From: a virus
DNA: 61,509 nucleotides
IMG/VR virus record: IMGVR_UViG_3300050011_000416
Coordinates: 1-61,509 of that record
Reading direction: 5' to 3' (one strand)
In this document: in pieces, positions 1-61,509 of the stretch
Position numbering within the stretch: position 1 is the stretch's first letter
How the letters are laid out: every line of letters starts with the position of its first letter
Translations under genes and position numbers: made by a program
The notes under the pieces: generated by a model
The model's input: only the letters and a program-made list of their open reading frames with translations
Told to the model about the DNA's origin: nothing
Databases searched by the model: none

Positions 1-84
1 GACTACCAGTTTGGAAGTCATTGATAGTGCTAAAATTTATGATGGGGGTTGAAATTAGTCTCAAAGTACACCTCTAAGTAGTTC

Positions 85-98
85 TTACGTTAAGATTG
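85..98 (-). promoter_or_regulatory. Minus-strand CAATCTTA-type promoter candidate
   Basis: Read on the minus strand, this is CAATCTTA followed by ACG and TAA, matching a motif found directly upstream of other minus-strand genes here. A minus-strand gene would lie mostly before base 1; an ATG is possible at 19-21 (minus). The plus-strand bases 1-152 hold no recognisable complete gene. Confidence 0.4.
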
Positions 99-152
99 GC
101 AAAAATGCTTGTAAAAGATGAGTTGTATGGTACAGTAGATATGAGGGCCTAT

Positions 153-833
153 ATGATCATTTGTCTATCTGGTTGGAAAAATTCTGGAAAAGATACCTGT
201 GCTAACTACTTGATTGAAAAGCACAATGCCCTTCGTATATCACTTGCGGATCCCCTAAAAGACCAAGTATCCCTAGAATTTAATATAGATAGGGCATCAC
301 TGGATGATCCAAAACTTAAAGAGTCTCCAATACTTACAATGCCAGTTGATCCTAAGGACCGTTTTAGTAGAATGATTGCGGAGTTTATGTTTAAGGAATT
401 TCGAAACGAGAGAGGTGGTCAAGTTTCCGAATTCGATTATTACAATGACTCATTTGTGGGCAAAACGGATGACGGTTATGGCTGGTGCAAGCTATATTGG
501 ACTCCTCGTGCCTTGGCCATCCTCAAAGGGTCAACCAATAGGTCCGTGAGATCTGATTTTTGGATACAAAAAGCCTTCGATAGCATTGACTGGAAATCTA
601 GACAGTTGAACGTTATTACGGACGTAAGGTATCAATCGGAAATTAAGCAAATTAAGGACAAATACGGAGATAGGGCCTTATTTGTTAGAGTTAATAGGTA
701 CGATAAGTCTCCATCCGAGGACCCATCTGAACGAGATTTGGATAACTATAGTTTCGAGTATTCTGCAGACAATACCGGCACTTTAGAAGAAACTTATGCT
801 CAATTAGAAAAGATCTACAATACGGTACTATAA
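153..833 (+). CDS. Deoxynucleoside monophosphate kinase
   Basis: This is a phage dNMP kinase (T4 gp1-like P-loop family), which phosphorylates dNMPs to feed dNTP synthesis for phage replication. The P-loop GWKNSGKDT lies just after the start, and a basic residue-rich lid region occupies the second half. The start at 153 is chosen because GAGGG lies five bases upstream and the P-loop then sits at the N-terminus as usual; in-frame starts at 96, 105 and 141 would add up to 19 residues. It is the only plus-strand gene before the minus-strand capsid block. The family assignment is from the motif and general similarity; nucleotide specificity cannot be read. Confidence 0.75.
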   Translation: MIICLSGWKNSGKDTCANYLIEKHNALRISLADPLKDQVSLEFNIDRASLDDPKLKESPILTMPVDPKDRFSRMIAEFMFKEFRNERGGQVSEFDYYNDSFVGKTDDGYGWCKLYWTPRALAILKGSTNRSVRSDFWIQKAFDSIDWKSRQLNVITDVRYQSEIKQIKDKYGDRALFVRVNRYDKSPSEDPSERDLDNYSFEYSADNTGTLEETYAQLEKIYNTVL

Positions 834-901
834 CATATTTGTTAAAAATAAAAAAGCGATACGTTATGTTGATATCCAATTTAGGATTGCGTAATTTAAA
901 A

Positions 902-935
902 TAAAAAAGCCCCCGTAAGGTATCACCCTACGGAG
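902..935 (-). terminator. Rho-independent terminator after the capsid operon
   Basis: On the minus strand an 11-bp GC-rich stem (CTCCGTAGGGT / ACCTTACGGGGG, with a GAT loop) is followed by CTTTTTTATTTT. It lies about 30 bases beyond the stop codon of the major capsid gene and would end the minus-strand capsid transcript. Confidence 0.85.
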
Positions 936-963
936 ACCTAATTAATCTAACTATTGAAAACTA

Positions 964-2367
964 TTAAGTAAACAGCTGACCCTGAAGGTTTTCAACAATC
1001 GCATTCTTACGAGGAGCTTCCACAGCAAGCGTAGTCCAACGATAGAAGGCATTATTTATAGAAAGCTGGCTGATACCTAACTGAAGCTTCTTGAATCCAG
1101 AGAGTTCTCCAAGATGCATCGTATCACGTTGAATCAAGAAACCCGTCAAAGCACCAGGAGCCCTGTTACCAAGGTCCGTAAACGTAGCGCCAGATGGGGT
1201 AGCCATGATGTTCCCGATGAAGAGGACGCCAGGAGCAACCGTAGCTGCCACACCGGCAGCCGTACGATAAACCCTGTAGTACAGAGCGCCAGCAGCAGGA
1301 CCAATCGTCAGTGTAACCTTGTTACCGACAAGAGCAGGGGTAACAGTGGTGTAAGCCGACAATGGACCTTCGCCGGAGCTGTTAACGGCAGCAGCAGCGT
1401 ACGTATACGCAGCAGCCTGAAGGAGTGAACCAGCAGCGCCGCCGTCAGCAGCAGAAGCGGTGGGCTGAGAAGGGGCGCCCTGAATCTGCTGATTGATTGG
1501 GTTGATCTGCTTACGAAGATACTGTGACATCTCCAAAGTGATCGCGCCGCTCGAAGTCCACTGAGTGCGAAGGTGTGAACCAGTCGCTTCCTGAGGACTA
1601 CCAGCAAGAACAATACGTTCCTTAGCCTGGCTGATCTTGTTGTACGCTGAAAGGGACGAAGGATCAAGCATAAGCTTGTCGGCGCGACCCATGTTAAGAG
1701 CAGAACGAACCGAAATGTCTTCGATCAGGGACTGCGTAAGAGCAGCGCCACCGGCAGAAAACACAACCGTTGCGCTTGAACCGTACGAAGCAAACATGAG
1801 ATCCTGACCATTACGTTCAAAGTCAGAAGCACGGACCTGAAGGTCCACGCCGCGCATGTTAGCAAGAGCAGGAACGAGACCTGGGTTACCATCGAACACG
1901 CCCTGATTTGAGAAGTCGGAATTACCTGCGAACAGGTCAAACTCGATATCCTGAGCCAAGTTAAGGGCAGCGTCCTGAGCCTGGCGCTCTTCGGCAGTGA
2001 CCTTATCAAACGTTTCAACAGCGTTCGCTACGAGCGAATGTTCGCGTGTATCAACGTAGTAAGCCATCGGCACAACGAGACGAGCAGCTTGGCCAGTCTT
2101 TTTTGCCCCGAGCATACCTTCGTAAGCCGCTGACCCGCCGAAACGGCCAACAGACAATTTACGATTGTATTGGTAAAGGTTGCTCTTAGTATTGCGTACA
2201 TCGAGCATCTTCTGCAATTTGATAGTTTCTTCCGCAGCAGTGACGTTAACCATAACCGGAGCTAGATCTTCGATCTGGTACGCGGCACCTTGGACCAGCG
2301 TTGAGGGCGCGGCGTTATAAGAACCTGCCTCCAAAGCTTTCATAAGTGACTGAAGTTGTTCAAGCAT
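964..2367 (-). CDS. Major capsid protein
   Basis: A 467-residue HK97-type major head protein. The N-terminal segment, residues 10-35 (ALEAGSYNAAPSTLVQGAAY onward), resembles cleavable N-termini of phage capsid proteins. The region near residues 300-410 (SAADGG, NSSGEGPLSA, LYYRVYRT) reads as an inserted Ig/fibronectin-like surface domain, and the C-terminal part resumes the capsid fold. It is translated from an AAGGAG site seven bases upstream of the ATG. It is last in the minus-strand set 3817-964 and is followed by a strong terminator. Its codon use is more GC-rich than its neighbours (many GCAGC runs), as expected of a very abundant protein. Identity rests on gene order, length and family resemblance. 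Confidence 0.85.
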   Translation of the reverse strand: MLEQLQSLMKALEAGSYNAAPSTLVQGAAYQIEDLAPVMVNVTAAEETIKLQKMLDVRNTKSNLYQYNRKLSVGRFGGSAAYEGMLGAKKTGQAARLVVPMAYYVDTREHSLVANAVETFDKVTAEERQAQDAALNLAQDIEFDLFAGNSDFSNQGVFDGNPGLVPALANMRGVDLQVRASDFERNGQDLMFASYGSSATVVFSAGGAALTQSLIEDISVRSALNMGRADKLMLDPSSLSAYNKISQAKERIVLAGSPQEATGSHLRTQWTSSGAITLEMSQYLRKQINPINQQIQGAPSQPTASAADGGAAGSLLQAAAYTYAAAAVNSSGEGPLSAYTTVTPALVGNKVTLTIGPAAGALYYRVYRTAAGVAATVAPGVLFIGNIMATPSGATFTDLGNRAPGALTGFLIQRDTMHLGELSGFKKLQLGISQLSINNAFYRWTTLAVEAPRKNAIVENLQGQLFT

Positions 2368-2401
2368 TTTATATCTCCTTGTTTCCTAAATTTGCCATTG
2401 C

Positions 2402-3313
2402 TTAGCTAAGCAGGTGGCGAACCGTTTCAATGTTTTTGCTAAAGTAATAGCTGTTAATGGCATCCCTATCCGACTTAGAAAGCGACAGATCTCTTGCTTT
2501 AGCCAGAAGCTTCGCATCGATTTCACTCTTTTGAAGAGGCTTTTCTTTGTTGGCACCTTCGGTTTTAGCGATGATATCAAGAGAAACGATAGCCTTACCA
2601 GCAGGAGCAGTCTTTTCAACGAATTTCTTAAGAAATGCCTCCACTGCTTCTAAGTTCTTTTTGCTAGCTTCAAGTTCTGATTTCAGCAAGGTATTCTCAG
2701 AAGTAACTTCAATAACGAAGTCTTTTTCCGATTTTTCCAAAGCTTGAGTGTCTGATTTAGCTGGGCCTTTGCCTTCACCCTTAGCTTCACCATCTTTAGG
2801 ACCACCGTTTGGACGATAGCCTTCAGCGTCTTTAGCAGCATCACCAGTTTCAGCTTTAGCCATAGAGTCTTCGCATTTAGCTAAACCGTGACTATCCATA
2901 CACTTACGGATTACGTCATGATGGGCTTTAAGCTCTGGTTTGGACATAGAGCTATACATAGAATGCATATGCCCCATATCTTCGTCATCGTAACCATGAT
3001 CTTCAGCATCGCCATGAGCATCATCAGAAGGTTTAGCGTTCTCTTCTTTATCTGCCTCTTCACGACCTTCTTTGGATTCCATAGGTTGCCCTTTGTCCTC
3101 TTTAGAAGTATCCTGTTGATGCTGATCCGTAGCGCCCTTATCCTCAGGCTTTTCGGATTCAATTTTGCCTTCAGGCTTTTCCTTAGATTTATCCTTTTTA
3201 TCGGATTCATCTTCAGGCTTAGCCTTGAAATCGTTTTCTGCTTTAGCCAAATGGACGTTGAATTCTTTTTCTACGTCTGCCATTAGACTCTTAAGCTGTT
3301 CTTCGGTATACAT
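2402..3313 (-). CDS. Acidic scaffold-like capsid assembly protein
   Basis: A 303-residue, highly charged protein. Residues 30-110 are a low-complexity Lys/Asp/Glu stretch, and the second half (about 185-300) is predicted helical with coiled-coil character (LLKSELEASKKNLEAVEAFL). The composition and the position immediately upstream of the major capsid gene fit an internal scaffold or prohead core protein. It has a good AGGAG site nine bases before the ATG. No enzymatic motif is visible. The role is inferred mainly from context. Confidence 0.5.
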   Translation of the reverse strand: MYTEEQLKSLMADVEKEFNVHLAKAENDFKAKPEDESDKKDKSKEKPEGKIESEKPEDKGATDQHQQDTSKEDKGQPMESKEGREEADKEENAKPSDDAHGDAEDHGYDDEDMGHMHSMYSSMSKPELKAHHDVIRKCMDSHGLAKCEDSMAKAETGDAAKDAEGYRPNGGPKDGEAKGEGKGPAKSDTQALEKSEKDFVIEVTSENTLLKSELEASKKNLEAVEAFLKKFVEKTAPAGKAIVSLDIIAKTEGANKEKPLQKSEIDAKLLAKARDLSLSKSDRDAINSYYFSKNIETVRHLLS

Positions 3314-3337
3314 AGTCGTATTCTCCTATGTTTCCTA

Positions 3338-3817
3338 TTAAGTGTTACCCGAATTACGCCAGTCAATATCCCTGAGAATCTGAGCAGGCGTTGCAGCGGC
3401 AAGAGCTACGTTCATAGCAGCTTCAGTTACAGCAGTACCGTTAGCAAGAGGTTCTTCCACAATGATCATTCCGGTGCGAGCAACCTGGAAAACTACCGTG
3501 GTATAGTCCGACGTAGTAGGAAATGGAGCAGGAAGAGTGCTAAGTTCGTATGCGATTTCGCACTGACTTGGAGTAAACGGAAGAGTGGCGTTACCAAAAA
3601 TATCTTTAGCTCCAACATCGATATTCATCAAACGAAGAGCGATAACGGGCTGACCAGCAGCTTCATTACCATTGTGACTCAAAAATATCATCGGCCAGGA
3701 ATTTGCATCTTGACTTTGGCGGACAGTATTGATGGTGGCGCTATTGGCCATACGCATTTTAAAATCATCTGCGAGGTCACGCGCTACACCTACGACATGA
3801 TCGATACTATACAACAT
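3338..3817 (-). CDS. Small virion protein of unknown function
   Basis: A 159-residue protein with no family I recognise. It is first in the minus-strand capsid operon, so a head accessory role (decoration or completion protein) is likely. It has an AGGAG site upstream of the ATG. About 190 bases separate it from the plus-strand HNH gene; in that gap the minus strand carries only a degenerate relative of the CAATCTTA promoter (AGTCTTAGACCCCAT near 3886-3900). Confidence 0.5.
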   Translation of the reverse strand: MLYSIDHVVGVARDLADDFKMRMANSATINTVRQSQDANSWPMIFLSHNGNEAAGQPVIALRLMNIDVGAKDIFGNATLPFTPSQCEIAYELSTLPAPFPTTSDYTTVVFQVARTGMIIVEEPLANGTAVTEAAMNVALAAATPAQILRDIDWRNSGNT

Positions 3818-4008
3818 ATTGATTCTCCTAAAATTTTTCGGTTTGTACGTACAAAGCCAAATTCAAATGACAGAAAGTGGCTAACCCTATGGGGTCTAAG
3901 ACTAAGTTTAGGACATATAGGATAAAAATAAATAAAATCAAATAGTTAATGAAAACACAATTATATAGTTGCTTTTATTGATATTTTTAGATATTATATC
4001 AAATAAGA

Positions 4009-4022
4009 CAATCTTATAATAT
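4009..4022 (+). promoter_or_regulatory. CAATCTTA-N3-TAT promoter candidate (HNH gene)
   Basis: CAATCTTA-TAA-TAT runs directly into the ATG at 4021. The 24 bases around it (AATAAGACAATCTTATAATATGAAA) are almost the same as those before the minus-strand homing endonuclease at 22868. The spacing leaves no room for a Shine-Dalgarno leader, so the message may be leaderless, or the conserved string may be part of the mobile element. Confidence 0.55.
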
Positions 4023-4554
4023 GAAACAATGCAAAAAATGTAAAAAAAGCAAAGAGTTACATGAATTTTATAAGTCAAAAACCAATAAGTATGGAGTCAT
4101 GAATCTTTGTAAAATATGCGATAACTTTAAAAGGGACACTTGGAGAGACGCCAATCGAAATACGGTTAATGTTACGAATCAAATTTATAAGAAGAATAAT
4201 CCCGATAAAGTAAAAAAATGGGAAAAGAACTATTATAACAACAATATAGAAAAAATTAAAATTAAGGCCAAAATACAGAGAAAAGTTGATTCCGGAAAAG
4301 TGAATGCTAAAACCGCCAAACGTCGTGCCCAGAAGCTTCACGCCACCCCTAAATGGCTAACTGCAGAACATCTATTGGAAATACAAAAATTTTATATTAA
4401 AGCGGCAGAATTAACCAAATCAACCGGAATACCTCATGAGGTAGACCATATTGTCCCCTTACAAGGAGAAAACGTATCCGGTCTCCATACCCCATGGAAT
4501 TTGCAAGTATTGACTAAATCTGAAAATAGGGCCAAATGTAATAATATGACATAG
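4021..4554 (+). CDS. HNH homing endonuclease
   Basis: A 177-residue free-standing HNH endonuclease. An N-terminal zinc ribbon (CKKCKKSKE, then CKIC) recruits to DNA, and the C-terminal nuclease motif reads [18 protein letters not shown], then [16 protein letters not shown], giving the conserved His-Asp-His and Asn ligands. Such genes spread by cutting homologous sites in co-infecting phages. It sits in the gap between the divergent capsid operon and the prohead protease, and it has its own CAATCTTA-type promoter. Confidence 0.85.
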
Positions 4555-4565
4555 ATTTCCTAGTC

Positions 4566-4579
4566 CAATCTTACCCTAT
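4566..4579 (+). promoter_or_regulatory. CAATCTTA-N3-TAT promoter candidate (prohead protease)
   Basis: CAATCTTA-CCC-TAT lies 12 bases before the protease start codon, with the ribosome-binding GGGG between them. It is one of nine copies of the motif in this window. Confidence 0.55.
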
Positions 4580-4591
4580 TAGGGGACATTA

Positions 4592-6322
4592 ATGAGCACT
4601 TTCATTCACGGAATAGCTTCCGCACAAAGCCTAGACAAATCTGGTGAAATAGTAGACATTAAGGGCTTAGATATCACATCTTTAGCTCGCACAGGAACTA
4701 TTACATGGGAACACAACGCAGGAAAAGACGCTAACGGCAACGCTATTTCGATTAACCTTCCTGCCCAAGTTGTTGGCAAAATCCTAAAAGCTAAGAAAAT
4801 TTTTGATAAAAAAGACTGCGCTGATGACAACGAACTTCTTTTTTGGAATAAGGCCAAAGTTCCTTTCGTGTACATAGCCGCCGAACTTTTGGACGATTAT
4901 TGCGATAGCGCCAGAGAATGCGCTGGCAAATTCAAATATAGCAGCGCCAATCCAAGTCAAGAAGCGATTTTAGGATTTTCCGTAGAAGGATCGGAAATAC
5001 CCGGAACCAGAAAGGGCATGCTGATCACCAGATCCATTGGTCGCAAGGTCACTTTAACGGTCGCACCGTGTAATTCTTTATGCACTGCCGAAATTCTAGA
5101 AAATCAAAAACCTCAAATTAAAGATGATTTTGAAGAGCTATTTAAAAATACCGAAGAAGCTATTACTCTCTTCAAATCTGGCGAAGGTACCAAGATCTAC
5201 GAAACCTACTTAGCCAAAAAAGAGCATGAACCTAAACCTCCTGCTTTTGACCATAAAAAAGCTGCCGAACATCATAGAAAATCTGCTGTGAGCGCCGAAG
5301 ATGCTAAAACTGCCGATCACCATATCGAGAAAATGAAGTTTCACAATAATGCCGCCTTGTCTGAAGTTAAGAAAAGTGAAAAAGGTTTGTGTGAGCTTCA
5401 TAAGGCCAGAGTGGATGAAGGTAAGACTGACCAGGAAAAGATGGCTACTAGAGGAAAACGCAATTTTAGACAAAAAGTGAATGAAGGTCCGATGAATCAG
5501 GGTACTCCCATCGGGGCTCCGAAAAAGATCGTAGGAGTGCCTATCCACAATGAAAAGGGTGTCCATAGGATGGCATTAGGCCAACCTTCTGAAACCAGAT
5601 CTCAAGGCATTAGTAGCATGGGAAGAGCCGTTAGACAAGGAAAGCTATCAAATGCAAAGGATGCTGTTGCCGTAGCACGTTCCGGTATCAACAAAATTAA
5701 GACCAATCTTCCCAAATCCGAGCCAGATGGAAATCTCAAAAAAGCCCTCACTGCTGGTGGTATGAATGCCTCTCCTTCTACATTGGTTAATGGATCTGCC
5801 TACCAAACCGAAAGTCTTGGATCAAAGCAAGCAACCACTGGCGCTGAAAACAATGCCTTTCAGGGAACTAAAAAGAAGGATTGGAATAAACGTGCCAGAG
5901 ATGATTACCAAAACTGGCCACATCGTGAAAAGTTTGAGAAGTTTATGCAAGCAAGAATGCCCCACCTTGCTATGGGCGAAATAAAAGCTATTGGTCGTAC
6001 CTTGGCCCTAAAGAAGTCTATTGATTTTGAAAAATCCCTAGATAGTTTGGTTTCTTTCACTAAATCTGAACTTGACGAAAAGTCACTTAAAGATATTCAA
6101 AAAGAAACCGCTGAAACTTGGGCTAAACGTGCAGAAGAAGCTTACAAAAAGGCTATAGAAGAAAAGTCAGTTAAATGGCTTATGGATGCTACAGAATATG
6201 GACATGAAGCTATTGAGCATTCCAGTCTTTCTGAAGACTTATCTACATTTGAAAAGATAAGGGCGAAACTCATACCTCTCCATAAAAAAGCAATTAAGCT
6301 ATTGATTTCTAACGATAAATAA
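4592..6322 (+). CDS. Prohead maturation protease with C-terminal scaffold region
   Basis: A 576-residue protein. Residues 1-165 match prohead serine proteases of the herpesvirus-assemblin/T4 gp21 class: SGEIVDIKGLD, the catalytic His in WEHN (H41) and the catalytic Ser in LGFSVEG (S130). The remaining 400 residues are charged and low-complexity, as in protease-scaffold fusions. Residues 384-410 (KKALTAGGMNASPSTLVNGS onward) closely copy residues 9-35 of the major capsid protein, suggesting a shared interaction or cleavage site. It acts inside the prohead on scaffold and capsid N-termini. It is on the strand opposite the capsid gene, with an HNH gene inserted between them. Confidence 0.8.
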   Translation: MSTFIHGIASAQSLDKSGEIVDIKGLDITSLARTGTITWEHNAGKDANGNAISINLPAQVVGKILKAKKIFDKKDCADDNELLFWNKAKVPFVYIAAELLDDYCDSARECAGKFKYSSANPSQEAILGFSVEGSEIPGTRKGMLITRSIGRKVTLTVAPCNSLCTAEILENQKPQIKDDFEELFKNTEEAITLFKSGEGTKIYETYLAKKEHEPKPPAFDHKKAAEHHRKSAVSAEDAKTADHHIEKMKFHNNAALSEVKKSEKGLCELHKARVDEGKTDQEKMATRGKRNFRQKVNEGPMNQGTPIGAPKKIVGVPIHNEKGVHRMALGQPSETRSQGISSMGRAVRQGKLSNAKDAVAVARSGINKIKTNLPKSEPDGNLKKALTAGGMNASPSTLVNGSAYQTESLGSKQATTGAENNAFQGTKKKDWNKRARDDYQNWPHREKFEKFMQARMPHLAMGEIKAIGRTLALKKSIDFEKSLDSLVSFTKSELDEKSLKDIQKETAETWAKRAEEAYKKAIEEKSVKWLMDATEYGHEAIEHSSLSEDLSTFEKIRAKLIPLHKKAIKLLISNDK

Positions 6323-6363
6323 GCTTTATTAGTAAGTCGAATAAGGGGTTCACATAGCTGTTC

Positions 6364-6378
6364 CAATCTTATACTTAT
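6364..6378 (+). promoter_or_regulatory. CAATCTTA-N4-TAT promoter candidate (second HNH gene)
   Basis: CAATCTTA-TACT-TAT lies 37 bases before the next start codon. A small inverted repeat (TATCC at 6376-6380 and GGATA downstream) follows, so the leader could fold. Confidence 0.5.
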
Positions 6379-6415
6379 CCACTCCCCAACGGATAGATAA
6401 CTAGGAAAGCTAAAT

Positions 6416-6958
6416 ATGAAAATCTGTATTAATTGCCAAAAAGAATATCAACCATCCGATAATAGACAAAAATATTGTTCTTGCTCATGTGCAAGCACTG
6501 TGAACAATAAACTGTATCCCAAAAAGATCAAAAAAGAAAATAAGTGTGCTTGTGGAGAGAAAAGATACAAATATGCAAAAATGTGTAGAAAATGTGCCGA
6601 TTTTTCTAAAATTAATAGGCGTGGAAATGTTCCAGTAGAACAAGCTAAGACTAGTAAGGGACCATCCATCCATGCTTTTACCAGGGCTCACGCTAAATCT
6701 ATGATGAGTTTTTACGATATCCCCAAAACATGTGTGGTATGTGCCTATGATCGATATGTTGAAATTTGCCATATCAGGCCCATCTCTGATTTTCCGGGAG
6801 AAACCGTACTTTCTGTCGTTAATTCTCTTAATAATTTAGTACATCTTTGCCCAAATCATCATAAAGAATTTGATCGAAACCTTATTGAATCAGAAAAAAG
6901 AGAAGTAATACTAAAAGGTTCAGAACATTTAAAACTAGAACTTAAAACTAGAACTTAA
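6416..6958 (+). CDS. HNH homing endonuclease with zinc fingers
   Basis: A 180-residue endonuclease. The N-terminal half has paired cysteine clusters (CINC, CSCSC, CACG, CRKC). The nuclease core reads CVVCAYDRYVEICHIRPISD, then NNLVHLCPNHHKEFDR, giving the His and Asn/His ligands of an HNH fold. AGGAAA precedes the start. Its last codons lie in a perfect 13-bp tandem duplication (6931-6956) that introduces the present stop; without the duplication the frame would run on to a stop at the tRNA start. It is probably a mobile insertion between the protease and the tRNA. Confidence 0.8.
   Translation: MKICINCQKEYQPSDNRQKYCSCSCASTVNNKLYPKKIKKENKCACGEKRYKYAKMCRKCADFSKINRRGNVPVEQAKTSKGPSIHAFTRAHAKSMMSFYDIPKTCVVCAYDRYVEICHIRPISDFPGETVLSVVNSLNNLVHLCPNHHKEFDRNLIESEKREVILKGSEHLKLELKTRT
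6931..6956 (+). repeat. Perfect 13-bp tandem duplication
   Basis: The unit AAAACTAGAACTT occurs twice in tandem at the 3' end of the HNH gene. Since 13 is not a multiple of three, it changes the reading frame and creates the stop codon now used. Confidence 0.9.
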
Positions 6959-6960
6959 AG

Positions 6961-6974
6961 CAATCTTAGTGTAG
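6961..6974 (+). promoter_or_regulatory. CAATCTTA-type promoter candidate (tRNA)
   Basis: CAATCTTA-GTG-TAG overlaps the first base pair of the tRNA at 6973. It is the weakest match at the 3' end (TAG in place of TAT), but it is placed like the others directly before a gene. Confidence 0.35.
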
Positions 6975-7047
6975 CAGAGTAGTGGAAGGATTACCATTTT
7001 GGCCTCATAAGCCAAAGCACCGAGTTTGAGTCTCGGCTCTGCATCCA
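6973..7047 (+). tRNA. tRNA with CAU anticodon (Met or Ile2)
   Basis: The cloverleaf is complete. The acceptor is 6973-6979 with 7037-7043 (six pairs and an A-A mismatch at position 1-72). The D-arm is GTGG/CCAT with GG in the loop. The anticodon arm is TTGGC/GCCAA with loop CTCATAA. The T-arm is CCGAG-TTTGAGT-CTCGG, and CCA is encoded. The anticodon CAU allows elongator Met or, after lysidine modification, Ile. The three G-C pairs of initiator anticodon stems are absent, so it is probably not fMet despite the unpaired first position. It may supplement host decoding or replace a tRNA cut by host defence. Confidence 0.85.
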
Positions 7048-7055
7048 AAAATAAC

Positions 7056-7084
7056 TTGCATTCCCAATCCCAATCATACATACT
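7056..7084 (+). promoter_or_regulatory. Weak sigma70-like promoter before RNA copy A
   Basis: TTGCAT and CATACT are separated by 17 bases. The predicted transcription start (about 7091) coincides with the 5' end of the closing stem of RNA copy A, as it does for copy B. The boxes match poorly (3 of 6 and 4 of 6), so read-through from the tRNA is an alternative. Confidence 0.3.
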
Positions 7085-7089
7085 TTTAT

Positions 7090-7266
7090 TTAAGATGGCC
7101 GCGTGGAAAGCGGTGGATACCGTGCCGACTTCGTGGGCGGCATACTGGACCCACTGGAGACATGCACTCGACCGCCCGTAGGTCGGCAGACTTGAGGAAT
7201 GTTCCTTGGGTCACGGGCTCTAAAGATTTATTGCCGAAGTGGGAGTAGCGTCCCACCCATCATTAA
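7090..7266 (+). ncRNA. Structured RNA family, copy A
   Basis: Closing stem P0 pairs GATGG (7094-7098) with CCATC (7257-7261) and extends through TTAA/TTAA with one bulged A. Two bases (CC) separate it from P1, GCGTG (7101-7105) with CATGC (7161-7165), flanked inside by GA (7106-7107) and GA (7159-7160). P2 is GTGG/CCAC (7113-7116, 7151-7154). A hairpin CGACC/GGTCG (7169-7185) has loop GCCCGT complementary to ACGGGC at 7213-7218, a possible pseudoknot, and TCGGCA (7183-7188) can pair with TGCCGA (7232-7237). The final hairpin GTGGGA-GTAGCG-TCCCAC (7239-7256) abuts P0. The ribosome-binding site TTAGGAG starts right after the element, so it may also act as a leader of the next gene. Confidence 0.75.
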
Positions 7267-7277
7267 TTAGGAGACAT

Positions 7278-7481
7278 ATGATCTCAATTATAGAAGCTTG
7301 GGGATTTGAACCGGACGATTGGGCATGTTCGCCACACAAAATATACAGTTTTACTTCTGAATCTAATACCGATTCAGATAAGATACTGAAACGCATGTTT
7401 ACTGATGAATTGGTCAAGTTTGTAATCATCAATGATGGAACAAACAAGCAAACTTATCGTAAGGGATGGGTACTTGATTAA
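7278..7481 (+). CDS. Small protein of unknown function
   Basis: A 67-residue acidic protein (MISIIEAWGFEPDDWACSPH). The ATG at 7278 follows TTAGGAGAC, the first ribosome-binding site after structured RNA copy A. The next gene starts directly after its stop. No recognised domain is seen. Confidence 0.6.
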   Translation: MISIIEAWGFEPDDWACSPHKIYSFTSESNTDSDKILKRMFTDELVKFVIINDGTNKQTYRKGWVLD

Positions 7482-7610
7482 ATGAAGTTAGCATCTATAA
7501 TATTCTGTATCGCGCTATATCTCGTTTTCTTAGGTTGGGCCTACCACGAAAATATCCTCTGTACTCCTACAGAACATACATCGGGATCCCCCTGTCAAGG
7601 TTTGGAGTAA
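7482..7610 (+). CDS. Short single-pass membrane peptide
   Basis: A 42-residue open frame beginning immediately after the previous stop codon. Residues 3-19 (LASIIFCIALYLVFLGW) form one hydrophobic segment, followed by a short polar tail with two cysteines. It could be a membrane-anchored inhibitor, but nothing specific supports a function. Confidence 0.5.
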   Translation: MKLASIIFCIALYLVFLGWAYHENILCTPTEHTSGSPCQGLE

Positions 7611-7612
7611 CC

Positions 7613-8191
7613 ATGAAATATCTACCTGAACCAGATAGTTTTTATGAGAACGAGAGATATAGTAACCAAGTATCCATCATGATTACTCCATACCGTAGTC
7701 TAAACTGGAAAGATTTGGTTACAAAATACGGTATTCAAGTTCCCGATATCATAGACCGCACATGCGGTAAATCTAAATGCGATGAGTGTAATGCTATATA
7801 TGTCGGACATCAATCTAAATGCGAGGCTATGGTGGAATTTCATCGAAAACCCGAAGCGTATTATGACACTAGAGGCTATCATTATATGTATCGTAATTTT
7901 GTGCAAAAGTGTGGCGGCTACCTTAGATGGGAACTGCAATCACAATTTAACCTCCAAACAGAGTTCTTTTCGTTACTAGAAATAATTAGTAGTTTGCCAC
8001 CAGTCATATACGATCCATTTATTAAATTTAGCGAACACTTTCCTCCAGGGGTTCCAGAATTACTTAGAACCAGAATACTCTCTCAAGAGATGCAGAATGT
8101 GAAGGCAGAACTGAATCTAATAAAGATGGGCATGCAACAAATTGCTCAAAAAATGAATTCTGCTGGGGCCTGTCTTAGTTTTGGTTTTTAG
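7613..8191 (+). CDS. Protein of unknown function
   Basis: A 192-residue protein. The start at 7613 is chosen because TTTGGAG lies just upstream and overlaps the end of the previous gene; a longer reading from 7535 would overlap that gene out of frame. It contains cysteines (CGKSKCDECNAIYVGHQSKC) compatible with a small zinc site near residues 52-69, and a helical C-terminus. Unrecognised. Confidence 0.6.
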   Translation: MKYLPEPDSFYENERYSNQVSIMITPYRSLNWKDLVTKYGIQVPDIIDRTCGKSKCDECNAIYVGHQSKCEAMVEFHRKPEAYYDTRGYHYMYRNFVQKCGGYLRWELQSQFNLQTEFFSLLEIISSLPPVIYDPFIKFSEHFPPGVPELLRTRILSQEMQNVKAELNLIKMGMQQIAQKMNSAGACLSFGF

Positions 8192-8219
8192 TTGACTTTT
8201 TAACAAAATAGGATATAGT
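8192..8219 (+). promoter_or_regulatory. Sigma70-like promoter driving RNA copy B
   Basis: TTGACT (8192-8197) and TATAGT (8214-8219) are 16 bases apart. The expected start at about 8226 falls on the 5' strand of the closing stem of RNA copy B (8224), so the promoter makes an RNA that begins with this structure. Confidence 0.7.
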
Positions 8220-8223
8220 TAGG

Positions 8224-8455
8224 TTTCTCATGAGGCGTGGAAGCAAGTAGGCGCTAGAAACCCTGGTACGCTGGGGACAATCAGGTAAGCTGGCAAAGGT
8301 GACGATGCCGACCTATTTTAGAGACACGCAACGACCCAAAAAGATCATTCGTAATAGATGTAGAGTTTACGTACCTTTAGGGGGCACACTGGAACTACCT
8401 GGTCAGGACTGGCCATACTTGAGCCGGAGTAGAAGTAGCGATCTACCATGAGAAA
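8224..8455 (+). ncRNA. Structured RNA family, copy B
   Basis: Closing stem P0 is nine pairs, TTTCTCATG (8224-8232) with CATGAGAAA (8447-8455). After two bases (AG) comes P1, GCGTG (8235-8239) with CACGC (8325-8329), with GA (8240-8241) facing GA (8323-8324). P2 is AAGTAGG (8245-8251) with CCTATTT (8312-8318). The terminal hairpin GTAGA/TCTAC (8429-8446) has GTAGCG in its loop and abuts P0. The paired sequences differ from copies A and C while the pairing is kept. This is the longest copy (232 nt). It has no long open frame and its own promoter. Confidence 0.8.
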
Positions 8456-8460
8456 ATAGG

Positions 8461-8531
8461 CAGTGGGTGCTGTGAGACGTGCAGACTAAATGACTCCTCG
8501 TACGGGATAAATCGGAATAGTCAGCCCACTG
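8461..8531 (+). ncRNA. Second folded element after RNA copy B
   Basis: CAGTGGG (8461-8467) pairs with CCCACTG (8525-8531), with GACTA (8484-8488) and TAGTC (8518-8522) as an inner stem. TTTTAATTTT follows, so it could be a terminator-like end or a regulatory leader. The strings GGGTGCT and AATCGGA also occur in the matching position after RNA copy C. Confidence 0.45.
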
Positions 8532-8553
8532 TTTTAATTTTAGGGAAAAATAT

Positions 8554-8712
8554 ATGAAGTGGTTATACAGAATCATTAGATTGTTCAAATGTCCTCACAA
8601 GTATGTCCAAACTAGCGGTCGCCTAAGAATAATTTTTGGCAATTTCTCAAACCACTACGGGTATATGAAGGCGTGTACTCGCTGTGGTAAAAACAAGGGG
8701 TTTAGGTATTAA
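8554..8712 (+). CDS. Small zinc-ribbon-like protein
   Basis: A 52-residue basic protein. CPHK near residue 13 and CTRCGK near the end give two cysteine/histidine pairs, as in small phage zinc-ribbon peptides. It begins 23 bases after the folded element that follows RNA copy B, with TAGGG upstream as a possible ribosome-binding site. Confidence 0.5.
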   Translation: MKWLYRIIRLFKCPHKYVQTSGRLRIIFGNFSNHYGYMKACTRCGKNKGFRY

Positions 8713-8714
8713 AT

Positions 8715-8948
8715 ATGAAAAAGGAACTTGAAGCATTTGTAGAAGGCCAGCTTTGTTACGTAGTTCTTAGACCCTATCAGGGTGAGGGTGAGCCAGTTCT
8801 TATTCTCCATGAAGCCAATGTGGCCGACTTGGGAGGCGGCTTCTATTATGGCAACGGACGTACATGGGTTTTGCAACCTCATGTTTCTATCTATGACGAG
8901 CAAGCCGCCACCCTATACGAAGGAAATTCCGATGATTCTCCAGTTTAA
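8715..8948 (+). CDS. Small protein of unknown function
   Basis: A 77-residue acidic protein starting two bases after the previous stop and overlapping the next gene by 17 bases. No family is recognised; the composition suggests a small beta-rich cytoplasmic protein. Confidence 0.55.
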   Translation: MKKELEAFVEGQLCYVVLRPYQGEGEPVLILHEANVADLGGGFYYGNGRTWVLQPHVSIYDEQAATLYEGNSDDSPV

Positions 8949-9261
8949 ATCCTACATCTATCGCTATACTGGAATCTACCTTGCCCATAAAGAAGAGCTA
9001 GAGTACTTATCGGACGATAAGCTCTGGAACGATATGGAACTAAGGCTTAAGGCTCCAGATAACGATATGTCTCTTGCTAATTGGGTAAGCGTGGAAATTG
9101 GTATGTGGCAGGCATGCCATGGATTCTGTAGACCCATGGTAAGTTGGACTTGGAAGTATCGTAATGTTCTGTTTGGCATACCCGCATCTTTGGTTAATTC
9201 GGCAGTATCTATTTGGTGGGACCTTAAAAGTCTTATAAGTAAGATGTTGTCAATTAAATAA
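8932..9261 (+). CDS. Protein of unknown function
   Basis: A 109-residue protein (MILQFKSYIYRYTGIYLAHK). The ATG at 8932 with AAGGAAA upstream is preferred over the longer reading from 8782, which would overlap the preceding gene heavily. It is rich in Trp and aromatic residues in the C-terminal half. Unrecognised. Confidence 0.5.
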   Translation: MILQFKSYIYRYTGIYLAHKEELEYLSDDKLWNDMELRLKAPDNDMSLANWVSVEIGMWQACHGFCRPMVSWTWKYRNVLFGIPASLVNSAVSIWWDLKSLISKMLSIK

Positions 9262-9276
9262 GTTTATATACGAATT

Positions 9277-9306
9277 TTCTTGTTATTTTTAAACATATGA
9301 TATAAT
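9277..9306 (+). promoter_or_regulatory. Extended -10 promoter for the NAD+ operon
   Basis: TGATATAAT (9298-9306) is a strong extended -10 box. A TTCTTG lies 18 bases upstream (TTGTTA at 15 bases is an alternative). It gives a leader of about 68 bases that contains the direct repeat AGGTCTA before the operon's first gene. Confidence 0.6.
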
Positions 9307-9380
9307 CTTTTATATAAGGCAGGTCTACCACTAAACCCTAGATTGATATGGGCTTACAGTAGGTCTAAGAAAAGGAGCCT

Positions 9381-10145
9381 ATGTTATACTTAAACGGTCA
9401 ACTAGTCAATGTCACCATGTTTCCGGACAACACCTCTCAGGTATGGAAACTTCCCCACCATATATCTAATTCGGATTATGCCTGGGTAGATTGGTCTTTC
9501 TCTAATGAAAGTGAAATTCTTCACTTAGCTCAATTAAAAACCCTCCTTGATCATTATGGAGCCCCCACTTCTCTAAGAATTCGATATTTGCCATATGGTC
9601 GTCAAGACAAAGTAGTGTCCAATCATACTACCTTTGCTCTCATAACATTTTCTCAAATTCTGAACAATATGAGTTTCGATAATATTGAAATTATCGATCC
9701 ACATAGCACTATCGCTACCGATCTAATCAAAAATTCAGTCGCTATTCAATCCACGAAGATTTCAGAACTTTGGAATACCGGAGAGTACGATGTGGTTTGC
9801 TACCCAGACAAAGGGGCTCTTTCTAAGTATACTAAGCTATACGATTACCCTTATATGCATGGGGAAAAGGTTCGTGACCAAATTACCGGGAATATTACAA
9901 GCTATCAAATTGTAGGTGATCCTGCTGGCAAAAATGTCTTGATTGTTGATGACATTTGCGATGGTGGAATGACCTTTAGACTTCTGGCCAAAGACCTACT
10001 GGCTGCGGGTGCAAAGAGCGTGGTGCTTTTCGTGACTCACGGAATCTTCTCAAAGGGAACAAGAATTCTCTTTGAATCAGGGATTCAACGGATTTTTACT
10101 CAGGATGGTGAAGTGAGTAATCGTCATGGCACTTTCTATTTATAG
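9381..10145 (+). CDS. PRPP-synthetase-like enzyme (candidate ADPR-pyrophosphate synthetase, Adps)
   Basis: A 254-residue member of the ribose-phosphate pyrophosphokinase family. It has the YLPYGRQDK motif and the phosphoribosyl-binding loop VLIVDDICDGGMTF. It is shorter than bacterial Prs (about 315). Prs makes PRPP from ribose-5-phosphate and ATP. In the phage NARP1 pathway a family member (Adps) instead pyrophosphorylates ADP-ribose. The adjacent NAMPT-like gene, the linked macro domain and the absence of an NMN adenylyltransferase favour the NARP1 reading, but the sequence alone does not decide it. AAAAGGAG precedes the start. Confidence 0.8.
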   Translation: MLYLNGQLVNVTMFPDNTSQVWKLPHHISNSDYAWVDWSFSNESEILHLAQLKTLLDHYGAPTSLRIRYLPYGRQDKVVSNHTTFALITFSQILNNMSFDNIEIIDPHSTIATDLIKNSVAIQSTKISELWNTGEYDVVCYPDKGALSKYTKLYDYPYMHGEKVRDQITGNITSYQIVGDPAGKNVLIVDDICDGGMTFRLLAKDLLAAGAKSVVLFVTHGIFSKGTRILFESGIQRIFTQDGEVSNRHGTFYL

Positions 10146-10156
10146 GAGATTATAAA

Positions 10157-11656
10157 ATGGAAAACTTTAGCGCAATGTTGTTATGTGATTTTTATAAATT
10201 GTCTCATCGTTTGATGTATCCAGGAAAGACGGAGGTTGTCTATTCTACTTGGACTCATCGAGCCAGTCGAATTAAAGAAGTTGATCACGTCGTAGTAGCT
10301 GGTAATCAAAGGTTTATTAAGAAATTCTTAATTGATTTCTTTTACGAAAACTTCTTTTGTAGGAATAAACAAAATGTGGTGGAAGAATATGCCCGTATCG
10401 TCAAGTATACGCTTGGCGTCGCCAATCCAGACACCTCGCATATCGAGGAACTCCACGATCTTGGATATCTTCCTTTGCTCATCAAAGCGGTTCCAGAAGG
10501 AACTCTTTTACCACTCCGAGTCCCTTCGATGACCATTCAGAACACAGATAAAAGGTTTTTCTGGTTAACCAACTATATTGAGACCCTTGCTTCTTGTGAA
10601 CTCTGGCCCACCTATACTGCGGCTACTATCGCCCATGAGTATCGTAAGTTACTAGATGCTGGAGCTATGAAGACTGTAGGTAATACAGATTTTGTGCCTT
10701 TTCAAGGGCATGATTTCAGCATGAGGGGTATGATGGGCATTGAAGCCGCCTCAAATACTGGATTAGGCCATCTTCTTTCTTTTGTTGGTACTGACACTAT
10801 TCCTGCAATTCTAGCTGCAGAATACTACTATAAGGCCAATGTGGAGAAGGAATTGGTCGGTACTTCCATTCCAGCCACCGAGCATAGCATTCAATGTGCT
10901 TATGGGGACGATCTGGCCTATCTTAAGCGCATGATTACCGAAGTGCATCCAACCGGATTTGTATCTGTTGTTTCTGATGGGTATGACTTCTGGGACGTTA
11001 TTGGTCGAGTTCTTCCCCTTCTTAAGGAAGATATTATGGCTCGTAAGGGTGGTCCTGTAGGAGATCGAGTCGTTATTAGACCCGATTCTGGAGACCCAGT
11101 AAAAATCGTTTGTGGTGATCCTGATGCCCCTAAGGGAAGTTTGGAACACAAAGGGGCAGTCGAAGCTCTCTGGAACATCTTTGGTGGTACGTACACCTTT
11201 ATGGACAATCCCACAAAAACTCAGTATAAGGTTCTAGATTCTCATATTGGCCTAATTTATGGGGACGCTATTACCCTTCGTAGGGCTGAAGAGATTATCA
11301 ATCGGTTGGCCGAAAAGGGATTTGCCTCTATCAATGTCGTATTTGGTATTGGATCTTATACTTACCAATACAATACCCGTGATACATTCGGATTTGCTTT
11401 GAAATCAACTGCATGTGTCATTGATGGTGTAGAAAAGCAAATCTTCAAGGATCCTAAGACAGATGATGGGATCAAGAAGTCACAAAAAGGTAAGGTTCAC
11501 GTCTATAGAGCTAATGGCAAGATCACATTCTCAGATGGGCATAGCCTAGCTTCTGAATTATCTGTGGACTTGTTGCAACCCATCTTCAAAGATGGTAAGA
11601 TGCTTAATGTGCAAACCTTTCAACAAATCAGAACCAGATTATTGGAGAGTAAGTGA
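10157..11656 (+). CDS. nadV: NAMPT-like nicotinamide (ADP-)ribosyltransferase (NadV or Namat)
   Basis: A 499-residue nicotinamide phosphoribosyltransferase family enzyme of full length. Recognisable motifs are SMRGMMG and VVIRPDSGDPVKIV, the latter carrying the catalytic and phosphate-contact residues. Classical NAMPT makes NMN from nicotinamide and PRPP; the NARP1 enzyme Namat joins nicotinamide to ADP-ribose pyrophosphate to give NAD+ directly. It follows the PRPP-synthetase-like gene by 11 bases with TAGGAG upstream, and its TGA overlaps the GTG of the macro gene. Either way it restores NAD+ during infection, for example against NAD-depleting defences. Confidence 0.85.
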   Translation: MENFSAMLLCDFYKLSHRLMYPGKTEVVYSTWTHRASRIKEVDHVVVAGNQRFIKKFLIDFFYENFFCRNKQNVVEEYARIVKYTLGVANPDTSHIEELHDLGYLPLLIKAVPEGTLLPLRVPSMTIQNTDKRFFWLTNYIETLASCELWPTYTAATIAHEYRKLLDAGAMKTVGNTDFVPFQGHDFSMRGMMGIEAASNTGLGHLLSFVGTDTIPAILAAEYYYKANVEKELVGTSIPATEHSIQCAYGDDLAYLKRMITEVHPTGFVSVVSDGYDFWDVIGRVLPLLKEDIMARKGGPVGDRVVIRPDSGDPVKIVCGDPDAPKGSLEHKGAVEALWNIFGGTYTFMDNPTKTQYKVLDSHIGLIYGDAITLRRAEEIINRLAEKGFASINVVFGIGSYTYQYNTRDTFGFALKSTACVIDGVEKQIFKDPKTDDGIKKSQKGKVHVYRANGKITFSDGHSLASELSVDLLQPIFKDGKMLNVQTFQQIRTRLLESK

Positions 11657-12102
11657 TTTTTTATAAAAAGGGTGATCTATTTAAAGCACCAGAACAACTG
11701 CTCGCACATGGGGTTAACTGTTCTGGTGCCTTTGGAAGTGGTGTAGCGGCTGGGATGGCTCTTAATCATATTGTAGCTAGAAATTCATATTTTTTCAAAT
11801 ACACAGAGTTTGGGTGGGAGCTAGGCGATGTACAATTCATTGTTTCTAACAATAAATGGATTGCCAATTGCGCAACTCAGCTTAATTATCTTCCTAGAAC
11901 TATGTGCCATGCTGATTATCCAGCAATAGAAGCCGCTATGCTTAAAGTTAAAGAATTTGCTATGAAAGACGGACTCACTGTCGCTATGCCCAAAATTGGA
12001 GCCGGATTGGCTGGGGGTGATTGGAATATAATCAAGGCAATCCTAGAGAAAGTTTTTAATGATTACGATGCTACTGTTTATGAACTTTTAACAGTTAAGT
12101 GA
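11653..12102 (+). CDS. Macro domain protein (ADP-ribose binding)
   Basis: A 149-residue stand-alone macro domain. The motifs DLFKAPEQLLAHGVNCSGAF, GSGVAAGMA and MPKIGAGLAGGDW match the ADP-ribose pocket of the Appr-1-p processing family. It starts with a GTG sharing four bases (GTGA) with the preceding stop, so it is translationally coupled to the NAD+ genes. It may hydrolyse or channel ADP-ribose derivatives, remove protein ADP-ribosylation, or bind a defence signal; the sequence does not choose between these. Confidence 0.8.
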   Translation: MIFYKKGDLFKAPEQLLAHGVNCSGAFGSGVAAGMALNHIVARNSYFFKYTEFGWELGDVQFIVSNNKWIANCATQLNYLPRTMCHADYPAIEAAMLKVKEFAMKDGLTVAMPKIGAGLAGGDWNIIKAILEKVFNDYDATVYELLTVK

Positions 12103-12614
12103 AAGCTATCTAATCCGTCAACCATCTTCAAGAATCCGGCAAAAGCTTCTTTGCTACTGGCAACCATAAGATCTGTCTCACTATTTCCCAATAACACGCA
12201 TCCAGCCGAATCGAAGTTATAGTTGCCTGGATGGAATAGGACTCCAGTCACATTTTTTCCTTGAAACTGAGGAATTCCTTTAATTTCAAAAGTATTAATT
12301 TCCTTCAGTTCTGGCCCTAAGTGATGGATACCCCTAACACAAGTATATTCACCATCGGCAAGTTTAGGTTTGTTGTCATAAGAATGCTCCAAAGTATATG
12401 CAACAAATGCACCACCATCTTCACATAACTGACCAAAAATACCAGCAGCACAAAACCTATTATGCGTTAATGTGAAAGACATAGATTTTTCCTTGTCTGC
12501 TATTTTAGGACTATCCACTTTTGGGGAACTTTGACCAACAGGAATACTGACAGATACTTCATTTTTTGCAAAAAGGCCAACTATAATCTCCAACATACTA
12601 TCAAAAAAACTCAT
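12078..12614 (-). CDS. DUF5675 family protein
   Basis: A 178-residue minus-strand protein. Its C-terminal 130 residues carry the DUF5675 features TLEHSY, GEYTCVRGIHH, GVLFHPGNYNFDSAGCVLLG. This family is common in phages and may act on cell walls, but that function is inferred. The N-terminal 40 residues are extra and partly hydrophobic (MLEIIVGLFA). AGAGG precedes the start, and a CAATCTTA-type promoter lies about 35 bases upstream. It converges with the macro gene, overlapping it by 25 bases. Confidence 0.65.
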   Translation of the reverse strand: MSFFDSMLEIIVGLFAKNEVSVSIPVGQSSPKVDSPKIADKEKSMSFTLTHNRFCAAGIFGQLCEDGGAFVAYTLEHSYDNKPKLADGEYTCVRGIHHLGPELKEINTFEIKGIPQFQGKNVTGVLFHPGNYNFDSAGCVLLGNSETDLMVASSKEAFAGFLKMVDGLDSFHLTVKSS

Positions 12615-12639
12615 AAAAACCTCTTTACATTTGATGCAT

Positions 12640-12654
12640 ATACCTTTAAGATTG
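12640..12654 (-). promoter_or_regulatory. CAATCTTA-N4-TAT promoter candidate (DUF5675 gene)
   Basis: On the minus strand CAATCTTA-AAGG-TAT lies about 25 bases before the DUF5675 start. It is the only visible promoter for this isolated minus-strand gene. Confidence 0.55.
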
Positions 12655-12658
12655 TCAT

Positions 12659-12976
12659 ATGAGGCTCAGAGTCGAACTTGGCTACGAAGCCATAAAAGAA
12701 GTGACCTGGTATGCTCGATTAGATGATTTCCCCAAATTAATCAAGTACATGGGATTCAATTATGAATGGATTATGTATGACAAAGATCTCACCGGAAAAG
12801 TGGATATAGTCCTATCCTATGCCAGACTTCCAACCTATGACCCTAATTATGGCGTCATATGTACTTTATGGGTAGATATGTATCCAGACATTCCTTCGGA
12901 ATGTGATTGTGGTGCAAAATATACCAGTTTTAGTTGGGACCATATGAGAATGTGTAAACTTTGGAGAAAATGGTGA
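12659..12976 (+). CDS. Protein of unknown function
   Basis: A 105-residue protein with a C-terminal CDCGAKYTSFSWDHMRMC that could bind a metal. There is no clear ribosome-binding site before the ATG. It is followed by the DNA ligase after three bases. Unrecognised. Confidence 0.5.
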   Translation: MRLRVELGYEAIKEVTWYARLDDFPKLIKYMGFNYEWIMYDKDLTGKVDIVLSYARLPTYDPNYGVICTLWVDMYPDIPSECDCGAKYTSFSWDHMRMCKLWRKW

Positions 12977-12979
12977 AAT

Positions 12980-14143
12980 ATGAATTTTCCTAGATTGTTT
13001 AAGAAAACAAGTACTGGAGCTATCCAATTTTGGGATATTGTAGCAAACAATACCCTCGTGGACGATACCGGTGATGATGAGATTGCTTACCTGGCTACGA
13101 TTAAGACTATTTATGGACAGCTTAATACCGATAGCCCTCAAGTTACGTGGGACCATATTAAGATCGGCAAAAACATTGGTAAAAAGAATGAAACTTCGGC
13201 ATTTGACCAAGCAAAATCAGAAGCCAAATCTAGATGGGAAAAGAAGAAAAAGACTGGATATGTAGAAAATCTAGCATCAGCAGAAAACGATGAAACGGAT
13301 GACCTAATTCAGGGTGGCATAGTTCCTATGTTGGCCCATACCTTTGAGAAGCAAGGCCATAAGATCAAGTATCCCTGCTATGTTCAACCCAAATTAGACG
13401 GCATCCGATGTATCGCTATTATGAAGGACGGAAAGTGTACCCTTTGGTCCAGAACCCGTAAGCCCATTACTTCGTGTCCACATATTGTGGAAGAGATTGA
13501 GAATAATTTTAAGAATGTAGATATAGTTCTTGATGGGGAATTATATAATTCAGAATTTAGCAATAACTTTGAACACATTGTTCATTTGGTTCGTCAAGAG
13601 GAGCCAGATCCACAGCATACAGATGTGCAATACCACATTTACGATGTCGTTAACGATCAAACTTTTGATTATAGAATTCTTTCTTTAACTAAAAAGTTTT
13701 CATCTTCAAAAACCCCTAATTTCAAATACTTAAAATTGGTCGATACTTATATGGTGGACGAGGAAGGCATAATACCAAATTGGTTTTTAGAATTTACTAA
13801 TCAAAGTTATGAAGGCGCTATGCTTCGAAATTCCAAAGGTCTCTACGTCAATAAGCGCTCCGCAGACCTAATTAAGGTCAAGGAGATGAAGGAGGAAGAG
13901 TTTAAAATCATAGGTGTAGAAGAAGGTCGCGGAAAACTTTCAGGCCATGTGGGGGCGTTTGTTTGTAAAATAGGCGATCAAGAATTTAAGGCTAAAATGT
14001 CTGGGTCTACAGAGAAACTAAAAGAATATTTTGAAAATAATAGCCTTTGGGAAGGCAAAAAATTAACAGTCCAATTCCAAGATTTTACTTCGTATGGACT
14101 TCCGAGATTTCCTGTAGGAAAAGCTATTCGCGACTATGAGTGA
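12980..14143 (+). CDS. ATP-dependent DNA ligase
   Basis: A 387-residue ligase. The adenylation motif is VQPKLDGIRC with nucleophile Lys138; EGAMLRN and DLIKVKEMK supply motifs IV and V, and an OB-fold follows. The N-terminal 110 residues are an extra domain. It seals nicks in phage DNA using ATP and complements the polymerase, primase and RNase H encoded later. The next small gene starts inside its last codons. Confidence 0.85.
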   Translation: MNFPRLFKKTSTGAIQFWDIVANNTLVDDTGDDEIAYLATIKTIYGQLNTDSPQVTWDHIKIGKNIGKKNETSAFDQAKSEAKSRWEKKKKTGYVENLASAENDETDDLIQGGIVPMLAHTFEKQGHKIKYPCYVQPKLDGIRCIAIMKDGKCTLWSRTRKPITSCPHIVEEIENNFKNVDIVLDGELYNSEFSNNFEHIVHLVRQEEPDPQHTDVQYHIYDVVNDQTFDYRILSLTKKFSSSKTPNFKYLKLVDTYMVDEEGIIPNWFLEFTNQSYEGAMLRNSKGLYVNKRSADLIKVKEMKEEEFKIIGVEEGRGKLSGHVGAFVCKIGDQEFKAKMSGSTEKLKEYFENNSLWEGKKLTVQFQDFTSYGLPRFPVGKAIRDYE

Positions 14144-14312
14144 TAATTTCCCCAAATATATGTTGGCGTTTTTAGCACTTATTTACTTATTAAGCTGCTC
14201 TGCAGAAGTTTTGCTAGTTAAAAGTGGAGTAGAGCTGGTATTTGAATCAGTAAAGTCTTTGGTTCCCCATATGACGATGTTCATTTTAGGATTTTATTTT
14301 TCAAGAAAGTAG
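14136..14312 (+). CDS. Small two-segment membrane protein
   Basis: A 58-residue frame starting inside the end of the ligase gene. Residues 9-28 (MLAFLALIYLLSCSAEVLLV) and 43-56 (VPHMTMFILGFYFS) are hydrophobic, giving a hairpin topology. The size and topology resemble small holins, but no lysis cassette adjoins it, so this stays a guess. Confidence 0.5.
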   Translation: MSDNFPKYMLAFLALIYLLSCSAEVLLVKSGVELVFESVKSLVPHMTMFILGFYFSRK

Positions 14313-14318
14313 GGGCTT

Positions 14319-14477
14319 ATGGAAAACGATGTAACGAAAACGTTCCAGCAATATTTAGCGGACGCTCTTGGGCAAGAATTTAATAAATACGATATATGGC
14401 ATATGACCCTCTTTGAATTTTTTGAGGCCGGATATGAAGCGGGGTACAACAGCGGATCAGATTGTGGGATGCTATGA
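14319..14477 (+). CDS. Small acidic protein of unknown function
   Basis: A 52-residue protein (MENDVTKTFQQYLADALGQE) with GGGG five bases before the ATG. Its TGA overlaps the ATG of the next gene (ATGA), indicating translational coupling. Confidence 0.5.
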   Translation: MENDVTKTFQQYLADALGQEFNKYDIWHMTLFEFFEAGYEAGYNSGSDCGML

Positions 14478-14740
14478 TAGCAATTTTTTATGATCGCAAG
14501 AATAAGAGGGAAGTGTCATCGGGCCAGCTGATGGAGGCCAAATTAATGGAAGAAATTCTAACAGTTGACGGGAATGGCTGTAAGGATTTCGCTATTTATC
14601 ATCCGGACAGATACGAAGCCTTTATAACTGAAAGGATGGTAGGAGAGTTGGCCTATAAAAGCCCCAATTGTCCTAAGCATAAGAACTGGGATGTTTGGAC
14701 CAATACAGTAGACCTAGTTTTTCTTAGGATGGAAGAGTAG
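14474..14740 (+). CDS. Protein of unknown function
   Basis: An 88-residue protein. The ATG at 14474 overlaps the previous stop; a TTG at 14462 would add four residues. No domain is recognised. Confidence 0.5.
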   Translation: MIAIFYDRKNKREVSSGQLMEAKLMEEILTVDGNGCKDFAIYHPDRYEAFITERMVGELAYKSPNCPKHKNWDVWTNTVDLVFLRMEE

Positions 14741-14741
14741 A

Positions 14742-14963
14742 ATGGACGACCATAAAAGTAGAGATGCTGAATCTAAGAAAAAGCGCCATATAAGTCGTAG
14801 AACGCAATTGCGCAATTTGGACAAAAGTATTAAGATGTTACATAAATTAAATCGATTATTGTGTCATGAGAAAATTCAATGGATTGACAGGTATAGGGAA
14901 TTAGAAAAAAGACTTACCGAGACTCAAAAACTGTTACCTTTTTGGATAAGGAAGGTTCCCTGA
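14742..14963 (+). CDS. Small basic protein of unknown function
   Basis: A 73-residue protein rich in Lys and Arg, with a helical, coiled-coil-like middle (LRNLDKSIKMLHKLNRLL). It starts one base after the previous stop. It could bind nucleic acid. Confidence 0.5.
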   Translation: MDDHKSRDAESKKKRHISRRTQLRNLDKSIKMLHKLNRLLCHEKIQWIDRYRELEKRLTETQKLLPFWIRKVP

Positions 14964-14964
14964 T

Positions 14965-15141
14965 ATGACAGTGCAAGAATTCTTAGATCGCATGAATCAA
15001 CTACCTTCAGAAGTTAAAGCGTTGGAACTAGGATTTTTTGATTTCGGCAACGAAGATTTGGAATGGTTAGATTTCTACCTTGAGAACGAAAATTGGAAGA
15101 ACTGGAGCGGTGAAGGGGACCATACGTTTGTGATTTGCTAA
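14965..15141 (+). CDS. Small acidic protein of unknown function
   Basis: A 58-residue protein (MTVQEFLDRMNQLPSEVKAL), rich in Glu, Asp and Trp. It is the last plus-strand gene before the long minus-strand structural block, overlapping the convergent MuF-like gene by four bases. Confidence 0.5.
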   Translation: MTVQEFLDRMNQLPSEVKALELGFFDFGNEDLEWLDFYLENENWKNWSGEGDHTFVIC

Positions 15142-16991
15142 CTTTCTTCGTGCTGTTCCTTATACTCATCATGATCCAAAGAAACAAAGGATACAAAGCC
15201 ATTCTTAAATCCCCATCCAGTAGGAAGTTCTGCCAAGGAACACCTACAATTGTGGCTCACAATTCCGTTTACTACAAAACTTTCATCGTCTTCTACTGTA
15301 AGATCGTATAGTTTTTGCATAGATGCTTGTCCATACTCTAATTTGTTTATCTTTAATGGTTTGTAAAAATATTGCCCTAGAGAGTTCTTGCTTACCCTTT
15401 CAATATCTTCTACTATTTTATTCATTTCGTATCCAGGGCCATATCTTAGTACATGATATCCGCATTTTTGCAAATAACTATCTCTACCGGCCTGCTTTTT
15501 GAGAAAATTTTCCATAGTCATCTTACCGGATAGAACTGGAAGATAGTGTCCGCCCCCATCATATTCTAGAATAACCTTAAGATCTTCAATTACGCCGTCT
15601 ACGGTCCATTTGTGCATAAGTTGTTGCGGGGCCAACGTTGGATAAAACTCTCTTACTTCATTTATAAAAACGCTCTCTTCTTTAGAAATTCTAGGCATTA
15701 ATGAATTTAGCTTGGCTCTATGCAACGCCAAAAATTCCTTATTTTCTTCTTTTTGAGCCCAAAATTCTCCTTTTTTGATAAGTTCCCTAGTAGCCTCATT
15801 AGCCTTAAACATCAATTCAAGCATTCTCTCTGGATTATTTTTAGCAAATTCAGTCATTTGTTTAGCAGATTTAATAGAAATATTTTTTTTGTGGTCTGGA
15901 TCTTTCCATTGAAAAGAGGCCATACATTTTTTTGAACAAAAAATTCCCTTTAAGTTATTTCTCTTATCGTTACCCCATTTTATGGGCATTTCATAATTGC
16001 AGCTACTACAAGTAGAATAAAGCTGCATAAGTTCATCATTTTCTGTTAAATTTCTGGCCTCTACCCATCCGCGACTAGTCAGAAATTGATGTTCAGGAGT
16101 AACACTAAGACTTTGCTGCTTCTTCCAATGATTTTTCCCATTACTTTTTCTAGTTCCTTCAAAGAAAACCTTAATCATCTTGCCATTATAAGGCTTTGTC
16201 CAATTTTCTAGAGTATCTAAAACAGTCTTAAACTTTCCTGTGTGGGTCAACACTCTATCGCCGATCTTAACCTTATCGATTCTTAAATATCCCGCATGCT
16301 CTGTGTATATGTGAGCATTTCGACTAGTAAAACAATGGGGGTGTTCTCCGCAAGCACTTGGCCTATCTTCTCCGCGCTTATGATATCCCATGGATAGTTC
16401 ACTCATTTTATAAGTTTTTGGTGTTACTCCATCAGGCATCATATGAAGTTTAACACATTCCGAGCATGCTTGTCCATCTCTTACTATAATAAAAAATACT
16501 GTAGGATCCTCAATTCCCTGCGCTTCTGTCCTACCAACTATTTCCATAGTATGACCCATATTGCGAGTTTTGGTAGTTTCCGCTTCTGCAATTAGCCTCA
16601 TATGGCTTCTAGCTTTTTCCATATGTTCTGAGATAATGTCTGTCACCTGATTAGCTGTGACATGTTCTCCTCTAGTTTTAGCTTCTTTCACCAAGGCATC
16701 CACAGCTTCTGTTACATCGGAACTAGTCTTGCCCCTCAATCCTTCAATATATCCATAGGAACTATTCAAGATAGAACGGAGAACGTCACGTTCAAAGATA
16801 TTAGGTTCTTTGTTATTCATGGCCTGTAAGAAGATGTGGGCCAAACTAAATTTGGGTTGGGATCCAAAGAATTCCATCTTTTTATCCCTGAGCTTGGGGA
16901 TATTGCCCAATAGGTGATAGGCTAGACGATCAAACATCTTTTCTACAGCAATCCCGATAGCTTCTTTGCCAGAACTGCTTATCCCGTACAT
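15138..16991 (-). CDS. MuF-like head morphogenesis protein containing an intein
   Basis: A 617-residue precursor. The exteins (residues 1-219 and 582-617) form a Mu gpF-type minor head protein, with the conserved RDGQACSECVKLH and the terminal CRCSLAELP. Residues 220-581 are an intein: Cys220 in HPHCFTSRN, block B SVTPEHQFLTSRG, and the C-terminal DLTVEDDESFVVNGIVSHN before Cys582. Splicing would leave a 255-residue protein. It lies downstream of the portal gene, as in Mu and SPP1 head operons. AAAGG precedes the start. Confidence 0.8.
   Translation of the reverse strand: MYGISSSGKEAIGIAVEKMFDRLAYHLLGNIPKLRDKKMEFFGSQPKFSLAHIFLQAMNNKEPNIFERDVLRSILNSSYGYIEGLRGKTSSDVTEAVDALVKEAKTRGEHVTANQVTDIISEHMEKARSHMRLIAEAETTKTRNMGHTMEIVGRTEAQGIEDPTVFFIIVRDGQACSECVKLHMMPDGVTPKTYKMSELSMGYHKRGEDRPSACGEHPHCFTSRNAHIYTEHAGYLRIDKVKIGDRVLTHTGKFKTVLDTLENWTKPYNGKMIKVFFEGTRKSNGKNHWKKQQSLSVTPEHQFLTSRGWVEARNLTENDELMQLYSTCSSCNYEMPIKWGNDKRNNLKGIFCSKKCMASFQWKDPDHKKNISIKSAKQMTEFAKNNPERMLELMFKANEATRELIKKGEFWAQKEENKEFLALHRAKLNSLMPRISKEESVFINEVREFYPTLAPQQLMHKWTVDGVIEDLKVILEYDGGGHYLPVLSGKMTMENFLKKQAGRDSYLQKCGYHVLRYGPGYEMNKIVEDIERVSKNSLGQYFYKPLKINKLEYGQASMQKLYDLTVEDDESFVVNGIVSHNCRCSLAELPTGWGFKNGFVSFVSLDHDEYKEQHEES
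15249..16334 (-). mobile_element. Intein with an EDxHD (Vsr-like) endonuclease
   Basis: This is the 362-residue intein of the MuF-like protein. Between the splicing blocks it carries a zinc-ribbon stretch (CSSCNYEMP, FCSKKC) and then, near residues 435-518 of the precursor, a nuclease core ILEYDGGGHYLPV, RDSYLQKCGYHVLRYG. This resembles Vsr/EDxHD or PD-(D/E)XK enzymes rather than the usual LAGLIDADG or HNH type. The insertion point is the conserved His|Cys-Arg-Cys of MuF proteins. Confidence 0.75.
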
Positions 16992-16994
16992 TAA

Positions 16995-17600
16995 TTAGCC
17001 TTTGAGAAGTTGCTCGTAATTAAGGGTTTTGGTGATGGTCTCAGTAGCCTTAGCTTTCTCTTCATCAAAACTTTTCATAAAATCTTTGACGATTTCCTCT
17101 TGCATATTGAGGGCCTTTTGGGCAGGCACGCTCATGTTCTTGGTAGCAGACCTACTAAGAGTAAAAGGGGCTTTCATGGCCTTACCAATAGCTGCAATTG
17201 CCTTTTCGGATTTTCGGAGATCGGAGATATCTTTTAAGCTTTTCTGGAATGCTTTAATGCCATTCAAGGACTTTTGAAATTCCGCTTGTTCTGGAGAACC
17301 AGGTTTTGACTGACCAAGCATTCCTTCAAGTTGGCCAATGTGCTGATCAAGTTCCGAACCATCTGGAGATTCCGGAGAGTTCATTTCCTGTCCTGGCTGA
17401 GCATTTGGATCCTGTCCAGGTTGACCTGGCTGCCCCATTTGAGCTTGCTGCGCCTGTTCAGCCGAAGCCTGAGCTTGCTGCGCCTGTTGGACTTGGCCCT
17501 GTCTCATACCTTCTTCTACGCCTAACCGAAAGGCAAGATCGACAGTGTCTTTAAACTTGAGTTTAAGTTCTTTGTATTTATTCTTATAATCAACTTGCAT
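16995..17600 (-). CDS. Gln/Pro-rich virion-associated protein
   Basis: A 201-residue protein with a low-complexity Gln/Ala/Pro tract (QAQQAQ and QPGQPGQ, residues 35-72) between a helical N-terminus and a helical C-terminal half. It sits between the portal and MuF-like genes and overlaps the portal gene by 11 bases, so a head assembly role is likely. The mechanism is not visible. Confidence 0.5.
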   Translation of the reverse strand: MQVDYKNKYKELKLKFKDTVDLAFRLGVEEGMRQGQVQQAQQAQASAEQAQQAQMGQPGQPGQDPNAQPGQEMNSPESPDGSELDQHIGQLEGMLGQSKPGSPEQAEFQKSLNGIKAFQKSLKDISDLRKSEKAIAAIGKAMKAPFTLSRSATKNMSVPAQKALNMQEEIVKDFMKSFDEEKAKATETITKTLNYEQLLKG

Positions 17601-19416
17601 CGTCGTCTTCCTCTAAAAGGTCGTCAATTTCCATCTCAATGAATTGCATCGTAAGTTCAACAGGACGTGGGGCAAAATAAGCAATAAGGGTATTTGGACT
17701 AACTTGTGCCATCAATTGCATATTTTGTAAGAAAAAGGGATCTCTCTTATAACGAAGCATGGGATCTGAGGTAGCCCCAATTGCACCAGTAAAGAATTCC
17801 TTAATCTCTCCAACATTTTGAAGCTTGTCCCATAATAGCTGAATTCGTTCGTTAAAGGGGATGTCGCCGCCAAGATATTTAGGAATGATATCCTTATCCA
17901 CATGAAGCAATACGTCGTTGTAAGTCATCGACGTTGGCATATCTTGCTGTAATCGTGTGGCTTCTTGTTCTTTAGATTCCGCATCCAGTCCAGCAAACTC
18001 AAGGACAACTATCTTAGCCAGAATGGGGTCAATGATTGGAATCAATCTTTGATTAAAGAAATTCTCAAAATGTTGCAAAAGAGGAACAAGCCCAGAATCT
18101 CTGGCAGCTTCCATCTTGAATTCGTTATTGGACTCAGATAGGGTTTGAGAATTCGAACCCTTAGAAAGATGGCCATATCCAGGAAGCTCATCCGGAGACA
18201 TCTGGAAAGTGGCTAGAATGTTCCTGGCGATCTGGTCATAAATGAACTCAAAACTGTCATCAGCTTTATCGTTGGCAAATGACAGCCACTCGATTTGTTC
18301 TTGGGGAGAAATACCCATCAAAGGAGTTCTGAAAGAATTCTGAACACCATTGATAGATGCCTGAAACTCTTGCCTAAACTTTTCTAGAGTAGGGCTATCG
18401 ACATCATCAGACTTAATAACCAAAGCACCACGAGTAGCGCGACCGTTTTGGAAGTAAAGTCTTTTCCACGTATCGATAGAGATATGTGTAGTTAAAGAAG
18501 AAATTACTGTCTCAATAGGAGGAATTGGATAACCATTTTTCTCAACGTCGGTAGATGGGAAAAAATCATGCATTAACAATTCTTTATGCGTAAAGTATTG
18601 TTTTGCAATGCCTTCTACCTGTTGACACCATGCGTATTTATCTTCTCTAAGCTTATCGTAATCAACTTTGATAGTGTCGCCAGTAATACGCTCAAGCTCT
18701 TTAATGGCCAAGATGCGAGTGTTTATGCCAGCTTGTTCTCCATTGCGAACCGTTTTGTAAATGGTTCCGGCGTCAATTGCCCTAAACCTATTAAATGGAA
18801 ACTCCCCATCTTTATCAGGAGCGGTTTCTCTGTCATAAATAACTTCTGTACCCATCCAGCCAAAGGTCAAAGCATTCTGAACCTGAATACCCAGAAATTG
18901 GCTTAGGGTAGTTTTCTGTTGATTTTCAAGACCTTCGGTGTGACCGCAATTTAATAGGATGGTCTCAAGACGCTTAATACGTTCAGTAACTTTTGCAAAC
19001 TGTTCTGTATTGAGGAGTTTGAGGAATTCAGACTTGATCCTAACCTGCATTCCCTTATCAAAACGATCTTTCCTCTTCTTACCGAACTGACTGAGCTGGC
19101 CGCCACGAGTTCTAAGAATTGCGGCAAGCAAATGGTCCTGAACTCGAACCATCTTAAGAATGCTGTCGGGGATCTCATTACGTTTGGACTTAACTACTCC
19201 AGCATAGGCATCGTTGTAGTTTGGGCTCTCCATGAAGGTAAGAGCTGGGGCACGCTCTGTGGCTTTACCAGTGGCGTCATTAAGGGCTTTCTGGAGAGGA
19301 TGCAAGTCCATTTTTGACTTTTGAAGTTCCTCAGTAGGACTCATATTAGAAGCATCGGGAAGAGTTAGGCTCATCCCCTTCTTAATAGCAGATTTTGGTT
19401 TACTGTCATTGATCAT
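17590..19416 (-). CDS. Portal protein
   Basis: A 608-residue portal-family protein (DUF935/SPP1 gp6-like). ALTFGWMGTEVIYDRE, the central helix-rich region and SPDELPGYGHLSKGSN are characteristic of portals. It forms the dodecameric ring through which DNA enters and leaves the head. Gene order terminase, virion protein, portal, MuF supports this. The start at 19416 has a poor ribosome-binding site; a start 14 codons later has AAGGGG upstream and is a real alternative. Confidence 0.8.
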   Translation of the reverse strand: MINDSKPKSAIKKGMSLTLPDASNMSPTEELQKSKMDLHPLQKALNDATGKATERAPALTFMESPNYNDAYAGVVKSKRNEIPDSILKMVRVQDHLLAAILRTRGGQLSQFGKKRKDRFDKGMQVRIKSEFLKLLNTEQFAKVTERIKRLETILLNCGHTEGLENQQKTTLSQFLGIQVQNALTFGWMGTEVIYDRETAPDKDGEFPFNRFRAIDAGTIYKTVRNGEQAGINTRILAIKELERITGDTIKVDYDKLREDKYAWCQQVEGIAKQYFTHKELLMHDFFPSTDVEKNGYPIPPIETVISSLTTHISIDTWKRLYFQNGRATRGALVIKSDDVDSPTLEKFRQEFQASINGVQNSFRTPLMGISPQEQIEWLSFANDKADDSFEFIYDQIARNILATFQMSPDELPGYGHLSKGSNSQTLSESNNEFKMEAARDSGLVPLLQHFENFFNQRLIPIIDPILAKIVVLEFAGLDAESKEQEATRLQQDMPTSMTYNDVLLHVDKDIIPKYLGGDIPFNERIQLLWDKLQNVGEIKEFFTGAIGATSDPMLRYKRDPFFLQNMQLMAQVSPNTLIAYFAPRPVELTMQFIEMEIDDLLEEDDDAS

Positions 19417-19419
19417 AGA

Positions 19420-20013
19420 TTAGCCCATTAAAGCAAAGAAAGTATTGGCAGTGAGGGTTCCAGAATTAGTAATAGTCAAGGAAGTCACAGGCCCAGACAT
19501 GAAAAATACTGCTGGCTGAATCGATCCGTTAACTTGGAAAGGCTGTAGAACCATTGCCGTACCCCCATTATATATCACGGAAACTTTCTGATCTGATTCC
19601 AAATAGATAAATGAGGCGGGTACATAGAAGCTAACGGATAGTCCAACGGTGGTCGTAGTGGCAGCATTAGAAAGCGTAACCGTGGACCCTACAATGGTAA
19701 CAACCGTAGTATTTGCTGGGATGCCCGTACCAACGACTAGAAGGCCTGGAATGACACCAGTTGTTGCTCCAGTAAGGGTCAGGGTAGTTGTGGAATTGAT
19801 ATTACCAACAGTGTTGGCGGCCAGTGTCAAAAATGAAGAAGGAATGATATTTGTGGTAGTTGTTGCAATAGGTATTTGAATTTGTTGACTATTTTCAAAA
19901 TTAAAAGGTACACCGTTAATCTCCCTAGACCACTTAAAATTACTCAATGCAGGAGTAGTGTTAGTAAGTAAGTCATTGTAAGCATTAAGGAAAAAAAGAA
20001 AATTGACCTTCAT
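19420..20013 (-). CDS. Ig/adhesin-like virion protein
   Basis: A 197-residue protein from ATG 20013, which has AGGGGGC upstream. The middle part (LTGATTGVIPGLLVVGTGIP, then VVTIVGSTVTLSNAATTTT) is a beta-rich repeat type common in phage surface proteins. It may decorate the head or bind a host glycan. It lies between terminase and portal and has its own CAATCTTA-type promoter. Confidence 0.6.
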   Translation of the reverse strand: MKVNFLFFLNAYNDLLTNTTPALSNFKWSREINGVPFNFENSQQIQIPIATTTTNIIPSSFLTLAANTVGNINSTTTLTLTGATTGVIPGLLVVGTGIPANTTVVTIVGSTVTLSNAATTTTVGLSVSFYVPASFIYLESDQKVSVIYNGGTAMVLQPFQVNGSIQPAVFFMSGPVTSLTITNSGTLTANTFFALMG

Positions 20014-20028
20014 ATGGTATAGCCCCCT

Positions 20029-20042
20029 ATATGATAAGATTG
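20029..20042 (-). promoter_or_regulatory. CAATCTTA-N3-TAT promoter candidate (structural operon)
   Basis: On the minus strand CAATCTTA-TCA-TAT lies 15 bases before the start of the adhesin-like gene, just inside the gap after the terminase stop codon. It would drive the adhesin-like, portal, Q/P-rich and MuF genes. Confidence 0.55.
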
Positions 20043-20047
20043 GCGGA

Positions 20048-21913
20048 TTAGATATTCCATGAAAAACCACCACGCTTGCCGGTTCCTCCGGTAGACACAG
20101 AGACTCCCATAGCTTTGGCAAGTTCTTTCTTCATCATTTCATGTTGTTCCTGAGTATGTTTTTGTTCTTCTGGAATTTGTGTTATACTGGGATCTACCAT
20201 AGTAATATTAGGTCTTTGGGGTCCACTAATAGGAAACATGTTCTGGCCAAGATATCTGAGGCTGTCTGCTATATCTGCTACTCCAGGGGTATCGTCCGGG
20301 GTAGACGTAACCTGACCTTGGCCATCCAAAAGAAACCTGTGTTTCATTATAGCGGTTCTTACTTTTTTAGTACTCTCGGTTTCTAGAATCTTGAGCAGTC
20401 TTTGTCCCGTAGCTGTCATTATTTTACTTCTAACAGAACCTATTCCTCCCATAACGTCCTTAACAAATTTTGGACAAGGGCAACCGTTTCTAACAAATGC
20501 TTTAATATAAGCTGGGGCCGATGTGTCACAATACCATTTCATCACATTATATTTTTCTTTAAAGTTTATTGCTACTGGAACTAAATCTTGTATCTCTAAT
20601 CTTGGACTCGCAAAACAATCGATAATCCAAACCTCTCCATTTGGAATTCTGGCCATTGCTAAAATAACTGCATCATGGGTATGGCCCCAATCTACTCCAC
20701 AATATACGGGAATATTTAAAGATTTAAGGATGGAATAAATAGAGTTGACATCGGTAGTGGATGGTGCTGGATTTCCAATAAGAGCTTCATAGGCCTGTTT
20801 TATAGAAATTAAATTACCATCCTTATTTTTATCTACATATCGAGGATATACCAATCCAGCAGAACCAACTTTCCAGCATAAAAGTTCTGATTCGGCAACA
20901 TCGACATCATTGTCTGCAAATTTTTGAAGCACCGAAACAATTGGTTTATAGAATCCGCCAGTAGCTGTTTGTGGTTTTTGAGAAAGTCTAGTTCTGCACA
21001 CAGGGAGTAGCTTGCAACCAACGCAACCTCCATGAACGTTTGGAATCATATCATACTTAGGCTTCTCAATATCCGGTAGACCGTTAAAATCATCTCCTGT
21101 AAGCTGGACAAGAGGAAGATTCCTAGCAACAAACATATCTTGTTTTGGCAATTCCGGTTTATGCCTTGTAATTGGGCACGCCTCGGTCACATCGAGAATA
21201 TTCCACGAAAGAATGGTGGAATTTGTTTCTTCAGCTTTATCTATGGCCTCTTGCATATTTCCGAAGGCGTACTTACGTGTTGAAAGATAAACCCTAATAC
21301 CGTAAAATCCTCTACTAAATCCTGTAATATTTTTACCTTGTTTGATAGCAGTAGGATCAGCTAAATCCAATTCATCCAAAAAAAGAAAATTAGCATGTAA
21401 GGAATTCATTCCTTTTGTAGTACATATTAGAATTTTAATAAATGGGGTTTTGCCTTCAGGAGTTTTATACTTAATAGTTCTCTTATTTTGGGTCATATTT
21501 TCCCATTTACTTATCTCAAGCAATGGGGCTATTTTTGTTATGAAATCTCCTATGTAACCTATGGCGACTGCAGACTGCTCCTCTGTAGCAGCGGCATGTG
21601 CAACTGTTCTAGAAAAATGTAACATAATCAAAAGCTCTAAAATGGCAACACTAACCGTTTTCATCCCTTCTCTGCAAGACATAAGTATAAAATTTGGCGT
21701 AACATCACCAGAATTATTCTTTGCTGCTTCGTAAATTTGCCAAATCGAGTCCAATGGAGAAGAGGAACTGCCAGGATCTGTAATTTCTAATGGAAGTTCA
21801 AGATCCAAAAAAGATAGTGCCCAGTCCTTTATGTCTTCGGCAGATTGCAGATGGTCGAACATGAGTCCTGCATACTCTTTTTTCTGATCATCTGTTAAGT
21901 TTTTAAAATCCAT
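20048..21913 (-). CDS. Terminase large subunit
   Basis: A 621-residue packaging motor. The ATPase domain has a Walker-A-like CREGMKT and the Walker B FLFLDELD. The nuclease domain has the RNase H-fold acidic residues in YCGVDWGHTHDAV, WYCDTSAP and ADSLRYL. A cysteine cluster (GGCVGCKLLPVC) sits between the domains. It cuts concatemeric DNA and pumps it through the portal. AGGAAC precedes the start. Confidence 0.9.
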   Translation of the reverse strand: MDFKNLTDDQKKEYAGLMFDHLQSAEDIKDWALSFLDLELPLEITDPGSSSSPLDSIWQIYEAAKNNSGDVTPNFILMSCREGMKTVSVAILELLIMLHFSRTVAHAAATEEQSAVAIGYIGDFITKIAPLLEISKWENMTQNKRTIKYKTPEGKTPFIKILICTTKGMNSLHANFLFLDELDLADPTAIKQGKNITGFSRGFYGIRVYLSTRKYAFGNMQEAIDKAEETNSTILSWNILDVTEACPITRHKPELPKQDMFVARNLPLVQLTGDDFNGLPDIEKPKYDMIPNVHGGCVGCKLLPVCRTRLSQKPQTATGGFYKPIVSVLQKFADNDVDVAESELLCWKVGSAGLVYPRYVDKNKDGNLISIKQAYEALIGNPAPSTTDVNSIYSILKSLNIPVYCGVDWGHTHDAVILAMARIPNGEVWIIDCFASPRLEIQDLVPVAINFKEKYNVMKWYCDTSAPAYIKAFVRNGCPCPKFVKDVMGGIGSVRSKIMTATGQRLLKILETESTKKVRTAIMKHRFLLDGQGQVTSTPDDTPGVADIADSLRYLGQNMFPISGPQRPNITMVDPSITQIPEEQKHTQEQHEMMKKELAKAMGVSVSTGGTGKRGGFSWNI

Positions 21914-22868
21914 GTGAAGTTCCTAAGAAATTGAGGCACCTACTAATGCAAATTTCTTTATCTTTAATCCAATCTTCTTCTTTAATATGCAGAATTTGAA
22001 TGCCTTTTGAGGCAAACCAATCATCTTTGATCTTGTGGTAATTTAAGATGTCTTCATCTGACCATTCAGATTTATGAGAATCTTTTCTCATAAATTCAAA
22101 CGAATGATATCGAGTGCCATCAAATTCTATCCCTTTGTTTAATTCTTGAACAAAGATGTCTATTTCAAATCCTTTAATGTGCGGCCTATCGATGATAGAA
22201 ACTTTCATGTCCCTCATCTTCTTACTCTCTGGATAAATATTTTTTATTATACATAAAAGTTCGTTTTCTGCAATAGAAGAAGATCTAGATAGTTTCATAT
22301 GCTTACAAATTTGATCTATGACCCCTCTTCTAGAAGCCACTAAACTGGCTGAACTATTTTTTTGAAATTCTCCACGCGTTTTATATTGCAATGCTTCTTT
22401 TTGAAGTGTTTCTGGAGTCCAATGAATATAATTCTGCTCCATGTGAGAACAAAATTGATCAAAAAACCCCCTTCTTCTGATCAAATTATATGCGGATTCA
22501 TTACTGTATCTTAGTTCTTTCAGTGTTTTGTATTTTAAGGCTTCCAGTTTAAGCATTTCATCTGTCCAATAAATACATCCATCTACCATATGACTACAAA
22601 CAGAATCAATTATATTCATTCTATGTGCTGCCCGATAAGCTCCACAACTACCTTTTAGAAATTCATTTCTAGTTTTGTATTTTAGGGCTTCTAGTTCTAC
22701 TATATTTTTGGGCCAACTATTTTGAGCCTTGTGCATATGAGTACAAATTTGATCTAAGATATCTTTTGAAATAGCCGATCTATATGCACCACGGCTTCCT
22801 TTTTGAAAACTAAATCGTGTTTCATATTTTAAAGCTTCTGCTTGCAATAAATTTAATGTCCATTTCAT
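21903..22868 (-). CDS. Free-standing homing endonuclease with four DNA-binding repeats
   Basis: A 321-residue protein. Four repeats of about 49 residues follow the pattern EALKYKTRxEFxKGSxGAYxAA, then IDxxCSHM, and probably bind DNA. The C-terminal third has an EDxHD/Vsr-like core (KGFEIDIFVQ, KGIEFDGTRYHSFEF, IQILHIKEEDW), related in pattern to the nuclease in the MuF intein. The ATG at 22868 abuts a CAATCTTA-type motif; a GTG at 22907 would add 13 residues. It sits between groEL and terminase and overlaps the latter by 11 bases. Confidence 0.8.
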   Translation of the reverse strand: MKWTLNLLQAEALKYETRFSFQKGSRGAYRSAISKDILDQICTHMHKAQNSWPKNIVELEALKYKTRNEFLKGSCGAYRAAHRMNIIDSVCSHMVDGCIYWTDEMLKLEALKYKTLKELRYSNESAYNLIRRRGFFDQFCSHMEQNYIHWTPETLQKEALQYKTRGEFQKNSSASLVASRRGVIDQICKHMKLSRSSSIAENELLCIIKNIYPESKKMRDMKVSIIDRPHIKGFEIDIFVQELNKGIEFDGTRYHSFEFMRKDSHKSEWSDEDILNYHKIKDDWFASKGIQILHIKEEDWIKDKEICISRCLNFLGTSHGF

Positions 22869-22880
22869 ATTATAAGATTG
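22867..22880 (-). promoter_or_regulatory. CAATCTTA-N3-TAT promoter candidate (homing endonuclease)
   Basis: On the minus strand CAATCTTA-TAA-TAT overlaps the ATG at 22868, with the same arrangement and flanks as before the HNH gene at 4021. Confidence 0.55.
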
Positions 22881-22907
22881 CCTTATTAACCTATAAAAGT
22901 CAAGCAC

Positions 22908-24701
22908 TTACTTCCTATTTAATGCTGGATTCTGATAGGCGTCGCTGTTTTCTGAGACTTTAGCCCATTCTTCATCCAATTTGGCCTCACTTCTTTCATA
23001 TGCAGCATCTCTAGGATGACAGACGATGCCTCCCAAAGTACCCAATACACCAGCAATTTCAACACTATTTCTCAATGCTTCACTCACAGCTTTTGTGGCA
23101 TCAAAAATTCCCAAGTCTTCGGCTTTACCGAATAGTTGGTTCTCAATGTCATAGACCTCACCAGGACTTTCAATCAGTCTAGTTAGAACCTCACTTGCCT
23201 CTTCCTCATGATATCCAGCATTATCCAGTAACCTGTTAAAAAGGGCCACCAATGATGGCATCAAGACTTCCCTGGCAGGATCTCCCTTTTCCAATTCTTC
23301 AGAGATTTTAAGAGTCATGTCTAGAACAACTCGACCCCCACCTGGCAAAACTCCGTGAGTAATGCTACTTCTGATAGAGCATACGGCATCTTCCGCGCGA
23401 TCTGCCCTTTCCTTGATGTCTGCGGGACTGGATCCAATAATAGTCAACTTAGCAATTCCAGAAGTAATTTTGGCAATTCTTTCTTCTAACCAACTAGACT
23501 CTGCTTTTGATTCCGCTCTCTTAAGTTGCTTCCTTAGTTCGTCCGCCCTATATTCAATATTGACCGCATCAGGGCTTCCTCCCAAAGTACTCCTGAAACG
23601 AGTAGCTTCAAAATTTTCCATCCCGGTTCCTAGATCTTCGATTGTAGCCGAATTTATTTGGTTCTTAAGTCCAAACACTTTGGCTCCGGTAAAGGCTGCC
23701 AGATCCGTCATCCAATGAGATTGGGCATTCATGAACTGTGCCATAGGAGCTTTAATGGGCACGATTCTTAGAGTTCCAGTTTGCTCAAAATTGAAAGATA
23801 GGGTGGAAATGACCGTCTCAGAGAAACCATTGGCTACAAGAATGATATTTTTAAGTTCTTTAGCAACTTCAGCTTTTTGACTTTCTGGAGCCTGCGTTAT
23901 CCTATCCTCGATGGCATTAAATAGGGGAGTTAGGGAAATAAGATCCATTAGGGCTCCATCGTATAGGATGAACTTTGGATTCTCTAGATAGCACCTTTGA
24001 TTTCCTTGATCGTTAATATAGGAAGGAAAATACTTGCCAGAACTCTCTTCTAGGCCTATAGGGATGGGATAGCCCTCTATCCTCTCCACCTTGTAGCCAC
24101 TTGGCCCTGGAAGCTCTCTAATAGTGACATGTGAGGCCTCGCCATAGCCAACTTCTTCAAAACACTGAAGAACTGCTTCAGCCAAAGCCTTCTCCCCATT
24201 TGCACTGATCGTAGCTACATTTAGGAGAAGATTTTTAGACTCTTCGGTAACCTTAATGCTTCGCTCTGCAATATATGGCAGAAGAGTTTCTTCCATGACC
24301 TTCTTGATACGTCTTACGGTCTTTTGGGGAGATTCTTTTGGATTGTTCTCACAAAAATCAAAGATATTACGGATGAGTTCATTTGCCAGTACAGCGGTAG
24401 TAGTCGTACCATCGCCACACTCATTAGCGGTCCTAAGAGAGCAGGAACGGGCTACCTCAATGATACTGTGCTTATATGGGTTCTGGTGGGCCATTGCCAT
24501 GAATACGGATATTCCGTCCTTACTGATTCTATCTGGTAGGCCCACATGGTCTGATTCAAGAAGCATCACTTTACCACCTGGTCCAAGGGTGCCTCCAACA
24601 AGACGACTAATATCCCCCATAGTTTCTAGAACAACATCTCTTATCTTATTGTTATCACTCAGATATATTTTGGGGGCCGTTTTAGCTTTTCTATAAGACA
24701 T
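22908..24701 (-). CDS. groEL: GroEL-like chaperonin
   Basis: A 597-residue group I chaperonin homologue. The equatorial ATP site is visible in LVGGTLGPGGKVML and NECGDGTTTTAVLAN, and HGVLPGGGRVVLDM appears in the C-terminal equatorial part. The middle is divergent from bacterial GroEL, and there is no Gly-Met tail. Phage chaperonins fold phage proteins, often capsid components. The start at 24701 is chosen because AAAGGAG lies just upstream; an upstream ATG at 24725 would add eight residues. No groES adjoins it; a candidate lies at 29208-29531. Confidence 0.9.
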   Translation of the reverse strand: MSYRKAKTAPKIYLSDNNKIRDVVLETMGDISRLVGGTLGPGGKVMLLESDHVGLPDRISKDGISVFMAMAHQNPYKHSIIEVARSCSLRTANECGDGTTTTAVLANELIRNIFDFCENNPKESPQKTVRRIKKVMEETLLPYIAERSIKVTEESKNLLLNVATISANGEKALAEAVLQCFEEVGYGEASHVTIRELPGPSGYKVERIEGYPIPIGLEESSGKYFPSYINDQGNQRCYLENPKFILYDGALMDLISLTPLFNAIEDRITQAPESQKAEVAKELKNIILVANGFSETVISTLSFNFEQTGTLRIVPIKAPMAQFMNAQSHWMTDLAAFTGAKVFGLKNQINSATIEDLGTGMENFEATRFRSTLGGSPDAVNIEYRADELRKQLKRAESKAESSWLEERIAKITSGIAKLTIIGSSPADIKERADRAEDAVCSIRSSITHGVLPGGGRVVLDMTLKISEELEKGDPAREVLMPSLVALFNRLLDNAGYHEEEASEVLTRLIESPGEVYDIENQLFGKAEDLGIFDATKAVSEALRNSVEIAGVLGTLGGIVCHPRDAAYERSEAKLDEEWAKVSENSDAYQNPALNRK

Positions 24702-24729
24702 AATCTCTCCTTTAGGAATATTCAAGTAA

Positions 24730-24738
24730 CTTATATCA
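24730..24738 (-). promoter_or_regulatory. Extended -10 promoter for groEL
   Basis: The minus strand reads TGATATAAG, an extended -10 box, about 29 bases upstream of the groEL start. Its -35 region overlaps the TTGACT of the divergent helicase promoter, so the two promoters may compete. Confidence 0.5.
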
Positions 24739-24751
24739 TAGAAAAATAAGG

Positions 24752-24780
24752 TTGACTTTGTATTATGTTTGCCCTAAACT
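24752..24780 (+). promoter_or_regulatory. Sigma70-like promoter for the helicase operon
   Basis: TTGACT and TAAACT are 17 bases apart. The expected start falls on the ATG at 24787, so the first message would have no leader. Confidence 0.65.
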
Positions 24781-24786
24781 GTACCC

Positions 24787-24984
24787 ATGAAGAAGACATT
24801 AGGATACGGAGTTAAATTTTCGAACGAAGATATGGATACCGCATATAAGGTCTATTGGCTTACGGGCCTTTATGGCTCTAAGAAAGAAGCTAGGGTTCAG
24901 CTTCAAAAGTATAAGAAAGAAGGAAAAGTACTCAAAAACGAAACCGTTTCAATTTTTAAGGTTGTAATGGAAGTACTTTCTTGA
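24787..24984 (+). CDS. Small basic protein of unknown function
   Basis: A 65-residue basic protein placed at the predicted transcription start, with no ribosome-binding site. Its TGA overlaps the TTG start of the helicase gene. Confidence 0.5.
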   Translation: MKKTLGYGVKFSNEDMDTAYKVYWLTGLYGSKKEARVQLQKYKKEGKVLKNETVSIFKVVMEVLS

Positions 24985-26489
24985 AATTACTCATTTCTTC
25001 TCCCTCCAAGGCTTTCTTGATTCAATATAGCGATGACGAACTTTATTGTCTAAGAAAGCTTCTTACCTATACCAATACTTCCGTCAAGCATCTTATCAAA
25101 CGCCATTATAGTAATTTCTACTGGAAAGATAAAAACCCATATACCTGGCAGGCACACCTAGAAGGTCTTCAGAAAGAATTAAGGAAGTGTCTGGTATTTG
25201 AAGAAGATGGCAAACCCTACATTCGTCCAGGATCTATTCCCTATTTGTCAGGACTTGAGTTAGAAGTCTTCAACGACGTTAAGTATCCTTCTCTAAGACC
25301 AATTCCTTGGAAACAACCTCTCCCTTTTACCCTACATCCCTATCAAGAAGAGTCCTGCACAAAACTACCAGAAGAGAAACAGGGGAATGTTAGCTTAACC
25401 ACGGGTTCTGGAAAAAGTGCTATTATATTAAAGATTTGCAAAGATATGGGGCTGAATGCTTGTATAGTCGCTCCAGGTAAGAGCGTATTCAATGAACTGA
25501 TAGGAAAATTTGAATTTCACTTTGGTAAAAAGCATGTTGGAATATTCGGAGATAGCAAGAAAAAGCTAGATAAGAAATTCACAATAGCTATTGGAGACTC
25601 TTTAGCTAATATTAAGCCTGATTCCCCAGAGTACGAATTCTTTTCCAACCTAGACGTGCTTATAGTAGATGAGAGCCATACCTTTGCCGCCGAATCGCTA
25701 GAGACGATCTGTCATGGTGTTTTAGCTAATATTCCCTATAGATTTTTTCTATCAGCTACCCAGGATCGTAATGATGGCAGTCTACCCCTTCTTCACTCTA
25801 TTATTGGGCGCACAGTATGTGAATTGGGTACGGCTGAGGCTATAGAAAAAGGTTACATTTGTTACCATGATTTTAGGATTATATCCGTTGATTCCTCAAA
25901 TCCCTTATTTCAAGAATCCGATCCATTAGCTCAAAAAAGAGCCCATTTATTAAACAATAGCAACATCGCAAAGTTCATTGCAAAATTGGCTAATGCAATG
26001 GCTACATCATATGGAAAGCAAACTTTGGTTCTATGTGAGGAACTATCTCAATTGGCAATGCTAGCGCCCCTCTTAACGGTTCCTTATGTTCTAGCCCATA
26101 GCGAAAAAAGAAAAGCGAGACTGATAGAATTAGGATTAGAAAAAGTAGATGTTGAAGAAAGCATTGAAAAGTTTAATAAAAATGAAGCCAAGGTATTAGC
26201 CACAACTAGCTGTTGTCATGTAGGGGTTAATATATTTCCAACCCATTCTACAGCCAATTGGATGGGCGGTGCCAGTTCAATAAAGACCAAACAGGCGGCT
26301 GTGGGCAGAAGCGTTCGTTTTGGTCGATCTAATCCATGGGCTGCAAAGTGTGTTCCCAAAGATAAGGCCACTATTTACGATTTTGACATTGAGAACAACG
26401 AAACAATGCATCGCCATTTGGAGTCTCGCCTGGAATGTTACCGTGAGAGTGGTACAGAGATAAGGCATATCAGATTAAAAAAAGGTTGA
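24981..26489 (+). CDS. SF2 DNA helicase, UvsW-like
   Basis: A 502-residue superfamily 2 helicase. An N-terminal domain of about 110 residues precedes motif I TTGSGKSA (140-147), motif II DESH (230-233), motif III SATQDR and motif VI GRSVRFGR. The layout resembles T4 UvsW, which remodels branched DNA and R-loops. The start is TTG at 24981, overlapping the previous stop by four bases. Confidence 0.8.
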   Translation: MKLLISSPSKAFLIQYSDDELYCLRKLLTYTNTSVKHLIKRHYSNFYWKDKNPYTWQAHLEGLQKELRKCLVFEEDGKPYIRPGSIPYLSGLELEVFNDVKYPSLRPIPWKQPLPFTLHPYQEESCTKLPEEKQGNVSLTTGSGKSAIILKICKDMGLNACIVAPGKSVFNELIGKFEFHFGKKHVGIFGDSKKKLDKKFTIAIGDSLANIKPDSPEYEFFSNLDVLIVDESHTFAAESLETICHGVLANIPYRFFLSATQDRNDGSLPLLHSIIGRTVCELGTAEAIEKGYICYHDFRIISVDSSNPLFQESDPLAQKRAHLLNNSNIAKFIAKLANAMATSYGKQTLVLCEELSQLAMLAPLLTVPYVLAHSEKRKARLIELGLEKVDVEESIEKFNKNEAKVLATTSCCHVGVNIFPTHSTANWMGGASSIKTKQAAVGRSVRFGRSNPWAAKCVPKDKATIYDFDIENNETMHRHLESRLECYRESGTEIRHIRLKKG

Positions 26490-26514
26490 CGAACCCTTCA
26501 TGGTTTGGTACCTT
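26486..26514 (+). promoter_or_regulatory. Weak promoter with inverted repeat before the XRE gene
   Basis: TTGACG and TACCTT are 17 bases apart. Between them lies AACC-N6-GGTT, an inverted repeat of the size used by XRE-type regulators. It could be an autoregulatory operator for the next gene. Confidence 0.35.
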
Positions 26515-26554
26515 TATTTAAGGCAAAAATTAATTTGTCTAAAAGGAGAATAAA

Positions 26555-26842
26555 ATGAATCGTGGACGACCAGGTGGAACTTATGACGGAGAGACTGTGG
26601 GCGGTATCGGATATATGCTTGGAGAGGCTCGGGCACAACGAGGGCTCACTTTGAGACAGGTAGCTAAGGCTATCGGCGTATCTCAGAGTTTTGTATCCAA
26701 TATTGAGCACGGAAGGGCACCTCTTCCTGCCAAATATGTATTGGCCATTTCCCGCCTTCTAAATCTGGATCATTCTACGGTTGCGTCCTTTTCTATTCAA
26801 AGGACTCGATCTTTTCAGAACTATAAGAAGGTTGCACTTTAA
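26555..26842 (+). CDS. XRE-family transcriptional regulator
   Basis: A 95-residue helix-turn-helix protein. Residues 30-66 (LTLRQVAKAIGVSQSFVSNI, then EHGRAPLPAKYVLAISRLL) are a typical Cro/CI-type HTH. AAAAGGAG precedes the start. It may control phage operons or a host gene. An inverted repeat in its own promoter suggests autoregulation. Confidence 0.8.
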   Translation: MNRGRPGGTYDGETVGGIGYMLGEARAQRGLTLRQVAKAIGVSQSFVSNIEHGRAPLPAKYVLAISRLLNLDHSTVASFSIQRTRSFQNYKKVAL

Positions 26843-26857
26843 TTTTTAGGAGCAAAA

Positions 26858-27655
26858 ATGGAATTCAAAGAGTTTGAAAGTATTGAGATTCTAGAATCGT
26901 TGGTTATTATAAGTGAAAAGATTCATGGGACTAATGCCCAAATTGCTATCGACGATTCTGGACAAAATATTTATGCAGGCTCTCGGAATCGCTGGATTAC
27001 TCCAGAAGATGACAATTATGGATTCGCTACATGGGTCTATGCCAACAAGACTGAATTGCTTGCCCTTTTAGGTCCAGGCAGACACTTCGGAGAATGGTAC
27101 GGATCGGGAATCGGTCCTGGATATGGTCTTAAAGAGAAAAGATTTGCTTTATTTAATACCTATCGTTGGACCAAGCTCAAACAGGATGGGCTTTTACTCC
27201 CACAAATGGATGTTGTCCCCGTATTGTATAGTGGAACTTTCACGCCAACCATCACTAGAGAAACGATGGACAAGCTCAAGAAAGACGGAAGTTCGTTAGT
27301 ACCAGGATACATGAAACCAGAAGGCGTCGTTATATTCTTTTCACGAACTAAGACCTATCTAAAGCAAGTCTTTGAGAAAGAAGATACTGGATGGGACAAG
27401 AAAGAAAAGAAGGAAAAGGCACCTAACGATCCTGCTCTAGATGCTGAGGTAGCAACATACCTTCAACCCGTAAGATTAGAAAAATTGATTATGAGAGATG
27501 ATCGCTATCTACGGGATTATCCAAAAAGCCTTGGAAACATTGCTAGTGACTATATTGCGGACTTGCTTAAAGAATCTCAACCAATCGAACCAAAGGTATT
27601 GGCTGAGTTGAGAAAGAAAGTCTTTGTTCTTATTAGGGAGAAATACGGAAAATGA
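26858..27655 (+). CDS. RNA ligase (T4 Rnl2-like)
   Basis: A 265-residue nucleotidyltransferase. The adenylation motif SEKIHGTNAQI contains the catalytic Lys near residue 20. GEWYGSGI and KPEGVVIFF are the downstream motifs. It joins RNA ends and could repair tRNAs cut by host anticodon nucleases; a phage tRNA is present in the window. TTAGGAG lies before the start. Confidence 0.8.
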   Translation: MEFKEFESIEILESLVIISEKIHGTNAQIAIDDSGQNIYAGSRNRWITPEDDNYGFATWVYANKTELLALLGPGRHFGEWYGSGIGPGYGLKEKRFALFNTYRWTKLKQDGLLLPQMDVVPVLYSGTFTPTITRETMDKLKKDGSSLVPGYMKPEGVVIFFSRTKTYLKQVFEKEDTGWDKKEKKEKAPNDPALDAEVATYLQPVRLEKLIMRDDRYLRDYPKSLGNIASDYIADLLKESQPIEPKVLAELRKKVFVLIREKYGK

Positions 27656-27957
27656 CCAGAGAAGACCGTCTAAAAGAAATAAGAGAGAAGGGTCCTCTAT
27701 ATGGGAGCGATGCTGAGTTCTTACTAGATGAGTTGGATGAAATGATAGAACAAAGGGATGCATATGGTGCATCAGTTGATGGTACCCATAAAACCGTCCT
27801 CAAGCTTGTTGCTAAAGTAGCCAAGCTTGAAGTCATTGAGAAGGCCACTAGGCATTTCATGGAGGGTTGTCACAAAGACTGGGATGATACGAGTGCCCGA
27901 ATGACTGCAATGAAAGAAGCCTTGGGCGGCTACAGCATTGAAAGGAAGAAAGAATGA
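27652..27957 (+). CDS. Protein of unknown function
   Basis: A 101-residue, mostly helical protein. Its ATG overlaps the stop of the RNA ligase and its own stop overlaps the next start. It may work with the ligase, but nothing shows how. Confidence 0.5.
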   Translation: MTREDRLKEIREKGPLYGSDAEFLLDELDEMIEQRDAYGASVDGTHKTVLKLVAKVAKLEVIEKATRHFMEGCHKDWDDTSARMTAMKEALGGYSIERKKE

Positions 27958-28073
27958 CAAAAGAAATTGAAATTCTATTAGATGGCCAAATTCTCACAAT
28001 GAAACTCCTATTTGGACTTACTGTTTGGGTCTTTGTAGATACTGGAATAATCGCTTACCTTCTCTTTCGTTAA
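27954..28073 (+). CDS. Short single-pass membrane peptide
   Basis: A 39-residue frame coupled to the previous gene by ATGA. Residues 17-38 are hydrophobic (LLFGLTVWVFVDTGIIAYLL). Unknown function. Confidence 0.45.
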   Translation: MTKEIEILLDGQILTMKLLFGLTVWVFVDTGIIAYLLFR

Positions 28074-28098
28074 AATAAATCAACTCTTATGATATAAG
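28070..28098 (+). promoter_or_regulatory. Extended -10 promoter for the sigma-factor gene
   Basis: TGATATAAG (28090-28098) is an extended -10 box, with a loose TTAAAA 17 bases upstream. It matches the boxes before groEL and the NAD+ operon. Confidence 0.5.
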
Positions 28099-28127
28099 TC
28101 CTTAGAACCTAACAGTTCAGAGGACCT

Positions 28128-29162
28128 ATGTCAAAACAACCTAAAAAGTTTAAAGATTCCCATGATCCTGGATTTGCCCAATTGGCTTTGGAGATCGCAA
28201 GGGCGATAGAACGTAACAAAGATGGTACCACTCAAAAACAACAGTTTGAAGAACTAGTGGCCGCCGAATGTTTGTTTAGAGAAACCATTCTAAGTTATCG
28301 TATAAGTACTGAGATCTACAAACGATTTATCCAACTAATTCGAATCACTAATAATAACATTCTTTCCGCCAGGCCTTATTTTAGAGAAAGTTCAGACACC
28401 TTCAGTTCCAAGATCACCCCTGCTTTGAAAACAAAGGATCCGGAAATTCTCAAACAATTTGGCATTAATTTTCATTTTGTTAAGTTTTGTAAAGATTACT
28501 GGATTGGCCTATGGCCCAAAAAGGTAGAAGCACTCTACAGGCGGGTCGAACGTGCCAGAACCATATTGATAGAAAACAATATGCCGTTAGCTGTTAACAG
28601 AGCTAAGATTTTCTATAGAAAAACCCCCAAAGGACACCTATCATTTTTGGACCTGATCGAGGTCAGTTCTCTTGGCCTATGTGCTGGTATTGATAAGTAT
28701 ACTGGTGAATTTAAGAAAAATTTCATAGGAGTGTGCATAGGTCGTATTGTGGGCAACCTGATCGATGCTTACTCTGAAACAGTAATGCATTTCTATCCAA
28801 GTGATAGACGAGTTCTTTATAGGGCCAATAGCCTTCGTGGTCGCCAGGGAATTACGGATATTACGGAGTTAACTAAAGCGGTTAATGACAGCTTTGCAGC
28901 GGACCTATTGGAAGGAAAGACTGCCCCCAAACCAGTCACTGTAACCGAATTAGCTTACCTGATGGCTGCAGCTTCTTTGGTCTCCGCAGATTCCAATGAT
29001 GGGGAAGAGGGATTTGGAGTATATAGTTATACCCCGGATGGTGCTGAAAACGCAGAAGACGTTTTAGGAAAGAAACAACAGCTATCACAAATGGCCCAAT
29101 TTGCAAGGAAGCTACCCTTAATCAACCAGAAGATATTGAGGCTTAAGGGCATAGAAATTTGA
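28128..29162 (+). CDS. Sigma70-family RNA polymerase sigma factor
   Basis: A 344-residue protein. Residues 145-215 match sigma region 2: RTILIENNMPLAVNRAKIFY, then LSFLDLIEVSSLGLCAGIDK and the following GRIVGNLI. A region 4 is not obvious, though the C-terminus (about 315-344) could hold a reduced one. It would redirect host RNA polymerase to phage promoters, possibly the CAATCTTA-type motif found before structural genes. AGAGGACCT precedes the start. Confidence 0.7.
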   Translation: MSKQPKKFKDSHDPGFAQLALEIARAIERNKDGTTQKQQFEELVAAECLFRETILSYRISTEIYKRFIQLIRITNNNILSARPYFRESSDTFSSKITPALKTKDPEILKQFGINFHFVKFCKDYWIGLWPKKVEALYRRVERARTILIENNMPLAVNRAKIFYRKTPKGHLSFLDLIEVSSLGLCAGIDKYTGEFKKNFIGVCIGRIVGNLIDAYSETVMHFYPSDRRVLYRANSLRGRQGITDITELTKAVNDSFAADLLEGKTAPKPVTVTELAYLMAAASLVSADSNDGEEGFGVYSYTPDGAENAEDVLGKKQQLSQMAQFARKLPLINQKILRLKGIEI

Positions 29163-29163
29163 G

Positions 29164-29191
29164 TTGACTTTGTTTGATTATTTGCTACAAT
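29164..29191 (+). promoter_or_regulatory. Sigma70-like promoter before the GroES-like gene
   Basis: TTGACT and TACAAT are 16 bases apart, with the start expected at about 29198. GGAG lies before the ATG at 29208. Confidence 0.65.
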
Positions 29192-29207
29192 ATGAATTGG
29201 AGAACCT

Positions 29208-29531
29208 ATGACATATTCGTTGAACAACCGTCTAGTCTTGGAACTATACAATAAAGAGGCCCTCAAGCCTAGGATGCATGGCGGGATAGCAACTCCAGGC
29301 CAAAGAGATGGGCTTAAGGGTCTTAAGGTGTTGATAGATGCCCGTCTTCCAGAACCCTATGGCAGAGTTTCTGCTGGATCTGTTGCCTACATAAGAGAGG
29401 AAATCCTACATACTCATGATTGGGCATCTAAACCAATGACTTGTGACTTTCTTTCATCTAAGTTTATAGTTGTAGATATTTGCTACGTAGAATTTATCGA
29501 TGTTGTAAATTATTCAGGAGATTCAGCATGA
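29208..29531 (+). CDS. Candidate GroES-like co-chaperonin
   Basis: A 107-residue protein whose pattern follows GroES/T4 gp31. It has RLVLELYNKEALKPRMHGGI as first strand and mobile loop ending in GGI, then ATPGQ, a G-x-VLIDARL segment, VSAGSVAYIREEILH where GroES has its V-x-GD-x-V segment, and FIVVDICYVEFID as last strand. Length is close to T4 gp31 (111). It could cap the phage GroEL encoded 4.5 kb away on the other strand. This is motif matching by eye, so a structural prediction is needed to confirm it. Confidence 0.5.
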   Translation: MTYSLNNRLVLELYNKEALKPRMHGGIATPGQRDGLKGLKVLIDARLPEPYGRVSAGSVAYIREEILHTHDWASKPMTCDFLSSKFIVVDICYVEFIDVVNYSGDSA

Positions 29532-29770
29532 AAAAACTTATCTTTTTATTGACATTTCTATCCCTAACTTGTTTGGCAAAAGAACCCAAGTTTCACTATA
29601 AGGACTGCGTTAGGATTAACCACGGTTTTTACTTTGGATGTAGTGGAACAGTAGAGGATTATATGGGAATCGATGCCTATCAGGTCCAATTGTATGGATG
29701 TCAAGGGCATGATCTCCTCACCACTTTCTATGAAAGTGATATGGAGCTTTCAGCAGGATGTAAAAAATGA
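29528..29770 (+). CDS. Small secreted cysteine-containing protein
   Basis: An 80-residue protein. Residues 1-17 are a signal peptide (MKKLIFLLTFLSLTCLA), possibly a lipobox (LTC). The mature part has four cysteines suited to disulfides. It is coupled to the previous gene by ATGA. Unknown function. Confidence 0.55.
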   Translation: MKKLIFLLTFLSLTCLAKEPKFHYKDCVRINHGFYFGCSGTVEDYMGIDAYQVQLYGCQGHDLLTTFYESDMELSAGCKK

Positions 29771-29985
29771 GAATAGGTAGGCTCGAATTCGGATTCAACG
29801 ACGGTCTTTATTGGGGTTATGTTAAAGGTAGCTGTGAATGTCGCATGCTGGAATTAGGTCCGATTTATATTTTATGGTCCGCTAAAGACTGCAAATGTAG
29901 CCTTTGCAATAAATATACTTGCGTCTGTATGTGTTTGCTCTGTAAAAAGAGATATATTACTTGTGATTGCGAGGATTTTAAGTGA
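29767..29985 (+). CDS. Small cysteine-rich protein
   Basis: A 72-residue protein whose C-terminal half has ten cysteines in CxC and CxxC pairs (CKCSLCNKYTCVCMCLLCKK), probably binding zinc. It overlaps both neighbours by four bases. Confidence 0.55.
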   Translation: MRIGRLEFGFNDGLYWGYVKGSCECRMLELGPIYILWSAKDCKCSLCNKYTCVCMCLLCKKRYITCDCEDFK

Positions 29986-30971
29986 AGGCAATGTACATGG
30001 GAGACCCGCATATCAAGCCTAGCAATATCGATGAATCAGACGCTCTCGTACAATTTGTAATCGATAGGGCTTTAGAACACAAAATAAATATTCTCAACAT
30101 TCTTGGAGATTTATGGGATACCCATTCTGTAGTAAATCTAAGAGTTACCGAATTTTGGGAAGGATGGTTTAACATACTAAGGAATCACCACGAATTTAGG
30201 ACTATCATCCTTGTAGGAAACCACGATTTGACTGGAGATTATTCTAGTAATTATAGTGCTTTACATCCATTCTTACCTCTTGAAAACAAAAACTTTAAAA
30301 TAGTAGCTCATCCACATCTAGAAGGACTTTACGGATATCTCCCATATATCCACGATAATAATAAATTTGTGGAATACGCAAATCATCTTGCAGACAAGGG
30401 AGCTAAAGTTCTCATAAGCCATCCAAACTTTGAAGGTGCAGTATATGACAATGGATCCCCTTTGTCTGGGGGTATTTCTGATAATAGTCTTGATCCTCGT
30501 TTTCTCCATCTAATCGGCGGACATATTCACACAGAGCGATCATATGGTAGGGTTTGGTATACCGGTAACCCTCGTTGGCTAAACAAGTCTTGCTCGAATA
30601 AAGATAAGGGCGTTTGGCTCGTAGATCACGATGATATTACTGGGGCTATCCTATCTAAGAAGTTCATTTCGACAGAATCAGTTTGTCAAAGAATAGTAAG
30701 CCTTACATGGAAGGAAGGCGAAGACAGGCCAATTATTCCTGCTTTTGCCAAAGTAGACGTAGAACTTCATGGATCTTCTGATTGGGTCTCCAAACAAAAA
30801 TTGGAACTTAAGGGTCTAGTTAGCCTTTCTAGCAAAATTACTGATACTAAGAAATCAAAAGAACGCAAGTCTGGAAAATCATTGGTAGAATTTCTTTCCA
30901 AGTACTACCAGGCAGAACCCGAAAAAATACAAAAACTCATAAAATATCTAGGAGAAATGAAACTTGTCTGA
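29982..30971 (+). CDS. SbcD/Mre11-like nuclease subunit (T4 gp47-like)
   Basis: A 329-residue calcineurin-like phosphoesterase. Metal-binding motifs are MGDPHIK, ILGDLWDTH, VGNHD and GGHIHTE. It pairs with the SbcC-like ATPase at 33154-35346 to process DNA ends in recombination-dependent replication. The start is GTG at 29982, overlapping the previous stop; an ATG four codons in is possible. Confidence 0.85.
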   Translation: MKAMYMGDPHIKPSNIDESDALVQFVIDRALEHKINILNILGDLWDTHSVVNLRVTEFWEGWFNILRNHHEFRTIILVGNHDLTGDYSSNYSALHPFLPLENKNFKIVAHPHLEGLYGYLPYIHDNNKFVEYANHLADKGAKVLISHPNFEGAVYDNGSPLSGGISDNSLDPRFLHLIGGHIHTERSYGRVWYTGNPRWLNKSCSNKDKGVWLVDHDDITGAILSKKFISTESVCQRIVSLTWKEGEDRPIIPAFAKVDVELHGSSDWVSKQKLELKGLVSLSSKITDTKKSKERKSGKSLVEFLSKYYQAEPEKIQKLIKYLGEMKLV

Positions 30972-31293
30972 CGAAACACCTTCATTAGGAGACTTAACCA
31001 AGCTCATGCTCTTTTTTGGGAGAGTTCCTGAGGTTCATCTAAAAAATCTCAAGAATTTTGCCTTCATATACTTTAATGGCCACAAGGAGAGTCCCAAGTT
31101 GGATTACTCCGTTGCTACCAAAAAGGAAGATGGGGATACGGTATTTTCATACGATCTGACTCTTAATATGGAACTAAACGATCTTATGGACAAAAGATAC
31201 GCAGCCCTAGAAACTGCGGTTCGAACTTTGTTTTGGAAAGAAGCCAAGATAAAAGTAAGCATTAATGGCGAAGAGGTATATAAAAGTGAGTGA
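30964..31293 (+). CDS. Protein of unknown function
   Basis: A 109-residue protein starting at TTG 30964 within the end of the nuclease gene. It has no recognised domain. Its place between the SbcD-like and terminase-like genes gives no clear role. Confidence 0.5.
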   Translation: MSDETPSLGDLTKLMLFFGRVPEVHLKNLKNFAFIYFNGHKESPKLDYSVATKKEDGDTVFSYDLTLNMELNDLMDKRYAALETAVRTLFWKEAKIKVSINGEEVYKSE

Positions 31294-32008
31294 CCAAAAA
31301 GAAGTGGCCCTATTGCCCCAAAATGATTTTACCATGAAAGACCTTGAAACTATTGAGAAGTTTAAGGAAGCCGGAATGCTTGGCCTTCATACGTTGAAAG
31401 ATACAGACGTAGAGAGGTCCATGGCCTTATATATGGACGGCAAGTCTTATCGTCAAATTGCCAGTGTCCTAAAGATCAATAAGGCGGTCATCTTGTTCCT
31501 AGCCCATAAGTTTAAATGGTGGGAGCTTCGTAAAGAATACCTTGATGAATTGGTAGTTACCCTAAAAGACAAGGTAATGGAATCCAAACTACAATCTCAG
31601 GAGTTCCTATTGGAGCTAGTACTAGCTTACCAAAAGAAGATCAGCAGGAACGTACATCAGTATTTGAGGACAGACAATCAAGAATTTGCGGACAATATTG
31701 ATCAAAAGGATATCGGAACTGTACTTAAGGTTATGGAACTCTTACATAGGCTTAGTGCTGAAAATTTTGCTAATCCCAGCGATAAGTCCTTAGTTTCCTT
31801 GAATGGTATGGGCGAAGGCGTTAACATCACCAGAACTGGAAATAACTCGGTTGAGATTACTCCCAAAGGTCCCAGCCCATTTGGTTCTAAACTAAAACAG
31901 TTTGCAGAATTAAAGAGAGAGCAAGAAAGAGCTTCTCAGCCAGCTCCCAAAGTGGTTCATGATATAATTGTTGAAACCGTAACGGAGAAAGAAAAAGAAA
32001 ATGAATAA
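31286..32008 (+). CDS. HTH protein, small-terminase-like
   Basis: A 240-residue protein. Residues about 45-85 (MALYMDGKSYRQIASVLKIN onward) form an HTH like that of phage small terminase subunits, followed by a helical oligomerisation region and a charged tail. It would recognise packaging sites for the large terminase encoded 10 kb away on the other strand. The start GTG 31286 overlaps the previous stop and has GAGG upstream; an in-frame ATG at 31265 lacks a ribosome-binding site. Confidence 0.5.
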   Translation: MSDQKEVALLPQNDFTMKDLETIEKFKEAGMLGLHTLKDTDVERSMALYMDGKSYRQIASVLKINKAVILFLAHKFKWWELRKEYLDELVVTLKDKVMESKLQSQEFLLELVLAYQKKISRNVHQYLRTDNQEFADNIDQKDIGTVLKVMELLHRLSAENFANPSDKSLVSLNGMGEGVNITRTGNNSVEITPKGPSPFGSKLKQFAELKREQERASQPAPKVVHDIIVETVTEKEKENE

Positions 32009-32870
32009 AATTGTACTGTCCCTATTGATTATTTTAGCAATGGTCCTTATTCCTAGGACATCGGTTTCAAAAGGCAATGGCCCAGAAACGGTAGTTCTAA
32101 GCAAGACCAATACACTGGTATTGGGTGGTGAAGTTAATGGAGATTCCGTATCAGCGGTTATCTCTAAAGCTAAAGAGCTTGACTATTCTCTAAATTCAGG
32201 AAGAGGTCACATTATTACCAACAAAGAGCCCCTATATCTCTTTCTGAATACCCCAGGAGGGAGTATCCAATCTGGTCTTGAGATGATTGAGGCCCTAAAT
32301 GGTATTGGTCGTCCAGTAAATACGATTACTCTCTTTGCTGCTAGCATGGGTTTTCAGATTGCCCAGAATCTTAATGATCGTCTAGTACTCAAGAATGGTG
32401 TTCTGATGAGCCATAGGGCTGCTGGAGAGTTCCAGGGTTCCTTTGGAGGTATTCAGCCTAGCCAAGTGGACAATAGGTACAAGTTTTGGTTGGATCGAGT
32501 TAAGGAGATGGACGATCAAACCGTTTCCCGTACTATGGGCAAACAAACCTATGAAACCTATACCAAACAGTACCAAAACGAGATGTGGCTCACCGGAACT
32601 AAAGCGGTAGAACAAGGATATGCCGACCGTATCGTGGTAGCAAAATGCGATTCAAGCCTCAATGGTGTTTCTACCAAACACGCTAGCATTTTAGGTTTCG
32701 ACATCGCCTATGACTTGGATAACTGTCCATTGAATTCGAGTCCTATGAATATCCGAATTTCGTCTTTGGACGGTAAGACGCTAACAAGCGAACTTACCAA
32801 TGAAGTTACTGCCAAGTTTTTAGCATCTTTCGAGAACAAGCAAAAACAAGTCGTCCCAATGTATTGGTAA
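32001..32870 (+). CDS. Exported ClpP/SppA-like serine protease
   Basis: A 289-residue protein. Residues 1-23 are a signal peptide or anchor. The protease fold shows FLNTPGGSIQSGLEMIEALN, the nucleophile Ser115 in FAASMG and His138 in LMSHR, all as in ClpP and SppA. The signal makes it an envelope enzyme, unlike cytoplasmic ClpP. It may process or degrade periplasmic or membrane proteins, or serve in lysis or superinfection control. The target is not visible. Confidence 0.75.
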   Translation: MNKIVLSLLIILAMVLIPRTSVSKGNGPETVVLSKTNTLVLGGEVNGDSVSAVISKAKELDYSLNSGRGHIITNKEPLYLFLNTPGGSIQSGLEMIEALNGIGRPVNTITLFAASMGFQIAQNLNDRLVLKNGVLMSHRAAGEFQGSFGGIQPSQVDNRYKFWLDRVKEMDDQTVSRTMGKQTYETYTKQYQNEMWLTGTKAVEQGYADRIVVAKCDSSLNGVSTKHASILGFDIAYDLDNCPLNSSPMNIRISSLDGKTLTSELTNEVTAKFLASFENKQKQVVPMYW

Positions 32871-32872
32871 AT

Positions 32873-33121
32873 ATGCCATTAATTAGCTATACTTGCATAT
32901 GTAAACTATCCTTCAGTAAGTACGTAAAGTCTGCTAAAGAAGCTCTCCCAACGGTCAAATGTAAGTGTGGTCTTGAGGCTCAAAAGAGCTTTGGGACCAC
33001 ATCTTCATCCTATAAAGTGACTATAGATAATGGCCTAATGGCTCGTAGCATAGAAGTTGATCCCAATATAGCTGAGATCAATGACGAACGAAGCTCTGTA
33101 GATCGAACAGAAGAAGATTGA
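32873..33121 (+). CDS. Zinc-ribbon protein, FmdB-like
   Basis: An 82-residue protein. YTCICKLSFSKYVKSA and VKCKCGLEAQKSFG give the CxC and CxC pairs of an FmdB-type zinc ribbon. The ATG at 32873 lies two bases after the preceding stop. Its last codons overlap the -35 of the next promoter. Confidence 0.6.
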   Translation: MPLISYTCICKLSFSKYVKSAKEALPTVKCKCGLEAQKSFGTTSSSYKVTIDNGLMARSIEVDPNIAEINDERSSVDRTEED

Positions 33122-33148
33122 CAAATATTTATAAGTGAGCCATACTAT
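33118..33148 (+). promoter_or_regulatory. Sigma70-like promoter before the SbcC-like gene
   Basis: TTGACA (33118-33123) is 19 bases from TACTAT (33143-33148). The expected start is close to the ATG at 33154, so the message may be leaderless. The long spacer lowers confidence. Confidence 0.4.
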
Positions 33149-33153
33149 AATCG

Positions 33154-35346
33154 ATGCTAACCGTAAAATCCCTAACCCTACAAAATATCGGCCCTTTTGT
33201 GGACGAACAAACCATCGATTTCACGAAATGCGGCGTTCTCACCCAAATTAATGCGGAGAATAAGAATACTGGTGGGTCTTCTGCTGGTGGAAAAACGACC
33301 ATCGCCAACGCCTTGGATTTCTTACTTGGCCTTAATGACATTTCAAATAGCATTCTACAGTCACGATTTACCAAAGAACCCATGGTAGTAAGTGGCCTAT
33401 TTGAATCAGACGGCGTTCCCCTTAAAATTCAAAGAAATAAGAAATTACTAATAGATCTCAACGGAGAAATTACTACTGGTAGTTCCAAGATTACTGAGGA
33501 ATTACTAGATAGACTTATCGGTATGCCTAGAGACTTGTTCAGAAAAATTCTCCATAAACGTCAAGGAGAAGGTGGGTTCTTCCTAAACATGGGTCCTACT
33601 GATGTCCATAAGTTCCTCACTAGTTGCCTTGGTCTTAAAGACGAACAAGCCAAGATCCCCGTTTTGGACGATAGATTAGGGGTATTGTCAGAAAATAAAC
33701 TCTCTCTAGAATCTACTATAGAATCCAATAAGATGGGTCTGGAAGCCACTCAGAGCGCCATATCTAGCCTTGGACCCATTCCTGCCCAGGACATCGATCC
33801 GGGGATCATTGGGGAGCTTATAGATGGGCGTACCAGGGCCACCGACAACTATAATAGGATAGTAGAAGGCTGTAGGAAAGAAAGGGAAAAACTAGAAGCT
33901 TCTAGACCTCAAATTTCCACAATTCTATACGATAGAAGTAAAATTGAGGAGCTTGATGAGGCTATTTCAAAACTCAAATCTCAGATTGCAGAATTGGACA
34001 AAATTGAACAAAATAGGGTATCTGGACTTAAAATTATAATTTCAGAATTACGGACTAAAATTGATCAATTGAATGCTTCTGAACAAACAAGGCAGTCCGA
34101 GGTTAGGTCAAAGATAGCTAGCAATAAGTTAAAAACCACAGAAACCCTATATCTTGTAAATGGCGGTAAAAAAGCCAAAGAAGAGGCTATAAAGCTAACC
34201 GGAGAGCTTAAATTTATAAGGGCTTCTATCTGTCCCACTTGCGAACAGAGTTGGGCCAATGATGCCTCTAAGCTTAAAGAGTCAAATATCCTTAAAAAAC
34301 TTAAGGAATACAAAGAAAAAGTAATTACTGGCATGGAGGCAGAGAAGCTAATCAATCGACTGGAAATTGAAAAACAGCAGTTAGATTTAGACCATTTTGC
34401 TAGGCCCATACCTGAATTAGTAACCATAAATACCCAAATAGATCAACTTATAGCAATTTGCTATATTCAGGCTATCCCCGAAACCATAGAATTGAAGAAA
34501 GAAGTTGACCTTAAAACTATGGCGGTAGCAGACCTTCGCATGGAAGAAGGGAATCATCAGTTTAAAGAAAATCTTAAAACGAAAGAAATACTTGCTATTT
34601 ACGCACAAAAACAAACCGAACTCCATAAGACCCACGAAACTCTCATCAGTAGATACGCTGGCGAAGATAATAAGGCTTTTGGTGAGTACGAGACTGCTAG
34701 GATTAAGATCAAGAATTTTAATGAAACTAAAGAGAGATTCGATATTTCTTTGGTCAAGCTCCAACTACAAGAGAGTAAGTATCTTAAGCACATCGTCGAG
34801 AAGTATTCGGAATTAGCCTCAATATTGGAAGAGATAGAACTAGCCACGGAATCTAAAAAGTTAATCAAATCATACCTTTCTTGTTCCTTTGAAGACGCAC
34901 TGGATTCCATTGGAGATACGGCCACCGATCTAATTAGGGCCATTCCCAATATGTCCACCGCTACAGTACAGTTTGATGGGCTCAAGGAGTCTAAAGAGGG
35001 AAAAGTCAAAGAAGAAGTAAATGCCGTTATTAGTATGAACGGGGAAATTGGCATTCCCGTTAAGTCTTTGTCAGGTGGAGAGAGGTCCGCAGTAGACCTA
35101 GGGATAGATTTGGCAGTGATCCAATTCATAGAAGAAAGCACTGGCAAGGGAATTGACCTATTCATATTGGACGAACCCTTTACTGGCCTAGACTCTCAAT
35201 GTTGCGAAGACGCCATTGAGATGCTCAAGAATTGTATTACCGGAAAAAGAATTTTTTTAGTTGACCATAACCCACAAGTAGCGCAAGCTATAGAGAGCCA
35301 CATTACAGTGGTCAGAGATGGCCTTACTAGCCGTATTGTGCAGTAA
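33154..35346 (+). CDS. SbcC/Rad50-like ATPase (T4 gp46-like)
   Basis: A 730-residue SMC-like ATPase. The N-terminal P-loop is SSAGGKTT (42-49). Two coiled-coil arms flank a zinc hook ICPTCEQSW near residue 360. The C-terminal half has LSGGERSAVDLG and the Walker B FILDEPFTGLD. Together with the SbcD-like nuclease it resects DNA ends to feed RecA/UvsX-driven recombination. Confidence 0.9.
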   Translation: MLTVKSLTLQNIGPFVDEQTIDFTKCGVLTQINAENKNTGGSSAGGKTTIANALDFLLGLNDISNSILQSRFTKEPMVVSGLFESDGVPLKIQRNKKLLIDLNGEITTGSSKITEELLDRLIGMPRDLFRKILHKRQGEGGFFLNMGPTDVHKFLTSCLGLKDEQAKIPVLDDRLGVLSENKLSLESTIESNKMGLEATQSAISSLGPIPAQDIDPGIIGELIDGRTRATDNYNRIVEGCRKEREKLEASRPQISTILYDRSKIEELDEAISKLKSQIAELDKIEQNRVSGLKIIISELRTKIDQLNASEQTRQSEVRSKIASNKLKTTETLYLVNGGKKAKEEAIKLTGELKFIRASICPTCEQSWANDASKLKESNILKKLKEYKEKVITGMEAEKLINRLEIEKQQLDLDHFARPIPELVTINTQIDQLIAICYIQAIPETIELKKEVDLKTMAVADLRMEEGNHQFKENLKTKEILAIYAQKQTELHKTHETLISRYAGEDNKAFGEYETARIKIKNFNETKERFDISLVKLQLQESKYLKHIVEKYSELASILEEIELATESKKLIKSYLSCSFEDALDSIGDTATDLIRAIPNMSTATVQFDGLKESKEGKVKEEVNAVISMNGEIGIPVKSLSGGERSAVDLGIDLAVIQFIEESTGKGIDLFILDEPFTGLDSQCCEDAIEMLKNCITGKRIFLVDHNPQVAQAIESHITVVRDGLTSRIVQ

Positions 35347-35357
35347 GCGGAGATAAA

Positions 35358-35771
35358 ATGTTTCTTCTTGAACTGACCGAAAAAGAGCTAGAAGTACTAA
35401 GGGATGGTCTTATCAAGGAGAAGTATTCTTGGGAAGACAAAGATCCATTAGAAGTTAGCAGAACTACTATAGAAAACAAACTAAACTCTTGTCACTCTTC
35501 TTGGTCTAAACTTGACTCTGCCTCTAATTCTCAAAAAGAGGTTCTCATTACCGCAAGAGATCTGATCCACATCGTCTCATTGGCTAAGACTGAATATACC
35601 AAACTTCGTGGGGACTTACACATTTCCGAAAAAAGAGTAGAAGAAAGCGATTTTGTACATATTGCCCTTGCAAACGTTCTTATCATGTGGTTAAATAATA
35701 AAGACTGTTTAAAGAAACTAGCCAAATTTGATTACACGGATCAATCGGCTCAATTTGAAGAAATGGAATAA
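35358..35771 (+). CDS. Protein of unknown function
   Basis: A 137-residue, largely helical acidic protein. GCGGAG precedes the ATG. It follows the SbcC-like gene by 11 bases. Unrecognised. Confidence 0.5.
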   Translation: MFLLELTEKELEVLRDGLIKEKYSWEDKDPLEVSRTTIENKLNSCHSSWSKLDSASNSQKEVLITARDLIHIVSLAKTEYTKLRGDLHISEKRVEESDFVHIALANVLIMWLNNKDCLKKLAKFDYTDQSAQFEEME

Positions 35772-35772
35772 T

Positions 35773-35949
35773 ATGACTTTAGAAAAATGGACAGGTTTGT
35801 TAATGAAAGAACAAAGGAAACTTGAAACAGATCTTCCAATCTTTTTCGATCCAAGTAACTGGAAAGAAGCCTCAGAAGCATTAAAAATCTATATTAAGAA
35901 TGTAGATGAAATGACCGAAGTCTACAATATGGAAAATAAAGGAAATTAA
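35773..35949 (+). CDS. Small protein of unknown function
   Basis: A 58-residue helical protein (MTLEKWTGLLMKEQRKLETD), one base after the previous stop. No domain recognised. Confidence 0.5.
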   Translation: MTLEKWTGLLMKEQRKLETDLPIFFDPSNWKEASEALKIYIKNVDEMTEVYNMENKGN

Positions 35950-35950
35950 T

Positions 35951-36253
35951 ATGGGTCGTCCAAAAAAAGCACCTCTTACTGAAATGCAAAAATTGGCCAA
36001 GAAAATTGGTATCGATGCGGAGGAAGTCCTAAAGGAATTAGAAGCTGCCGATGTTGAAACCTTGAATAAGCGCATTGCTCAGGCCAATCAGGCCATTTCT
36101 GATACTAAATCTGAGTTGAATAAGAATGAGGACTACACGCAAGCCAAAGATGATGTGAAACTTCTCAGTTCTGGATTTCGAGAGGTTAAGGGTCGTCAGA
36201 ATGCCATTATTTCTGTTTGTCTTCAGCTCCGTAAGGATAAGGGGGCCGTATGA
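35951..36253 (+). CDS. Small helical protein of unknown function
   Basis: A 100-residue protein starting MGRPKKAPLTEMQ. The basic GRPKK stretch resembles an AT-hook, and the rest is coiled coil. It could bind DNA. It is coupled by ATGA to the next gene. Confidence 0.5.
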   Translation: MGRPKKAPLTEMQKLAKKIGIDAEEVLKELEAADVETLNKRIAQANQAISDTKSELNKNEDYTQAKDDVKLLSSGFREVKGRQNAIISVCLQLRKDKGAV

Positions 36254-36522
36254 TTATAAGCCCAATTCCTTCGGCTCCTGATGCTGCAAAATTCGCAGAC
36301 CGATTTCACAAAGATATTTATAGCTCGGATCAACTTTTACGCGATATTCGCGACGCAATTATGGATACGGTAGAAAAAGGGTATTATAGTACATGGGTTA
36401 GTATTGAAGGATTTTCGGCATCGGCCATTTCTAGATCTATGCGTGAACTTAAGAGCCTTAAATATAGACTCTCAAAAGAAAAATTTCGACTATATATCAA
36501 ATGGGATAAGGGGGCTGCTTGA
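36250..36522 (+). CDS. Protein of unknown function
   Basis: A 90-residue protein overlapping both neighbours by four bases. No domain recognised. Confidence 0.5.
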   Translation: MIISPIPSAPDAAKFADRFHKDIYSSDQLLRDIRDAIMDTVEKGYYSTWVSIEGFSASAISRSMRELKSLKYRLSKEKFRLYIKWDKGAA

Positions 36523-36713
36523 AATCAATAACATGCCTAAGACTGTCCGGATCTGAAGATGCAACGACTACAGAAGAGATTATCCGAAAACATTTGGAAG
36601 AAATGGATGACTGCGATGCAGAATTAGTCACTCTCCTACAGTGTCCAATAGGAAGGGATGGTTCCGTACTATACTCTTTCATTTGGATAGACAGGCCACT
36701 GCTTGAATCCTGA
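36519..36713 (+). CDS. Small protein of unknown function
   Basis: A 64-residue protein starting at TTG 36519 on the previous stop. It overlaps the RuvC-like gene by 11 bases. Unrecognised. Confidence 0.45.
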   Translation: MKSITCLRLSGSEDATTTEEIIRKHLEEMDDCDAELVTLLQCPIGRDGSVLYSFIWIDRPLLES

Positions 36714-37377
36714 ACGTGTCCTAGCTTTAGATGTTTCAACCAAAACAGGGTACGCCTTAGTGGTAAGCTCTGATTCTGGTATGAAATTGGAAAATTATGG
36801 CACTATTTCTCAGATTCATCAACCTGATGGGAACTATCCATCCAATTATGTCATATGGGCTTACGATTGTTTTAATGAAATATTAAAAATAATTAATAGT
36901 TCTAATCCAGATGTTTTGGTGATAGAAGAGACTAGCAAGGGCAGTAAAAATGCTATGTCACAGAAAATATTGGAATTTTTACATTTTTTACTTGCCCAAT
37001 ATATAAAAGATAACCATATTAAGTCTGTATATATAATGACAGAACAATGGCGTAGAGAGATTGGCTGCCAGATGTCCAAAGAAGAAAAACTTAGAAACAA
37101 GGAAGTTCGGACATATAAGAAAAAGAACAAAACCATTATTGCTTACGATATAAACGGTAAAAGAACTGGACTTATTGGTAGGAAGCATGTTAACATACGC
37201 AGGGTAAGTGAGATTTTTGCAGGTCAGTTGAAAGAACCATTGAAGAGAAAATCGGAAGATGAAGCCGATGCTCTTGGATTATCTGCATGTTATCATTTTA
37301 GGAAAACCAGTAAAAACACTAAAATTGAAGAAGTTACACTGGAAGATATGTTAAAATTGGAAATAAATAAGGTATGA
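36703..37377 (+). CDS. RuvC-like Holliday junction resolvase
   Basis: A 224-residue RNase H-fold nuclease. The acidic residues appear in LALDVSTKTGYA, VLVIEET and SEDEADALGLS, the pattern of RuvC-type resolvases. It would cleave branched replication and recombination intermediates before packaging. The start is TTG at 36703. The next gene, an HNH endonuclease, is joined by ATGA. Confidence 0.75.
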   Translation: MNPERVLALDVSTKTGYALVVSSDSGMKLENYGTISQIHQPDGNYPSNYVIWAYDCFNEILKIINSSNPDVLVIEETSKGSKNAMSQKILEFLHFLLAQYIKDNHIKSVYIMTEQWRREIGCQMSKEEKLRNKEVRTYKKKNKTIIAYDINGKRTGLIGRKHVNIRRVSEIFAGQLKEPLKRKSEDEADALGLSACYHFRKTSKNTKIEEVTLEDMLKLEINKV

Positions 37378-38018
37378 GGGCTTATGTGGACAAGCCTAAA
37401 AATGATAGAAGCGGGCAAAAGATAGGGTCTTGGACTCTTCTTCATATTTCTGGAGTTAAGAGACTTAAGAATGCTATAAATAACAAGCACACTGTTATTT
37501 GGATGTATAGCTGTCAGTGCGATTGTGGAAACATTTGCGACGTAGGATGGCCCGATATTGCTGCAAAAAGATCCACAAAATGTTTTGATTGCCATTTTAA
37601 AGAATGCGTACTAAACTCACAAAGAGGTATAAGTAATTTTAAAAATAAGAATTCTAATTACAAAGGAACGAACGACATTCCTCATATATTTTTTAGCAGA
37701 GCGAAAAAGGGTGCGGAAAATCGTGATATAGAATTCAATATATCTATCGAAGATATGCAAAATCAATGGGACGTACAAAAAGGATTGTGTTATTATACTG
37801 GAATACCTTTAATATTTTATATGACAAAAAATATAGATAGAAGAGAAAATTTGAGTTTTAAGGCTAGTTTAGATAGAATCGATTCTAATTTGGGATACAC
37901 GAAAGAAAATATTGCTTGGACTACTAAAACTATAAATTGTACTAAATTAGATTTGACAAAAAAGGCCTTTTTAAAAATGTGTGAGTTAGTTTACTTATAC
38001 AATAAGGACAAATTATGA
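37374..38018 (+). CDS. HNH-type homing endonuclease
   Basis: A 214-residue protein. A cysteine cluster (CQCDCGNIC, CFDCH) precedes a nuclease core with GLCYYTGIPL, then SLDRIDSNLGYTKENIAWTT and N-C-T-K, the pattern of phage HNH enzymes in which the N-terminal CYYTG replaces the usual Cys pair. It is spliced cleanly between two plus-strand genes by four-base overlaps. It lacks a promoter of its own. Confidence 0.75.
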   Translation: MRAYVDKPKNDRSGQKIGSWTLLHISGVKRLKNAINNKHTVIWMYSCQCDCGNICDVGWPDIAAKRSTKCFDCHFKECVLNSQRGISNFKNKNSNYKGTNDIPHIFFSRAKKGAENRDIEFNISIEDMQNQWDVQKGLCYYTGIPLIFYMTKNIDRRENLSFKASLDRIDSNLGYTKENIAWTTKTINCTKLDLTKKAFLKMCELVYLYNKDKL

Positions 38019-38890
38019 GTGGATTTTGGGACAAAAAAGGAGTCAAGACACAGGAAGTTGCCTATCAAGAGGCTCAACAAGTTCAGGAGCCATTGCAATT
38101 GGACGAGCAAGCTTTGGCTGAGATTCAAGGTGAGGAATTCGACGTATTCGAGGATGAAGAGGAAGATACCTCCGAAATCATGTTTGATGCCAACCTTCGT
38201 TTGGAACAAGGTCGTCTTTATCAAATGATTATGAGGCACGATCTTTTTGGCGAAACTGATGCTGATCCCAAGGCTATTAGAAACGTACAACGAGAGATTC
38301 GTAAATTTGTTCGTGAGCGTATGGAGACAATGCTTGGTATTCGCCAAGAACAAGCCATTCAAGAAGTGGTAGTTTCTTCGCCCTTTAACGATATGGAGGT
38401 CACCGTTCTTAGGATGTTGGCTTCAAAGATGTCTAAAGGTGCTACAGAGGAACCAATTAAGCCTGAGCCTATTGTTCCAGTCCAACCTAAAAGGGATGGT
38501 ATTACGACAATTAGCGGTAATTTAAGGGCACATCCTTCTCCAATCTCTAAACCAGCATTTGGTACAAAGATGGCAAAATCTAAGGACAGGCCTGTTCCAG
38601 GGGAACCAATAAAGACTAAGGCTAAATCTGTTACAAAATCTGCTATCAATAATGTCGAAGAAGAATCTTTGTTACAGAAATCTATTGACGATATGACTCC
38701 AGAAGAATTGGCAGCACACGATGCAGCAGCTCTAGAACGTCGTTCTAAAAATTATGCTACTATGCCAAACAACCTCACTCCTCATCCAACTGGAGCAGCG
38801 TTAGAAATGCTATACGTTCAACAACTTAGTCAAACGACAGCCCCCGGAACTGCCGTGTCCAAAATGATGGAACTAATAAATGGCCGGTAA
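38015..38890 (+). CDS. Acidic protein of unknown function
   Basis: A 291-residue protein with an acidic stretch at 45-58 (VFEDEEEDTSE), a helical middle and a Pro/Lys-rich C-terminal half. It starts on the stop of the HNH gene. Unrecognised; it may bind a replication partner through the acidic region. Confidence 0.5.
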   Translation: MSGFWDKKGVKTQEVAYQEAQQVQEPLQLDEQALAEIQGEEFDVFEDEEEDTSEIMFDANLRLEQGRLYQMIMRHDLFGETDADPKAIRNVQREIRKFVRERMETMLGIRQEQAIQEVVVSSPFNDMEVTVLRMLASKMSKGATEEPIKPEPIVPVQPKRDGITTISGNLRAHPSPISKPAFGTKMAKSKDRPVPGEPIKTKAKSVTKSAINNVEEESLLQKSIDDMTPEELAAHDAAALERRSKNYATMPNNLTPHPTGAALEMLYVQQLSQTTAPGTAVSKMMELINGR

Positions 38891-38907
38891 CAAACAAGGA
38901 GATAGAT

Positions 38908-39648
38908 ATGTCTGAAAATACTGATAAGAGAAATGCTACACAAAAGATTGAAGATCTTGAAAAGGTAGTAACTGTACTATATCAAGCAGTTAGTCAAATG
39001 AAACCCGCTCTTGAGAATCTAATGAGGTCTCAGGGAGATATGGCTTTGGTGAAGGACGCTCTTAAACTTCTGAATAAGAAGACTGAGGCCATCATTCAAG
39101 TTGCTGCTCCTGAAACAGGTATTACTGTTTCTGCTGTTTCTACCCTTGTGGTCAAAATGAATGTTGATGATCTGACTGCTCAGGTTGCTGGATATGTTGC
39201 AAATGGCCATCTTGTTGCCGGTGACGAGGTTGCCGACAACAGTTATCTGGTATGTGAGGAATCAAATGCCGATGGCACTTTGGCCAATCCTCGTATTCAG
39301 TTCCGTCTTGACTCTCAAGACAAGGCTACCGCAGATGCTCTGAGAGGTAAAAAGGCTGGAGACGTGGTTTCATTTGGTGAAAATAGGTTTAATGCCAAGA
39401 TTTTGGAGGTCTATACATTAGCGGAACCTAAGGCTCCAGAGGCCGCTACTGCACCTCAAGAGGCTGCTCCTGCCGCTTTGTCTGACGTATCTGCACCACA
39501 ATCTCCTACAGAGGATGCTCCAGCCGCTCCTCCAGCTAATCAAGTTGCCGATGCTACTCCAGCCTTGGATCCTCTTCCAGCCGAGACCTCAGTTGTAGAA
39601 TTCGTGCCATCCGATAATTCTACGATGACTACGGCTTCTAGTCGATAA
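38908..39648 (+). CDS. Coiled-coil protein with Ala/Pro-rich tail
   Basis: A 246-residue protein. Residues 5-65 are coiled coil, the middle is a compact beta-rich domain, and residues 175-225 are Ala/Pro-rich (EAAPAALSDVSAPQSPTEDA). AAGGAG precedes the start. It uses CGT arginine codons like the SSB gene, suggesting high expression. Unknown role. Confidence 0.5.
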   Translation: MSENTDKRNATQKIEDLEKVVTVLYQAVSQMKPALENLMRSQGDMALVKDALKLLNKKTEAIIQVAAPETGITVSAVSTLVVKMNVDDLTAQVAGYVANGHLVAGDEVADNSYLVCEESNADGTLANPRIQFRLDSQDKATADALRGKKAGDVVSFGENRFNAKILEVYTLAEPKAPEAATAPQEAAPAALSDVSAPQSPTEDAPAAPPANQVADATPALDPLPAETSVVEFVPSDNSTMTTASSR

Positions 39649-39687
39649 TGTCTTAAGGGCTACTATCTATATGTCAAAGTATAGGTA

Positions 39688-40527
39688 GTGGCCCTATTTA
39701 ATAAGAAGGTACTAAAAGTGAAAAAACACAAAGGTCCTAAGGTTCTCATATTAGACATCGAAACTGCCCCAATTATTGGATATGTCTGGGGAATTTGGGA
39801 CCAAAATGTTGGGTTGAATCAAATCAAGTCTGATTGGCACTTGCTAAGCTTTAGCGCCAAATGGCTAGGAGATCCTCCTAATAAGACCATCTATATGGAT
39901 CAAAGAAATTCTAAGAACATTGAAGACGATAGGAAACTACTCGATAAGATCTGGGAATTATTGGATTCCTGCGATATCCTTCTAACTCAAAATGGCAAGA
40001 AATTTGACCATAAGAAGATCAATGCCCGTTTTGTTCTAAACGGAATGCAACCCCCAAGTTCCTATAAGCACATAGATACGTTGGTTATTGCCAAGAAGCA
40101 TTTTGGATTTACTTCCAATAAGCTCGAATATATGAGCGATAAGCTTTGTGTTAAGTATAAGAAGCAAACCAAGCGTAAATTTGCTGGGTTTGAACTTTGG
40201 AAAGAGTGTCTCTCTGGCAATAAAGAAGCTTGGAATGAGATGGAAAAGTACAATAAGTACGACGTTCTATCTCTAGAAGAACTTTACCATAAGCTAATTC
40301 CATGGGATAACTCCATTGACTTTAACCTATATACCGATAGCTTAGACATCACATGCAAGTGTGGGGCCACTAACTTTAAAAAGTGTGGATTTGGATATAC
40401 CTCTGTAGGCAAGTTTCAACGATTCAGGTGCAACGATTGTGGAGCAGAAACTCGCAGTAGGGAAAACCTACTATCCAAAGAGAAAAAGCAAACCATTAGG
40501 TCCGGAACCACAAGAAATAGCCCATAA
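39688..40527 (+). CDS. DEDD-type RNase H-like exonuclease with zinc ribbon
   Basis: A 279-residue exonuclease. VLILDIETAP is Exo I, TQNGKKFDHKKINARF is Exo II, and YNKYDVLSLEELY is Exo III. The C-terminus carries a zinc ribbon (CKCGATNFKKCG, CNDCGAE). The fold resembles the RNase_H_2/YprB family. It is a second exonuclease in addition to the DnaQ-like protein at 42921. The start is GTG at 39688. Confidence 0.75.
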   Translation: MALFNKKVLKVKKHKGPKVLILDIETAPIIGYVWGIWDQNVGLNQIKSDWHLLSFSAKWLGDPPNKTIYMDQRNSKNIEDDRKLLDKIWELLDSCDILLTQNGKKFDHKKINARFVLNGMQPPSSYKHIDTLVIAKKHFGFTSNKLEYMSDKLCVKYKKQTKRKFAGFELWKECLSGNKEAWNEMEKYNKYDVLSLEELYHKLIPWDNSIDFNLYTDSLDITCKCGATNFKKCGFGYTSVGKFQRFRCNDCGAETRSRENLLSKEKKQTIRSGTTRNSP

Positions 40528-40537
40528 ATGAAATCCA

Positions 40538-40546
40538 TGATATACT
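40538..40546 (+). promoter_or_regulatory. Extended -10 promoter candidate
   Basis: TGATATACT lies 21 bases before the GTG at 40568. No convincing -35 is seen. It fits the TGATATAA class. Confidence 0.4.
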
Positions 40547-40567
40547 GTGTCTAGGACGGACTAAAAT

Positions 40568-40957
40568 GTGAGCAAAATTGAAGAATTAGATAAATTAGAC
40601 AAAGCTATTAAGGATGCCGAAATTCGTCTAAAATCTGTTCAAGCCAACGTTGAGATGATTGATAAAGAAATCAGTGTCTTAGAACCTCGTCAAAAAGAGC
40701 TAGAACAGAATATCGAGTTTCATAAGAAATCGGGCACTGTACCTATCGCTTACGAATATAAAAAAACTAAAAGTGAGCTTTCCAAGATCAAGGCTAGGTT
40801 AATTCTTATTGTGTTTGATCGCAAAAAATCAATACAAGCTTGTGGAACTATTGAAGACGTTATAAATAAATTTAAAAGAGATCATATGGAATTGCTAAAG
40901 ACTAGTGAAAACAATGTCCTAAGAGTACTTTTCGGTGGTTACCGTGGAAAAAATTGA
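40568..40957 (+). CDS. Coiled-coil protein of unknown function
   Basis: A 129-residue protein; residues 5-80 are coiled coil (KAIKDAEIRLKSVQANVEMI). The start is GTG at 40568. No domain recognised. Confidence 0.5.
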   Translation: MSKIEELDKLDKAIKDAEIRLKSVQANVEMIDKEISVLEPRQKELEQNIEFHKKSGTVPIAYEYKKTKSELSKIKARLILIVFDRKKSIQACGTIEDVINKFKRDHMELLKTSENNVLRVLFGGYRGKN

Positions 40958-40958
40958 C

Positions 40959-41183
40959 ATGCAAAAGAAGATATTAGAGGAAGATGACTTCATACATGCC
41001 CCCAAATATCAAAATAGTCTTAATAAACTTCTTGCAAAAACCGACAAACTGTTAGAAAATGGCGCTATAGGTAGACTTCTACTCCTGAGTGAAAAGGAAG
41101 TTGAAGAGATCTACCAGCAATCGATTCTTGAACTCAAGAAGGAAATGAACCCCGATGATGACGAAGATCGAGGTATTTACTGA
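40959..41183 (+). CDS. Small protein of unknown function
   Basis: A 74-residue acidic helical protein. The ATG at 40959 comes one base after the previous stop; in-frame GTGs at 40935 and 40944 would overlap that gene. It overlaps the RNase HI gene by 29 bases. Confidence 0.45.
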   Translation: MQKKILEEDDFIHAPKYQNSLNKLLAKTDKLLENGAIGRLLLLSEKEVEEIYQQSILELKKEMNPDDDEDRGIY

Positions 41184-41814
41184 CGGATCTGCCACCACTG
41201 CTAACAAACCCGGTGGATGGGCCTACGTTCTGTGTGTAGATGGAGAGAAGCATTCCGAAGGATCTGGACATGCTGAGAATGTATCCAACAACGATATGGA
41301 ACTCGAAGCAGCCATTCAAGGTCTTGCCGCTGCATTAAAATACGTATACCCTCCTATCGAGGTTCTAGGAAATTTAGAACCAACTCAAGCTGTTTTGGAC
41401 CATCCAGAAGTTACCCTATGTTCAGATAGCCAAATCGTACTTGGCTGGGCATCTGGATCCTACAGATTCAAACAAGAAAATAAATTACAAAAATACAAAC
41501 AGCTTCAATTCCTAGTTAGACGACTTAGAGTCAAAACTCAATGGATCAAGGGCCATTCCGGAAATGTTCACAACGAGAGGTGCGATAGACTCGCCAATAA
41601 TGCCAGGAAGAACATTTTGGTAGAAAGTGTTGACAAAGTAGTTTCCGAGGTAGATACTAAAATTGGTACAAAGAAGATAGGTGTAGTTAGTCTTTGGTAC
41701 CAAAATGTTTTGAAGATAGTCGATTTTGAAAATGGTATTATTGAGAACTACGATAGAGAAGCCCATGGAAAACGTGGAAGCGTAATTGAGATTAGAGAAG
41801 GAAAAGAGAGATGA
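41155..41814 (+). CDS. rnhA: Ribonuclease HI
   Basis: A 219-residue RNase H. Active-site residues are Asp10 (VFTDGSA), Glu49 (NNDMELEAAI), Asp91 (LCSDSQIV), a GHSGN motif and the final Asp in RCDRLANN. The last 65 residues are extra. It removes RNA primers and R-loops. Confidence 0.85.
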   Translation: MMTKIEVFTDGSATTANKPGGWAYVLCVDGEKHSEGSGHAENVSNNDMELEAAIQGLAAALKYVYPPIEVLGNLEPTQAVLDHPEVTLCSDSQIVLGWASGSYRFKQENKLQKYKQLQFLVRRLRVKTQWIKGHSGNVHNERCDRLANNARKNILVESVDKVVSEVDTKIGTKKIGVVSLWYQNVLKIVDFENGIIENYDREAHGKRGSVIEIREGKER

Positions 41815-41996
41815 ATAGTCCCAAAGTACAAAAGGCCCTAGACGAAGCATTTATGGAACTTCATGCTATGTCTCATGAGGAATTTCATAAGGAACTTACC
41901 AAGAGAGTTGAGGATCTTAGGGGGTTTATGGACGAAGAAAAAGAATTTAATCACTATCTAGACATCAGCTCTAGACAATTTCTGAGGCAAACATGA
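41811..41996 (+). CDS. Small protein of unknown function
   Basis: A 61-residue helical protein coupled by ATGA to the RNase HI gene and to the next gene. Unrecognised. Confidence 0.5.
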   Translation: MNSPKVQKALDEAFMELHAMSHEEFHKELTKRVEDLRGFMDEEKEFNHYLDISSRQFLRQT

Positions 41997-42190
41997 AAGA
42001 CTTTAGATGGAATGGCTACAATAAGGCTACATACTGGAATGACCTATTAGGTATAGAGGTTACCGATATAATTTCAGATAAGTCTTTTATCAATAACCCA
42101 GGTTCAGCCAAGATAAATTCCATATTAGACGCTCTATGCCGAGTAGTTTCTGAACTTATGGAAATTGAAGAAAATAGGAACGATTCGTGA
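41993..42190 (+). CDS. Small protein of unknown function
   Basis: A 65-residue protein, the last before the minus-strand GIY-YIG insertion. Unrecognised. Confidence 0.5.
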   Translation: MKDFRWNGYNKATYWNDLLGIEVTDIISDKSFINNPGSAKINSILDALCRVVSELMEIEENRNDS

Positions 42191-42197
42191 ATGGGAC

Positions 42198-42908
42198 CTA
42201 ATCAACATATTCAAATCGATATCCTTTAGTATGTCTATATTCTCCCTTTAAAACTCTAGATACAGACCTATCATCTAATTTTAATTCCGTCCACGCCTCT
42301 TTTATTGAATTGTATATTTTCCCACTGTTTAGACAAACTATCTTTCTGGATCTATGCTGGTTACCCATGAGACGAGTTGACATTTTTATTCTTTCTTCAT
42401 CTGACATCTTATTTCCTATACTATTTTTATTTCCTTTCATTTTTATTTTCTGTACTGCGGACATAGTTGGATTCGGTCCAGTCTTCTTTCCTTTATTCCA
42501 AACGGGAATTTTTCTTCTTTTTCTAGTTTCAGATATTCTTCTTCGAATATCTAGATCTTTGGTCTTACCGTGCAATGGATGGAGTTTTCCAGATGGAACC
42601 CACTTTCCTCCTGGTGCTCTATTAAAAAGCTTTACGTGCCTTTTACGTAAAAAGGATACTACCATAGACTCTCGAATGAATGCCATATCTGCGTCTCTAA
42701 AACAATGCATTATCTTTATAATTGGTAATAAACCCAATAATTTCAAACTATTAACCCATTCTTTATGTTTTATGGACCTATTGCTAACATTCCAAGCCCT
42801 TCCCTTGGTTCCCTTTCCCACATAAACTACTTGCTTTGTTCTTGGATCTATGTGAAGGTATACGTAGTGAATGTTTTCGTAGTACTTAATTGGTTTTCTT
42901 TTATTCAT
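42198..42908 (-). CDS. GIY-YIG homing endonuclease
   Basis: A 236-residue free-standing endonuclease. The N-terminal GIY-YIG domain shows HYVYLHIDP and VVYVGKGTKGRAWN with a downstream Glu. NUMOD3-type repeats follow (HPLHGKTKDLD, RKIPVWNKGKKTGPN, MSDEERIKMSTRLMGN). The C-terminus is a NUMOD1-like HTH (GKIYNSIKEAWTELKLDDRS). It is inserted opposite to its neighbours and uses its own CAATCTTA-type promoter, which overlaps the ribosome-binding site of the exonuclease gene. Confidence 0.85.
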   Translation of the reverse strand: MNKRKPIKYYENIHYVYLHIDPRTKQVVYVGKGTKGRAWNVSNRSIKHKEWVNSLKLLGLLPIIKIMHCFRDADMAFIRESMVVSFLRKRHVKLFNRAPGGKWVPSGKLHPLHGKTKDLDIRRRISETRKRRKIPVWNKGKKTGPNPTMSAVQKIKMKGNKNSIGNKMSDEERIKMSTRLMGNQHRSRKIVCLNSGKIYNSIKEAWTELKLDDRSVSRVLKGEYRHTKGYRFEYVD

Positions 42909-42921
42909 AGAGGTAAGATTG
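42907..42921 (-). promoter_or_regulatory. CAATCTTA-N4-TAT promoter candidate (GIY-YIG gene)
   Basis: The minus strand reads CAATCTTA-CCTC-TAT, running into the ATG at 42908. The plus-strand ribosome-binding site of the next gene (AGAGGTAAG) lies in the same bases. Confidence 0.5.
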
Positions 42922-43562
42922 TGACAAGTGAGAACCGGATGTTAGCGTTTGACTTAGAAACAGGTGGCCTAGATCCAACCAAAGCAGATCTCCTAACTGG
43001 TTACTTTGCCATGTTAGACCAAGATTTTAAGATCTTAGAAGAGCTTTCTTTGCATCTCAAACCAGAAGGACGTTTACCAATTGTAGAAGCTGCTGCCATG
43101 GCTACCAATGGTATCGACATTCAGAAGCATCTTGAGAGCCCAGACACCATTACCTATGCTGAAGGTGCAAAAAAACTCGTTTCCATGATTAAGAGGCATC
43201 TGAAGAAAAAGGGTCGCTACAGTAACATAATTCCATTTGGTTATAATATTTTAACTTTCGATATTGTCTGGGCACAATACCATTTGATTGACAAAACTAC
43301 TTGGGAATCAATGGTCCATTATAAGGCTCTTGATGTAATGCAACACGTAGACATGCTCAAAAACCATGGTTGGCTTCCTCCAAACGTAGGAAATCTTAAG
43401 TCTATGGTTGACTTCTTTGGCGTTCCCAAGGGTGAGGCCCACGTAGCAAAAGATGATATTTTGATGACTTTGGGAGTCTACAATAAGGTTAGAGAGCTAA
43501 TGGATTCTAAGAAGAGTGGTGGAAACAATCAAGATCTGATTAGTCTTTTGGAGGCTGAATGA
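42921..43562 (+). CDS. DnaQ-like 3'-5' exonuclease
   Basis: A 213-residue DEDDh-type exonuclease beginning MTSENRMLAFDLETGGLDP, with PFGYNILTFDIVW as Exo II and EAHVAKDDILMTLGVY as Exo III. The GTG at 42921 with AGAGG seven bases upstream is the best start. It lies just before the DNA polymerase alpha subunit and is probably its proofreading partner. Confidence 0.8.
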   Translation: MTSENRMLAFDLETGGLDPTKADLLTGYFAMLDQDFKILEELSLHLKPEGRLPIVEAAAMATNGIDIQKHLESPDTITYAEGAKKLVSMIKRHLKKKGRYSNIIPFGYNILTFDIVWAQYHLIDKTTWESMVHYKALDVMQHVDMLKNHGWLPPNVGNLKSMVDFFGVPKGEAHVAKDDILMTLGVYNKVRELMDSKKSGGNNQDLISLLEAE

Positions 43563-43789
43563 AACGCTCTCAAATGCTGCAAGTTATCAAAGATGCCCTA
43601 TATCCACATCTACCCATGCACTCATGGGAAGAATGTCCAACTTATATTGCCGAAGCGGTTCTACAATCTATTGAAGGCGGAAATAAACTTGGAGAGGGAA
43701 TGTTGCCCCCAGACTATTTCAATCCCGATAAGGGCGGATTTGTAGGAAGCGCTATGGGAATTTGGGAAAATGAATGGGAGAAAGAATGA
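43559..43789 (+). CDS. Small protein of unknown function
   Basis: A 76-residue protein with four-base overlaps on both sides. Unrecognised. Confidence 0.5.
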   Translation: MKRSQMLQVIKDALYPHLPMHSWEECPTYIAEAVLQSIEGGNKLGEGMLPPDYFNPDKGGFVGSAMGIWENEWEKE

Positions 43790-44049
43790 GAATATTTTTT
43801 AATCACAATACGTTGGATAGCTACCATAACGACAGCTGCGTAAAATTTGGTATAGGCTGGTATAGACACCACAAAAGCCATAAGTGGTTTGGAATTACTA
43901 TAGAACTCTATCTTCTTTATTGGGTAGTTAGTGGCAACTTTGTTAGTAATTATAAAGAATATCGAAAGAGAATGGACTGGAAACATAGTGACCATCTTAG
44001 GGAAGATTTAGCTGCAAAATTGGCAGCTAGAAAATTGGAGAAAAAGTGA
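43786..44049 (+). CDS. Small protein of unknown function
   Basis: An 87-residue basic protein with one hydrophobic stretch (WFGITIELYLLYWVVSGNFV), possibly membrane-associated. The ATG at 43786 overlaps the previous stop. Confidence 0.45.
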   Translation: MRIFFNHNTLDSYHNDSCVKFGIGWYRHHKSHKWFGITIELYLLYWVVSGNFVSNYKEYRKRMDWKHSDHLREDLAAKLAARKLEKK

Positions 44050-46163
44050 ATATAAGCATTCATACACACCCTGAATCCAGGCTCAGTGGTTCTCCCCTTC
44101 CTGCTATGATTAAGCGTGCAGTAGACTTGGGTCGTACCCATTTTTCCTATACTGACTTGGGCCACATCTCTAGTTGTTTGAAGACTTACGGTCTTGCCAA
44201 GAAGTCAGGACTCAAATTTGCTCCAGGTATTGAATTCTATTTCAAAGATCCCAAATGTCCATTCGTTACTGGAACTCAGGCAGATCGCTGTAGGTACTTT
44301 AATGCAGCACTTTTTTGTACTAATCAGCTCTCTTTTCAGGAACTCATAAGAACGGTATCTAAAGACGATATGCCCAAAATTGAGGTCCAAGAGGAAGAGC
44401 AATCCTTATGGTCCTGGGATGAACTGGAACGTCTAAGTAAGTTCGATACCCTCCTAGTTCTTGGGGGTGTCCACGATATGGTTGGGAAAGTCCTTCTAGC
44501 TGATGGCCCAGAATTGGCAGAAAAGGTATTACTCAGGGCTAAAGAGTTATTTGGTCCTAGATTATCCATAGCTTTGATCTGTGAACCATGGGATAAGAAA
44601 TACGCTACGGTTATCAAAATCAACTACACAGATGGTACCTATGACTCTTTATTGGCTTCTGACACGGTTACAACCGATAGGGCTAGAAAAATAAAGGTCT
44701 CAGATCTAATTAAAAGAGGTGGTCATACAGAGATTCAATCCAAAATTGTAGGTAATACTTTTTTTGAAGTCTATAAGAAAATAGATAACATTACGGAACA
44801 AAAAGGTTTTCTTCCATTGCCAGGTGGCGACATTACCCTTAGAATCAATAAATTTTTGCTCGAAATGTCCAAAAAATATGGAATTACGGCACTAGTATCT
44901 GACTACGCCTTTTATGCTTCAAAAGAAGATCACGCCGCTCAAACCATGGTTCTTGGCGGTAGTAAGCTAAAATCCGACCTTCATATGAAAACCGATGAAG
45001 AGTTCTATAAGTATCTTTATACCGTAATGAATCTGAGTCAGGACGAAGCCGCTCAACTTATATACAATAATAATGAGTGGGCTAAGAATTTTGATAACTT
45101 TGAATTGAAATACGAATGGCATTTGGCAGATAGTGGTGGAAATGCCGCACAGCAATGCATGGAGATTATTAAGAAAAAGGGACTAATGAAGTGGGATAAT
45201 CCTCTATGGACTGCTCGCCTTAGAGAAGAGTTTTTGGTCATTGCGAAAAACAAGGTCAAGGATCTATCCCCATATTTCTTGCCCATTCACGATGTCATTA
45301 ACTATTATGAGGAAAATGGCAGGCTTACTGGCCCAGGACGAGGAAGTAGTGCTGGAAGCCTAATTGCCTATCTAATGGGTATTACCAAAGTTAACCCATT
45401 TACTTACGACCTTAGTTTTAACCGCTTCTACTCTACAGATCGTATCGAAGCCCTTAAATTGGCCGATATCGATTCTGACTTGGAGTCTAGAGAATTATTG
45501 GTTGGAAGTGATGGTAAAAGCGGATATCTTTATGGTAGGTGGGGCAATAAGGCTGCCCAAATCAGTACCAGGGGCAAGATCAGGCTAAAGAGCGCAATCA
45601 AGGACACTAACCGATATTTTAAGGGATCTGTTGAGAAAGAAATCGAACAAATCTGTAAAAAGCTTCCAGATGCCGGTCAAGGCATTACAGATGAACAATT
45701 TTTGTTTGGTTTTGAGGATGATGATGGCAACCATATTGATGGGTTGATCGAAACTTCCGAAGTCTTACAGAAATACATAGCTGAACGTCCAAAAGAATGG
45801 GCAATCGTACAACAGGCTCTAGGGATTACTAGATCTTTTAGCCGACATGCCTGCTTCCCTTCTAGTGAGGCAATCTTAACTATAGAAGATGAAAAGATAG
45901 TAAAAAGAGGAATTATAGAATGTCACAACAAAATGATTCTAACAGGAACGGGGAGAAAGGCAAATGCGAGACTTCTCCATCAAGGACGGAAGAAGATTTA
46001 CAAGTACACACTCTCGGACGGGACAAGTATAAAGAGCACCTCAGATCACGAATTCTTAACACTAGAAAAAGGCTGGCAGAAAATAAATTTGATCCTGAAG
46101 GAAAACCTTACATTTTTACCTCTATCGATGACTGTAAAAGATTTGCTAAAAATAAAGGACTGA
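44046..46163 (+). CDS. dnaE: DNA polymerase III alpha, N-terminal part fused to an N-intein
   Basis: A 705-residue protein. Residues 1-602 are the first part of a bacterial-type replicative polymerase: PHP domain (SIHTHPESRLSGS, YTDLG), palm with GPGRGSSAGSLIAYLMG and LADIDSD catalytic acids, ending RSFSRHA. From Cys603 (CFPSSEAILTIEDEKI) it is the N-terminal half of an intein, with block B SIKSTSDHEFLTLEKGW, and stops after 103 intein residues. The rest of the polymerase is in the frame from 46989. The split point is the conserved RHA-A-G motif. The start is GTG on the previous stop. Confidence 0.85.
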   Translation: MNISIHTHPESRLSGSPLPAMIKRAVDLGRTHFSYTDLGHISSCLKTYGLAKKSGLKFAPGIEFYFKDPKCPFVTGTQADRCRYFNAALFCTNQLSFQELIRTVSKDDMPKIEVQEEEQSLWSWDELERLSKFDTLLVLGGVHDMVGKVLLADGPELAEKVLLRAKELFGPRLSIALICEPWDKKYATVIKINYTDGTYDSLLASDTVTTDRARKIKVSDLIKRGGHTEIQSKIVGNTFFEVYKKIDNITEQKGFLPLPGGDITLRINKFLLEMSKKYGITALVSDYAFYASKEDHAAQTMVLGGSKLKSDLHMKTDEEFYKYLYTVMNLSQDEAAQLIYNNNEWAKNFDNFELKYEWHLADSGGNAAQQCMEIIKKKGLMKWDNPLWTARLREEFLVIAKNKVKDLSPYFLPIHDVINYYEENGRLTGPGRGSSAGSLIAYLMGITKVNPFTYDLSFNRFYSTDRIEALKLADIDSDLESRELLVGSDGKSGYLYGRWGNKAAQISTRGKIRLKSAIKDTNRYFKGSVEKEIEQICKKLPDAGQGITDEQFLFGFEDDDGNHIDGLIETSEVLQKYIAERPKEWAIVQQALGITRSFSRHACFPSSEAILTIEDEKIVKRGIIECHNKMILTGTGRKANARLLHQGRKKIYKYTLSDGTSIKSTSDHEFLTLEKGWQKINLILKENLTFLPLSMTVKDLLKIKD
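45852..46160 (+). mobile_element. Split intein, N-terminal half (in dnaE)
   Basis: 103 residues from catalytic Cys1 (CFPSSEA) through block B (TSDHEFLT) to the stop codon. It would splice in trans with the half encoded at 46989-47102. Confidence 0.75.
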
Positions 46164-47011
46164 AATGTTTAGATAACAAATACGTTAGATGCGATTTTCC
46201 TATGTCTTGGGAATGCAGCAATGGACATATCTTTAAAAGACGCATAACCGATATGGTTAGAGGAACCGCAAAATGCCCTAAATGTGGAGATAGGGGTCGA
46301 GCAGAGCATTCTAGAAAAACATGGGAAGACATAAACAAAGAACTTAAAAGACGAGGACTCATTCCTCTATTTGTTCACGAAGACTATAAGAGCGTGGAAT
46401 CTGTCTTAAGGTTCAAACACACTAAATGCGGTAATGAATTCGAATGTAGGTACAGACAGGCCTTTAAACTTAAAGATGGAAGCGCGTGTCCAAAATGTAA
46501 TCCACTGTGCAAAAGGGGGACTTTGGAAGAATGCGAAAAATTGGCCCAAAAGAAAGGCGGAATTTGCGTAAAATTTTCTGGTAATGTTAAGGATATTTCT
46601 ACTTGGAAATGTAATGCAGAGCACGTTTGGCAAGCCCCACTATTCTTGATGCGCAAGGGAAGTTGGTGTATGATCTGCGAATACGATTCCAGAATAAAAT
46701 ATAAATCTGAAGAAGACTATAAGTTAGCGGGTCGCTTGGCCAGCTATAAACGAAGAGATAAACAAAAAAATAGAGGATTCGATATAGATTTTAACGATAT
46801 GCTTAAGCTCAAAGATTCCAAATGTTTTTACTGTTCAGATGAGGCTAAGGGGTACGATAGAAAAGATAATAGTTTGGGACACTTAAAAACAAATGTGGTT
46901 CCGTGTTGTTTTAGATGCAATAAGATAAAAATGGACAAAATTCCCTTTGACTTAATGATAGAAATAGGTAAAACTATAAATAAGTATTATGCTAAAAATA
47001 ACAAAAGTTGA
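45920..47011 (+). CDS. HNH-type endonuclease lying inside the split intein
   Basis: A frame of up to 363 residues between the intein halves. The recognisable protein starts near residue 63 (KPYIFTSIDDCKRFAKNKGL). Three zinc-ribbon repeats follow (WECSNGHIF...CPKC, FKHTKCGNEF...CPKC, WKCNAEHVW...CMIC). The C-terminal nuclease is CFYCSDEAKGYDRKDNSLGH, then NVVPCCFRCNKIKMDK. The first 81 codons overlap the N-intein in another frame, so the true start is uncertain (ATG 45920 or a later, unusual codon). Its end overlaps the C-terminal intein half by 23 bases. Confidence 0.7.
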   Translation: MSQQNDSNRNGEKGKCETSPSRTEEDLQVHTLGRDKYKEHLRSRILNTRKRLAENKFDPEGKPYIFTSIDDCKRFAKNKGLKCLDNKYVRCDFPMSWECSNGHIFKRRITDMVRGTAKCPKCGDRGRAEHSRKTWEDINKELKRRGLIPLFVHEDYKSVESVLRFKHTKCGNEFECRYRQAFKLKDGSACPKCNPLCKRGTLEECEKLAQKKGGICVKFSGNVKDISTWKCNAEHVWQAPLFLMRKGSWCMICEYDSRIKYKSEEDYKLAGRLASYKRRDKQKNRGFDIDFNDMLKLKDSKCFYCSDEAKGYDRKDNSLGHLKTNVVPCCFRCNKIKMDKIPFDLMIEIGKTINKYYAKNNKS

Positions 47012-47102
47012 AGAAATAGGATATGAAGACGTTTACGATCTTTTTGTAGACAATGAAGACCATTCTTTTATATTGGGAAATTCAGGTGTAATTGCGCATA
47101 AT
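46989..47102 (+). mobile_element. Split intein, C-terminal half (in dnaE)
   Basis: 38 residues with block F (VYDLFVDNEDHSFIL) and block G (GVIAHN) before Cys+1. The length is typical of natural split-intein C-halves. Confidence 0.75.
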
Positions 47103-48899
47103 TGCGCATTTGTCATTGCAGATATGCCCATTTCTGATCTGGTTCCTCTTAAAGAAGGCCATATTACCCAATATGAAGCTGGGGCTTGTGAAGAAGCTGG
47201 TTTGGTTAAATACGACTTTTTGGTTATCAATCAATTGAAAGATATCAGAGTTTGCTTGGACTTGATCAATAAGAAGAATGGCGATGTCAACAGAGTTGGT
47301 TATTTTAACCATAAAGGCCTAAGAACCTACATTTGGGACTTACCAGAAGATCCAGAGGCCTACAAAAGTGTTTGGAATGGAGAGACAGAATCCTGCTTTC
47401 AAATCAATACCACCACCATGACCCCTTTTGTGAAATCCGTCATGCCCCAAAATATGGAAGATCTTTCCATCATTCTATCCCTTGTTCGCCCTGGTCCATT
47501 GGACTATGTTATCGAGGAAACCGGCAGAAATATGGCTAGGGAGTACGTACATCGTCGTGATGGCAATTCATATGAAGATATTGAAATCCTAAAGGAATTG
47601 ATTCCACAGACACATTCGGTTCTTGTTTATCAAGAGCAGGTTACTAAGATCGCAAAGGAACTAGCTGGATTCTCCGGCAGTGCTGCTGAAAATCTCAGAG
47701 AAGCTATTGGTAAAAAGAAGCGCTCTACGATTTTAAAGATTAAGCCTGAGTTTATTAACGGATGTAAGTCTTCAGGCAAGGTTACCGAGGAAGAGGCCCA
47801 ACAGCTATGGGAACGAATCGTGACCTTTGGTAGATATGCGTTTAATAAATCCCACGGAATCTCATATGCCCACATTACCTACGCTTGCATGTTCCTTAAG
47901 CATTACTACAACTTGGAGTTTTGGGCAGCCATTCTCACAAATGCCAAGGAAAAAGAGATCTCAGGCAAGCTCTGGCCTCACGTAAGAGACTTGGTAGCTC
48001 CTCCAGATATCAACCTATCTTCCGATGAAATGGAGATTGACTACGCCAATCACAAGATTCGTGCCAAGTTAGGTGTCATCAGGGGAATGGGTGCTGCTAC
48101 AATCGATCCTATTGTGGCTGGAAGGCCCTACAAAGACATCCAAGACTTCGTCAATAGGGATGTGGCCGGACCAGCTCTTAGCCGTAAGCTAACCCACGTA
48201 GGAGTCTTAGACTCCCTATATCCTCCCAAGTTAGGTTTATTGGAAAAACTTCAATTGTTTGAGAATGCTCTAGAGATCAAGAAACACGATAAAAAAGTAG
48301 AAAAGGCAAGATTAGAGGGTAAAACCATAAAAGCCTCTTTGCCCAAGTTGGGTGAGATTCCAGAAGAATATCTCAGCATTGAAAAAGATCCTATGAAGAA
48401 CGCTGCTATAAAGAAATCGATTCTTCCTAGCCTTTTAGTTGGTTTGAGAGATCTCGGCATGAAGTACTCCAAATGTTTGGAATATAAAGACATTCCTTCT
48501 AAAATGATGGTATCTGCTGAAGGGCGAAGGGGTGTAGAGTTTGATACTAGGTACAAGCCAACCGATAAAGAGAGGATTTTCTTGATTAGCGGGGAGATGC
48601 TCCAACAATTGGACGAGCAAACTGCTGAAGAGGTATCGGAAGATAAGTATGCGGTAGTTACTGCTTTCATTGTTGAAACTAAGGTATTTGACTATAAGAA
48701 AAATACAAAGCAAGCATTGAAGGTTGTAATGGACGTAGATGGGGTAACTAGTGAGAAAGTTCTATGGCCAGACTACTTCACCCAAGAATTGACTTATCCC
48801 AAGGAGCTTAAGAAGGGCAACATTTGTACAATTTTCCTAAAGAAACGTGCAAATAAGGCAGATGTTTGTTCAATTACAGAAATTGTAATAGAGGCTTGA
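46989..48899 (+). CDS. dnaE: C-intein fused to the C-terminal part of DNA polymerase III alpha
   Basis: A 636-residue protein. Residues 1-38 are the C-terminal half of an intein (DVYDLFVDNEDHSFILGNSG, ending VIAHN). Cys39 begins the polymerase C-extein (CAFVIADMPISDLVPL), followed by the finger domain (SLVRPGPLDYVIEETGRN, KSHGISYAHITYACMFLKHY), helix-hairpin-helix and OB-fold regions. Trans-splicing would join RSFSRHA to CAFVIA and give a polymerase of 1,200 residues. There is no strong ribosome-binding site before the ATG. Confidence 0.85.
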   Translation: MLKITKVEEIGYEDVYDLFVDNEDHSFILGNSGVIAHNCAFVIADMPISDLVPLKEGHITQYEAGACEEAGLVKYDFLVINQLKDIRVCLDLINKKNGDVNRVGYFNHKGLRTYIWDLPEDPEAYKSVWNGETESCFQINTTTMTPFVKSVMPQNMEDLSIILSLVRPGPLDYVIEETGRNMAREYVHRRDGNSYEDIEILKELIPQTHSVLVYQEQVTKIAKELAGFSGSAAENLREAIGKKKRSTILKIKPEFINGCKSSGKVTEEEAQQLWERIVTFGRYAFNKSHGISYAHITYACMFLKHYYNLEFWAAILTNAKEKEISGKLWPHVRDLVAPPDINLSSDEMEIDYANHKIRAKLGVIRGMGAATIDPIVAGRPYKDIQDFVNRDVAGPALSRKLTHVGVLDSLYPPKLGLLEKLQLFENALEIKKHDKKVEKARLEGKTIKASLPKLGEIPEEYLSIEKDPMKNAAIKKSILPSLLVGLRDLGMKYSKCLEYKDIPSKMMVSAEGRRGVEFDTRYKPTDKERIFLISGEMLQQLDEQTAEEVSEDKYAVVTAFIVETKVFDYKKNTKQALKVVMDVDGVTSEKVLWPDYFTQELTYPKELKKGNICTIFLKKRANKADVCSITEIVIEA

Positions 48900-48924
48900 C
48901 AGATCGATCTTTGTCAGATATGCT
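48896..48924 (+). promoter_or_regulatory. Sigma70-like promoter before the subtilisin-like gene
   Basis: TTGACA and TATGCT are 17 bases apart. The expected start falls on the ATG at 48931, giving a leaderless message. Confidence 0.65.
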
Positions 48925-48930
48925 TTTAAT

Positions 48931-49674
48931 ATGAAGTTGATACTCTTAATCGCTTTACTAGTATTTCCATCAACAAGTTACGCCGATCATCCTCAGTGTG
49001 GGCAAATTAGGGTAGCCATCGTAGATACAGGCCTGGACTTAAAAGATCCCAGATTTTCTGGACGACTATGCCAAACCGGACACAGGAATTTTGTAGAAGG
49101 TGAGGGTCTGGAAGATAGGCATGGTCATGGCACTCATATTGCTGGACTGGTAGAGAAATATGCTGGATCTGCCGATTACTGTATGCTCATTTATAAATAC
49201 TACGCAGATCTATCTTCAGGATATGTCAATTTAACTAGATATTTGCAAGCCATTAGGGCAGCTAAGGACAACGGAGCGACTATCATAAACTTCTCCGGTG
49301 GTGGCCCAGAGTTTTCGGAAGAGGAATATGTCTTTATTAAAGATAGTCCTCAAATAACTTTTGTAGTGGCTGCTGGAAATGATAATAAGAACCTAGACAT
49401 TCCAGGTAACGGATATTATCCAGCTTCTTATTTCTTACCTAATGAGATTCCCGTGGGCAATATAGATTCAAACGATAACAAAGTTAAGTCTTCAAATTGG
49501 AGTAAAAGAGTAACTGTCAAAGAACATGGCGAAATGGTATTTTCTACCCTTCCATGCACTTTCAATGGTAGGATACTTTGTGACGGTTTCATGACAGGAA
49601 CTTCTCAAGCAACCGCAATTCATACTGGAAAATTAGTTGCAAAATTATCCAAAACATGCAATTATAGGAAATAA
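48931..49674 (+). CDS. Secreted subtilisin-like serine protease
   Basis: A 247-residue S8 protease. Residues 1-18 are a signal peptide. The catalytic triad is Asp32 (VAIVDTG), His66 (GHGTHIAGL) and Ser225 (GTSQATA), with Asn150 (VAAGN) as oxyanion residue. There is no long propeptide, so the enzyme is compact. It would act outside the cytoplasm, in lysis, in shedding of envelope proteins or against competitors. It has its own strong promoter. Confidence 0.85.
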   Translation: MKLILLIALLVFPSTSYADHPQCGQIRVAIVDTGLDLKDPRFSGRLCQTGHRNFVEGEGLEDRHGHGTHIAGLVEKYAGSADYCMLIYKYYADLSSGYVNLTRYLQAIRAAKDNGATIINFSGGGPEFSEEEYVFIKDSPQITFVVAAGNDNKNLDIPGNGYYPASYFLPNEIPVGNIDSNDNKVKSSNWSKRVTVKEHGEMVFSTLPCTFNGRILCDGFMTGTSQATAIHTGKLVAKLSKTCNYRK

Positions 49675-49676
49675 CA

Positions 49677-49928
49677 ATGGCAGACAATACAGACTTTAAG
49701 GTTATCAAGAAGAAAGAGATCGACAAGGGAACTACTTTAAAGGTGACCAAAAATATCATGAGCGGCAGAATATTTGTAGAGTTTGCTTCTTTGGATCCCA
49801 AAATTATTCTCCAGAAGAACTTCCAGGATACGATAGATGGCAAATTGCAATCTGAGAAGTTTGCTAAGAGCATCACCAGTACGGATCAGTTGATGAAGTA
49901 CTTTGGTATTAAGAAGAAAGTTTTATGA
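49677..49928 (+). CDS. Small protein of unknown function
   Basis: An 83-residue basic protein with AGGAAA upstream, coupled to the next gene. Unrecognised. Confidence 0.5.
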   Translation: MADNTDFKVIKKKEIDKGTTLKVTKNIMSGRIFVEFASLDPKIILQKNFQDTIDGKLQSEKFAKSITSTDQLMKYFGIKKKVL

Positions 49929-50227
49929 TTACCCTACTATTGGTTTTCCTATTTGTCCTCTTCTCTCTTACTTTTATTGCAGCGGCAGGTGGGGGTGGAC
50001 TAGTTAGAGTTCATAAAAATGAAGAGTGGACTAAATTCAAAAATGGCGTTCCTGTGTGCGGTGTTGGCAGACGAGGTTATTGGACCAACAGTCACACTTT
50101 CGGTGGTGATTGGCCATTTAGGGAGCGCCCAGATGGAACTTGGTATGACCCCAAAACTGGTAAGGATTGTGTAACTATGTCCCTTAATGATTTGCTTAAA
50201 AAGCACGAAAAGAAAGATAAATCATGA
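49925..50227 (+). CDS. Small exported or membrane-anchored protein
   Basis: A 100-residue protein. Residues 1-22 are hydrophobic (MITLLLVFLFVLFSLTFIAA) and act as a signal or anchor. The rest is polar with two cysteines. It is coupled on both sides. Confidence 0.5.
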   Translation: MITLLLVFLFVLFSLTFIAAAGGGGLVRVHKNEEWTKFKNGVPVCGVGRRGYWTNSHTFGGDWPFRERPDGTWYDPKTGKDCVTMSLNDLLKKHEKKDKS

Positions 50228-50493
50228 AGGTAGATCTTGGTAAATTCGACCTTAAGGTTTGGAGAGAAATAGCCGTAAAAGCAACGCCGGGACCATGGGG
50301 TCCGTGGAGTGGAAACTGGCCATTCTATGTCGATGTAAGGAAGCCTTCTCAATCCTTATCAAAACATGACGATACAAGACCAACTTATTGGCGTTACGAA
50401 GATGCTGAGTTTGTTTTGAATTTTGCCCCCGAAGTAGTTATTGCATTGCTGGATCGTATAAAAGAGTTGGAAAATATCGTAAACAAGGAGTAA
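50224..50493 (+). CDS. Ea22-like protein
   Basis: An 89-residue protein with the Ea22-type pattern: ATPGPWGPW, then DAEFVLNFAPEVVIALLDRI, then a coiled-coil tail. Ea22-like proteins are frequent accessory phage proteins without a settled function. Confidence 0.6.
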   Translation: MKVDLGKFDLKVWREIAVKATPGPWGPWSGNWPFYVDVRKPSQSLSKHDDTRPTYWRYEDAEFVLNFAPEVVIALLDRIKELENIVNKE

Positions 50494-50495
50494 TT

Positions 50496-51269
50496 ATGTC
50501 ACTAAGTACTATTCTAAAAGAGATGGAAACGAATCGCCCAAATGCTGATATGGATGTTCAAATGGGATCCGAGGCTACTTATGGTGGCCGTGTTGGTCTA
50601 AAACGTGCTGCAACAGAGACCCTAAAACGTCTGAAACTTCAATACCGCAATGAATTGATGACCTCTACAGCGTTTATCGTAGTTACCGGAGATGGCAGGG
50701 ACAGTTTCGGCCAACTAGCTTCTGGAGATAATTTTGGATGTTTCTTGGCAGACCCAGAAGAATTCTACAAGGACTTGGCTTCTAGGATCAACCCTACTCT
50801 TTTTGGCAGGGAAGGAGTTAGACAGCTTTTCAATATCGCCGGGAATATCTTGGAGGATAAAGCGTTGGAGCTTGACATCAACTCCTATCCAATGTTAATG
50901 TTTAACGAGAAGTATAACTCAGCGGTTAATAGTGTAGAGGACTTTGTTCCATTGATTAGGAATGCCGTTAATGATCAAGTAGGGTCTGAAATTGTTGGAA
51001 TTAATGCAATTCATTCTATCGTTGATAAGGCCATTGGAAAGAACCATTCGGCATCAGTTACCCCTGTGGTGCTTAATACGGCAGATGAGAAGTTTGCTCT
51101 AGATCTTCAAAATAATCTTAAGAGATTGACCGGTAAGGTATTTTTGGTAGTTGCTGGTAAGGCATCAAAAAATCTTTATAAGACCAAGGAAGTTGTTCTG
51201 GTCAAAACAGTATCAGAGGAGAGTGTTGGGGAAGCATTAGCTACGATTCGCAGTAAGATTCTACAGTAA
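50496..51269 (+). CDS. Protein of unknown function next to the SSB
   Basis: A 257-residue alpha/beta protein with AAGGAG upstream. The middle reads VVTGDGRDSFGQLASGDNFG. It directly precedes the single-strand binding protein. No family recognised. Confidence 0.5.
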   Translation: MSLSTILKEMETNRPNADMDVQMGSEATYGGRVGLKRAATETLKRLKLQYRNELMTSTAFIVVTGDGRDSFGQLASGDNFGCFLADPEEFYKDLASRINPTLFGREGVRQLFNIAGNILEDKALELDINSYPMLMFNEKYNSAVNSVEDFVPLIRNAVNDQVGSEIVGINAIHSIVDKAIGKNHSASVTPVVLNTADEKFALDLQNNLKRLTGKVFLVVAGKASKNLYKTKEVVLVKTVSEESVGEALATIRSKILQ

Positions 51270-51293
51270 AACTAACAATAAAAGGGAGATAAC

Positions 51294-52334
51294 ATGGAAG
51301 ACTGGAAACCAAATTACGACGGTAAGAAGCAATACAAGAAGAAGAATCGCTATAAGCAAGAGGATGGAGATGTTGTTTTTCGCATTCTCCCTCAACCAAA
51401 GGGTAAAAATGCAAAGCGTAGCGGGGACTGGAGCAAATATCATTCGGTTCAGTTTGGCTACAAGAATTCAGAAGGTAAGGCACGTCCTTTTGAGAGCCCC
51501 CAAGTAAAGAAGGATAAGGTTGTCTTAGTTGCAGACGCAGCGTTGGATCGTATTAACGACCTTAAAGCAAAACTTGAGGTTGCTCGTTCCGAGAATAACG
51601 GACCTTTGATTGCCAAGCTTAACACCTTGATTGGCTTTAAGGGAGTTTATAGCGTTGATAATAATCACCACATGAACGTTATTGGTCTAGATAACAATAT
51701 TGGTGGTCTTAAAATTCGCTATAAGGCGAAACTTGCCTTGGACGAGGAAATCAAGAAACTTCGTGCTCAAGGAATTGATCCCCTCTCCCTTGAAGATGGA
51801 CGATTCTTTGTTTTTACTCGCACTGGAACTAGCAATGATACCGCCTTTAAGGTTTCAGTATATACCGAAAGTTTGGACGTTCCTGGTATTGGCAAGGTTG
51901 ACAGGCAAGTAGTTCATAAGGTTACTCCAGAGATCCTCCTTCGTCTTGAGGAAGAGGGGTTTGATTTGGATGACATTGCTCCAAAGCTCACAGCTGAAGA
52001 GGTGGCCAAAATTGTTGCTACTTCTGATTTGTTGACTGGCCGAAGTCCTGCTTGTGATGAGTTCTTCGATGCTCGTTGGAAGGCTCGTCGTGCTCTCGCG
52101 ACAGCTTTAGTAGATGAGACACTTCAGTCAAGTGGAGATGATGAGGAAGAGTATAGGGCTCCAAGTGCTCAACCTACCGGTTTGGCTATGCCCGTAACCG
52201 CACCTGTTACTATCTCAAATCCACCAAGTGCTCAACCTACTGGTTTGACTACGCCTAATGTCAGTCAAATTGGAACAGGTGAAGACATGAGTGACGAGGA
52301 TTTCTTTAAGGAAATCGGAAATACTGGAACTTAA
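51294..52334 (+). CDS. Single-stranded DNA-binding protein (gp32-like)
   Basis: A 346-residue protein with a basic N-terminus (KKQYKKKNRYKQ), an OB-like core starting VVFRILPQPKGKN, and a flexible C-terminus with a duplicated PSAQPTGL and the acidic tip DMSDEDFFKE, typical of phage SSBs. It uses CGT/GTT-rich codons, as expected of an abundant protein. It lies in an operon with the UvsY-like and RecA genes. GGGAG precedes the start. Confidence 0.75.
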   Translation: MEDWKPNYDGKKQYKKKNRYKQEDGDVVFRILPQPKGKNAKRSGDWSKYHSVQFGYKNSEGKARPFESPQVKKDKVVLVADAALDRINDLKAKLEVARSENNGPLIAKLNTLIGFKGVYSVDNNHHMNVIGLDNNIGGLKIRYKAKLALDEEIKKLRAQGIDPLSLEDGRFFVFTRTGTSNDTAFKVSVYTESLDVPGIGKVDRQVVHKVTPEILLRLEEEGFDLDDIAPKLTAEEVAKIVATSDLLTGRSPACDEFFDARWKARRALATALVDETLQSSGDDEEEYRAPSAQPTGLAMPVTAPVTISNPPSAQPTGLTTPNVSQIGTGEDMSDEDFFKEIGNTGT

Positions 52335-52348
52335 TAGAAAGGGAGCCC

Positions 52349-52726
52349 ATGGAATTGAATCCAGATACTGATTTATCAATCGATATTCATAACTTAACTG
52401 CAGAATTTCGAGGGCTTCCTTCTACTTTATTTAGGTACTATCAGTACAAGGCTAAAGTAGAAGCAAACAGAGATACTTGTAAGGCTAAGCTCAAGGAGAC
52501 TAGAGCTTTGGTCTACAAGAGAATTAAAAGCGATTCGTCAGTTAAGTATACAGAAAAAGGTCTAGAATCAGAAATAGACATTGATCCGGCAGTTATAGAC
52601 GCACAAATGAAGCTTATTAGAGCCGAACATGACGCCTCAACTTGGGGTGGTGCAGTGGACTCTATGAAAGCAAAAAAAGACTGTCTCATCCAACTTGGAA
52701 GTGATCGTAGGAAAGAAATAGCATAA
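52349..52726 (+). CDS. UvsY-like recombination mediator candidate
   Basis: A 125-residue, mostly helical protein between the gp32-like and RecA genes. The size and position match T4 UvsY (137 residues), which loads the recombinase onto SSB-coated DNA. Sequence similarity is not clear by eye, so the assignment is mainly positional. GGGAG precedes the ATG. Confidence 0.45.
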   Translation: MELNPDTDLSIDIHNLTAEFRGLPSTLFRYYQYKAKVEANRDTCKAKLKETRALVYKRIKSDSSVKYTEKGLESEIDIDPAVIDAQMKLIRAEHDASTWGGAVDSMKAKKDCLIQLGSDRRKEIA

Positions 52727-52728
52727 AT

Positions 52729-53631
52729 ATGGCAAAACAAGAAGTATCCCTAATTGAAAAAATTCGTAATCGTTTAAATGAGAATAGTGGTAAGGAATTG
52801 GTTAAAACGTTTGGTCCAGATGACAACCTTCTGCAAGTTAGGTCTTGGATTCTCCTTAAACCCTTCTTTAAGCAAGCTACGGGTGGGGATGGCTTTCCAT
52901 GCGGACACATAACTCAAGTCATAGGTAAGCCAGACAGCGGAAAGACAACTTTGGTTATGGAAGGAATCGTTTCTTGCCAAAAAGCAAGTGGAGTAGTTTT
53001 TCTGATTGATTCAGAGCATAAATTCTCCATGCCAAGGCTTACTCTGATGGGTGGAAATCCTAAAGAAGTCTTGGTCACTCCTACAAATACCCTAGAAGAG
53101 GCTTGGGACGCTATCGAAAAGATCCTTGCTGAGGCCCAAACCCTACGTGAAGAGGGTTTTACGGGGCCAATAATGATCGTTTGGGACTCAGTTGCAGCTT
53201 CAGTTCCAGAAGCAATGATGGAAGGAGAGGCCGGAGACGCCCATTTTGCAGTAGAAGCAAAGCTTAATAACAAGAACGTTCGTAGGCTTCGTCAATCCAT
53301 TGATAAATCTGAAGTTGCTTGCGTATTCATTAATCATTATTATATGACTAATCCCAAGACTAAGTATGAGCAACCAGAGCTTATCATTAAGGGCGGAGAG
53401 GAACTTTCTTTCTTTTCAACCTTGATTATTCGTACCAAACAAGGTGCCAAGATCATGCGAACGGTTCTAGGCGAAGAACAACAAATTGGTAGGACTACTA
53501 GATTTTTTACCCATAAGGGTCATTTCCATGGTAGGACGATTACCAAGGATGTCTCTGTAGTGGATCTGGGCATTTTAGAGACACCTGAAGAGTTACTAGA
53601 ATACAAGAAATCTCTCAGAGGAGAGCTTTAA
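52729..53631 (+). CDS. RecA/UvsX recombinase
   Basis: A 300-residue recombinase with Walker A GKPDSGKTT (66-74), IMIVWDSVAASVPEAMM as Walker B region and a DNA-binding loop near 195-215. Strand exchange links it to the SbcCD-like, UvsW-like and RuvC-like proteins here, indicating recombination-dependent replication. It is followed after four bases by structured RNA copy C. Confidence 0.85.
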   Translation: MAKQEVSLIEKIRNRLNENSGKELVKTFGPDDNLLQVRSWILLKPFFKQATGGDGFPCGHITQVIGKPDSGKTTLVMEGIVSCQKASGVVFLIDSEHKFSMPRLTLMGGNPKEVLVTPTNTLEEAWDAIEKILAEAQTLREEGFTGPIMIVWDSVAASVPEAMMEGEAGDAHFAVEAKLNNKNVRRLRQSIDKSEVACVFINHYYMTNPKTKYEQPELIIKGGEELSFFSTLIIRTKQGAKIMRTVLGEEQQIGRTTRFFTHKGHFHGRTITKDVSVVDLGILETPEELLEYKKSLRGEL

Positions 53632-53635
53632 AAGT

Positions 53636-53838
53636 TTGGCGGCGGCGTGGAAAGCTGTGGGAGTAGCTCAGAGGAGAAAGCGGGGTCGAGAGATCTGCTA
53701 TGTGGGTTCGAGTCCCACCACCACTGGAGACACGCATCGGAAGGTGGAATGAGTAGGTACTGCAACGTCGGGCGTAAGTCAGGCGTTAATGCGTCATCTT
53801 TATAGTCCTACTAGTAGGAGTAGCGTCCTACCCGCCAA
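53636..53838 (+). ncRNA. Structured RNA family, copy C, with tRNA-like domain
   Basis: Closing stem P0 is TTGGCGG (53636-53642) with CCGCCAA (53832-53838). Two bases (CG) precede P1, GCGTG (53645-53649) with CACGC (53731-53735), with GA (53650-53651) facing GA (53729-53730). P2 is GTGG/CCAC (53657-53660, 53721-53724). Inside P2 lies TAGCTCAG, a D-arm-like loop with GG, an arm GGTC-GAGA-GATC (53684-53695) where an anticodon arm would be, and a classic T-arm GTGGG-TTCGAGT-CCCAC (53702-53718). The terminal hairpin GTAGGA-GTAGCG-TCCTAC (53814-53831) abuts P0. No promoter is visible; it is probably cut from the recA message. Confidence 0.8.
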
Positions 53839-53842
53839 TAAA

Positions 53843-53916
53843 TTTAACGGGTGCTCATCCTAGGTATTTGGGCCACAGTCAAAAGAATCGGATGAAGTGT
53901 CTGATTGCCCGTTAAA
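53843..53916 (+). ncRNA. Second folded element after RNA copy C
   Basis: TTTAACGGG (53843-53851) pairs with CCCGTTAAA (53908-53916), and TCATCC (53855-53860) with GGATGA (53890-53895). GGGTGCT and AATCGGA recur at the same places after RNA copy B. The ribosome-binding site of the next gene follows directly, so it may control that gene. Confidence 0.5.
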
Positions 53917-53932
53917 ATTAAGAAAGGTTCCC

Positions 53933-54913
53933 ATGTTACATGATCCTGTCATTCGTCCTGAAGCCTCAGATAAGAAAATAAGAACTTCAGATGATTTTGA
54001 ACTTTGTTACCTTAGACACCAATACTTTCGGCGAGTTAAATACAATCCTACCGTAGAAGAGATGCAACCATACATGAAAATCGTGGAGCATCTTACCAAA
54101 AATACCTTCTTTACCTACTTCAATCTGTTCAAATCGGTAGGCATGTATCACGACGACGTACTAAATATTGGTAGAGTACACCTGGTATCCTTCCTTGGTT
54201 TATACGCTCTGGATAAAGTGAAAGATAAAGAGAAGGAATGGATAGTAAAATTTATCATCAAGAACAAGAAAGATCCTGAAGAAAAGGATTATGATCAAAA
54301 AAATAAAGCAAACTTTACCATGTTCTTCAAACAGCGCATGGAGGATCTGGTAAGGGTATGTCGCCAGAAGGCCAGGAATATAAAGGGTCAGCCATCAGAA
54401 GAGTATGTTATTTTCTGTGGCAAGAATAGGCCCCCTAAGTATCATAAAAAATTGCTAAAAGATTATGAGGAACTAGAGTACAAAAAGATGGATTTTCCTA
54501 CTTTCAAGTCGATTAGGAAGAAGGCTAATGTCAATAGCGATGCCACCATCTTCGAATTTAGCGGTTTTTGGTACGTAGCTATTGCCTTAGAACAAAAGAA
54601 TTTGGACATTGACGACATCATTGGTTCTGACTCCAATCCCTACCATAACGAACACAACATGCAACCAGACGAACTCTACGTTTCTCTGCCAATTAATGGC
54701 CAGAGTTGGACCTCTAATATTGATGGACATCCAATGAATAAGGTGGAAAAAGAATCGGAGCATTTCCAAAAAGTCTTCTATAAGAAATGTGATTATAGAA
54801 AAAGAGTAATTCTGCAAACCTTCATTGCAAAAAACAAAAATATGGTACACTATAAAGAGGAAGTTAAGACCGCCAGAAAGCTCTTAATGTCCCTCGGAGG
54901 CTGGATCAGATGA
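53933..54913 (+). CDS. Possible divergent sigma-like protein
   Basis: A 326-residue protein from ATG 53933, which has AAAGG upstream; a GTG at 53897 would lie inside the folded leader. Residues about 40-145 (KIVEHLTKNTFFTYFNLFKS, YHDDVLNIGRVHLVSFLGLY) loosely follow the helices of sigma region 2, and the C-terminus is basic. It might be a second phage sigma or co-activator, or an unrelated replication protein. Structured RNA copy C lies in its leader. Evidence for the function is weak. Confidence 0.3.
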   Translation: MLHDPVIRPEASDKKIRTSDDFELCYLRHQYFRRVKYNPTVEEMQPYMKIVEHLTKNTFFTYFNLFKSVGMYHDDVLNIGRVHLVSFLGLYALDKVKDKEKEWIVKFIIKNKKDPEEKDYDQKNKANFTMFFKQRMEDLVRVCRQKARNIKGQPSEEYVIFCGKNRPPKYHKKLLKDYEELEYKKMDFPTFKSIRKKANVNSDATIFEFSGFWYVAIALEQKNLDIDDIIGSDSNPYHNEHNMQPDELYVSLPINGQSWTSNIDGHPMNKVEKESEHFQKVFYKKCDYRKRVILQTFIAKNKNMVHYKEEVKTARKLLMSLGGWIR

Positions 54914-55407
54914 GTGAAGATAGGGTTGCCATAGATAAGATCATAAGAGCTTGGAAATCCGAATACGGGGTTAATCGTACTGGTGAAAAGGGAAGTGCTT
55001 ATAAAATTATGTCACCATCTGATTTACAAGAGAATTTTAGGATTCTAGCAAGGACCTTAATGGATGCTGGATATACCTATGAAGAAATAGATGATCCACA
55101 TGTTTCTGTTAAAATAGCAGATATTTGTTGGAGGGAAGACAAGATAATAAAAATGTCAACAGCTGCCGTGAGAGCAGCCAAAATAAGTTTTGCTACTGAT
55201 TGGAATGACGTTATATCCGATAAAGAATTTTCTGGCATCAAAATGTCCAAAGTAGAACGTAAGGCACCTAAAAAGGCCGATGTGAAAGAACACGTACCAA
55301 CAGATCCCAATAACATAATCATCCCAGACCCCGCCTTATACTTCGATACTCCTCAAGATTTAGAGTTTCTGGCCTTAATTGGAGTAGATCCAGAGGGGGA
55401 CAAGTGA
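54910..55407 (+). CDS. Protein of unknown function
   Basis: A 165-residue protein coupled by ATGA to the previous gene and by GTGA to the helicase. It may be a helicase loader by position, but no motif shows that. Confidence 0.45.
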   Translation: MSEDRVAIDKIIRAWKSEYGVNRTGEKGSAYKIMSPSDLQENFRILARTLMDAGYTYEEIDDPHVSVKIADICWREDKIIKMSTAAVRAAKISFATDWNDVISDKEFSGIKMSKVERKAPKKADVKEHVPTDPNNIIIPDPALYFDTPQDLEFLALIGVDPEGDK

Positions 55408-56585
55408 GTAAGGAACTGGACGAACTCAATGCAAAACTTGGAAAGGACCTAGAACTTCATAAGCGTAAAGAAGTCTTGTCTGAAAAAGAAATAACTCTAA
55501 GGGAACATAAGGTTGAAATAGATCTCAATAACTTGATAAAAAATACCTCCGAAATAGAAATAGCCAAAACTATAGGTTTCGGTAAATTGACAGCGGGAGA
55601 AATAGAACAATTAGTAAGAGAAAATGAAGACTATATGTTGGCCGCTAAACACTCCATGAACTTTATTAATAAGGAGTTTGCTGGCACCGTACCCTATTTT
55701 AGAAAGAATCTCATTGTTGTTTTGGCTGATACCGGACATGGAAAATCAACGGCTGTTGCCAACATAGTCTATGAGACCATAAGCCGTATAAATCCGGCTA
55801 CTGGGAAAATGGGTAGAGTATTGGTGATAACCAATGAAGAGGCTTCTGAGGATTTTTACAACAGAATTACTTGTTTTATTAAGGGTTGGAACTACACCAA
55901 ACACAATGAGTTCTCGGATATACAGAGAAAAATATTTAACGAATACATTCCAATTCTAGCCAAAGGTGGCAGGTTAACTGTAATCGGAGACACTTACCAG
56001 GGGATATCCGGCTGGACACGAACTATTGAGGGAATCAAGACCATTCTGGACAGTCTTATCAGGGATGAAGTCTGGTATGATGCCATCATTATTGATTATT
56101 ATCAAAATGTTACCAGATCTAAGCTAGACTCCAGGCTAGACATAAATAAGTGCCAAGAGAAGTTTGCTGATATGTTAGATGAGTTTAAAACGTCCTATCC
56201 AGCACCAATAGTCGTCTTCGCTCAAATAAATAAGCGTAGAGATGAGGAAGATACGACCCCTTTCAATGTTAGAATCAAAGGTAGAAAAATTATTTGTGAT
56301 AAAGCCACTTTTATCATGGAACTCATACCAGTACATGAACTTCGTTACAGCAGGTGGCTTGTCCATAAGACTCGTTTTACTGGAACCATTAATAAGGAAG
56401 TAGAAACTGGATTTGATAAGGGAAAGTTTGTTCCTTATTCCGTTGATTTTAAAAAAAATGTTGCTACGATGAGAGAGAAGGAACTTACGGAAGATGCAGA
56501 GAAAATCTTAGGTGTGGCTGAGAAGGCCGAAGTAAAAATTGTTGAAGAAAATAAAGGAGATACAGATGAATCGTCAAACTCGTGA
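55404..56585 (+). CDS. DnaB-like replicative helicase
   Basis: A 393-residue RecA-fold helicase. An N-terminal coiled coil (about 15-45) replaces the usual DnaB N-domain. Walker A is LADTGHGKSTA (107-117), Walker B is DAIIIDYYQNV, and FAQINKRRDEE is motif H4-like. It unwinds DNA ahead of the polymerase and acts with the primase at 56929. The start is GTG at 55404. Confidence 0.8.
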   Translation: MSKELDELNAKLGKDLELHKRKEVLSEKEITLREHKVEIDLNNLIKNTSEIEIAKTIGFGKLTAGEIEQLVRENEDYMLAAKHSMNFINKEFAGTVPYFRKNLIVVLADTGHGKSTAVANIVYETISRINPATGKMGRVLVITNEEASEDFYNRITCFIKGWNYTKHNEFSDIQRKIFNEYIPILAKGGRLTVIGDTYQGISGWTRTIEGIKTILDSLIRDEVWYDAIIIDYYQNVTRSKLDSRLDINKCQEKFADMLDEFKTSYPAPIVVFAQINKRRDEEDTTPFNVRIKGRKIICDKATFIMELIPVHELRYSRWLVHKTRFTGTINKEVETGFDKGKFVPYSVDFKKNVATMREKELTEDAEKILGVAEKAEVKIVEENKGDTDESSNS

Positions 56586-56925
56586 AGAATTGAATCAGTT
56601 GTCAAAAGAGGCATTTGGTACCCGTTCCCGTTGGCAAAAGCTTGTAAATAATGGCTTTGCAGAGCTTCTAGAGCGTGATCGTGAGGTTATGGTTCCTACT
56701 CGCAAGGGGTTGGAGCTTAAGACTTTTACTGACAGGAAGTACGTTTCTCGCCACTATACTGTTGATGAGGTTCGTAAGGTAATGACGGATCTGTTGGCGG
56801 CTAGAAAAGCGGCCATTACTCCCAGTGTCTTGGCTGAAATTGAAGCTGACAAGATAGAAGATGGAACCACTCTTATCCTCAATACAGAAACTTTCAAGGC
56901 CCTAAGCGATACAATTAAGGGGTAA
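56566..56925 (+). CDS. Small abundant protein of unknown function
   Basis: A 119-residue protein with AAAGGAG six bases before its ATG, overlapping the end of the helicase gene. Nearly all its arginines use CGT or CGC while neighbours use AGA/AGG, as in the SSB gene, suggesting strong expression. It may belong to the replisome. No domain recognised. Confidence 0.55.
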   Translation: MNRQTREELNQLSKEAFGTRSRWQKLVNNGFAELLERDREVMVPTRKGLELKTFTDRKYVSRHYTVDEVRKVMTDLLAARKAAITPSVLAEIEADKIEDGTTLILNTETFKALSDTIKG

Positions 56926-56928
56926 GTC

Positions 56929-57798
56929 TTGGATCCAAAAGGTCAATCTATTCTAAAACTTCTTTTTAATGAGGGGGAGACCGTTTGCGTTAGCAATAAC
57001 GAATTTGGTTTCCACTCCATACCCCTAAAAAATGCTTTAGATGGATATGTAGCCCTAACATCTCCCAATGAGTACGTTCCTATTACAGTTTATCCTACTT
57101 CTGAGCTTATAATGGTCGCCATAAACCCAATTAATGGATTCAGGACAGATGCCAATGTTCAGAAGTTCAGATCCTTTCTATGGGAATGTGATATGGGCTC
57201 TATGCAGGAACAACTGGGATACTTTAAGAAAGTCGGCGTTCCACTATCAGCACAGATATTCTCTGGCAATCGATCTATCCATTCAATAACCGTATTGGAT
57301 GAGGACATTACTGACGAGAAGACCTACAGAATGTTATATCAATGGGGCCTAAACATACTCACCTTATGCGACCAAAACTGTAAGAATCCCTCTAGAAGCA
57401 CTAGAATACCGGGTGCCTATAGAGAACCTGGCAAGAAACAAAGGCTTAAGTTTATAGGGAAAAGGGTATCTCATAAAGAGTTTATGGATTGGTTGAATCA
57501 ATACGAGCACTTACGACCAAAAGTTAAACCCAAAAAAGAGGTTCCAGAAGGTGAGGCCGATTTTAGTAGACTTTCCCCATGGGCTCGTATTATGCTTAGT
57601 AAGGGAATCGTTTTTAAGAACGGCAGGAATCAAACCTGGTTCGGACTAGCAGTGGACTGCGCTCTTGCTGGATTTACTGAAGAACTTACGATTGAGACGT
57701 TCATGCAGAGATTTACAGAAGAAAGTGATTTTAAAGAAAAAGAGCTTTTGATTACGATTGCAAGCGCTTTTAAATACGTGAATGAAGGAAAAAGATGA
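56929..57798 (+). CDS. PrimPol-type DNA primase (archaeo-eukaryotic family)
   Basis: A 289-residue primase. The pattern FLWECDMGSMQEQLGYF, SGNRSIHSITVLDED and NPSRSTRIPGAYREPGKKQR matches the metal-binding acidic residues, the sGxxxxH motif and the sRxPG motif of AEP/PrimPol proteins rather than DnaG. The start is TTG with GGGGTAAG upstream. It follows the replicative helicase and supplies primers. Confidence 0.7.
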   Translation: MDPKGQSILKLLFNEGETVCVSNNEFGFHSIPLKNALDGYVALTSPNEYVPITVYPTSELIMVAINPINGFRTDANVQKFRSFLWECDMGSMQEQLGYFKKVGVPLSAQIFSGNRSIHSITVLDEDITDEKTYRMLYQWGLNILTLCDQNCKNPSRSTRIPGAYREPGKKQRLKFIGKRVSHKEFMDWLNQYEHLRPKVKPKKEVPEGEADFSRLSPWARIMLSKGIVFKNGRNQTWFGLAVDCALAGFTEELTIETFMQRFTEESDFKEKELLITIASAFKYVNEGKR

Positions 57799-58967
57799 AG
57801 AAAATGTTAACTTTTGATGACGTATTGATTGTTCCAAAGTTTTCAAGTATTTCTAGCAGGAAAGAAGTGGACATTTCTTCAACTACCTCAGGCGGGTGTT
57901 TTGAGGATATTGGAGCAGACTTTCCAGTGATTAGCGCCAATATGGATACCGTAACTGGTCCAGATATGGCTAGAGCTATGCTAACTTATGGGGGTCAGGC
58001 CTGTTTACATAGGTTTTGCTCTATTGAAGAGAATGTCAAGATGTTTGCTGCTTCAGAAATTGACATGGTTAATGGCGTTCCCATTTATGGGGGCGAATAC
58101 TACATTAGGCCCATGGTTTCTATAGGTTTAGGGAAAGAAGAACTGGACAGAGCTTCCGCCCTATATGGAAATAATGCTACCCGCTTCATCATTGACGTAG
58201 CGCATGGCGCTCAACAGGCAGTAGTAGATCAAGTACGGAATCTCAGAGACATTATTGGGAGTTATGGGTCTATCATTGTGGGCAATTTTGCCAGTAAACA
58301 GAGTGTTGCCGACTTCCTACAAAGGGTCTCAGGTAAGGTAGATGGTATCAAAGTAGGTATTGGTCCTGGATCCGCATGTACGACCAGAATTAAAACTGGC
58401 GTAGGATTTCCTCAATTTTCAGCAATTCAAGAAATTTCATTTTTACTCAGACCTCTCGGTATTCCGCTCATAGCTGATGGAGGGATGAGAACTCCTGGAG
58501 ATATCTGTAAGGCTTTAGGTGCAGGTGCTTCTATGGTTATGTTGGGAGGAATGCTTGCCGGTGCAGATGAAACTCCAGGGGAATTGCTATACGTAGATAG
58601 TTTGGGTGAAGCGGTGAAAGCAGAAAATTTCTTAGCTAGAAAAATATTTTTAGATGGTACTTTTGAACTAATTAGAGATGAATATTCTGAAAGTTTTAAG
58701 AAAGTCAAAAAATATCGTGGATCTGCCTCTAAAGAATCTTATGATTTGCAAGGTAAAGTAGGCGACCATCGCACTTCTGAAGGGGAATCCTTCCTAGTCA
58801 GCCATAAGGGTCCGGTAAAATCGATCTTACAGGATATTGAGGGTGGCTTACGTTCTGCTATGACTTATGTAGGAGCTAGGACACTAAAAGAATTTCATGA
58901 CAAGGTGGAGTTTATTAGAGTTAGCAGCTCTACTAATTTAGAAAACAAAGCGCACGGCGATAACTGA
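57795..58967 (+). CDS. IMP dehydrogenase / GMP reductase
   Basis: A 390-residue TIM-barrel enzyme. LTFDDVLIVPKFS opens the barrel, and GPGSACTTRIKTGVG carries the catalytic Cys195. PLIADGGMRTPGD is the phosphate site, followed by YRGSASKES. The CBS domains of most bacterial IMPDHs are absent, as in GMP reductase and short IMPDHs. It adjusts guanine nucleotide supply for phage DNA. It is coupled to the primase gene by ATGA. Confidence 0.85.
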   Translation: MKKMLTFDDVLIVPKFSSISSRKEVDISSTTSGGCFEDIGADFPVISANMDTVTGPDMARAMLTYGGQACLHRFCSIEENVKMFAASEIDMVNGVPIYGGEYYIRPMVSIGLGKEELDRASALYGNNATRFIIDVAHGAQQAVVDQVRNLRDIIGSYGSIIVGNFASKQSVADFLQRVSGKVDGIKVGIGPGSACTTRIKTGVGFPQFSAIQEISFLLRPLGIPLIADGGMRTPGDICKALGAGASMVMLGGMLAGADETPGELLYVDSLGEAVKAENFLARKIFLDGTFELIRDEYSESFKKVKKYRGSASKESYDLQGKVGDHRTSEGESFLVSHKGPVKSILQDIEGGLRSAMTYVGARTLKEFHDKVEFIRVSSSTNLENKAHGDN

Positions 58968-58975
58968 GGTGATCC

Positions 58976-59500
58976 TTGATTCGTGACCAGGAGATAGAAA
59001 GGCTAGTCAATTATATCAAGGGCATTGGCCTTAAGGTCACCTTTAGCTCTAAGAAGAGCGATATTGCCGCTTCCTGGTATTTGGACAATAGCGGAATCAC
59101 CATCTATAAGGCAAAAAATACTACCAAAATAGATACTGTCCTATCCCTAATCCATGAGATTGGTCACAGCATGCACAATCTGTGGGAAAAAAATCGCGAA
59201 ATAGATTTGAGATTCGAAAGTGCAATAGACCACGTAGAAAAAGCTGGGGAACTGAAAATGGATGCCCAGAAGAAGCAATTAAGGATCATCTTAAATAATG
59301 AGATTGCTGGAACTAAGTATTGGCACCAAATATATAAAGAAACTAACATGAAGTTTCCGATTTGGAGGCTTGAGATAGCGATGGAGTACGATATTTGGCA
59401 ATACGAAGTCGAATACGAGACTGGCTCAAATCCTTCACGAAAAGAGAAAAGGGAAAAAAGAAAACAACTTGTTAAAAAGTATAGGAAAAACAATGAGTAA
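58976..59500 (+). CDS. HExxH zinc metallopeptidase-like protein
   Basis: A 174-residue protein with SLIHEIGHSMHN (His60, Glu61, His64), the zinc motif of ImmA/IrrE-like and related peptidases. The rest is charged and helical, with a very basic C-terminus. ImmA-like enzymes cleave repressors; here the substrate is unknown. The start is TTG at 58976 with GAGGTGA upstream. Confidence 0.65.
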   Translation: MIRDQEIERLVNYIKGIGLKVTFSSKKSDIAASWYLDNSGITIYKAKNTTKIDTVLSLIHEIGHSMHNLWEKNREIDLRFESAIDHVEKAGELKMDAQKKQLRIILNNEIAGTKYWHQIYKETNMKFPIWRLEIAMEYDIWQYEVEYETGSNPSRKEKREKRKQLVKKYRKNNE

Positions 59501-59669
59501 GACCATAAAAATTGGTATGGATGGATTCGTTCTTATAGAGGAATTTTCAGGATGGATAGACGTTTCTAAAGTAAAATTTTATAGTTTGACCTTCAATGAA
59601 GATAAGTCTATTGTAGTTAAGTTTTATAACAAAAACAAGAAATTGGTAAAACCATATGGCTCAAAGTAA
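59493..59669 (+). CDS. Small basic protein of unknown function
   Basis: A 58-residue beta-rich protein overlapping the previous stop by eight bases. Unrecognised. Confidence 0.5.
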   Translation: MSKTIKIGMDGFVLIEEFSGWIDVSKVKFYSLTFNEDKSIVVKFYNKNKKLVKPYGSK

Positions 59670-60159
59670 TGACCTTTACGCGATTTCCGGTCGCATCAAG
59701 AACATGTTGGCTAGGGAGGATATAGCTCTATCTCCAGTTGGGAACGTCCTTATCAACTATTTTGCATTAATGCTAAAAGATCTATACGATCTATCGGAAA
59801 AATTCCCAAACGAATACGCATCACAACTCAGCTCAATGCTAGAACAAAAAGAAATCGTTCCCATGCTAATCATAAAGGTGTCTACACCTAAGGAGGAATT
59901 TATGTCCCTATACGATATGGTCAAGGAAGATATGGAAAAGAAGTTATTCAAGACGAATGAAGAACTTTTGAAGAATTTTATGGAAGAATACGAAGCTCTA
60001 GGGGCGGAATACGGTATGACTGGAGAGGAATTTTGGGTCGAGGCCGAAAGTGCTTCAAAACAGATTCCAGATCATTGGATCATAATGAGATTGGCCCGTT
60101 CTATTCATATGTGCAAATATTTAATCGAAAAAGATAAAAATAACCCCAAAGACGATTGA
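59656..60159 (+). CDS. Protein of unknown function
   Basis: A 167-residue acidic helical protein overlapping the previous gene by 14 bases. Unrecognised. Confidence 0.5.
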   Translation: MAQSNDLYAISGRIKNMLAREDIALSPVGNVLINYFALMLKDLYDLSEKFPNEYASQLSSMLEQKEIVPMLIIKVSTPKEEFMSLYDMVKEDMEKKLFKTNEELLKNFMEEYEALGAEYGMTGEEFWVEAESASKQIPDHWIIMRLARSIHMCKYLIEKDKNNPKDD

Positions 60160-60184
60160 CACTAGATTCAGGACATGTTAGTGT
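60156..60184 (+). promoter_or_regulatory. Sigma70-like promoter before the CYTH gene
   Basis: TTGACA and TAGTGT are 17 bases apart. The start is expected near 60191, with TTTAGGATGG before the ATG at 60206. Confidence 0.55.
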
Positions 60185-60205
60185 TGGTTTAGGATGGAAT
60201 TTTAA

Positions 60206-60832
60206 ATGAATTATCCAGAGTTAGATTTAAAACTTGGAATAGATACTAAAGAGAAACAGTATCTGGAAGTAGAATGTAAGTATAACGCAGATGACATAGA
60301 TCGCGTTACATTCAAGGATCTAGCTAATAGCCTTAATCCCAAAAGCTTCATATATGTGGAATCAACCGATATCTATTATTCTTTAAGCGAAAACGAATTT
60401 TTAAGACAAAGACTTCCAGCAGAAAACAAACAAGGATCTGAGGAACATAGATCCGAGCTTACCTTCAAAAAGAAACATATTGAGCAAAATAATTGGACAA
60501 GGACGGAAGTTAATCTCAGAACTGACCTTAACGATCCCGCATTGGTGGGAGCTTTCTGCGAAGGTCTTGGATATAAGAAGAACTTTTCTATAAGAAAGTG
60601 CTGTGATATCTATTTCTTTGATGACGCCGATATTGTCTATTATACAGTTAAAGACGAAGATGGGAAGTATGCCCATTTTATTGAAATTGAGGCGTCAGAA
60701 GACATTGGAATGACCCCAGATCAGTCCTGGGAAGTTGTCTTGAAATACGAAAAGCTTTTAGCGCCTTTAGGAATAACTCCTCAAAAACGTAAGAGATTGT
60801 CATTGTGGGAAATGTATAGGCGGGGATTTTAG
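60206..60832 (+). CDS. CYTH-domain protein (class IV adenylate cyclase / triphosphatase family)
   Basis: A 208-residue protein. The ExExK signature is EVECK (Glu21, Glu23, Lys25). Further tunnel residues are seen in FLRQRL, ELTFKKK, TRTEVN, FSIRK and HFIEIEA. CYTH enzymes bind triphosphates in a barrel and include adenylate cyclases, thiamine triphosphatases and inorganic triphosphatases. In a phage it could consume or make a nucleotide signal. It has its own promoter. Confidence 0.75.
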   Translation: MNYPELDLKLGIDTKEKQYLEVECKYNADDIDRVTFKDLANSLNPKSFIYVESTDIYYSLSENEFLRQRLPAENKQGSEEHRSELTFKKKHIEQNNWTRTEVNLRTDLNDPALVGAFCEGLGYKKNFSIRKCCDIYFFDDADIVYYTVKDEDGKYAHFIEIEASEDIGMTPDQSWEVVLKYEKLLAPLGITPQKRKRLSLWEMYRRGF

Positions 60833-60894
60833 CTGAAGTATATTTTAGCGAATTTTCAAAAACCAACAAACTATGAAATACATAGGAGAACAAC

Positions 60895-61161
60895 GTGCCT
60901 TATATTAAACAAATGGATAGATCCAGGTTTGGTGAAACTTTTAGAGAGCTATACAGGGCTGGTAAAATCAATAATCCTGGTGAATTGAACTATCTTTTTA
61001 CAATGATAATTAATCACTACCTGATAGGTAACGGAATGAACTATCAGAGGATCAATGATGTTATTGGAGCCTTGGAGGGTGCCAAACTAGAATTCTACAG
61101 GAAAGATGTAATAGCTTACGAGGATGAAAAGATTAAAGAAAATGGTGATGTGGACGCATGA
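60895..61161 (+). CDS. DUF6899 family protein
   Basis: An 88-residue protein with the conserved pattern MPYIKQMDR, PGELNYLFTMIINHYL and RINDVIGALEGAKLEFYRK, then YEDEKIKENGDV. This small family is common in phage genomes with no known role. The start is GTG with AGGAG upstream. Its stop overlaps the next start (ATGA). Confidence 0.65.
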   Translation: MPYIKQMDRSRFGETFRELYRAGKINNPGELNYLFTMIINHYLIGNGMNYQRINDVIGALEGAKLEFYRKDVIAYEDEKIKENGDVDA

Positions 61162-61509
61162 AACCAGAATACAATCTTGGATGGGGCGACCCTTTAATTG
61201 TCAGGCAAGCTCTTGTAGAGACTCTAGGAAGAAACTTTTCCTTTGCTGATAAGCCATTAAGTGATATGGGCTACCCCCCACATCTAGGGAGTCCTAAGCT
61301 CATAGAACAACTTAAGGACTTAGCAGAGAGGCATTCTGACCATAGACCAAAGCATATGATCGTTACTTGCGGTGCAACGGGAGCTATTAATGCAGCTCTG
61401 TATGCCGTAAAGACTCTGAAAACTGATTGGGTGGTTACGGAAAGACGGCACTATCCAATGTATCCTGCCATTATCGGTATGACCGATATGATAATGATTG
61501 ACAGGAACA
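61158..61509 (+). CDS. PLP-dependent aminotransferase, truncated by the window end
   Basis: The first 117 residues of a class I/II aminotransferase: LGWGDPLIVRQAL, a YPPHLGSPKLIEQLKDLA segment and VTCGATGAINAALYAV, the cofactor-phosphate region. The PLP lysine lies beyond base 61509. It is coupled to the previous gene by ATGA. Aminotransferases in phages may make modified nucleotides or an unusual amino acid. Confidence 0.65.
   Translation, partial: MKPEYNLGWGDPLIVRQALVETLGRNFSFADKPLSDMGYPPHLGSPKLIEQLKDLAERHSDHRPKHMIVTCGATGAINAALYAVKTLKTDWVVTERRHYPMYPAIIGMTDMIMIDRN

Follow-up and report, generated by a model that had tools for sequence, protein, structure and literature searches.

Three segments of one viral genome have been described as sharing an architecture while differing in the sequence of their stems, which raises the question of what they are: do they belong to a selected RNA class, and does such an RNA control the gene that follows it or act on its own? 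Here we examine the segments in the window (the whole 61,509-nt stretch of viral DNA that was analysed), their relatives in other phages and the genes around them.

Three copies in the window

The preliminary description placed in each segment a closing stem (P0), two linker bases, a GCGTG/CAYGC stem (P1) with facing GA bases, a second stem (P2) and a terminal hairpin (P3) that contains GTAGCG and abuts the 3' arm of P0 (P0') without a gap. All of this reads as claimed in the three segments, including the P0 stems GATGG/CCATC, TTTCTCATG/CATGAGAAA and TTGGCGG/CCGCCAA, except that copy 2 has GTAGG as its second stem, one C-G pair being lost. The features are as follows, with scores under models R1 and R2.

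7094-7261, + strand: copy 1, P0 to P0' (R1, 81.6 bits at 7091-7264; R2, 63.3 bits)
7094-7098, + strand: copy 1, P0 5' arm GATGG, partner CCATC at 7257-7261; P0 covaries class-wide
7099-7100, + strand: copy 1, linker CC
7101-7105, + strand: copy 1, P1 GCGTG, partner CATGC at 7161-7165
7239-7256, + strand: copy 1, P3 hairpin GTGGG-AGTAGCGT-CCCAC
8192-8219, + strand: copy 2, predicted sigma-70-like promoter, TTGACT at 8192-8197 and TATAGT at 8214-8219 (score 10.2)
8224-8455, + strand: copy 2, entire element (R1, 58.9 bits; R2, 31.8 bits; covariance-model match 8225-8454)
8224-8232, + strand: copy 2, P0 5' arm TTTCTCATG, partner CATGAGAAA at 8447-8455
8233-8234, + strand: copy 2, linker AG
8235-8239, + strand: copy 2, P1 GCGTG, partner CACGC at 8325-8329
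8429-8446, + strand: copy 2, P3 hairpin GTAGA-AGTAGCGA-TCTAC
53636-53838, + strand: copy 3, entire element (R1, 97.4 bits; R2, 87.5 bits; covariance-model match 53635-53839)
53636-53642, + strand: copy 3, P0 5' arm TTGGCGG, partner CCGCCAA at 53832-53838
53643-53644, + strand: copy 3, linker CG
53645-53649, + strand: copy 3, P1 GCGTG, partner CACGC at 53731-53735
53702-53718, + strand: copy 3, tRNA T-arm module GTGGG-TTCGAGT-CCCAC in the P2 arm (tmRNA T-arm fragment, 10.2 bits)
53814-53831, + strand: copy 3, P3 hairpin GTAGG-AGTAGCGT-CCTAC

A covariance model had been proposed as a check. R2, made from 19 sequences of which none comes from the window, recovers just these three places in the 61.5 kb and nothing else, with E-values of 7e-17 for copy 3, 9e-12 for copy 1 and 4e-5 for copy 2. 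Folding of single sequences gives z-scores of -1.3, -0.4 and -0.7 for the three copies, none of them significant, so that support for the fold is comparative. The window has 18 occurrences of the bare GTAGCG sequence, and the loop by itself is therefore not diagnostic.

Several other features of the window were recorded. A tRNA-Met gene (6974-7043) stops about 50 bases 5' of copy 1. A second stem-closed element lies 3' of copies 2 and 3 (8458-8540 and 53843-53922, respectively), with GGGTGCT following the 5' arm, a T- or A/T-rich tail and fold z-scores of -1.5 and -2.8; these elements are unrelated to the main RNA core. At 44046-48899, DNA polymerase matches (PHROG 405, positions 46-556 and 553-1054) are divided between two ORFs with a third ORF in between.

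A class spread across phages

Searching phages by blastn with the window copies gave chance or tRNA matches only, and the class came into view because core patterns were used. Public viral contigs were scanned with the degenerate core GCGTGGAAAGC-N-GGAGACAYGC, in three gap ranges, and with a second pattern that leaves P1 free. The scans added about 57 copies from a diverse range of phage contigs, selected by the P1-P2 core only. Nearly all keep the closing stem, P1 and the terminal hairpin, as the preliminary description expected of homologues, and show the full architecture (L045, in our numbering of loci, is the one clear exception); the two-base linker and the zero gap between P3 and P0' are seen again, with P0 and P3 absent from the scan pattern. 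The earlier observation was right and understated: the three copies are members of a large RNA class.

Named carriers are the Pseudomonas phages phi297, AUS531phi, vB_PaeS-D14P, OQ658365 and vB_PaeS-D14H. All 40 virus records first searched hold one to three copies each, and tandem pairs 15-80 bases apart occur in L008, L009, L013, L025 and L032. Bacterial and archaeal genomes totalling 257 Gb gave 14 pattern matches, with the fold in only two (L061, L069); another 184 genomes, sampled from a single bacterial class, added one further match, in a phage-like locus. No protein family is common to the carriers within the loci examined, and comparison of 107 flanking proteins gave no shared neighbour family.

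A second small phage RNA family, of about 75 nt, was also observed. It has a hairpin with the loop TCGCG and a covarying stem (CTTAG/CTAAG, TTGAG/CTCAA, CATGG/CCGTG), an inner hairpin and then a hairpin around GGGAGAGACC, and its architecture is common to about 16 of 18 pattern matches (L029:1613-1685, L191:10475-10540, L178, L182, L186, L187, L190 and others). Six of its loci gave no convincing Rfam match. It adjoins or lies near the main RNA in L029, L191 and L186.

Fold and covariation

Elements of the class measure about 120-235 nt and run through P0, two bases, P1, an internal loop, P2, P1', a variable domain, P3 and P0', with P0, P1, P2 and P3 as the four recurrent helices. The internal loop between P1 and P2 is GAAAG facing GAGA. 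P1, which is GCGTG/CAYGC in the window copies, appears in the P1-free scan as ATATG/CATAT, ACGTG/CACGT, GTGTG/CACAC, GCACG/CGTGC or ATGTG/CATAT, all compensatory. P3 is a hairpin with the eight-base loop AGTMGCGN. Its GTAGCG sequence, described at first as invariant, is so in the three window copies but not in the class, where the loop reads AGTAGCGN or AGTCGCGN and rarely AGTAGTGA or ATTAGCG. In homologues P0 spans 5-10 bp or more, within element boundaries that favour it since the boundary script sought P0 pairing, and its sequence differs almost every time.

Supplied with no structure, RNAalifold recovered the same four helices from an alignment of 39 sequences, in which 20 of the 23 pairs show changes on both sides. 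Paired cells reach 98.2% in the class alignment, and covariation is 0.593 against 0.156 after shuffling, a score reached by 0/500 shuffles; when the pairing is slid, it is 0.07-0.11. The fold of the class is close to certain, and these figures bear out the proposal of a structured RNA under selection. The idea that the variable domain generally forms a pseudoknot was tried and rejected (mean score 9.6 versus 8.7 shuffled). Tentatively, the 3' end of this domain pairs as a helix just ahead of P3, a weaker signal with a combined p of 3e-6.

Transcription and genomic setting

In 63 copies, sigma-70-like -10 elements are most frequent at the site where their final base lies 6 positions ahead of the model start: a strong -10 stands there in 8 of the 63, and in three or fewer at each of the other positions between -16 and +5. 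The best cases have a -35 element at proper spacing, such as TTGACT-N16-TATAGT in window copy 2, whose -10 likewise ends 6 bases ahead of the model start, so that the expected start is P0. The position of these elements supports a transcript whose first base would be that of P0. At the other end, T is enriched directly after P0' (70% at +4), and in phi297, with a P0 of 18 bp, a terminator-like hairpin with a T-run lies about 40 bases downstream.

Each window copy lies upstream of a start codon, as first described, the next ATG being about 17 bases from copy 1 and 94 bases from copy 3, and a short ORF lying about 100 bases beyond the end of copy 2; the statement does not extend to the class, in which several copies adjoin a convergent gene. 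By the calls of a mechanical ORF finder, about 20 of 67 copies, roughly a third, have a same-strand start codon less than 100 bases away, and at about eight loci a convergent gene lies within 10 bases. These proximities bear on the main rival explanation, in which the element is a cis-acting 5' leader, riboswitch-like or mRNA-stabilising, that controls the downstream gene and uses P0 as a switching or protective stem. Nearby start codons agree with a leader, as do the T-run after P0' and, at many loci, a start codon with a Shine-Dalgarno sequence 14-30 bases downstream of P0'. So does one phage clade: the gene that follows copy 3 (53933-54913) has relatives, 38-66% identical, in 23 viral loci, and in 12 of these the RNA lies directly upstream. 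Against a leader, downstream genes are of different kinds among phages, the 107 flanking proteins showing no consistent downstream class apart from this one clade; convergent genes and tandem copies occur; the phi297 hairpin stands between the RNA and the next gene; and interiors are swapped while the downstream gene stays the same, as detailed below. Together, the -10 peak, the T-run, the convergent neighbours and the phi297 terminator favour a stand-alone RNA, a leader role being less probable.

The protein encoded at 53933-54913 has no Pfam or PHROG match, and its AlphaFold model, with a pLDDT of 48, is of too low quality for interpretation. Between the window and L108 the neighbour proteins are 52% identical, the RNA matches are confined to core blocks 11-13 bases long, and P0 has an entirely different sequence and is still paired. 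For the syntenic set alone, in an alignment fitted to the model, covariation is 0.56 versus 0.215. In L158, L160, L162 and L164 (about 2200-2500) the slot upstream of this gene is filled by other sequences, missed by R1, that are structured-looking or divergent (in L162, for instance, GTAGCGG-CG-GCGTT ... CCGCTAC).

Exchange of the interior

In phi297-type phages the RNA lies downstream of csrA, and the upstream flank is 93-100% identical. At this locus P0 is kept around four different interiors. Four phages have one in common; D14H keeps P0 and the P3 stem unchanged around an interior that differs and in which only a small hairpin is left of P1; in P52 and P54 an A-T pair of P0 has become G-C by compensatory change, the P3-like hairpin has a different loop, and the interior is yet another; in BR153a the P0 arms enclose an unrelated stable fold (z -4.9); and PP9W lacks the segment. 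Variation of this kind is typical of accessory loci that are under diversifying selection or recombine often. P52, P54 and F116 carry a gene 3' of csrA, and its product in P54 and F116 is a DUF3268 zinc-finger protein; the gene follows csrA at L148:3849-4379 (phi297-like) and L143:6548-7018 (F116), in the region where others have only the RNA.

Exchange within P0, together with the length of the phi297 inverted repeat, might also point to a mobile or catalytic element, its P0 arms being the terminal inverted repeats of a transposing unit or its core a putative self-cleaving ribozyme. We consider this improbable: a transposase could hardly recognise a P0 that differs in almost every copy, genomes hold only one to three copies, and no Rfam ribozyme or intron matches.

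The adjoining gene suggests another function, that of an RNA binding CsrA/RsmA and titrating the host or phage protein. In its favour, csrA adjoins the RNA in the phi297-type phages and in L069 and is present in three independent carrier lineages of about 55, to be compared with 30 of 2517 phages (PMC7366521); two GGA triplets are conserved, and elements average 5.1 GGA against 4.1 in shuffles. However, the conserved GGAs sit in the P1/P2 internal loop, not as ANGGA motifs in hairpin loops, and the GG ahead of the P3 loop is not conserved. No general link to CsrA holds either, since most carriers lack csrA, and F116, Vibrio 234P8, Providencia PSTCR8lys and YMC11/07/P54 have csrA without the RNA by R1. 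Judged on sequence features, titration of CsrA would be quite improbable.

The T-arm of window copy 3 recurs as a module: a five-pair stem with a T-loop is found in 5 of 76 copies, this one included, against 0.03 expected from shuffles, control loops giving none. Paired ends, a variable far end and an occasional tRNA T-arm are what one would see in a Y-RNA-like scaffold that carries a tRNA-like module and binds a Ro/Rsr protein. A TROVE (PF05731) protein is encoded in 0 of 36 carrier phage records, however, and no Rfam Y RNA matches, which leaves this reading very improbable.

Proposed function

The reading we prefer, with a probability of roughly 0.55, is that of a stand-alone, trans-acting phage RNA in which a constant scaffold with exchangeable arms engages a host factor. 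Each copy would be transcribed by its own sigma-70-type promoter from the first base of P0, and the 3' end would pair back onto the 5' end as P0, sealing the RNA. A host factor shared by many bacteria probably binds the conserved core (the two-base linker, P1 with its GAAAG/GAGA loop, and P3 stacked on P0). The P2 arm and the domain ahead of P3 would be modules; they are swapped among close relatives, as one would predict for a region shaped by an arms race or by specificity, and the arms would provide target or escape variation. The role in infection is a weaker proposal: most likely the RNA would serve counter-defence or the take-over of the host, as a decoy for, or by occupying, a factor that binds or processes RNA. 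More tentatively, it may be a counter-host RNA, a sealed scaffold whose interiors are exchanged like immunity or anti-defence alleles, sometimes for an unrelated fold; the exchange could also be ordinary recombination between inverted repeats and not an arms race.

A class established by covariation, present in many phages, absent from Rfam and carried by culturable temperate phages of Pseudomonas aeruginosa offers a direct handle on the function of phage noncoding RNA. The allele series at a single locus, with the same P0, different interiors and a natural absence in PP9W, allows its role to be tested in phages already available. Should the exchange reflect an arms race, the locus would do with swappable RNA what anti-defence loci do with protein, and phages would fight their hosts with exchangeable RNAs in the way known for anti-CRISPR and anti-restriction proteins.

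Comparison with known systems

Rfam 15 (4227 families, including GOLLD, ROOL, HEARO, Y RNA, tmRNA, 6S, introns and ribozymes) gives nothing at gathering score in the window, in agreement with the preliminary description, which recognised no named class. For the copies and 19 other loci, at E<=5 or E<=1, the only match within an element is the 17-nt T-arm fragment of copy 3, other loose-E matches being at chance level and elsewhere in the loci. A mimic of 16S rRNA (helix 24, the 690 hairpin) looks alike by eye but scores equal shuffles. In literature of incomplete coverage we found no description of the class, and a prior listing as an uncharacterised RNA is possible; Fremin and colleagues have reportedly surveyed candidate structured RNAs in viruses. 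No family matched, and none of the known classes compared showed the features that would place the RNA within it. We take the RNA class to be new; this covers the class and not its function, which could be of a known kind.

Bacterial Y RNAs of the YrlA type have their ends paired in a closing stem and a variable distal module that can be tRNA-like. The phage RNA resembles them, as described, in both respects and differs in its core, besides the lack of an Rfam match and of a phage-encoded Ro. With the CsrB/RsmZ sponges it has in common conserved GGA triplets and, sometimes, a phage neighbour that encodes CsrA, whereas its GGAs are few and placed in an internal loop of a single compact fold with a covarying core. 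Like phage tRNAs and tmRNA, a minority of copies carry T-arm modules, but ARAGORN finds no complete tRNA fold at any copy, only T-arms, and whole elements are not tRNA-folded. The ornate RNAs GOLLD and ROOL are likewise structured and phage-associated; they are far longer than the 120-235 nt of the present class, which matches neither in Rfam. Finally, the closing stem P0, the conserved core and the frequent proximity to a start codon recall riboswitches and leader RNAs, from which the class is set apart by the variety of its downstream genes, its own predicted start site and its convergent neighbours.

What the first reader, a model, noticed from the sequence alone, without database searches (positions are those of the whole stretch)
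44046..48899. Fractured dnaE: split intein with an HNH endonuclease gene between its halves
The polymerase ends at RSFSRHA followed by Cys and 103 intein residues and a stop. A separate frame with zinc ribbons and an HNH core follows. A new ATG then starts a 38-residue intein C-half ending IAHN before CAFVIA of the polymerase. This matches the fractured-gene arrangement known for other phage split inteins, here at the RHA motif of DNA polymerase III alpha and with an HNH-type enzyme. A functional replisome would depend on trans-splicing.
Basis: partly seen in the sequence, partly recalled or inferred. Interest (0 to 1): 0.78.

Follow-up and report, generated by a model that had tools for sequence, protein, structure and literature searches.

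The report
Phage DNA polymerase split by intein
A bacterial virus carries its replicative DNA polymerase gene in two pieces that a split intein should weld together after translation, and the DNA-cutting enzyme thought to spread the element starts, in another reading frame, inside the intein's first half, a layout I found in three other viruses as well.

Summary
dnaE (Pol III alpha) is broken after RSFSRHA. A 103-residue IntN (Cys1 included) and a stop follow; a 38-residue IntC with its own ATG precedes CAFVIA. The joined intein passes Pfam's cut-off and is closest to cyanobacterial DnaE and gp41-1 inteins. Catalytic Asp residues fall on both sides, so neither half should polymerise alone. The HNH gene does not simply follow: it starts at 45920 inside IntN, in the -1 frame, overlapping 244 nt. 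That frame stays open in at most 1 of 20,000 synonymous shuffles.

Of about 118 viral dnaE contigs, roughly 114 are uninterrupted here, one has a contiguous intein, and three (L070, L097, L161) have the same split intein, HNH family and HNH start position. Best explanation: a trans-splicing homing element of the 'fractured gene' kind with a nested, out-of-frame endonuclease gene. Precedents: fractured genes (Dassa 2009), PolB of phages MIJ3/PA5oct, out-of-frame HNH (ShiLan); so a new variant of a known kind. Splicing and cleavage are inferred. Separately, about 15 relatives have dnaE split elsewhere, with a conserved tail related to IntN but lacking its catalytic residues.

The parts
44046..45851 (+). 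N-extein: PHP and polymerase N-terminal part of phage DnaE, with catalytic motif ADIDSD (residues 473-478 of the spliced protein)
45852..46163 (+). IntN: N-terminal half of the split intein, 103 aa from Cys1 to stop; block A CFPSSEAIL, block B STSDHEF
45906..45912 (+). Shine-Dalgarno-like AGAGGAA, 7 nt before the HNH start codon
   Evidence: dG -6.0
45920..47011 (+). HNH homing-endonuclease-like gene, 363 aa, frame -1 relative to IntN; three treble-clef zinc ribbons plus PacI-like HNH core
45920..46163 (+). Dual-coding overlap: HNH N-terminus inside IntN
   Evidence: HNH frame open in at most 1 of 20,000 synonymous shuffles
46817..46927 (+). HNH-like catalytic core (CFYC...YDRKDNSLGHLKTNVVPCCFRCNK)
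46989..47102 (+). IntC: C-terminal half of the split intein, 38 aa, own ATG; blocks F (DVYDLFVDNEDHSFI) and G (GVIAHN)
   Evidence: (TIGR01443)
47103..48899 (+). C-extein: rest of DnaE from the +1 Cys (CAFVIAD), with the third catalytic Asp (VKYDFL) and the fingers

Best explanation
A mobile fractured gene. The phage makes DnaE-N-IntN and IntC-DnaE-C as two polypeptides. IntN and IntC associate and splice in trans (Cys1, terminal His-Asn, +1 Cys), giving a seamless 1,200-residue Pol III alpha. Between them, and starting inside IntN in the -1 frame, lies a zinc-ribbon/HNH endonuclease gene. It is most likely translated by internal initiation at ATG 45920 and would cut intein-free dnaE alleles at RHA|C, so that the whole unit is copied in. 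Shown by sequence: the split, all intein motifs, the precise empty site in relatives, the nested conserved start, dual-coding constraint, and recurrence in four phage lineages. Inferred: trans-splicing, endonuclease activity, homing, and internal initiation.
For: Intein motifs and homology: joined halves 39.1 bits to Intein_splicing; nearest solved relatives are split DnaE inteins (7qil, 2keq) and gp41-1. Uninterrupted dnaE at exactly this junction in roughly 114 of 118 contigs, including the 73%-identical L020/L021. Contiguous intein at the same site in L036. Same split intein plus same HNH family at the same site in L070, L097 and L161, whose DnaE is only 29-37% identical to the window's. 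HNH always in frame -1 relative to IntN, while the IntC frame varies, so this is not one ORF broken by sequencing errors. HNH start codon in the same Glu/Ala-Cys dipeptide of IntN in all four (GAATGT, GAGTGC, GAATGC, GCATGC). HNH frame openness P about 5e-5 or less (window), 0.001 (L097), 2e-4 (L161). HNH matches phage homing/HNH families and PacI by fold. No known intron RNA.
Against: No experiment. The catalytic His of a classical HNH is Arg here; activity through the GH His, as PacI uses a Tyr, is only an analogy. The endonuclease and intein are no more alike between loci than the polymerases and insert GC follows the host, so recent homing is not shown. IntC has no Shine-Dalgarno in the window and relies on coupling or readthrough of translation. 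L070's overlap test is uninformative (P 0.40, GC-rich).
Confidence: 0.85

Rival explanations
1. A contiguous HNH-containing intein that only looks split because of frameshift errors in assembly or decay (pseudogene).
For: In the window and L070, IntN and IntC happen to be in the same frame with the HNH frame one off.
Against: Four independent contigs show it. In L097 IntC is in a third frame. IntC has its own start codon at its first strand in all four, IntN has its own stop, and the two frames truly overlap.
Confidence: 0.03
2. The HNH protein is made by programmed -1 frameshifting, as a DnaE-N-IntN-HNH fusion, not from its own start.
For: HNH is -1 to IntN in all four. The window has an in-phase A_AAT_TTG at 46085 and L161 an A_AAA_AAA.
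Against: Slippery sites are absent in L070 and L097 and sit at different places in the other two. The start codon position is conserved in 4 of 4, with Shine-Dalgarno-like sites in 3 of 4. The HNH-frame coding signal appears only after the ATG.
Confidence: 0.1
3. The halves work as a two-subunit enzyme held together by IntN-IntC pairing, without ligation (genes-in-pieces).
For: About 15 related phages have dnaE split at another site with a conserved tail homologous to IntN but without Cys1.
Against: At this site every splicing residue is conserved in all four loci: Cys1, TxxH, HN and +1 Cys.
Confidence: 0.08
4. RNA-level splicing (group I or II intron) restores the gene.
For: HNH genes often ride in introns.
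Against: No intron family match even at E <= 1. The flanks encode intein splicing blocks ending exactly at the extein junctions.
Confidence: 0.01

Closest known systems
Fractured genes with split inteins (Dassa et al. 2009, NAR 37:2560; not held, recalled from memory; cited in PMC6892783 and PMC10448857)
   Same: Conserved DNA enzyme broken by a split intein with an endonuclease gene between the halves, mostly in phages
   Different: Here Pol III alpha, PacI-like HNH, and the endonuclease gene begins about 60-70 nt into IntN in another frame, at a conserved position. Whether any 2009 locus has this could not be checked
Split PolB of Pseudomonas phages MIJ3 and PA5oct (PMC6892783; L179)
   Same: Replicative polymerase broken by a split intein with an HNH/Hef-like endonuclease gene between
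   Different: Family B polymerase, Ser1 intein, and the endonuclease gene overlaps the IntN gene by only 8 nt
ShiLan element, hidden out-of-frame HNH in a phage methylase (PMC11855218)
   Same: Zinc-finger HNH in an alternative frame within an insertion, start near the insert's 5' end
   Different: ShiLan has no splicing domains and its insert is read through in frame; here a true split intein flanks the HNH
Cyanobacterial split DnaE intein (Npu/Ssp)
   Same: Split intein in Pol III alpha; nearest solved relatives of the joined intein
   Different: Different site: that intein sits before CFNKSHS (own knowledge), and the window is intact there (GRYAFNKSHG). There the halves are far apart and no endonuclease gene is present (own knowledge)

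Membership tests
Fractured gene / split-intein locus | Conserved enzyme coding region broken in two by a split intein | tested here: met
Fractured gene / split-intein locus | Separate endonuclease gene located between the halves | tested here: met
   it lies between but overlaps both neighbours
Fractured gene / split-intein locus | Uninterrupted alleles in relatives define the exact insertion point | tested here: met
Class 1 intein | Cys/Ser1, block B TxxH, block F, C-terminal His-Asn, +1 Cys/Ser/Thr | tested here: met
   all present in four loci
Split intein | Splicing in trans | not testable with these tools
   needs expression
HNH homing endonuclease | HNH (beta-beta-alpha-metal) core with zinc motifs | tested here: inconclusive
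   PHROG HNH/endonuclease VII hits; PacI best fold match, E 5.2e-3, model pLDDT 68; first His replaced by Arg
HNH homing endonuclease | Cuts the intein-free allele and drives homing | not testable with these tools
   needs protein; no co-conversion signal at 70% DNA identity
Cyanobacterial DnaE split intein | Insertion before CFNKSHS of DnaE | tested here: not met
   window C-extein reads GRYAFNKSHG uninterrupted
ShiLan-type hidden HNH insertion | Insertion without any splicing domain | tested here: not met
   full intein halves present

The most novel reading that the evidence does not exclude
Intein and endonuclease are locked together by a conserved overlapping gene start (the ATG/GTG is built from the Cys codon of IntN, so it cannot be removed silently). 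The phage DnaE family may also record what happens next: split inteins that lose their catalytic residues but persist as tails holding a permanently two-subunit polymerase together. The route would run from selfish splicing element to constitutive subunit-assembly module.
Probability: 0.35. Interest if true: 0.75.

Novelty: new variant of a known kind. Interest (0 to 1): 0.55.

Why it matters
It adds a Pol III alpha site to the fractured-gene catalogue and shows, with four divergent examples, a homing endonuclease gene overprinted on its own intein at a conserved start. That makes two questions testable: how an endonuclease gene enters an intein and splits it, and whether overlap protects the endonuclease from loss. 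The related phages with IntN-derived tails at a second dnaE split suggest where split inteins may end up. New naturally split inteins of 103+38, 93+36 and 105+36 residues are also potential protein-ligation tools.

Tried and rejected
HNH alone as query in viral contigs found nothing at first; the second and third family members came from the polymerase profiles, the fourth from the IntC profile. Genome contigs gave no HNH relative and one unrelated archaeal intein. Co-conversion around the site: no identity gradient. Intron RNA: no match. Promoter-like hits in the region equal the shuffled expectation. L155 is an HNH relative outside any intein. Dassa 2009, Carvajal-Vallejos 2012 and one further DOI looked up for the fragmented NrdA work were not held. 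An HNH alignment used a wrong window frame and was discarded; one search replaces it. The C-heads of the second split did not match IntC (10%).

Full report
Setting. The window is a linear 61,509-base viral record, a fragment. Around the finding lie RNase H, two exonuclease-like genes, a DnaB-type helicase, a primase, a UvsX-like recombinase, portal, terminase and a major head protein, so this is a tailed phage. The nearest isolated phage by DnaE is Myxococcus phage Mx1 (31% identity over 94% of the query), whose dnaE is uninterrupted at the site.

Anatomy. DnaE-N runs from GTG 44046 to 45851 and ends RSFSRHA. IntN follows, CFPSSEAIL...LLKIKD, stop at 46161-46163. IntC, 46989-47102, ends GVIAHN before CAFVIAD; DnaE-C ends at 48899. 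DnaE-N and DnaE-C match the Pol III alpha models at 3e-40 and 1.3e-79. Against solved structures the junction falls between residues 512 and 513 of E. coli alpha, and the Asp of VKYDFL aligns with D555 (residue count made by hand from the printed alignment). The ADIDSD motif is on the other piece. Neither piece should therefore be catalytic alone (inference).

Intein. Joined, the halves score 39.1 bits to Pfam Intein_splicing, above its cut-off. Their best solved relatives are split or engineered DnaE inteins and gp41-1. Cys1, TSDH in block B, block F, His-Asn and the +1 Cys are all there.

The endonuclease gene. The only start in its frame inside IntN is ATG 45920, preceded by AGAGGAA at 7 nt. 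It encodes 363 residues: a basic N-terminus of low model confidence, three treble-clef zinc ribbons (DUF4379), and a core CFYC..YDRKDNSLGHLKTNVVPCCFRCN. PHROG families are HNH endonuclease and endonuclease VII. The best fold match is the HNH restriction enzyme PacI (E 5.2e-3, probability 1.00), and PacI is also the plausible sequence match of two weak ones (E 0.26). From memory, PacI uses Asp-Arg and a Tyr where classical HNH enzymes use Asp-His; here the Tyr position is a His, so a working site is plausible but unproven.

Overlap is real. Keeping the IntN protein fixed and drawing codons at the phage's frequencies, about 8 stops are expected in the HNH frame; none is seen, P 5e-5 or less. The same test on stretches of other genes of this window never gave an open frame. 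Codon preference in the HNH frame is poor before the ATG and good after it.

Relatives. Profile searches gave about 118 distinct viral dnaE contigs (counted by hand). About 114 are continuous at RHA|C/S, including the closest, L020/L021 at 73%. L036 has a contiguous intein exactly there. L070, L097 and L161 have the same split intein and the same HNH family. Versus the window: IntN 35-38% and IntC 47-53% identical (L070, L097); HNH 31-35% over full length and 35-40% over the core; DnaE only 29-37%. In all four the HNH frame is -1 to IntN. Its start codon sits in the same Glu/Ala-Cys dipeptide of IntN, 68, 59, 59 and 68 nt from Cys1. The IntC frame differs in L097, which rules out a single ORF broken by two errors. 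Overlap with the IntC start is 23, 4 and 35 nt (window, L097, L161), with a 46-nt gap in L070. L161 and L097 pass the dual-coding test (2e-4, 0.001); L070 is GC-rich and uninformative.

Mobility. The patchy distribution and the empty sites in close relatives fit gain or loss by homing. But the element is no more similar between phages than the polymerases, and its GC follows each host, so the transfers are old or inheritance has been long. No co-conversion trace is visible.

Known kinds. Fractured genes were described in 2009; that paper was not held, so its content is from memory. MIJ3 carries a split PolB with a split intein and an HNH gene between (PMC6892783). In its relative PA5oct the endonuclease gene overlaps the IntN gene by 8 nt only. 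Out-of-frame HNH insertions without splicing domains are known as ShiLan (PMC11855218). The present element combines the two, at a new gene and site, with a conserved nested start. I file it as a new variant of a known kind.

Second dnaE split, outside the finding. In about 15 contigs DnaE-N stops shortly after PDIDxDL with a conserved tail (VVEFEAEDGTKHILPEDFKIETDQGLMT..EA...PWW), and DnaE-C restarts MKIxKIT...GWLxERFG; the gap ranges from -29 to 1,244 nt. The tail profile matches the IntN profile (hhalign 94.3%, score 42.0; 40 column-shuffled controls 13.8 or less) but lacks block A with Cys1 and the block B His. The heads do not match IntC beyond MKI. These look like dead split inteins kept as assembly tails. 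I recall a comparable role for tails on a fragmented phage NrdA; the paper was not found. This is a lead, not a result.

Noticed in passing
L071, L072, L076, L100, L102, L103, L105, L110, L116, L119, L129, L131, L133, L135, L147 (e.g. L102:5317-5517, L105:5417-5614): About 15 phage dnaE genes are split at another site, just after PDIDxDL. The conserved N-part tail is homologous to IntN (hhalign 94%) but has no Cys1 or block B His, and some gaps hold an endonuclease gene; possible dead split inteins used as assembly tails.
   Followed up: partly
window 15138-16991, minus strand: A second, contiguous intein in the window, in a protein resembling a MuF-like minor head protein (name from memory) with HPH|CRCSL at the junction; it contains a DUF559 (Vsr-like) endonuclease domain.
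   Followed up: partly
window 42198-42908, minus strand: Free-standing homing endonuclease (GIY-YIG-like start, NUMOD3, I-HmuI-like NUMOD domain) lying antisense against the exonuclease gene just upstream of dnaE.
   Followed up: no
window 21903-22907 minus; 37374-38015 plus: Two further homing/HNH-type endonuclease genes, one next to the terminase gene (MTES_1575 nuclease match), one endonuclease VII-like.
   Followed up: no
L030/L056, L077/L078, L115, L129, L131, L133, L144, L147: In-frame insertions of intein size (about 190-430 aa) at four more positions of phage dnaE (window residues near 288, 437, 777 and 851); boundaries not checked.
   Followed up: no
L070:5089-5727: In GC-rich L070 the IntN frame stays open far beyond the intein, for about 580 nt across the HNH gene, so IntN may carry a long out-of-frame tail.
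   Followed up: no

What the first reader, a model, noticed from the sequence alone, without database searches (positions are those of the whole stretch)
53652..53728. RNA copy C carries a tRNA-like domain without an anticodon
Inside P2 are TAGCTCAG, a GG-containing D-like loop and a textbook T-arm (GTGGG-TTCGAGT-CCCAC), but the place of the anticodon arm is taken by a stem capped with the tetraloop GAGA, and the acceptor is replaced by P2/P1. This looks like a tRNA mimic embedded in the larger RNA, possibly for processing by RNase P, for binding elongation factor or synthetase, or as a decoy for a host tRNA nuclease.
Basis: partly seen in the sequence, partly recalled or inferred. Interest (0 to 1): 0.75.

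Follow-up and report, generated by a model that had tools for sequence, protein, structure and literature searches.

The report
Phage RNA with captured tRNA arm
A widespread, apparently undescribed family of small structured phage RNAs carries a swappable arm, and in this copy, as in a few relatives, that arm is a tRNA body that has lost its anticodon and its amino-acid end, so it looks like a borrowed structural part rather than a working tRNA.

Summary
53636-53838(+) is a structured RNA whose P3 arm (53657-53725) has tRNA-length elements: U8-A9, a D-arm with GG, a 5-bp stem capped by GAGA instead of an anticodon loop, and a perfect T-arm. Replacing GAGA by a 7-nt loop in silico makes ARAGORN call a tRNA at default settings; none of 5000 shuffles does.

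The RNA belongs to a family with strong covariation (P1-CGGC-GUGGAAAGC-P3-UGGAGACACGC-...-P5 hairpin-P1') and 60 unique members, absent from Rfam 15, in diverse phages including cultured P. aeruginosa phages. The tRNA arm is not a family feature: the syntenic orthologue in a related phage and copies A and B lack it. At least two other members carry unrelated tRNA bodies, one circularly permuted (joined through the anticodon stem, acceptor capped by UUCG).

Most likely reading: tRNA bodies were captured repeatedly as exchangeable, rigid P3 arms of an autonomous phage RNA. No free acceptor end exists, so aminoacylation and EF-Tu binding are essentially excluded; RNase P/Z processing is unlikely as a conserved role. 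The RNA's own function is unknown; interior replacement between near-identical P. aeruginosa phages suggests a fast-evolving cassette.

The parts
53636..53838 (+). RNA copy C, full family member (203 nt)
   Evidence: P1, P2, P3 and P5 as in 60 unique members
53636..53642 (+). P1 5' strand UUGGCGG, pairs with 53832-53838
   Evidence: 7 bp; P1 covaries across the family, 99.6% of cells paired
53832..53838 (+). P1 3' strand CCGCCAA
   Evidence: abuts the P5 hairpin as in the family
53645..53649 (+). P2 5' strand GCGUG, pairs with 53731-53735
53650..53656 (+). conserved purine-rich internal loop, 5' side GAAAGCU (opposite UGGAGA 53725-53730)
   Evidence: near-invariant in the alignment of 44 members; most of it imposed by the search pattern
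53657..53725 (+). tRNA-like P3 domain (tRNA positions 1-72 without an anticodon loop)
53657..53660 (+). P3 base GUGG, pairs with CCAC 53721-53724 (remnant of the acceptor)
   Evidence: P3 covaries without having been selected for
53666..53681 (+). D-arm-like GCU-CAGAGGAGAA-AGC with GG at 53673-53674
   Evidence: sequence; the stem is not favoured energetically
53683..53696 (+). GGGUC-GAGA-GAUCU stem with GNRA tetraloop in place of the anticodon arm
   Evidence: inner pairs have probability >0.9
53702..53718 (+). T-arm GUGGG-UUCGAGU-CCCAC
   Evidence: cmscan tmRNA/tRNA clan T-arm, 10.2 bits; probability ~0.8 under the family fold
53731..53735 (+). P2 3' strand CACGC
53814..53831 (+). P5 hairpin GUAGGA-GUAGCG-UCCUAC
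   Evidence: conserved GUMGCG loop and covarying stem
7094..7261 (+). copy A of the RNA, no T-loop; sigma70-like promoter TTGCAT-17-CATACT upstream
8224..8455 (+). copy B of the RNA, no T-loop; sigma70-like promoter TTGACT-16-TATAGT upstream

Best explanation
Copy C is a member of a family of compact, apparently stand-alone phage non-coding RNAs closed by helix P1 and carrying a conserved purine-rich internal loop (GAAAGC/GGAGA) and a P5 hairpin (GUMGCG loop). P3 is an exchangeable peripheral arm. [quoted passage not shown] It most likely works as a rigid L-shaped architectural arm, held by the elbow, that positions or shields the conserved core for a partner not yet known. Shown: membership, covariation, tRNA-like anatomy, recurrent and orientation-independent use of tRNA bodies, absence in the orthologue, swapping of the RNA interior between close phages. 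Inferred: that the elbow forms, that the arm is architectural, that the RNA is a separate transcript, and that it acts through the core.
For: Family and covariation: 96.4% of cells paired, 17 of 21 pairs with two-sided changes, slid controls 28-52% paired; P3, not used for selection, is 97.7% paired. tRNA derivation of copy C and L018: called by ARAGORN at default once an anticodon loop is put back, 0/5000 shuffles. L018 is circularly permuted: T-arm, 7-bp acceptor capped by UUCG, D-arm, with the anticodon stem serving as P3. L138 has two T-arm modules in P3; L078 has a GAAA-capped arm and a full-length tRNA-Sec alignment, 20.6 bits, E 0.21; L137 has a perfect T-arm. The arm is optional: the syntenic orthologue in L002/L003, between the same recA-like gene and the same downstream gene, keeps P1, P2 and P5 but has no TTCRA; copies A and B likewise. 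Discrete RNA: TTTT at the P1' end in 26 of 60 members versus 3 at control positions; sigma70-like promoters abutting P1 above the 95% shuffle level in 13 of 61.
Against: Copy C itself has no convincing promoter and lies 4 nt after the recA-like stop codon, so it may be processed or cotranscribed. The D-stem is only 3 bp and loses to an extended GAGA stem in energy models. The unconstrained MFE prefers another fold by 3 kcal/mol. No expression, structure or partner data exist. Only about 3-6 of some 65 members carry a tRNA body.
Confidence: 0.58

Rival explanations
1. Processing signal: the tRNA-like domain recruits RNase P and/or RNase Z to mature the RNA or to separate it from the recA-like mRNA.
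For: Elbow and T-arm are recognised by RNase P and RNase Z (PMC4810234); copy C has no clear promoter of its own and follows the recA-like gene by 4 nt.
Against: The acceptor is continuous with P3/P2, so there is no single-stranded leader or trailer next to a 7-bp acceptor; in L018 the acceptor is capped by UUCG; the orthologue at the same site lacks the T-arm.
Confidence: 0.1
2. Decoy or ligand for a host tRNA-binding factor (modification enzyme, tRNA-acting toxin or nuclease, ribosomal L1 stalk) through the elbow, for example in counter-defence.
For: The elbow side is what all tRNA-type arms keep; RNA interiors are replaced between near-identical P. aeruginosa phages, as expected for an arms race; elbow binders are many (PMC4810234).
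Against: The anticodon loop and CCA end, the usual nuclease targets, are absent; most members have no tRNA arm; no target is known.
Confidence: 0.17
3. Cis-acting leader: the tRNA-like fold in the 5' region enhances translation or acts as a switch for the downstream gene, as reported for the yjdF riboswitch and grafted cis-tRNAs.
For: A Shine-Dalgarno-like sequence and start codon lie within 45 nt of P1' in 25 of 60 members; tRNA-like leaders raise translation (PMC9142559).
Against: Downstream genes are unrelated between members; a U-tract at the P1' end in 26 of 60 suggests termination; in copy C a second helix and about 95 nt separate P1' from the likely ATG at 53933.
Confidence: 0.1
4. Chance resemblance: a hairpin that happens to look like a T-arm.
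For: The natural sequence is not called by ARAGORN, and relaxed thresholds do not separate it from shuffles.
Against: 0/5000 shuffles pass the loop-replacement test; three of 64 arms pass by brute force, none in six shuffled sets; segment lengths are canonical.
Confidence: 0.03

Closest known systems
GOLLD and ROOL RNAs (large ornate phage/prophage RNAs)
   Same: Phage-encoded, structured, unknown function, often near tRNA genes; GOLLD linkers sometimes contain whole phage tRNAs (PMC12286853). Copy A here follows a tRNA-Met gene.
   Different: Much smaller (133-339 nt), different conserved core, no Rfam match; the tRNA bodies here have lost the anticodon or the acceptor end.
tmRNA tRNA-like domain (RF00023)
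   Same: tRNA-like fold without a normal anticodon arm inside a larger RNA; the T-arm aligns to the model.
   Different: Only the T-arm matches (10.2 bits, gathering 47); no CCA acceptor end; ARAGORN, which also looks for tmRNA, finds none.
yjdF riboswitch aptamer
   Same: tRNA-homologous L-shaped domain, cannot be aminoacylated, D-loop/T-loop elbow (PMC9142559).
   Different: Not matched in Rfam scans; here the tRNA body is an optional arm of a larger RNA, and downstream genes vary.
Viral 3' tRNA-like structures (TYMV and others)
   Same: Virus RNA that mimics the tRNA elbow (PMC4810234).
   Different: Those sit at a free 3' end and can be aminoacylated (own knowledge); here the acceptor is buried or capped, and the body looks derived from a real tRNA gene.

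Membership tests
New phage RNA family defined here | P1 closing helix, CGGC linker, P2 GCGUG/CACGC, internal loop GAAAGC/GGAGA | tested here: met
New phage RNA family defined here | P5 hairpin with GUMGCG loop directly 5' of P1' | tested here: met
   53814-53831
tRNA (functional) | 7-nt anticodon loop | tested here: not met
   GAGA tetraloop; not called by ARAGORN
tRNA (functional) | 7-bp acceptor with free 3' end for CCA | tested here: not met
   4-bp P3 continuous with P2
tRNA (functional) | D-arm with GG and T-arm with TTCRA at tRNA spacing | tested here: met
tmRNA RF00023 | score above the Rfam gathering cut-off | tested here: not met
   10.2 against 47 bits, T-arm only
tmRNA RF00023 | tag reading frame and alanine acceptor end | tested here: not met
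   no tmRNA called; no free acceptor end in the sequence
GOLLD / ROOL | match to the Rfam model | tested here: not met
   no match at gathering in the window or in the 28 other locus scans
yjdF riboswitch | match to the Rfam model | tested here: not met
RNase P / RNase Z substrate | cleavage at the ends of the acceptor stem | not testable with these tools
   needs an in vitro assay

The most novel reading that the evidence does not exclude
A fast-evolving family of phage RNAs uses interchangeable arms to engage host targets; tRNA bodies have been captured several times, in both orientations (acceptor-fused, and circularly permuted and anticodon-fused), and stripped of decoding and charging parts so that only the elbow is displayed, for instance to bind and neutralise an elbow-recognising host factor. 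The P1-closed locus is swapped like an anti-defence or immunity cassette.
Probability: 0.25. Interest if true: 0.88.

Novelty: new variant of a known kind. Interest (0 to 1): 0.7.

Why it matters
It points to an apparently undescribed, widely distributed phage non-coding RNA family with very strong covariation, present in cultured P. aeruginosa phages and thus open to experiment. It also gives natural examples of tRNA bodies reused as building blocks, including one that is circularly permuted and capped as an RNA engineer would do it. Because the same locus carries different RNA interiors in near-identical phages, and because a syntenic orthologue lacks the tRNA arm, the role of the arm can be tested directly by comparison.

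Tried and rejected
Direct blastn of copy C and of core segments against INPHARED: only T-arm matches to ordinary tRNAs or chance. A hit to Variovorax phage VarioGold came from a mis-set query interval, lies inside a repressor gene and lacks the core; discarded, and my notebook entry naming it as a carrier is wrong. Relaxed ARAGORN thresholds: no better than shuffles. Strict genome-contig scan with a 46-76 nt gap: none; with a short gap four of seven matches looked real: L099, L101, L102 in Paludibacterium purpuratum, L103 in Cerasicoccus frondis. Pattern matches inside reading frames without P5/P1 (for example L007, L011, L012, L046) rejected as chance. Group I intron, known small ribozymes and RNase P considered by motif from memory only; no Rfam match. 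Myxococcus phage Mx1, nearest relative by DNA polymerase (33% identity), does not contain the core pattern. Literature searches for a prior description found none in the held library.

Full report
OBSERVATION. Inside 53636-53838(+), an intergenic stretch between a recA/UvsX-like gene (52729-53631) and the next gene, the segment 53657-53725 reads as a tRNA in canonical lengths: 7 nt, U8A9, a D-arm with A14 G15 G18 G19 A21, a 5-bp stem, a 5-nt variable loop, a 5-7-5 T-arm, 7 nt. Two things are missing: the anticodon loop is a GAGA tetraloop, and the acceptor pairs only through GUGG/CCAC, slipped by one. ARAGORN does not call it. Rfam sees only the T-arm (tRNA/tmRNA clan, 10.2 bits). With a 7-nt loop in place of GAGA, ARAGORN calls a tRNA at default settings, and 0 of 5000 dinucleotide shuffles are called.

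FOLD. The free MFE of the whole RNA pairs the T-arm bases elsewhere (-71.0 against -68.0 kcal/mol), but that fold breaks P2. With P1, P2 and P5 imposed, as covariation demands, the T-arm has probability about 0.8 and P3 about 0.88. Imposing the 3-bp D-stem as well costs about 4 kcal/mol more, because it competes with a longer GAGA stem, so D-arm pairing is the weakest part of the claim.

THE FAMILY. Copies A (7094-7261) and B (8224-8455) share the core. Pattern scans of IMG/VR, followed by a script that required P5 and P1, gave 60 unique members of 133-339 nt. Consensus: P1 (usually 7 bp or more, sequence free) - CGGC - GUGGAAAGC - U - P3 - UGGAGACACGC - variable part - hairpin with GUMGCG loop - P1'. 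On 44 members, 96.4% of pair cells are standard, 17 of 21 pairs show two-sided changes, and slid versions fall to 28-52% paired. P1 and P5 were used for selection, so their score is partly circular. P3 was not, and is 97.7% paired with changes at all four pairs. P1 sits in the same register (CGGC linker, P5 adjacent) in 50 of 60 members. GUGGAAAGC and GGAGACA were imposed by the search pattern, so their invariance is not evidence. No Rfam 15 family matches the window or 28 loci. The exact core is found in few bacterial genomes: L099, L101, L102 and L103. Cultured P. aeruginosa phages phi297 and AUS531phi and the prophage record vB_PaeS-D14P carry it in an operon between a 'bci' gene and recombination genes.

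TRANSCRIPT. TTTT at the end of P1' occurs in 26 of 60 members against 3 at control positions. Sigma70-like promoters abutting P1 exceed the 95% shuffle level in 13 of 61 (about 3 expected). This suggests a discrete RNA whose P1 ends are the transcript ends. Copies A and B have a promoter-like sequence; copy C has no good one. Downstream genes are diverse.

THE tRNA ARMS. Unbiased members with a strict T-arm: 3 (copy C, L018, L028), against 0.18 expected from shuffles; L028 was not supported further. A targeted scan added L137 and L138; these are not counted in that statistic. In the loop-replacement test, run by brute force on 64 arms with equal effort on shuffles, only copy C, L018 and L138 were called, and none in six shuffled sets. 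L018 is circularly permuted: P3 is the anticodon stem GUUGAG/CUCAAC, the 7-bp acceptor GCAGGGG/CCCCUGC is capped by UUCG, and D- and T-arms lie between. L078 has a GAAA-capped stem in place of the anticodon arm and aligns end to end to tRNA-Sec at 20.6 bits (E 0.21; not significant alone). L137 has a perfect T-arm but only a minimal GG-containing hairpin for a D-arm; L020 is degenerate. The common denominator is the elbow side, not the anticodon or acceptor.

OPTIONALITY. The related contigs L002/L003 (recA-like protein 80% identical) have the orthologous RNA (L002 3589-3810) between the recA-like gene and the same downstream gene. P1, P2 and the P5 hairpin sequence are kept, but P3 is different and holds no TTCRA motif. 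Copies A and B also lack it. In P. aeruginosa phages, flanks of 94-95% (5') and 80-86% (3') identity surround completely different interiors: relative to phi297, similarity stops 10-20 nt into the RNA and resumes at P5/P1' (D14H, BR153a, YMC P52/P54). The RNA interior behaves as an exchangeable cassette. D14H keeps the GUGGAAAGC and P5 motifs; P54 and BR153a do not show the core.

MECHANISM. Best supported is an architectural role: a captured tRNA body as a rigid arm on a conserved core. Charging and EF-Tu binding are essentially excluded by the buried or capped acceptor. RNase P/Z processing is unlikely as a conserved function. An elbow-display role (decoy or ligand) and a cis-leader role as in yjdF (PMC9142559) remain possible. 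What the RNA does is not known.

KNOWN OR NEW. GOLLD RNAs sometimes contain tRNAs in a linker (PMC12286853), tmRNA has a tRNA-like domain, and yjdF is tRNA-like. None is this RNA by any test made here. Absence from Rfam and from the papers searched is not proof that nobody has described it.

Noticed in passing
window 8461-8531 and 53843-53916: A second closed helix element directly downstream of copies B and C (CAGTGGGTGCTG...CAGCCCACTG; TTTAACGGGTGCTC...TTGCCCGTTAAA), sharing GGGTGCT and an AATCGGA box: possibly another RNA family. Not seen next to the other fetched members.
   Followed up: partly
L140 about 5964-6156, compared with L144, L145, L146, L147: In near-identical P. aeruginosa phages the interior of the RNA is replaced wholesale while the P1 arms and flanks are conserved.
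   Followed up: partly
L078 minus strand (reverse-complement coordinates 5719-5937 and 5973-6163): Two tandem family members with the same P1 arms, one with and one without a tRNA-like P3.
   Followed up: partly
L031 minus strand (reverse-complement coordinates 10988-11192 and 11210-11404): Two tandem copies of the RNA about 18 nt apart; the first has a good sigma70-like promoter (TTGCAA-17-TATACT) abutting P1.
   Followed up: no
L138 minus strand, P3 region: P3 holds two successive T-arm modules, the first with a perfect 8-bp acceptor-like stem CAGTGGTG/CACCACTG.
   Followed up: partly
window 6974-7043: tRNA-Met (CAT) immediately upstream of RNA copy A.
   Followed up: no
window 53762-53792 and L048 (copy at 3886-4084): About 30 nt of the middle region (GCAACGTCGGGCGTAAGTCAGGCGTTAATGC) are identical between copy C and the RNA of a different phage contig: module sharing.
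   Followed up: no
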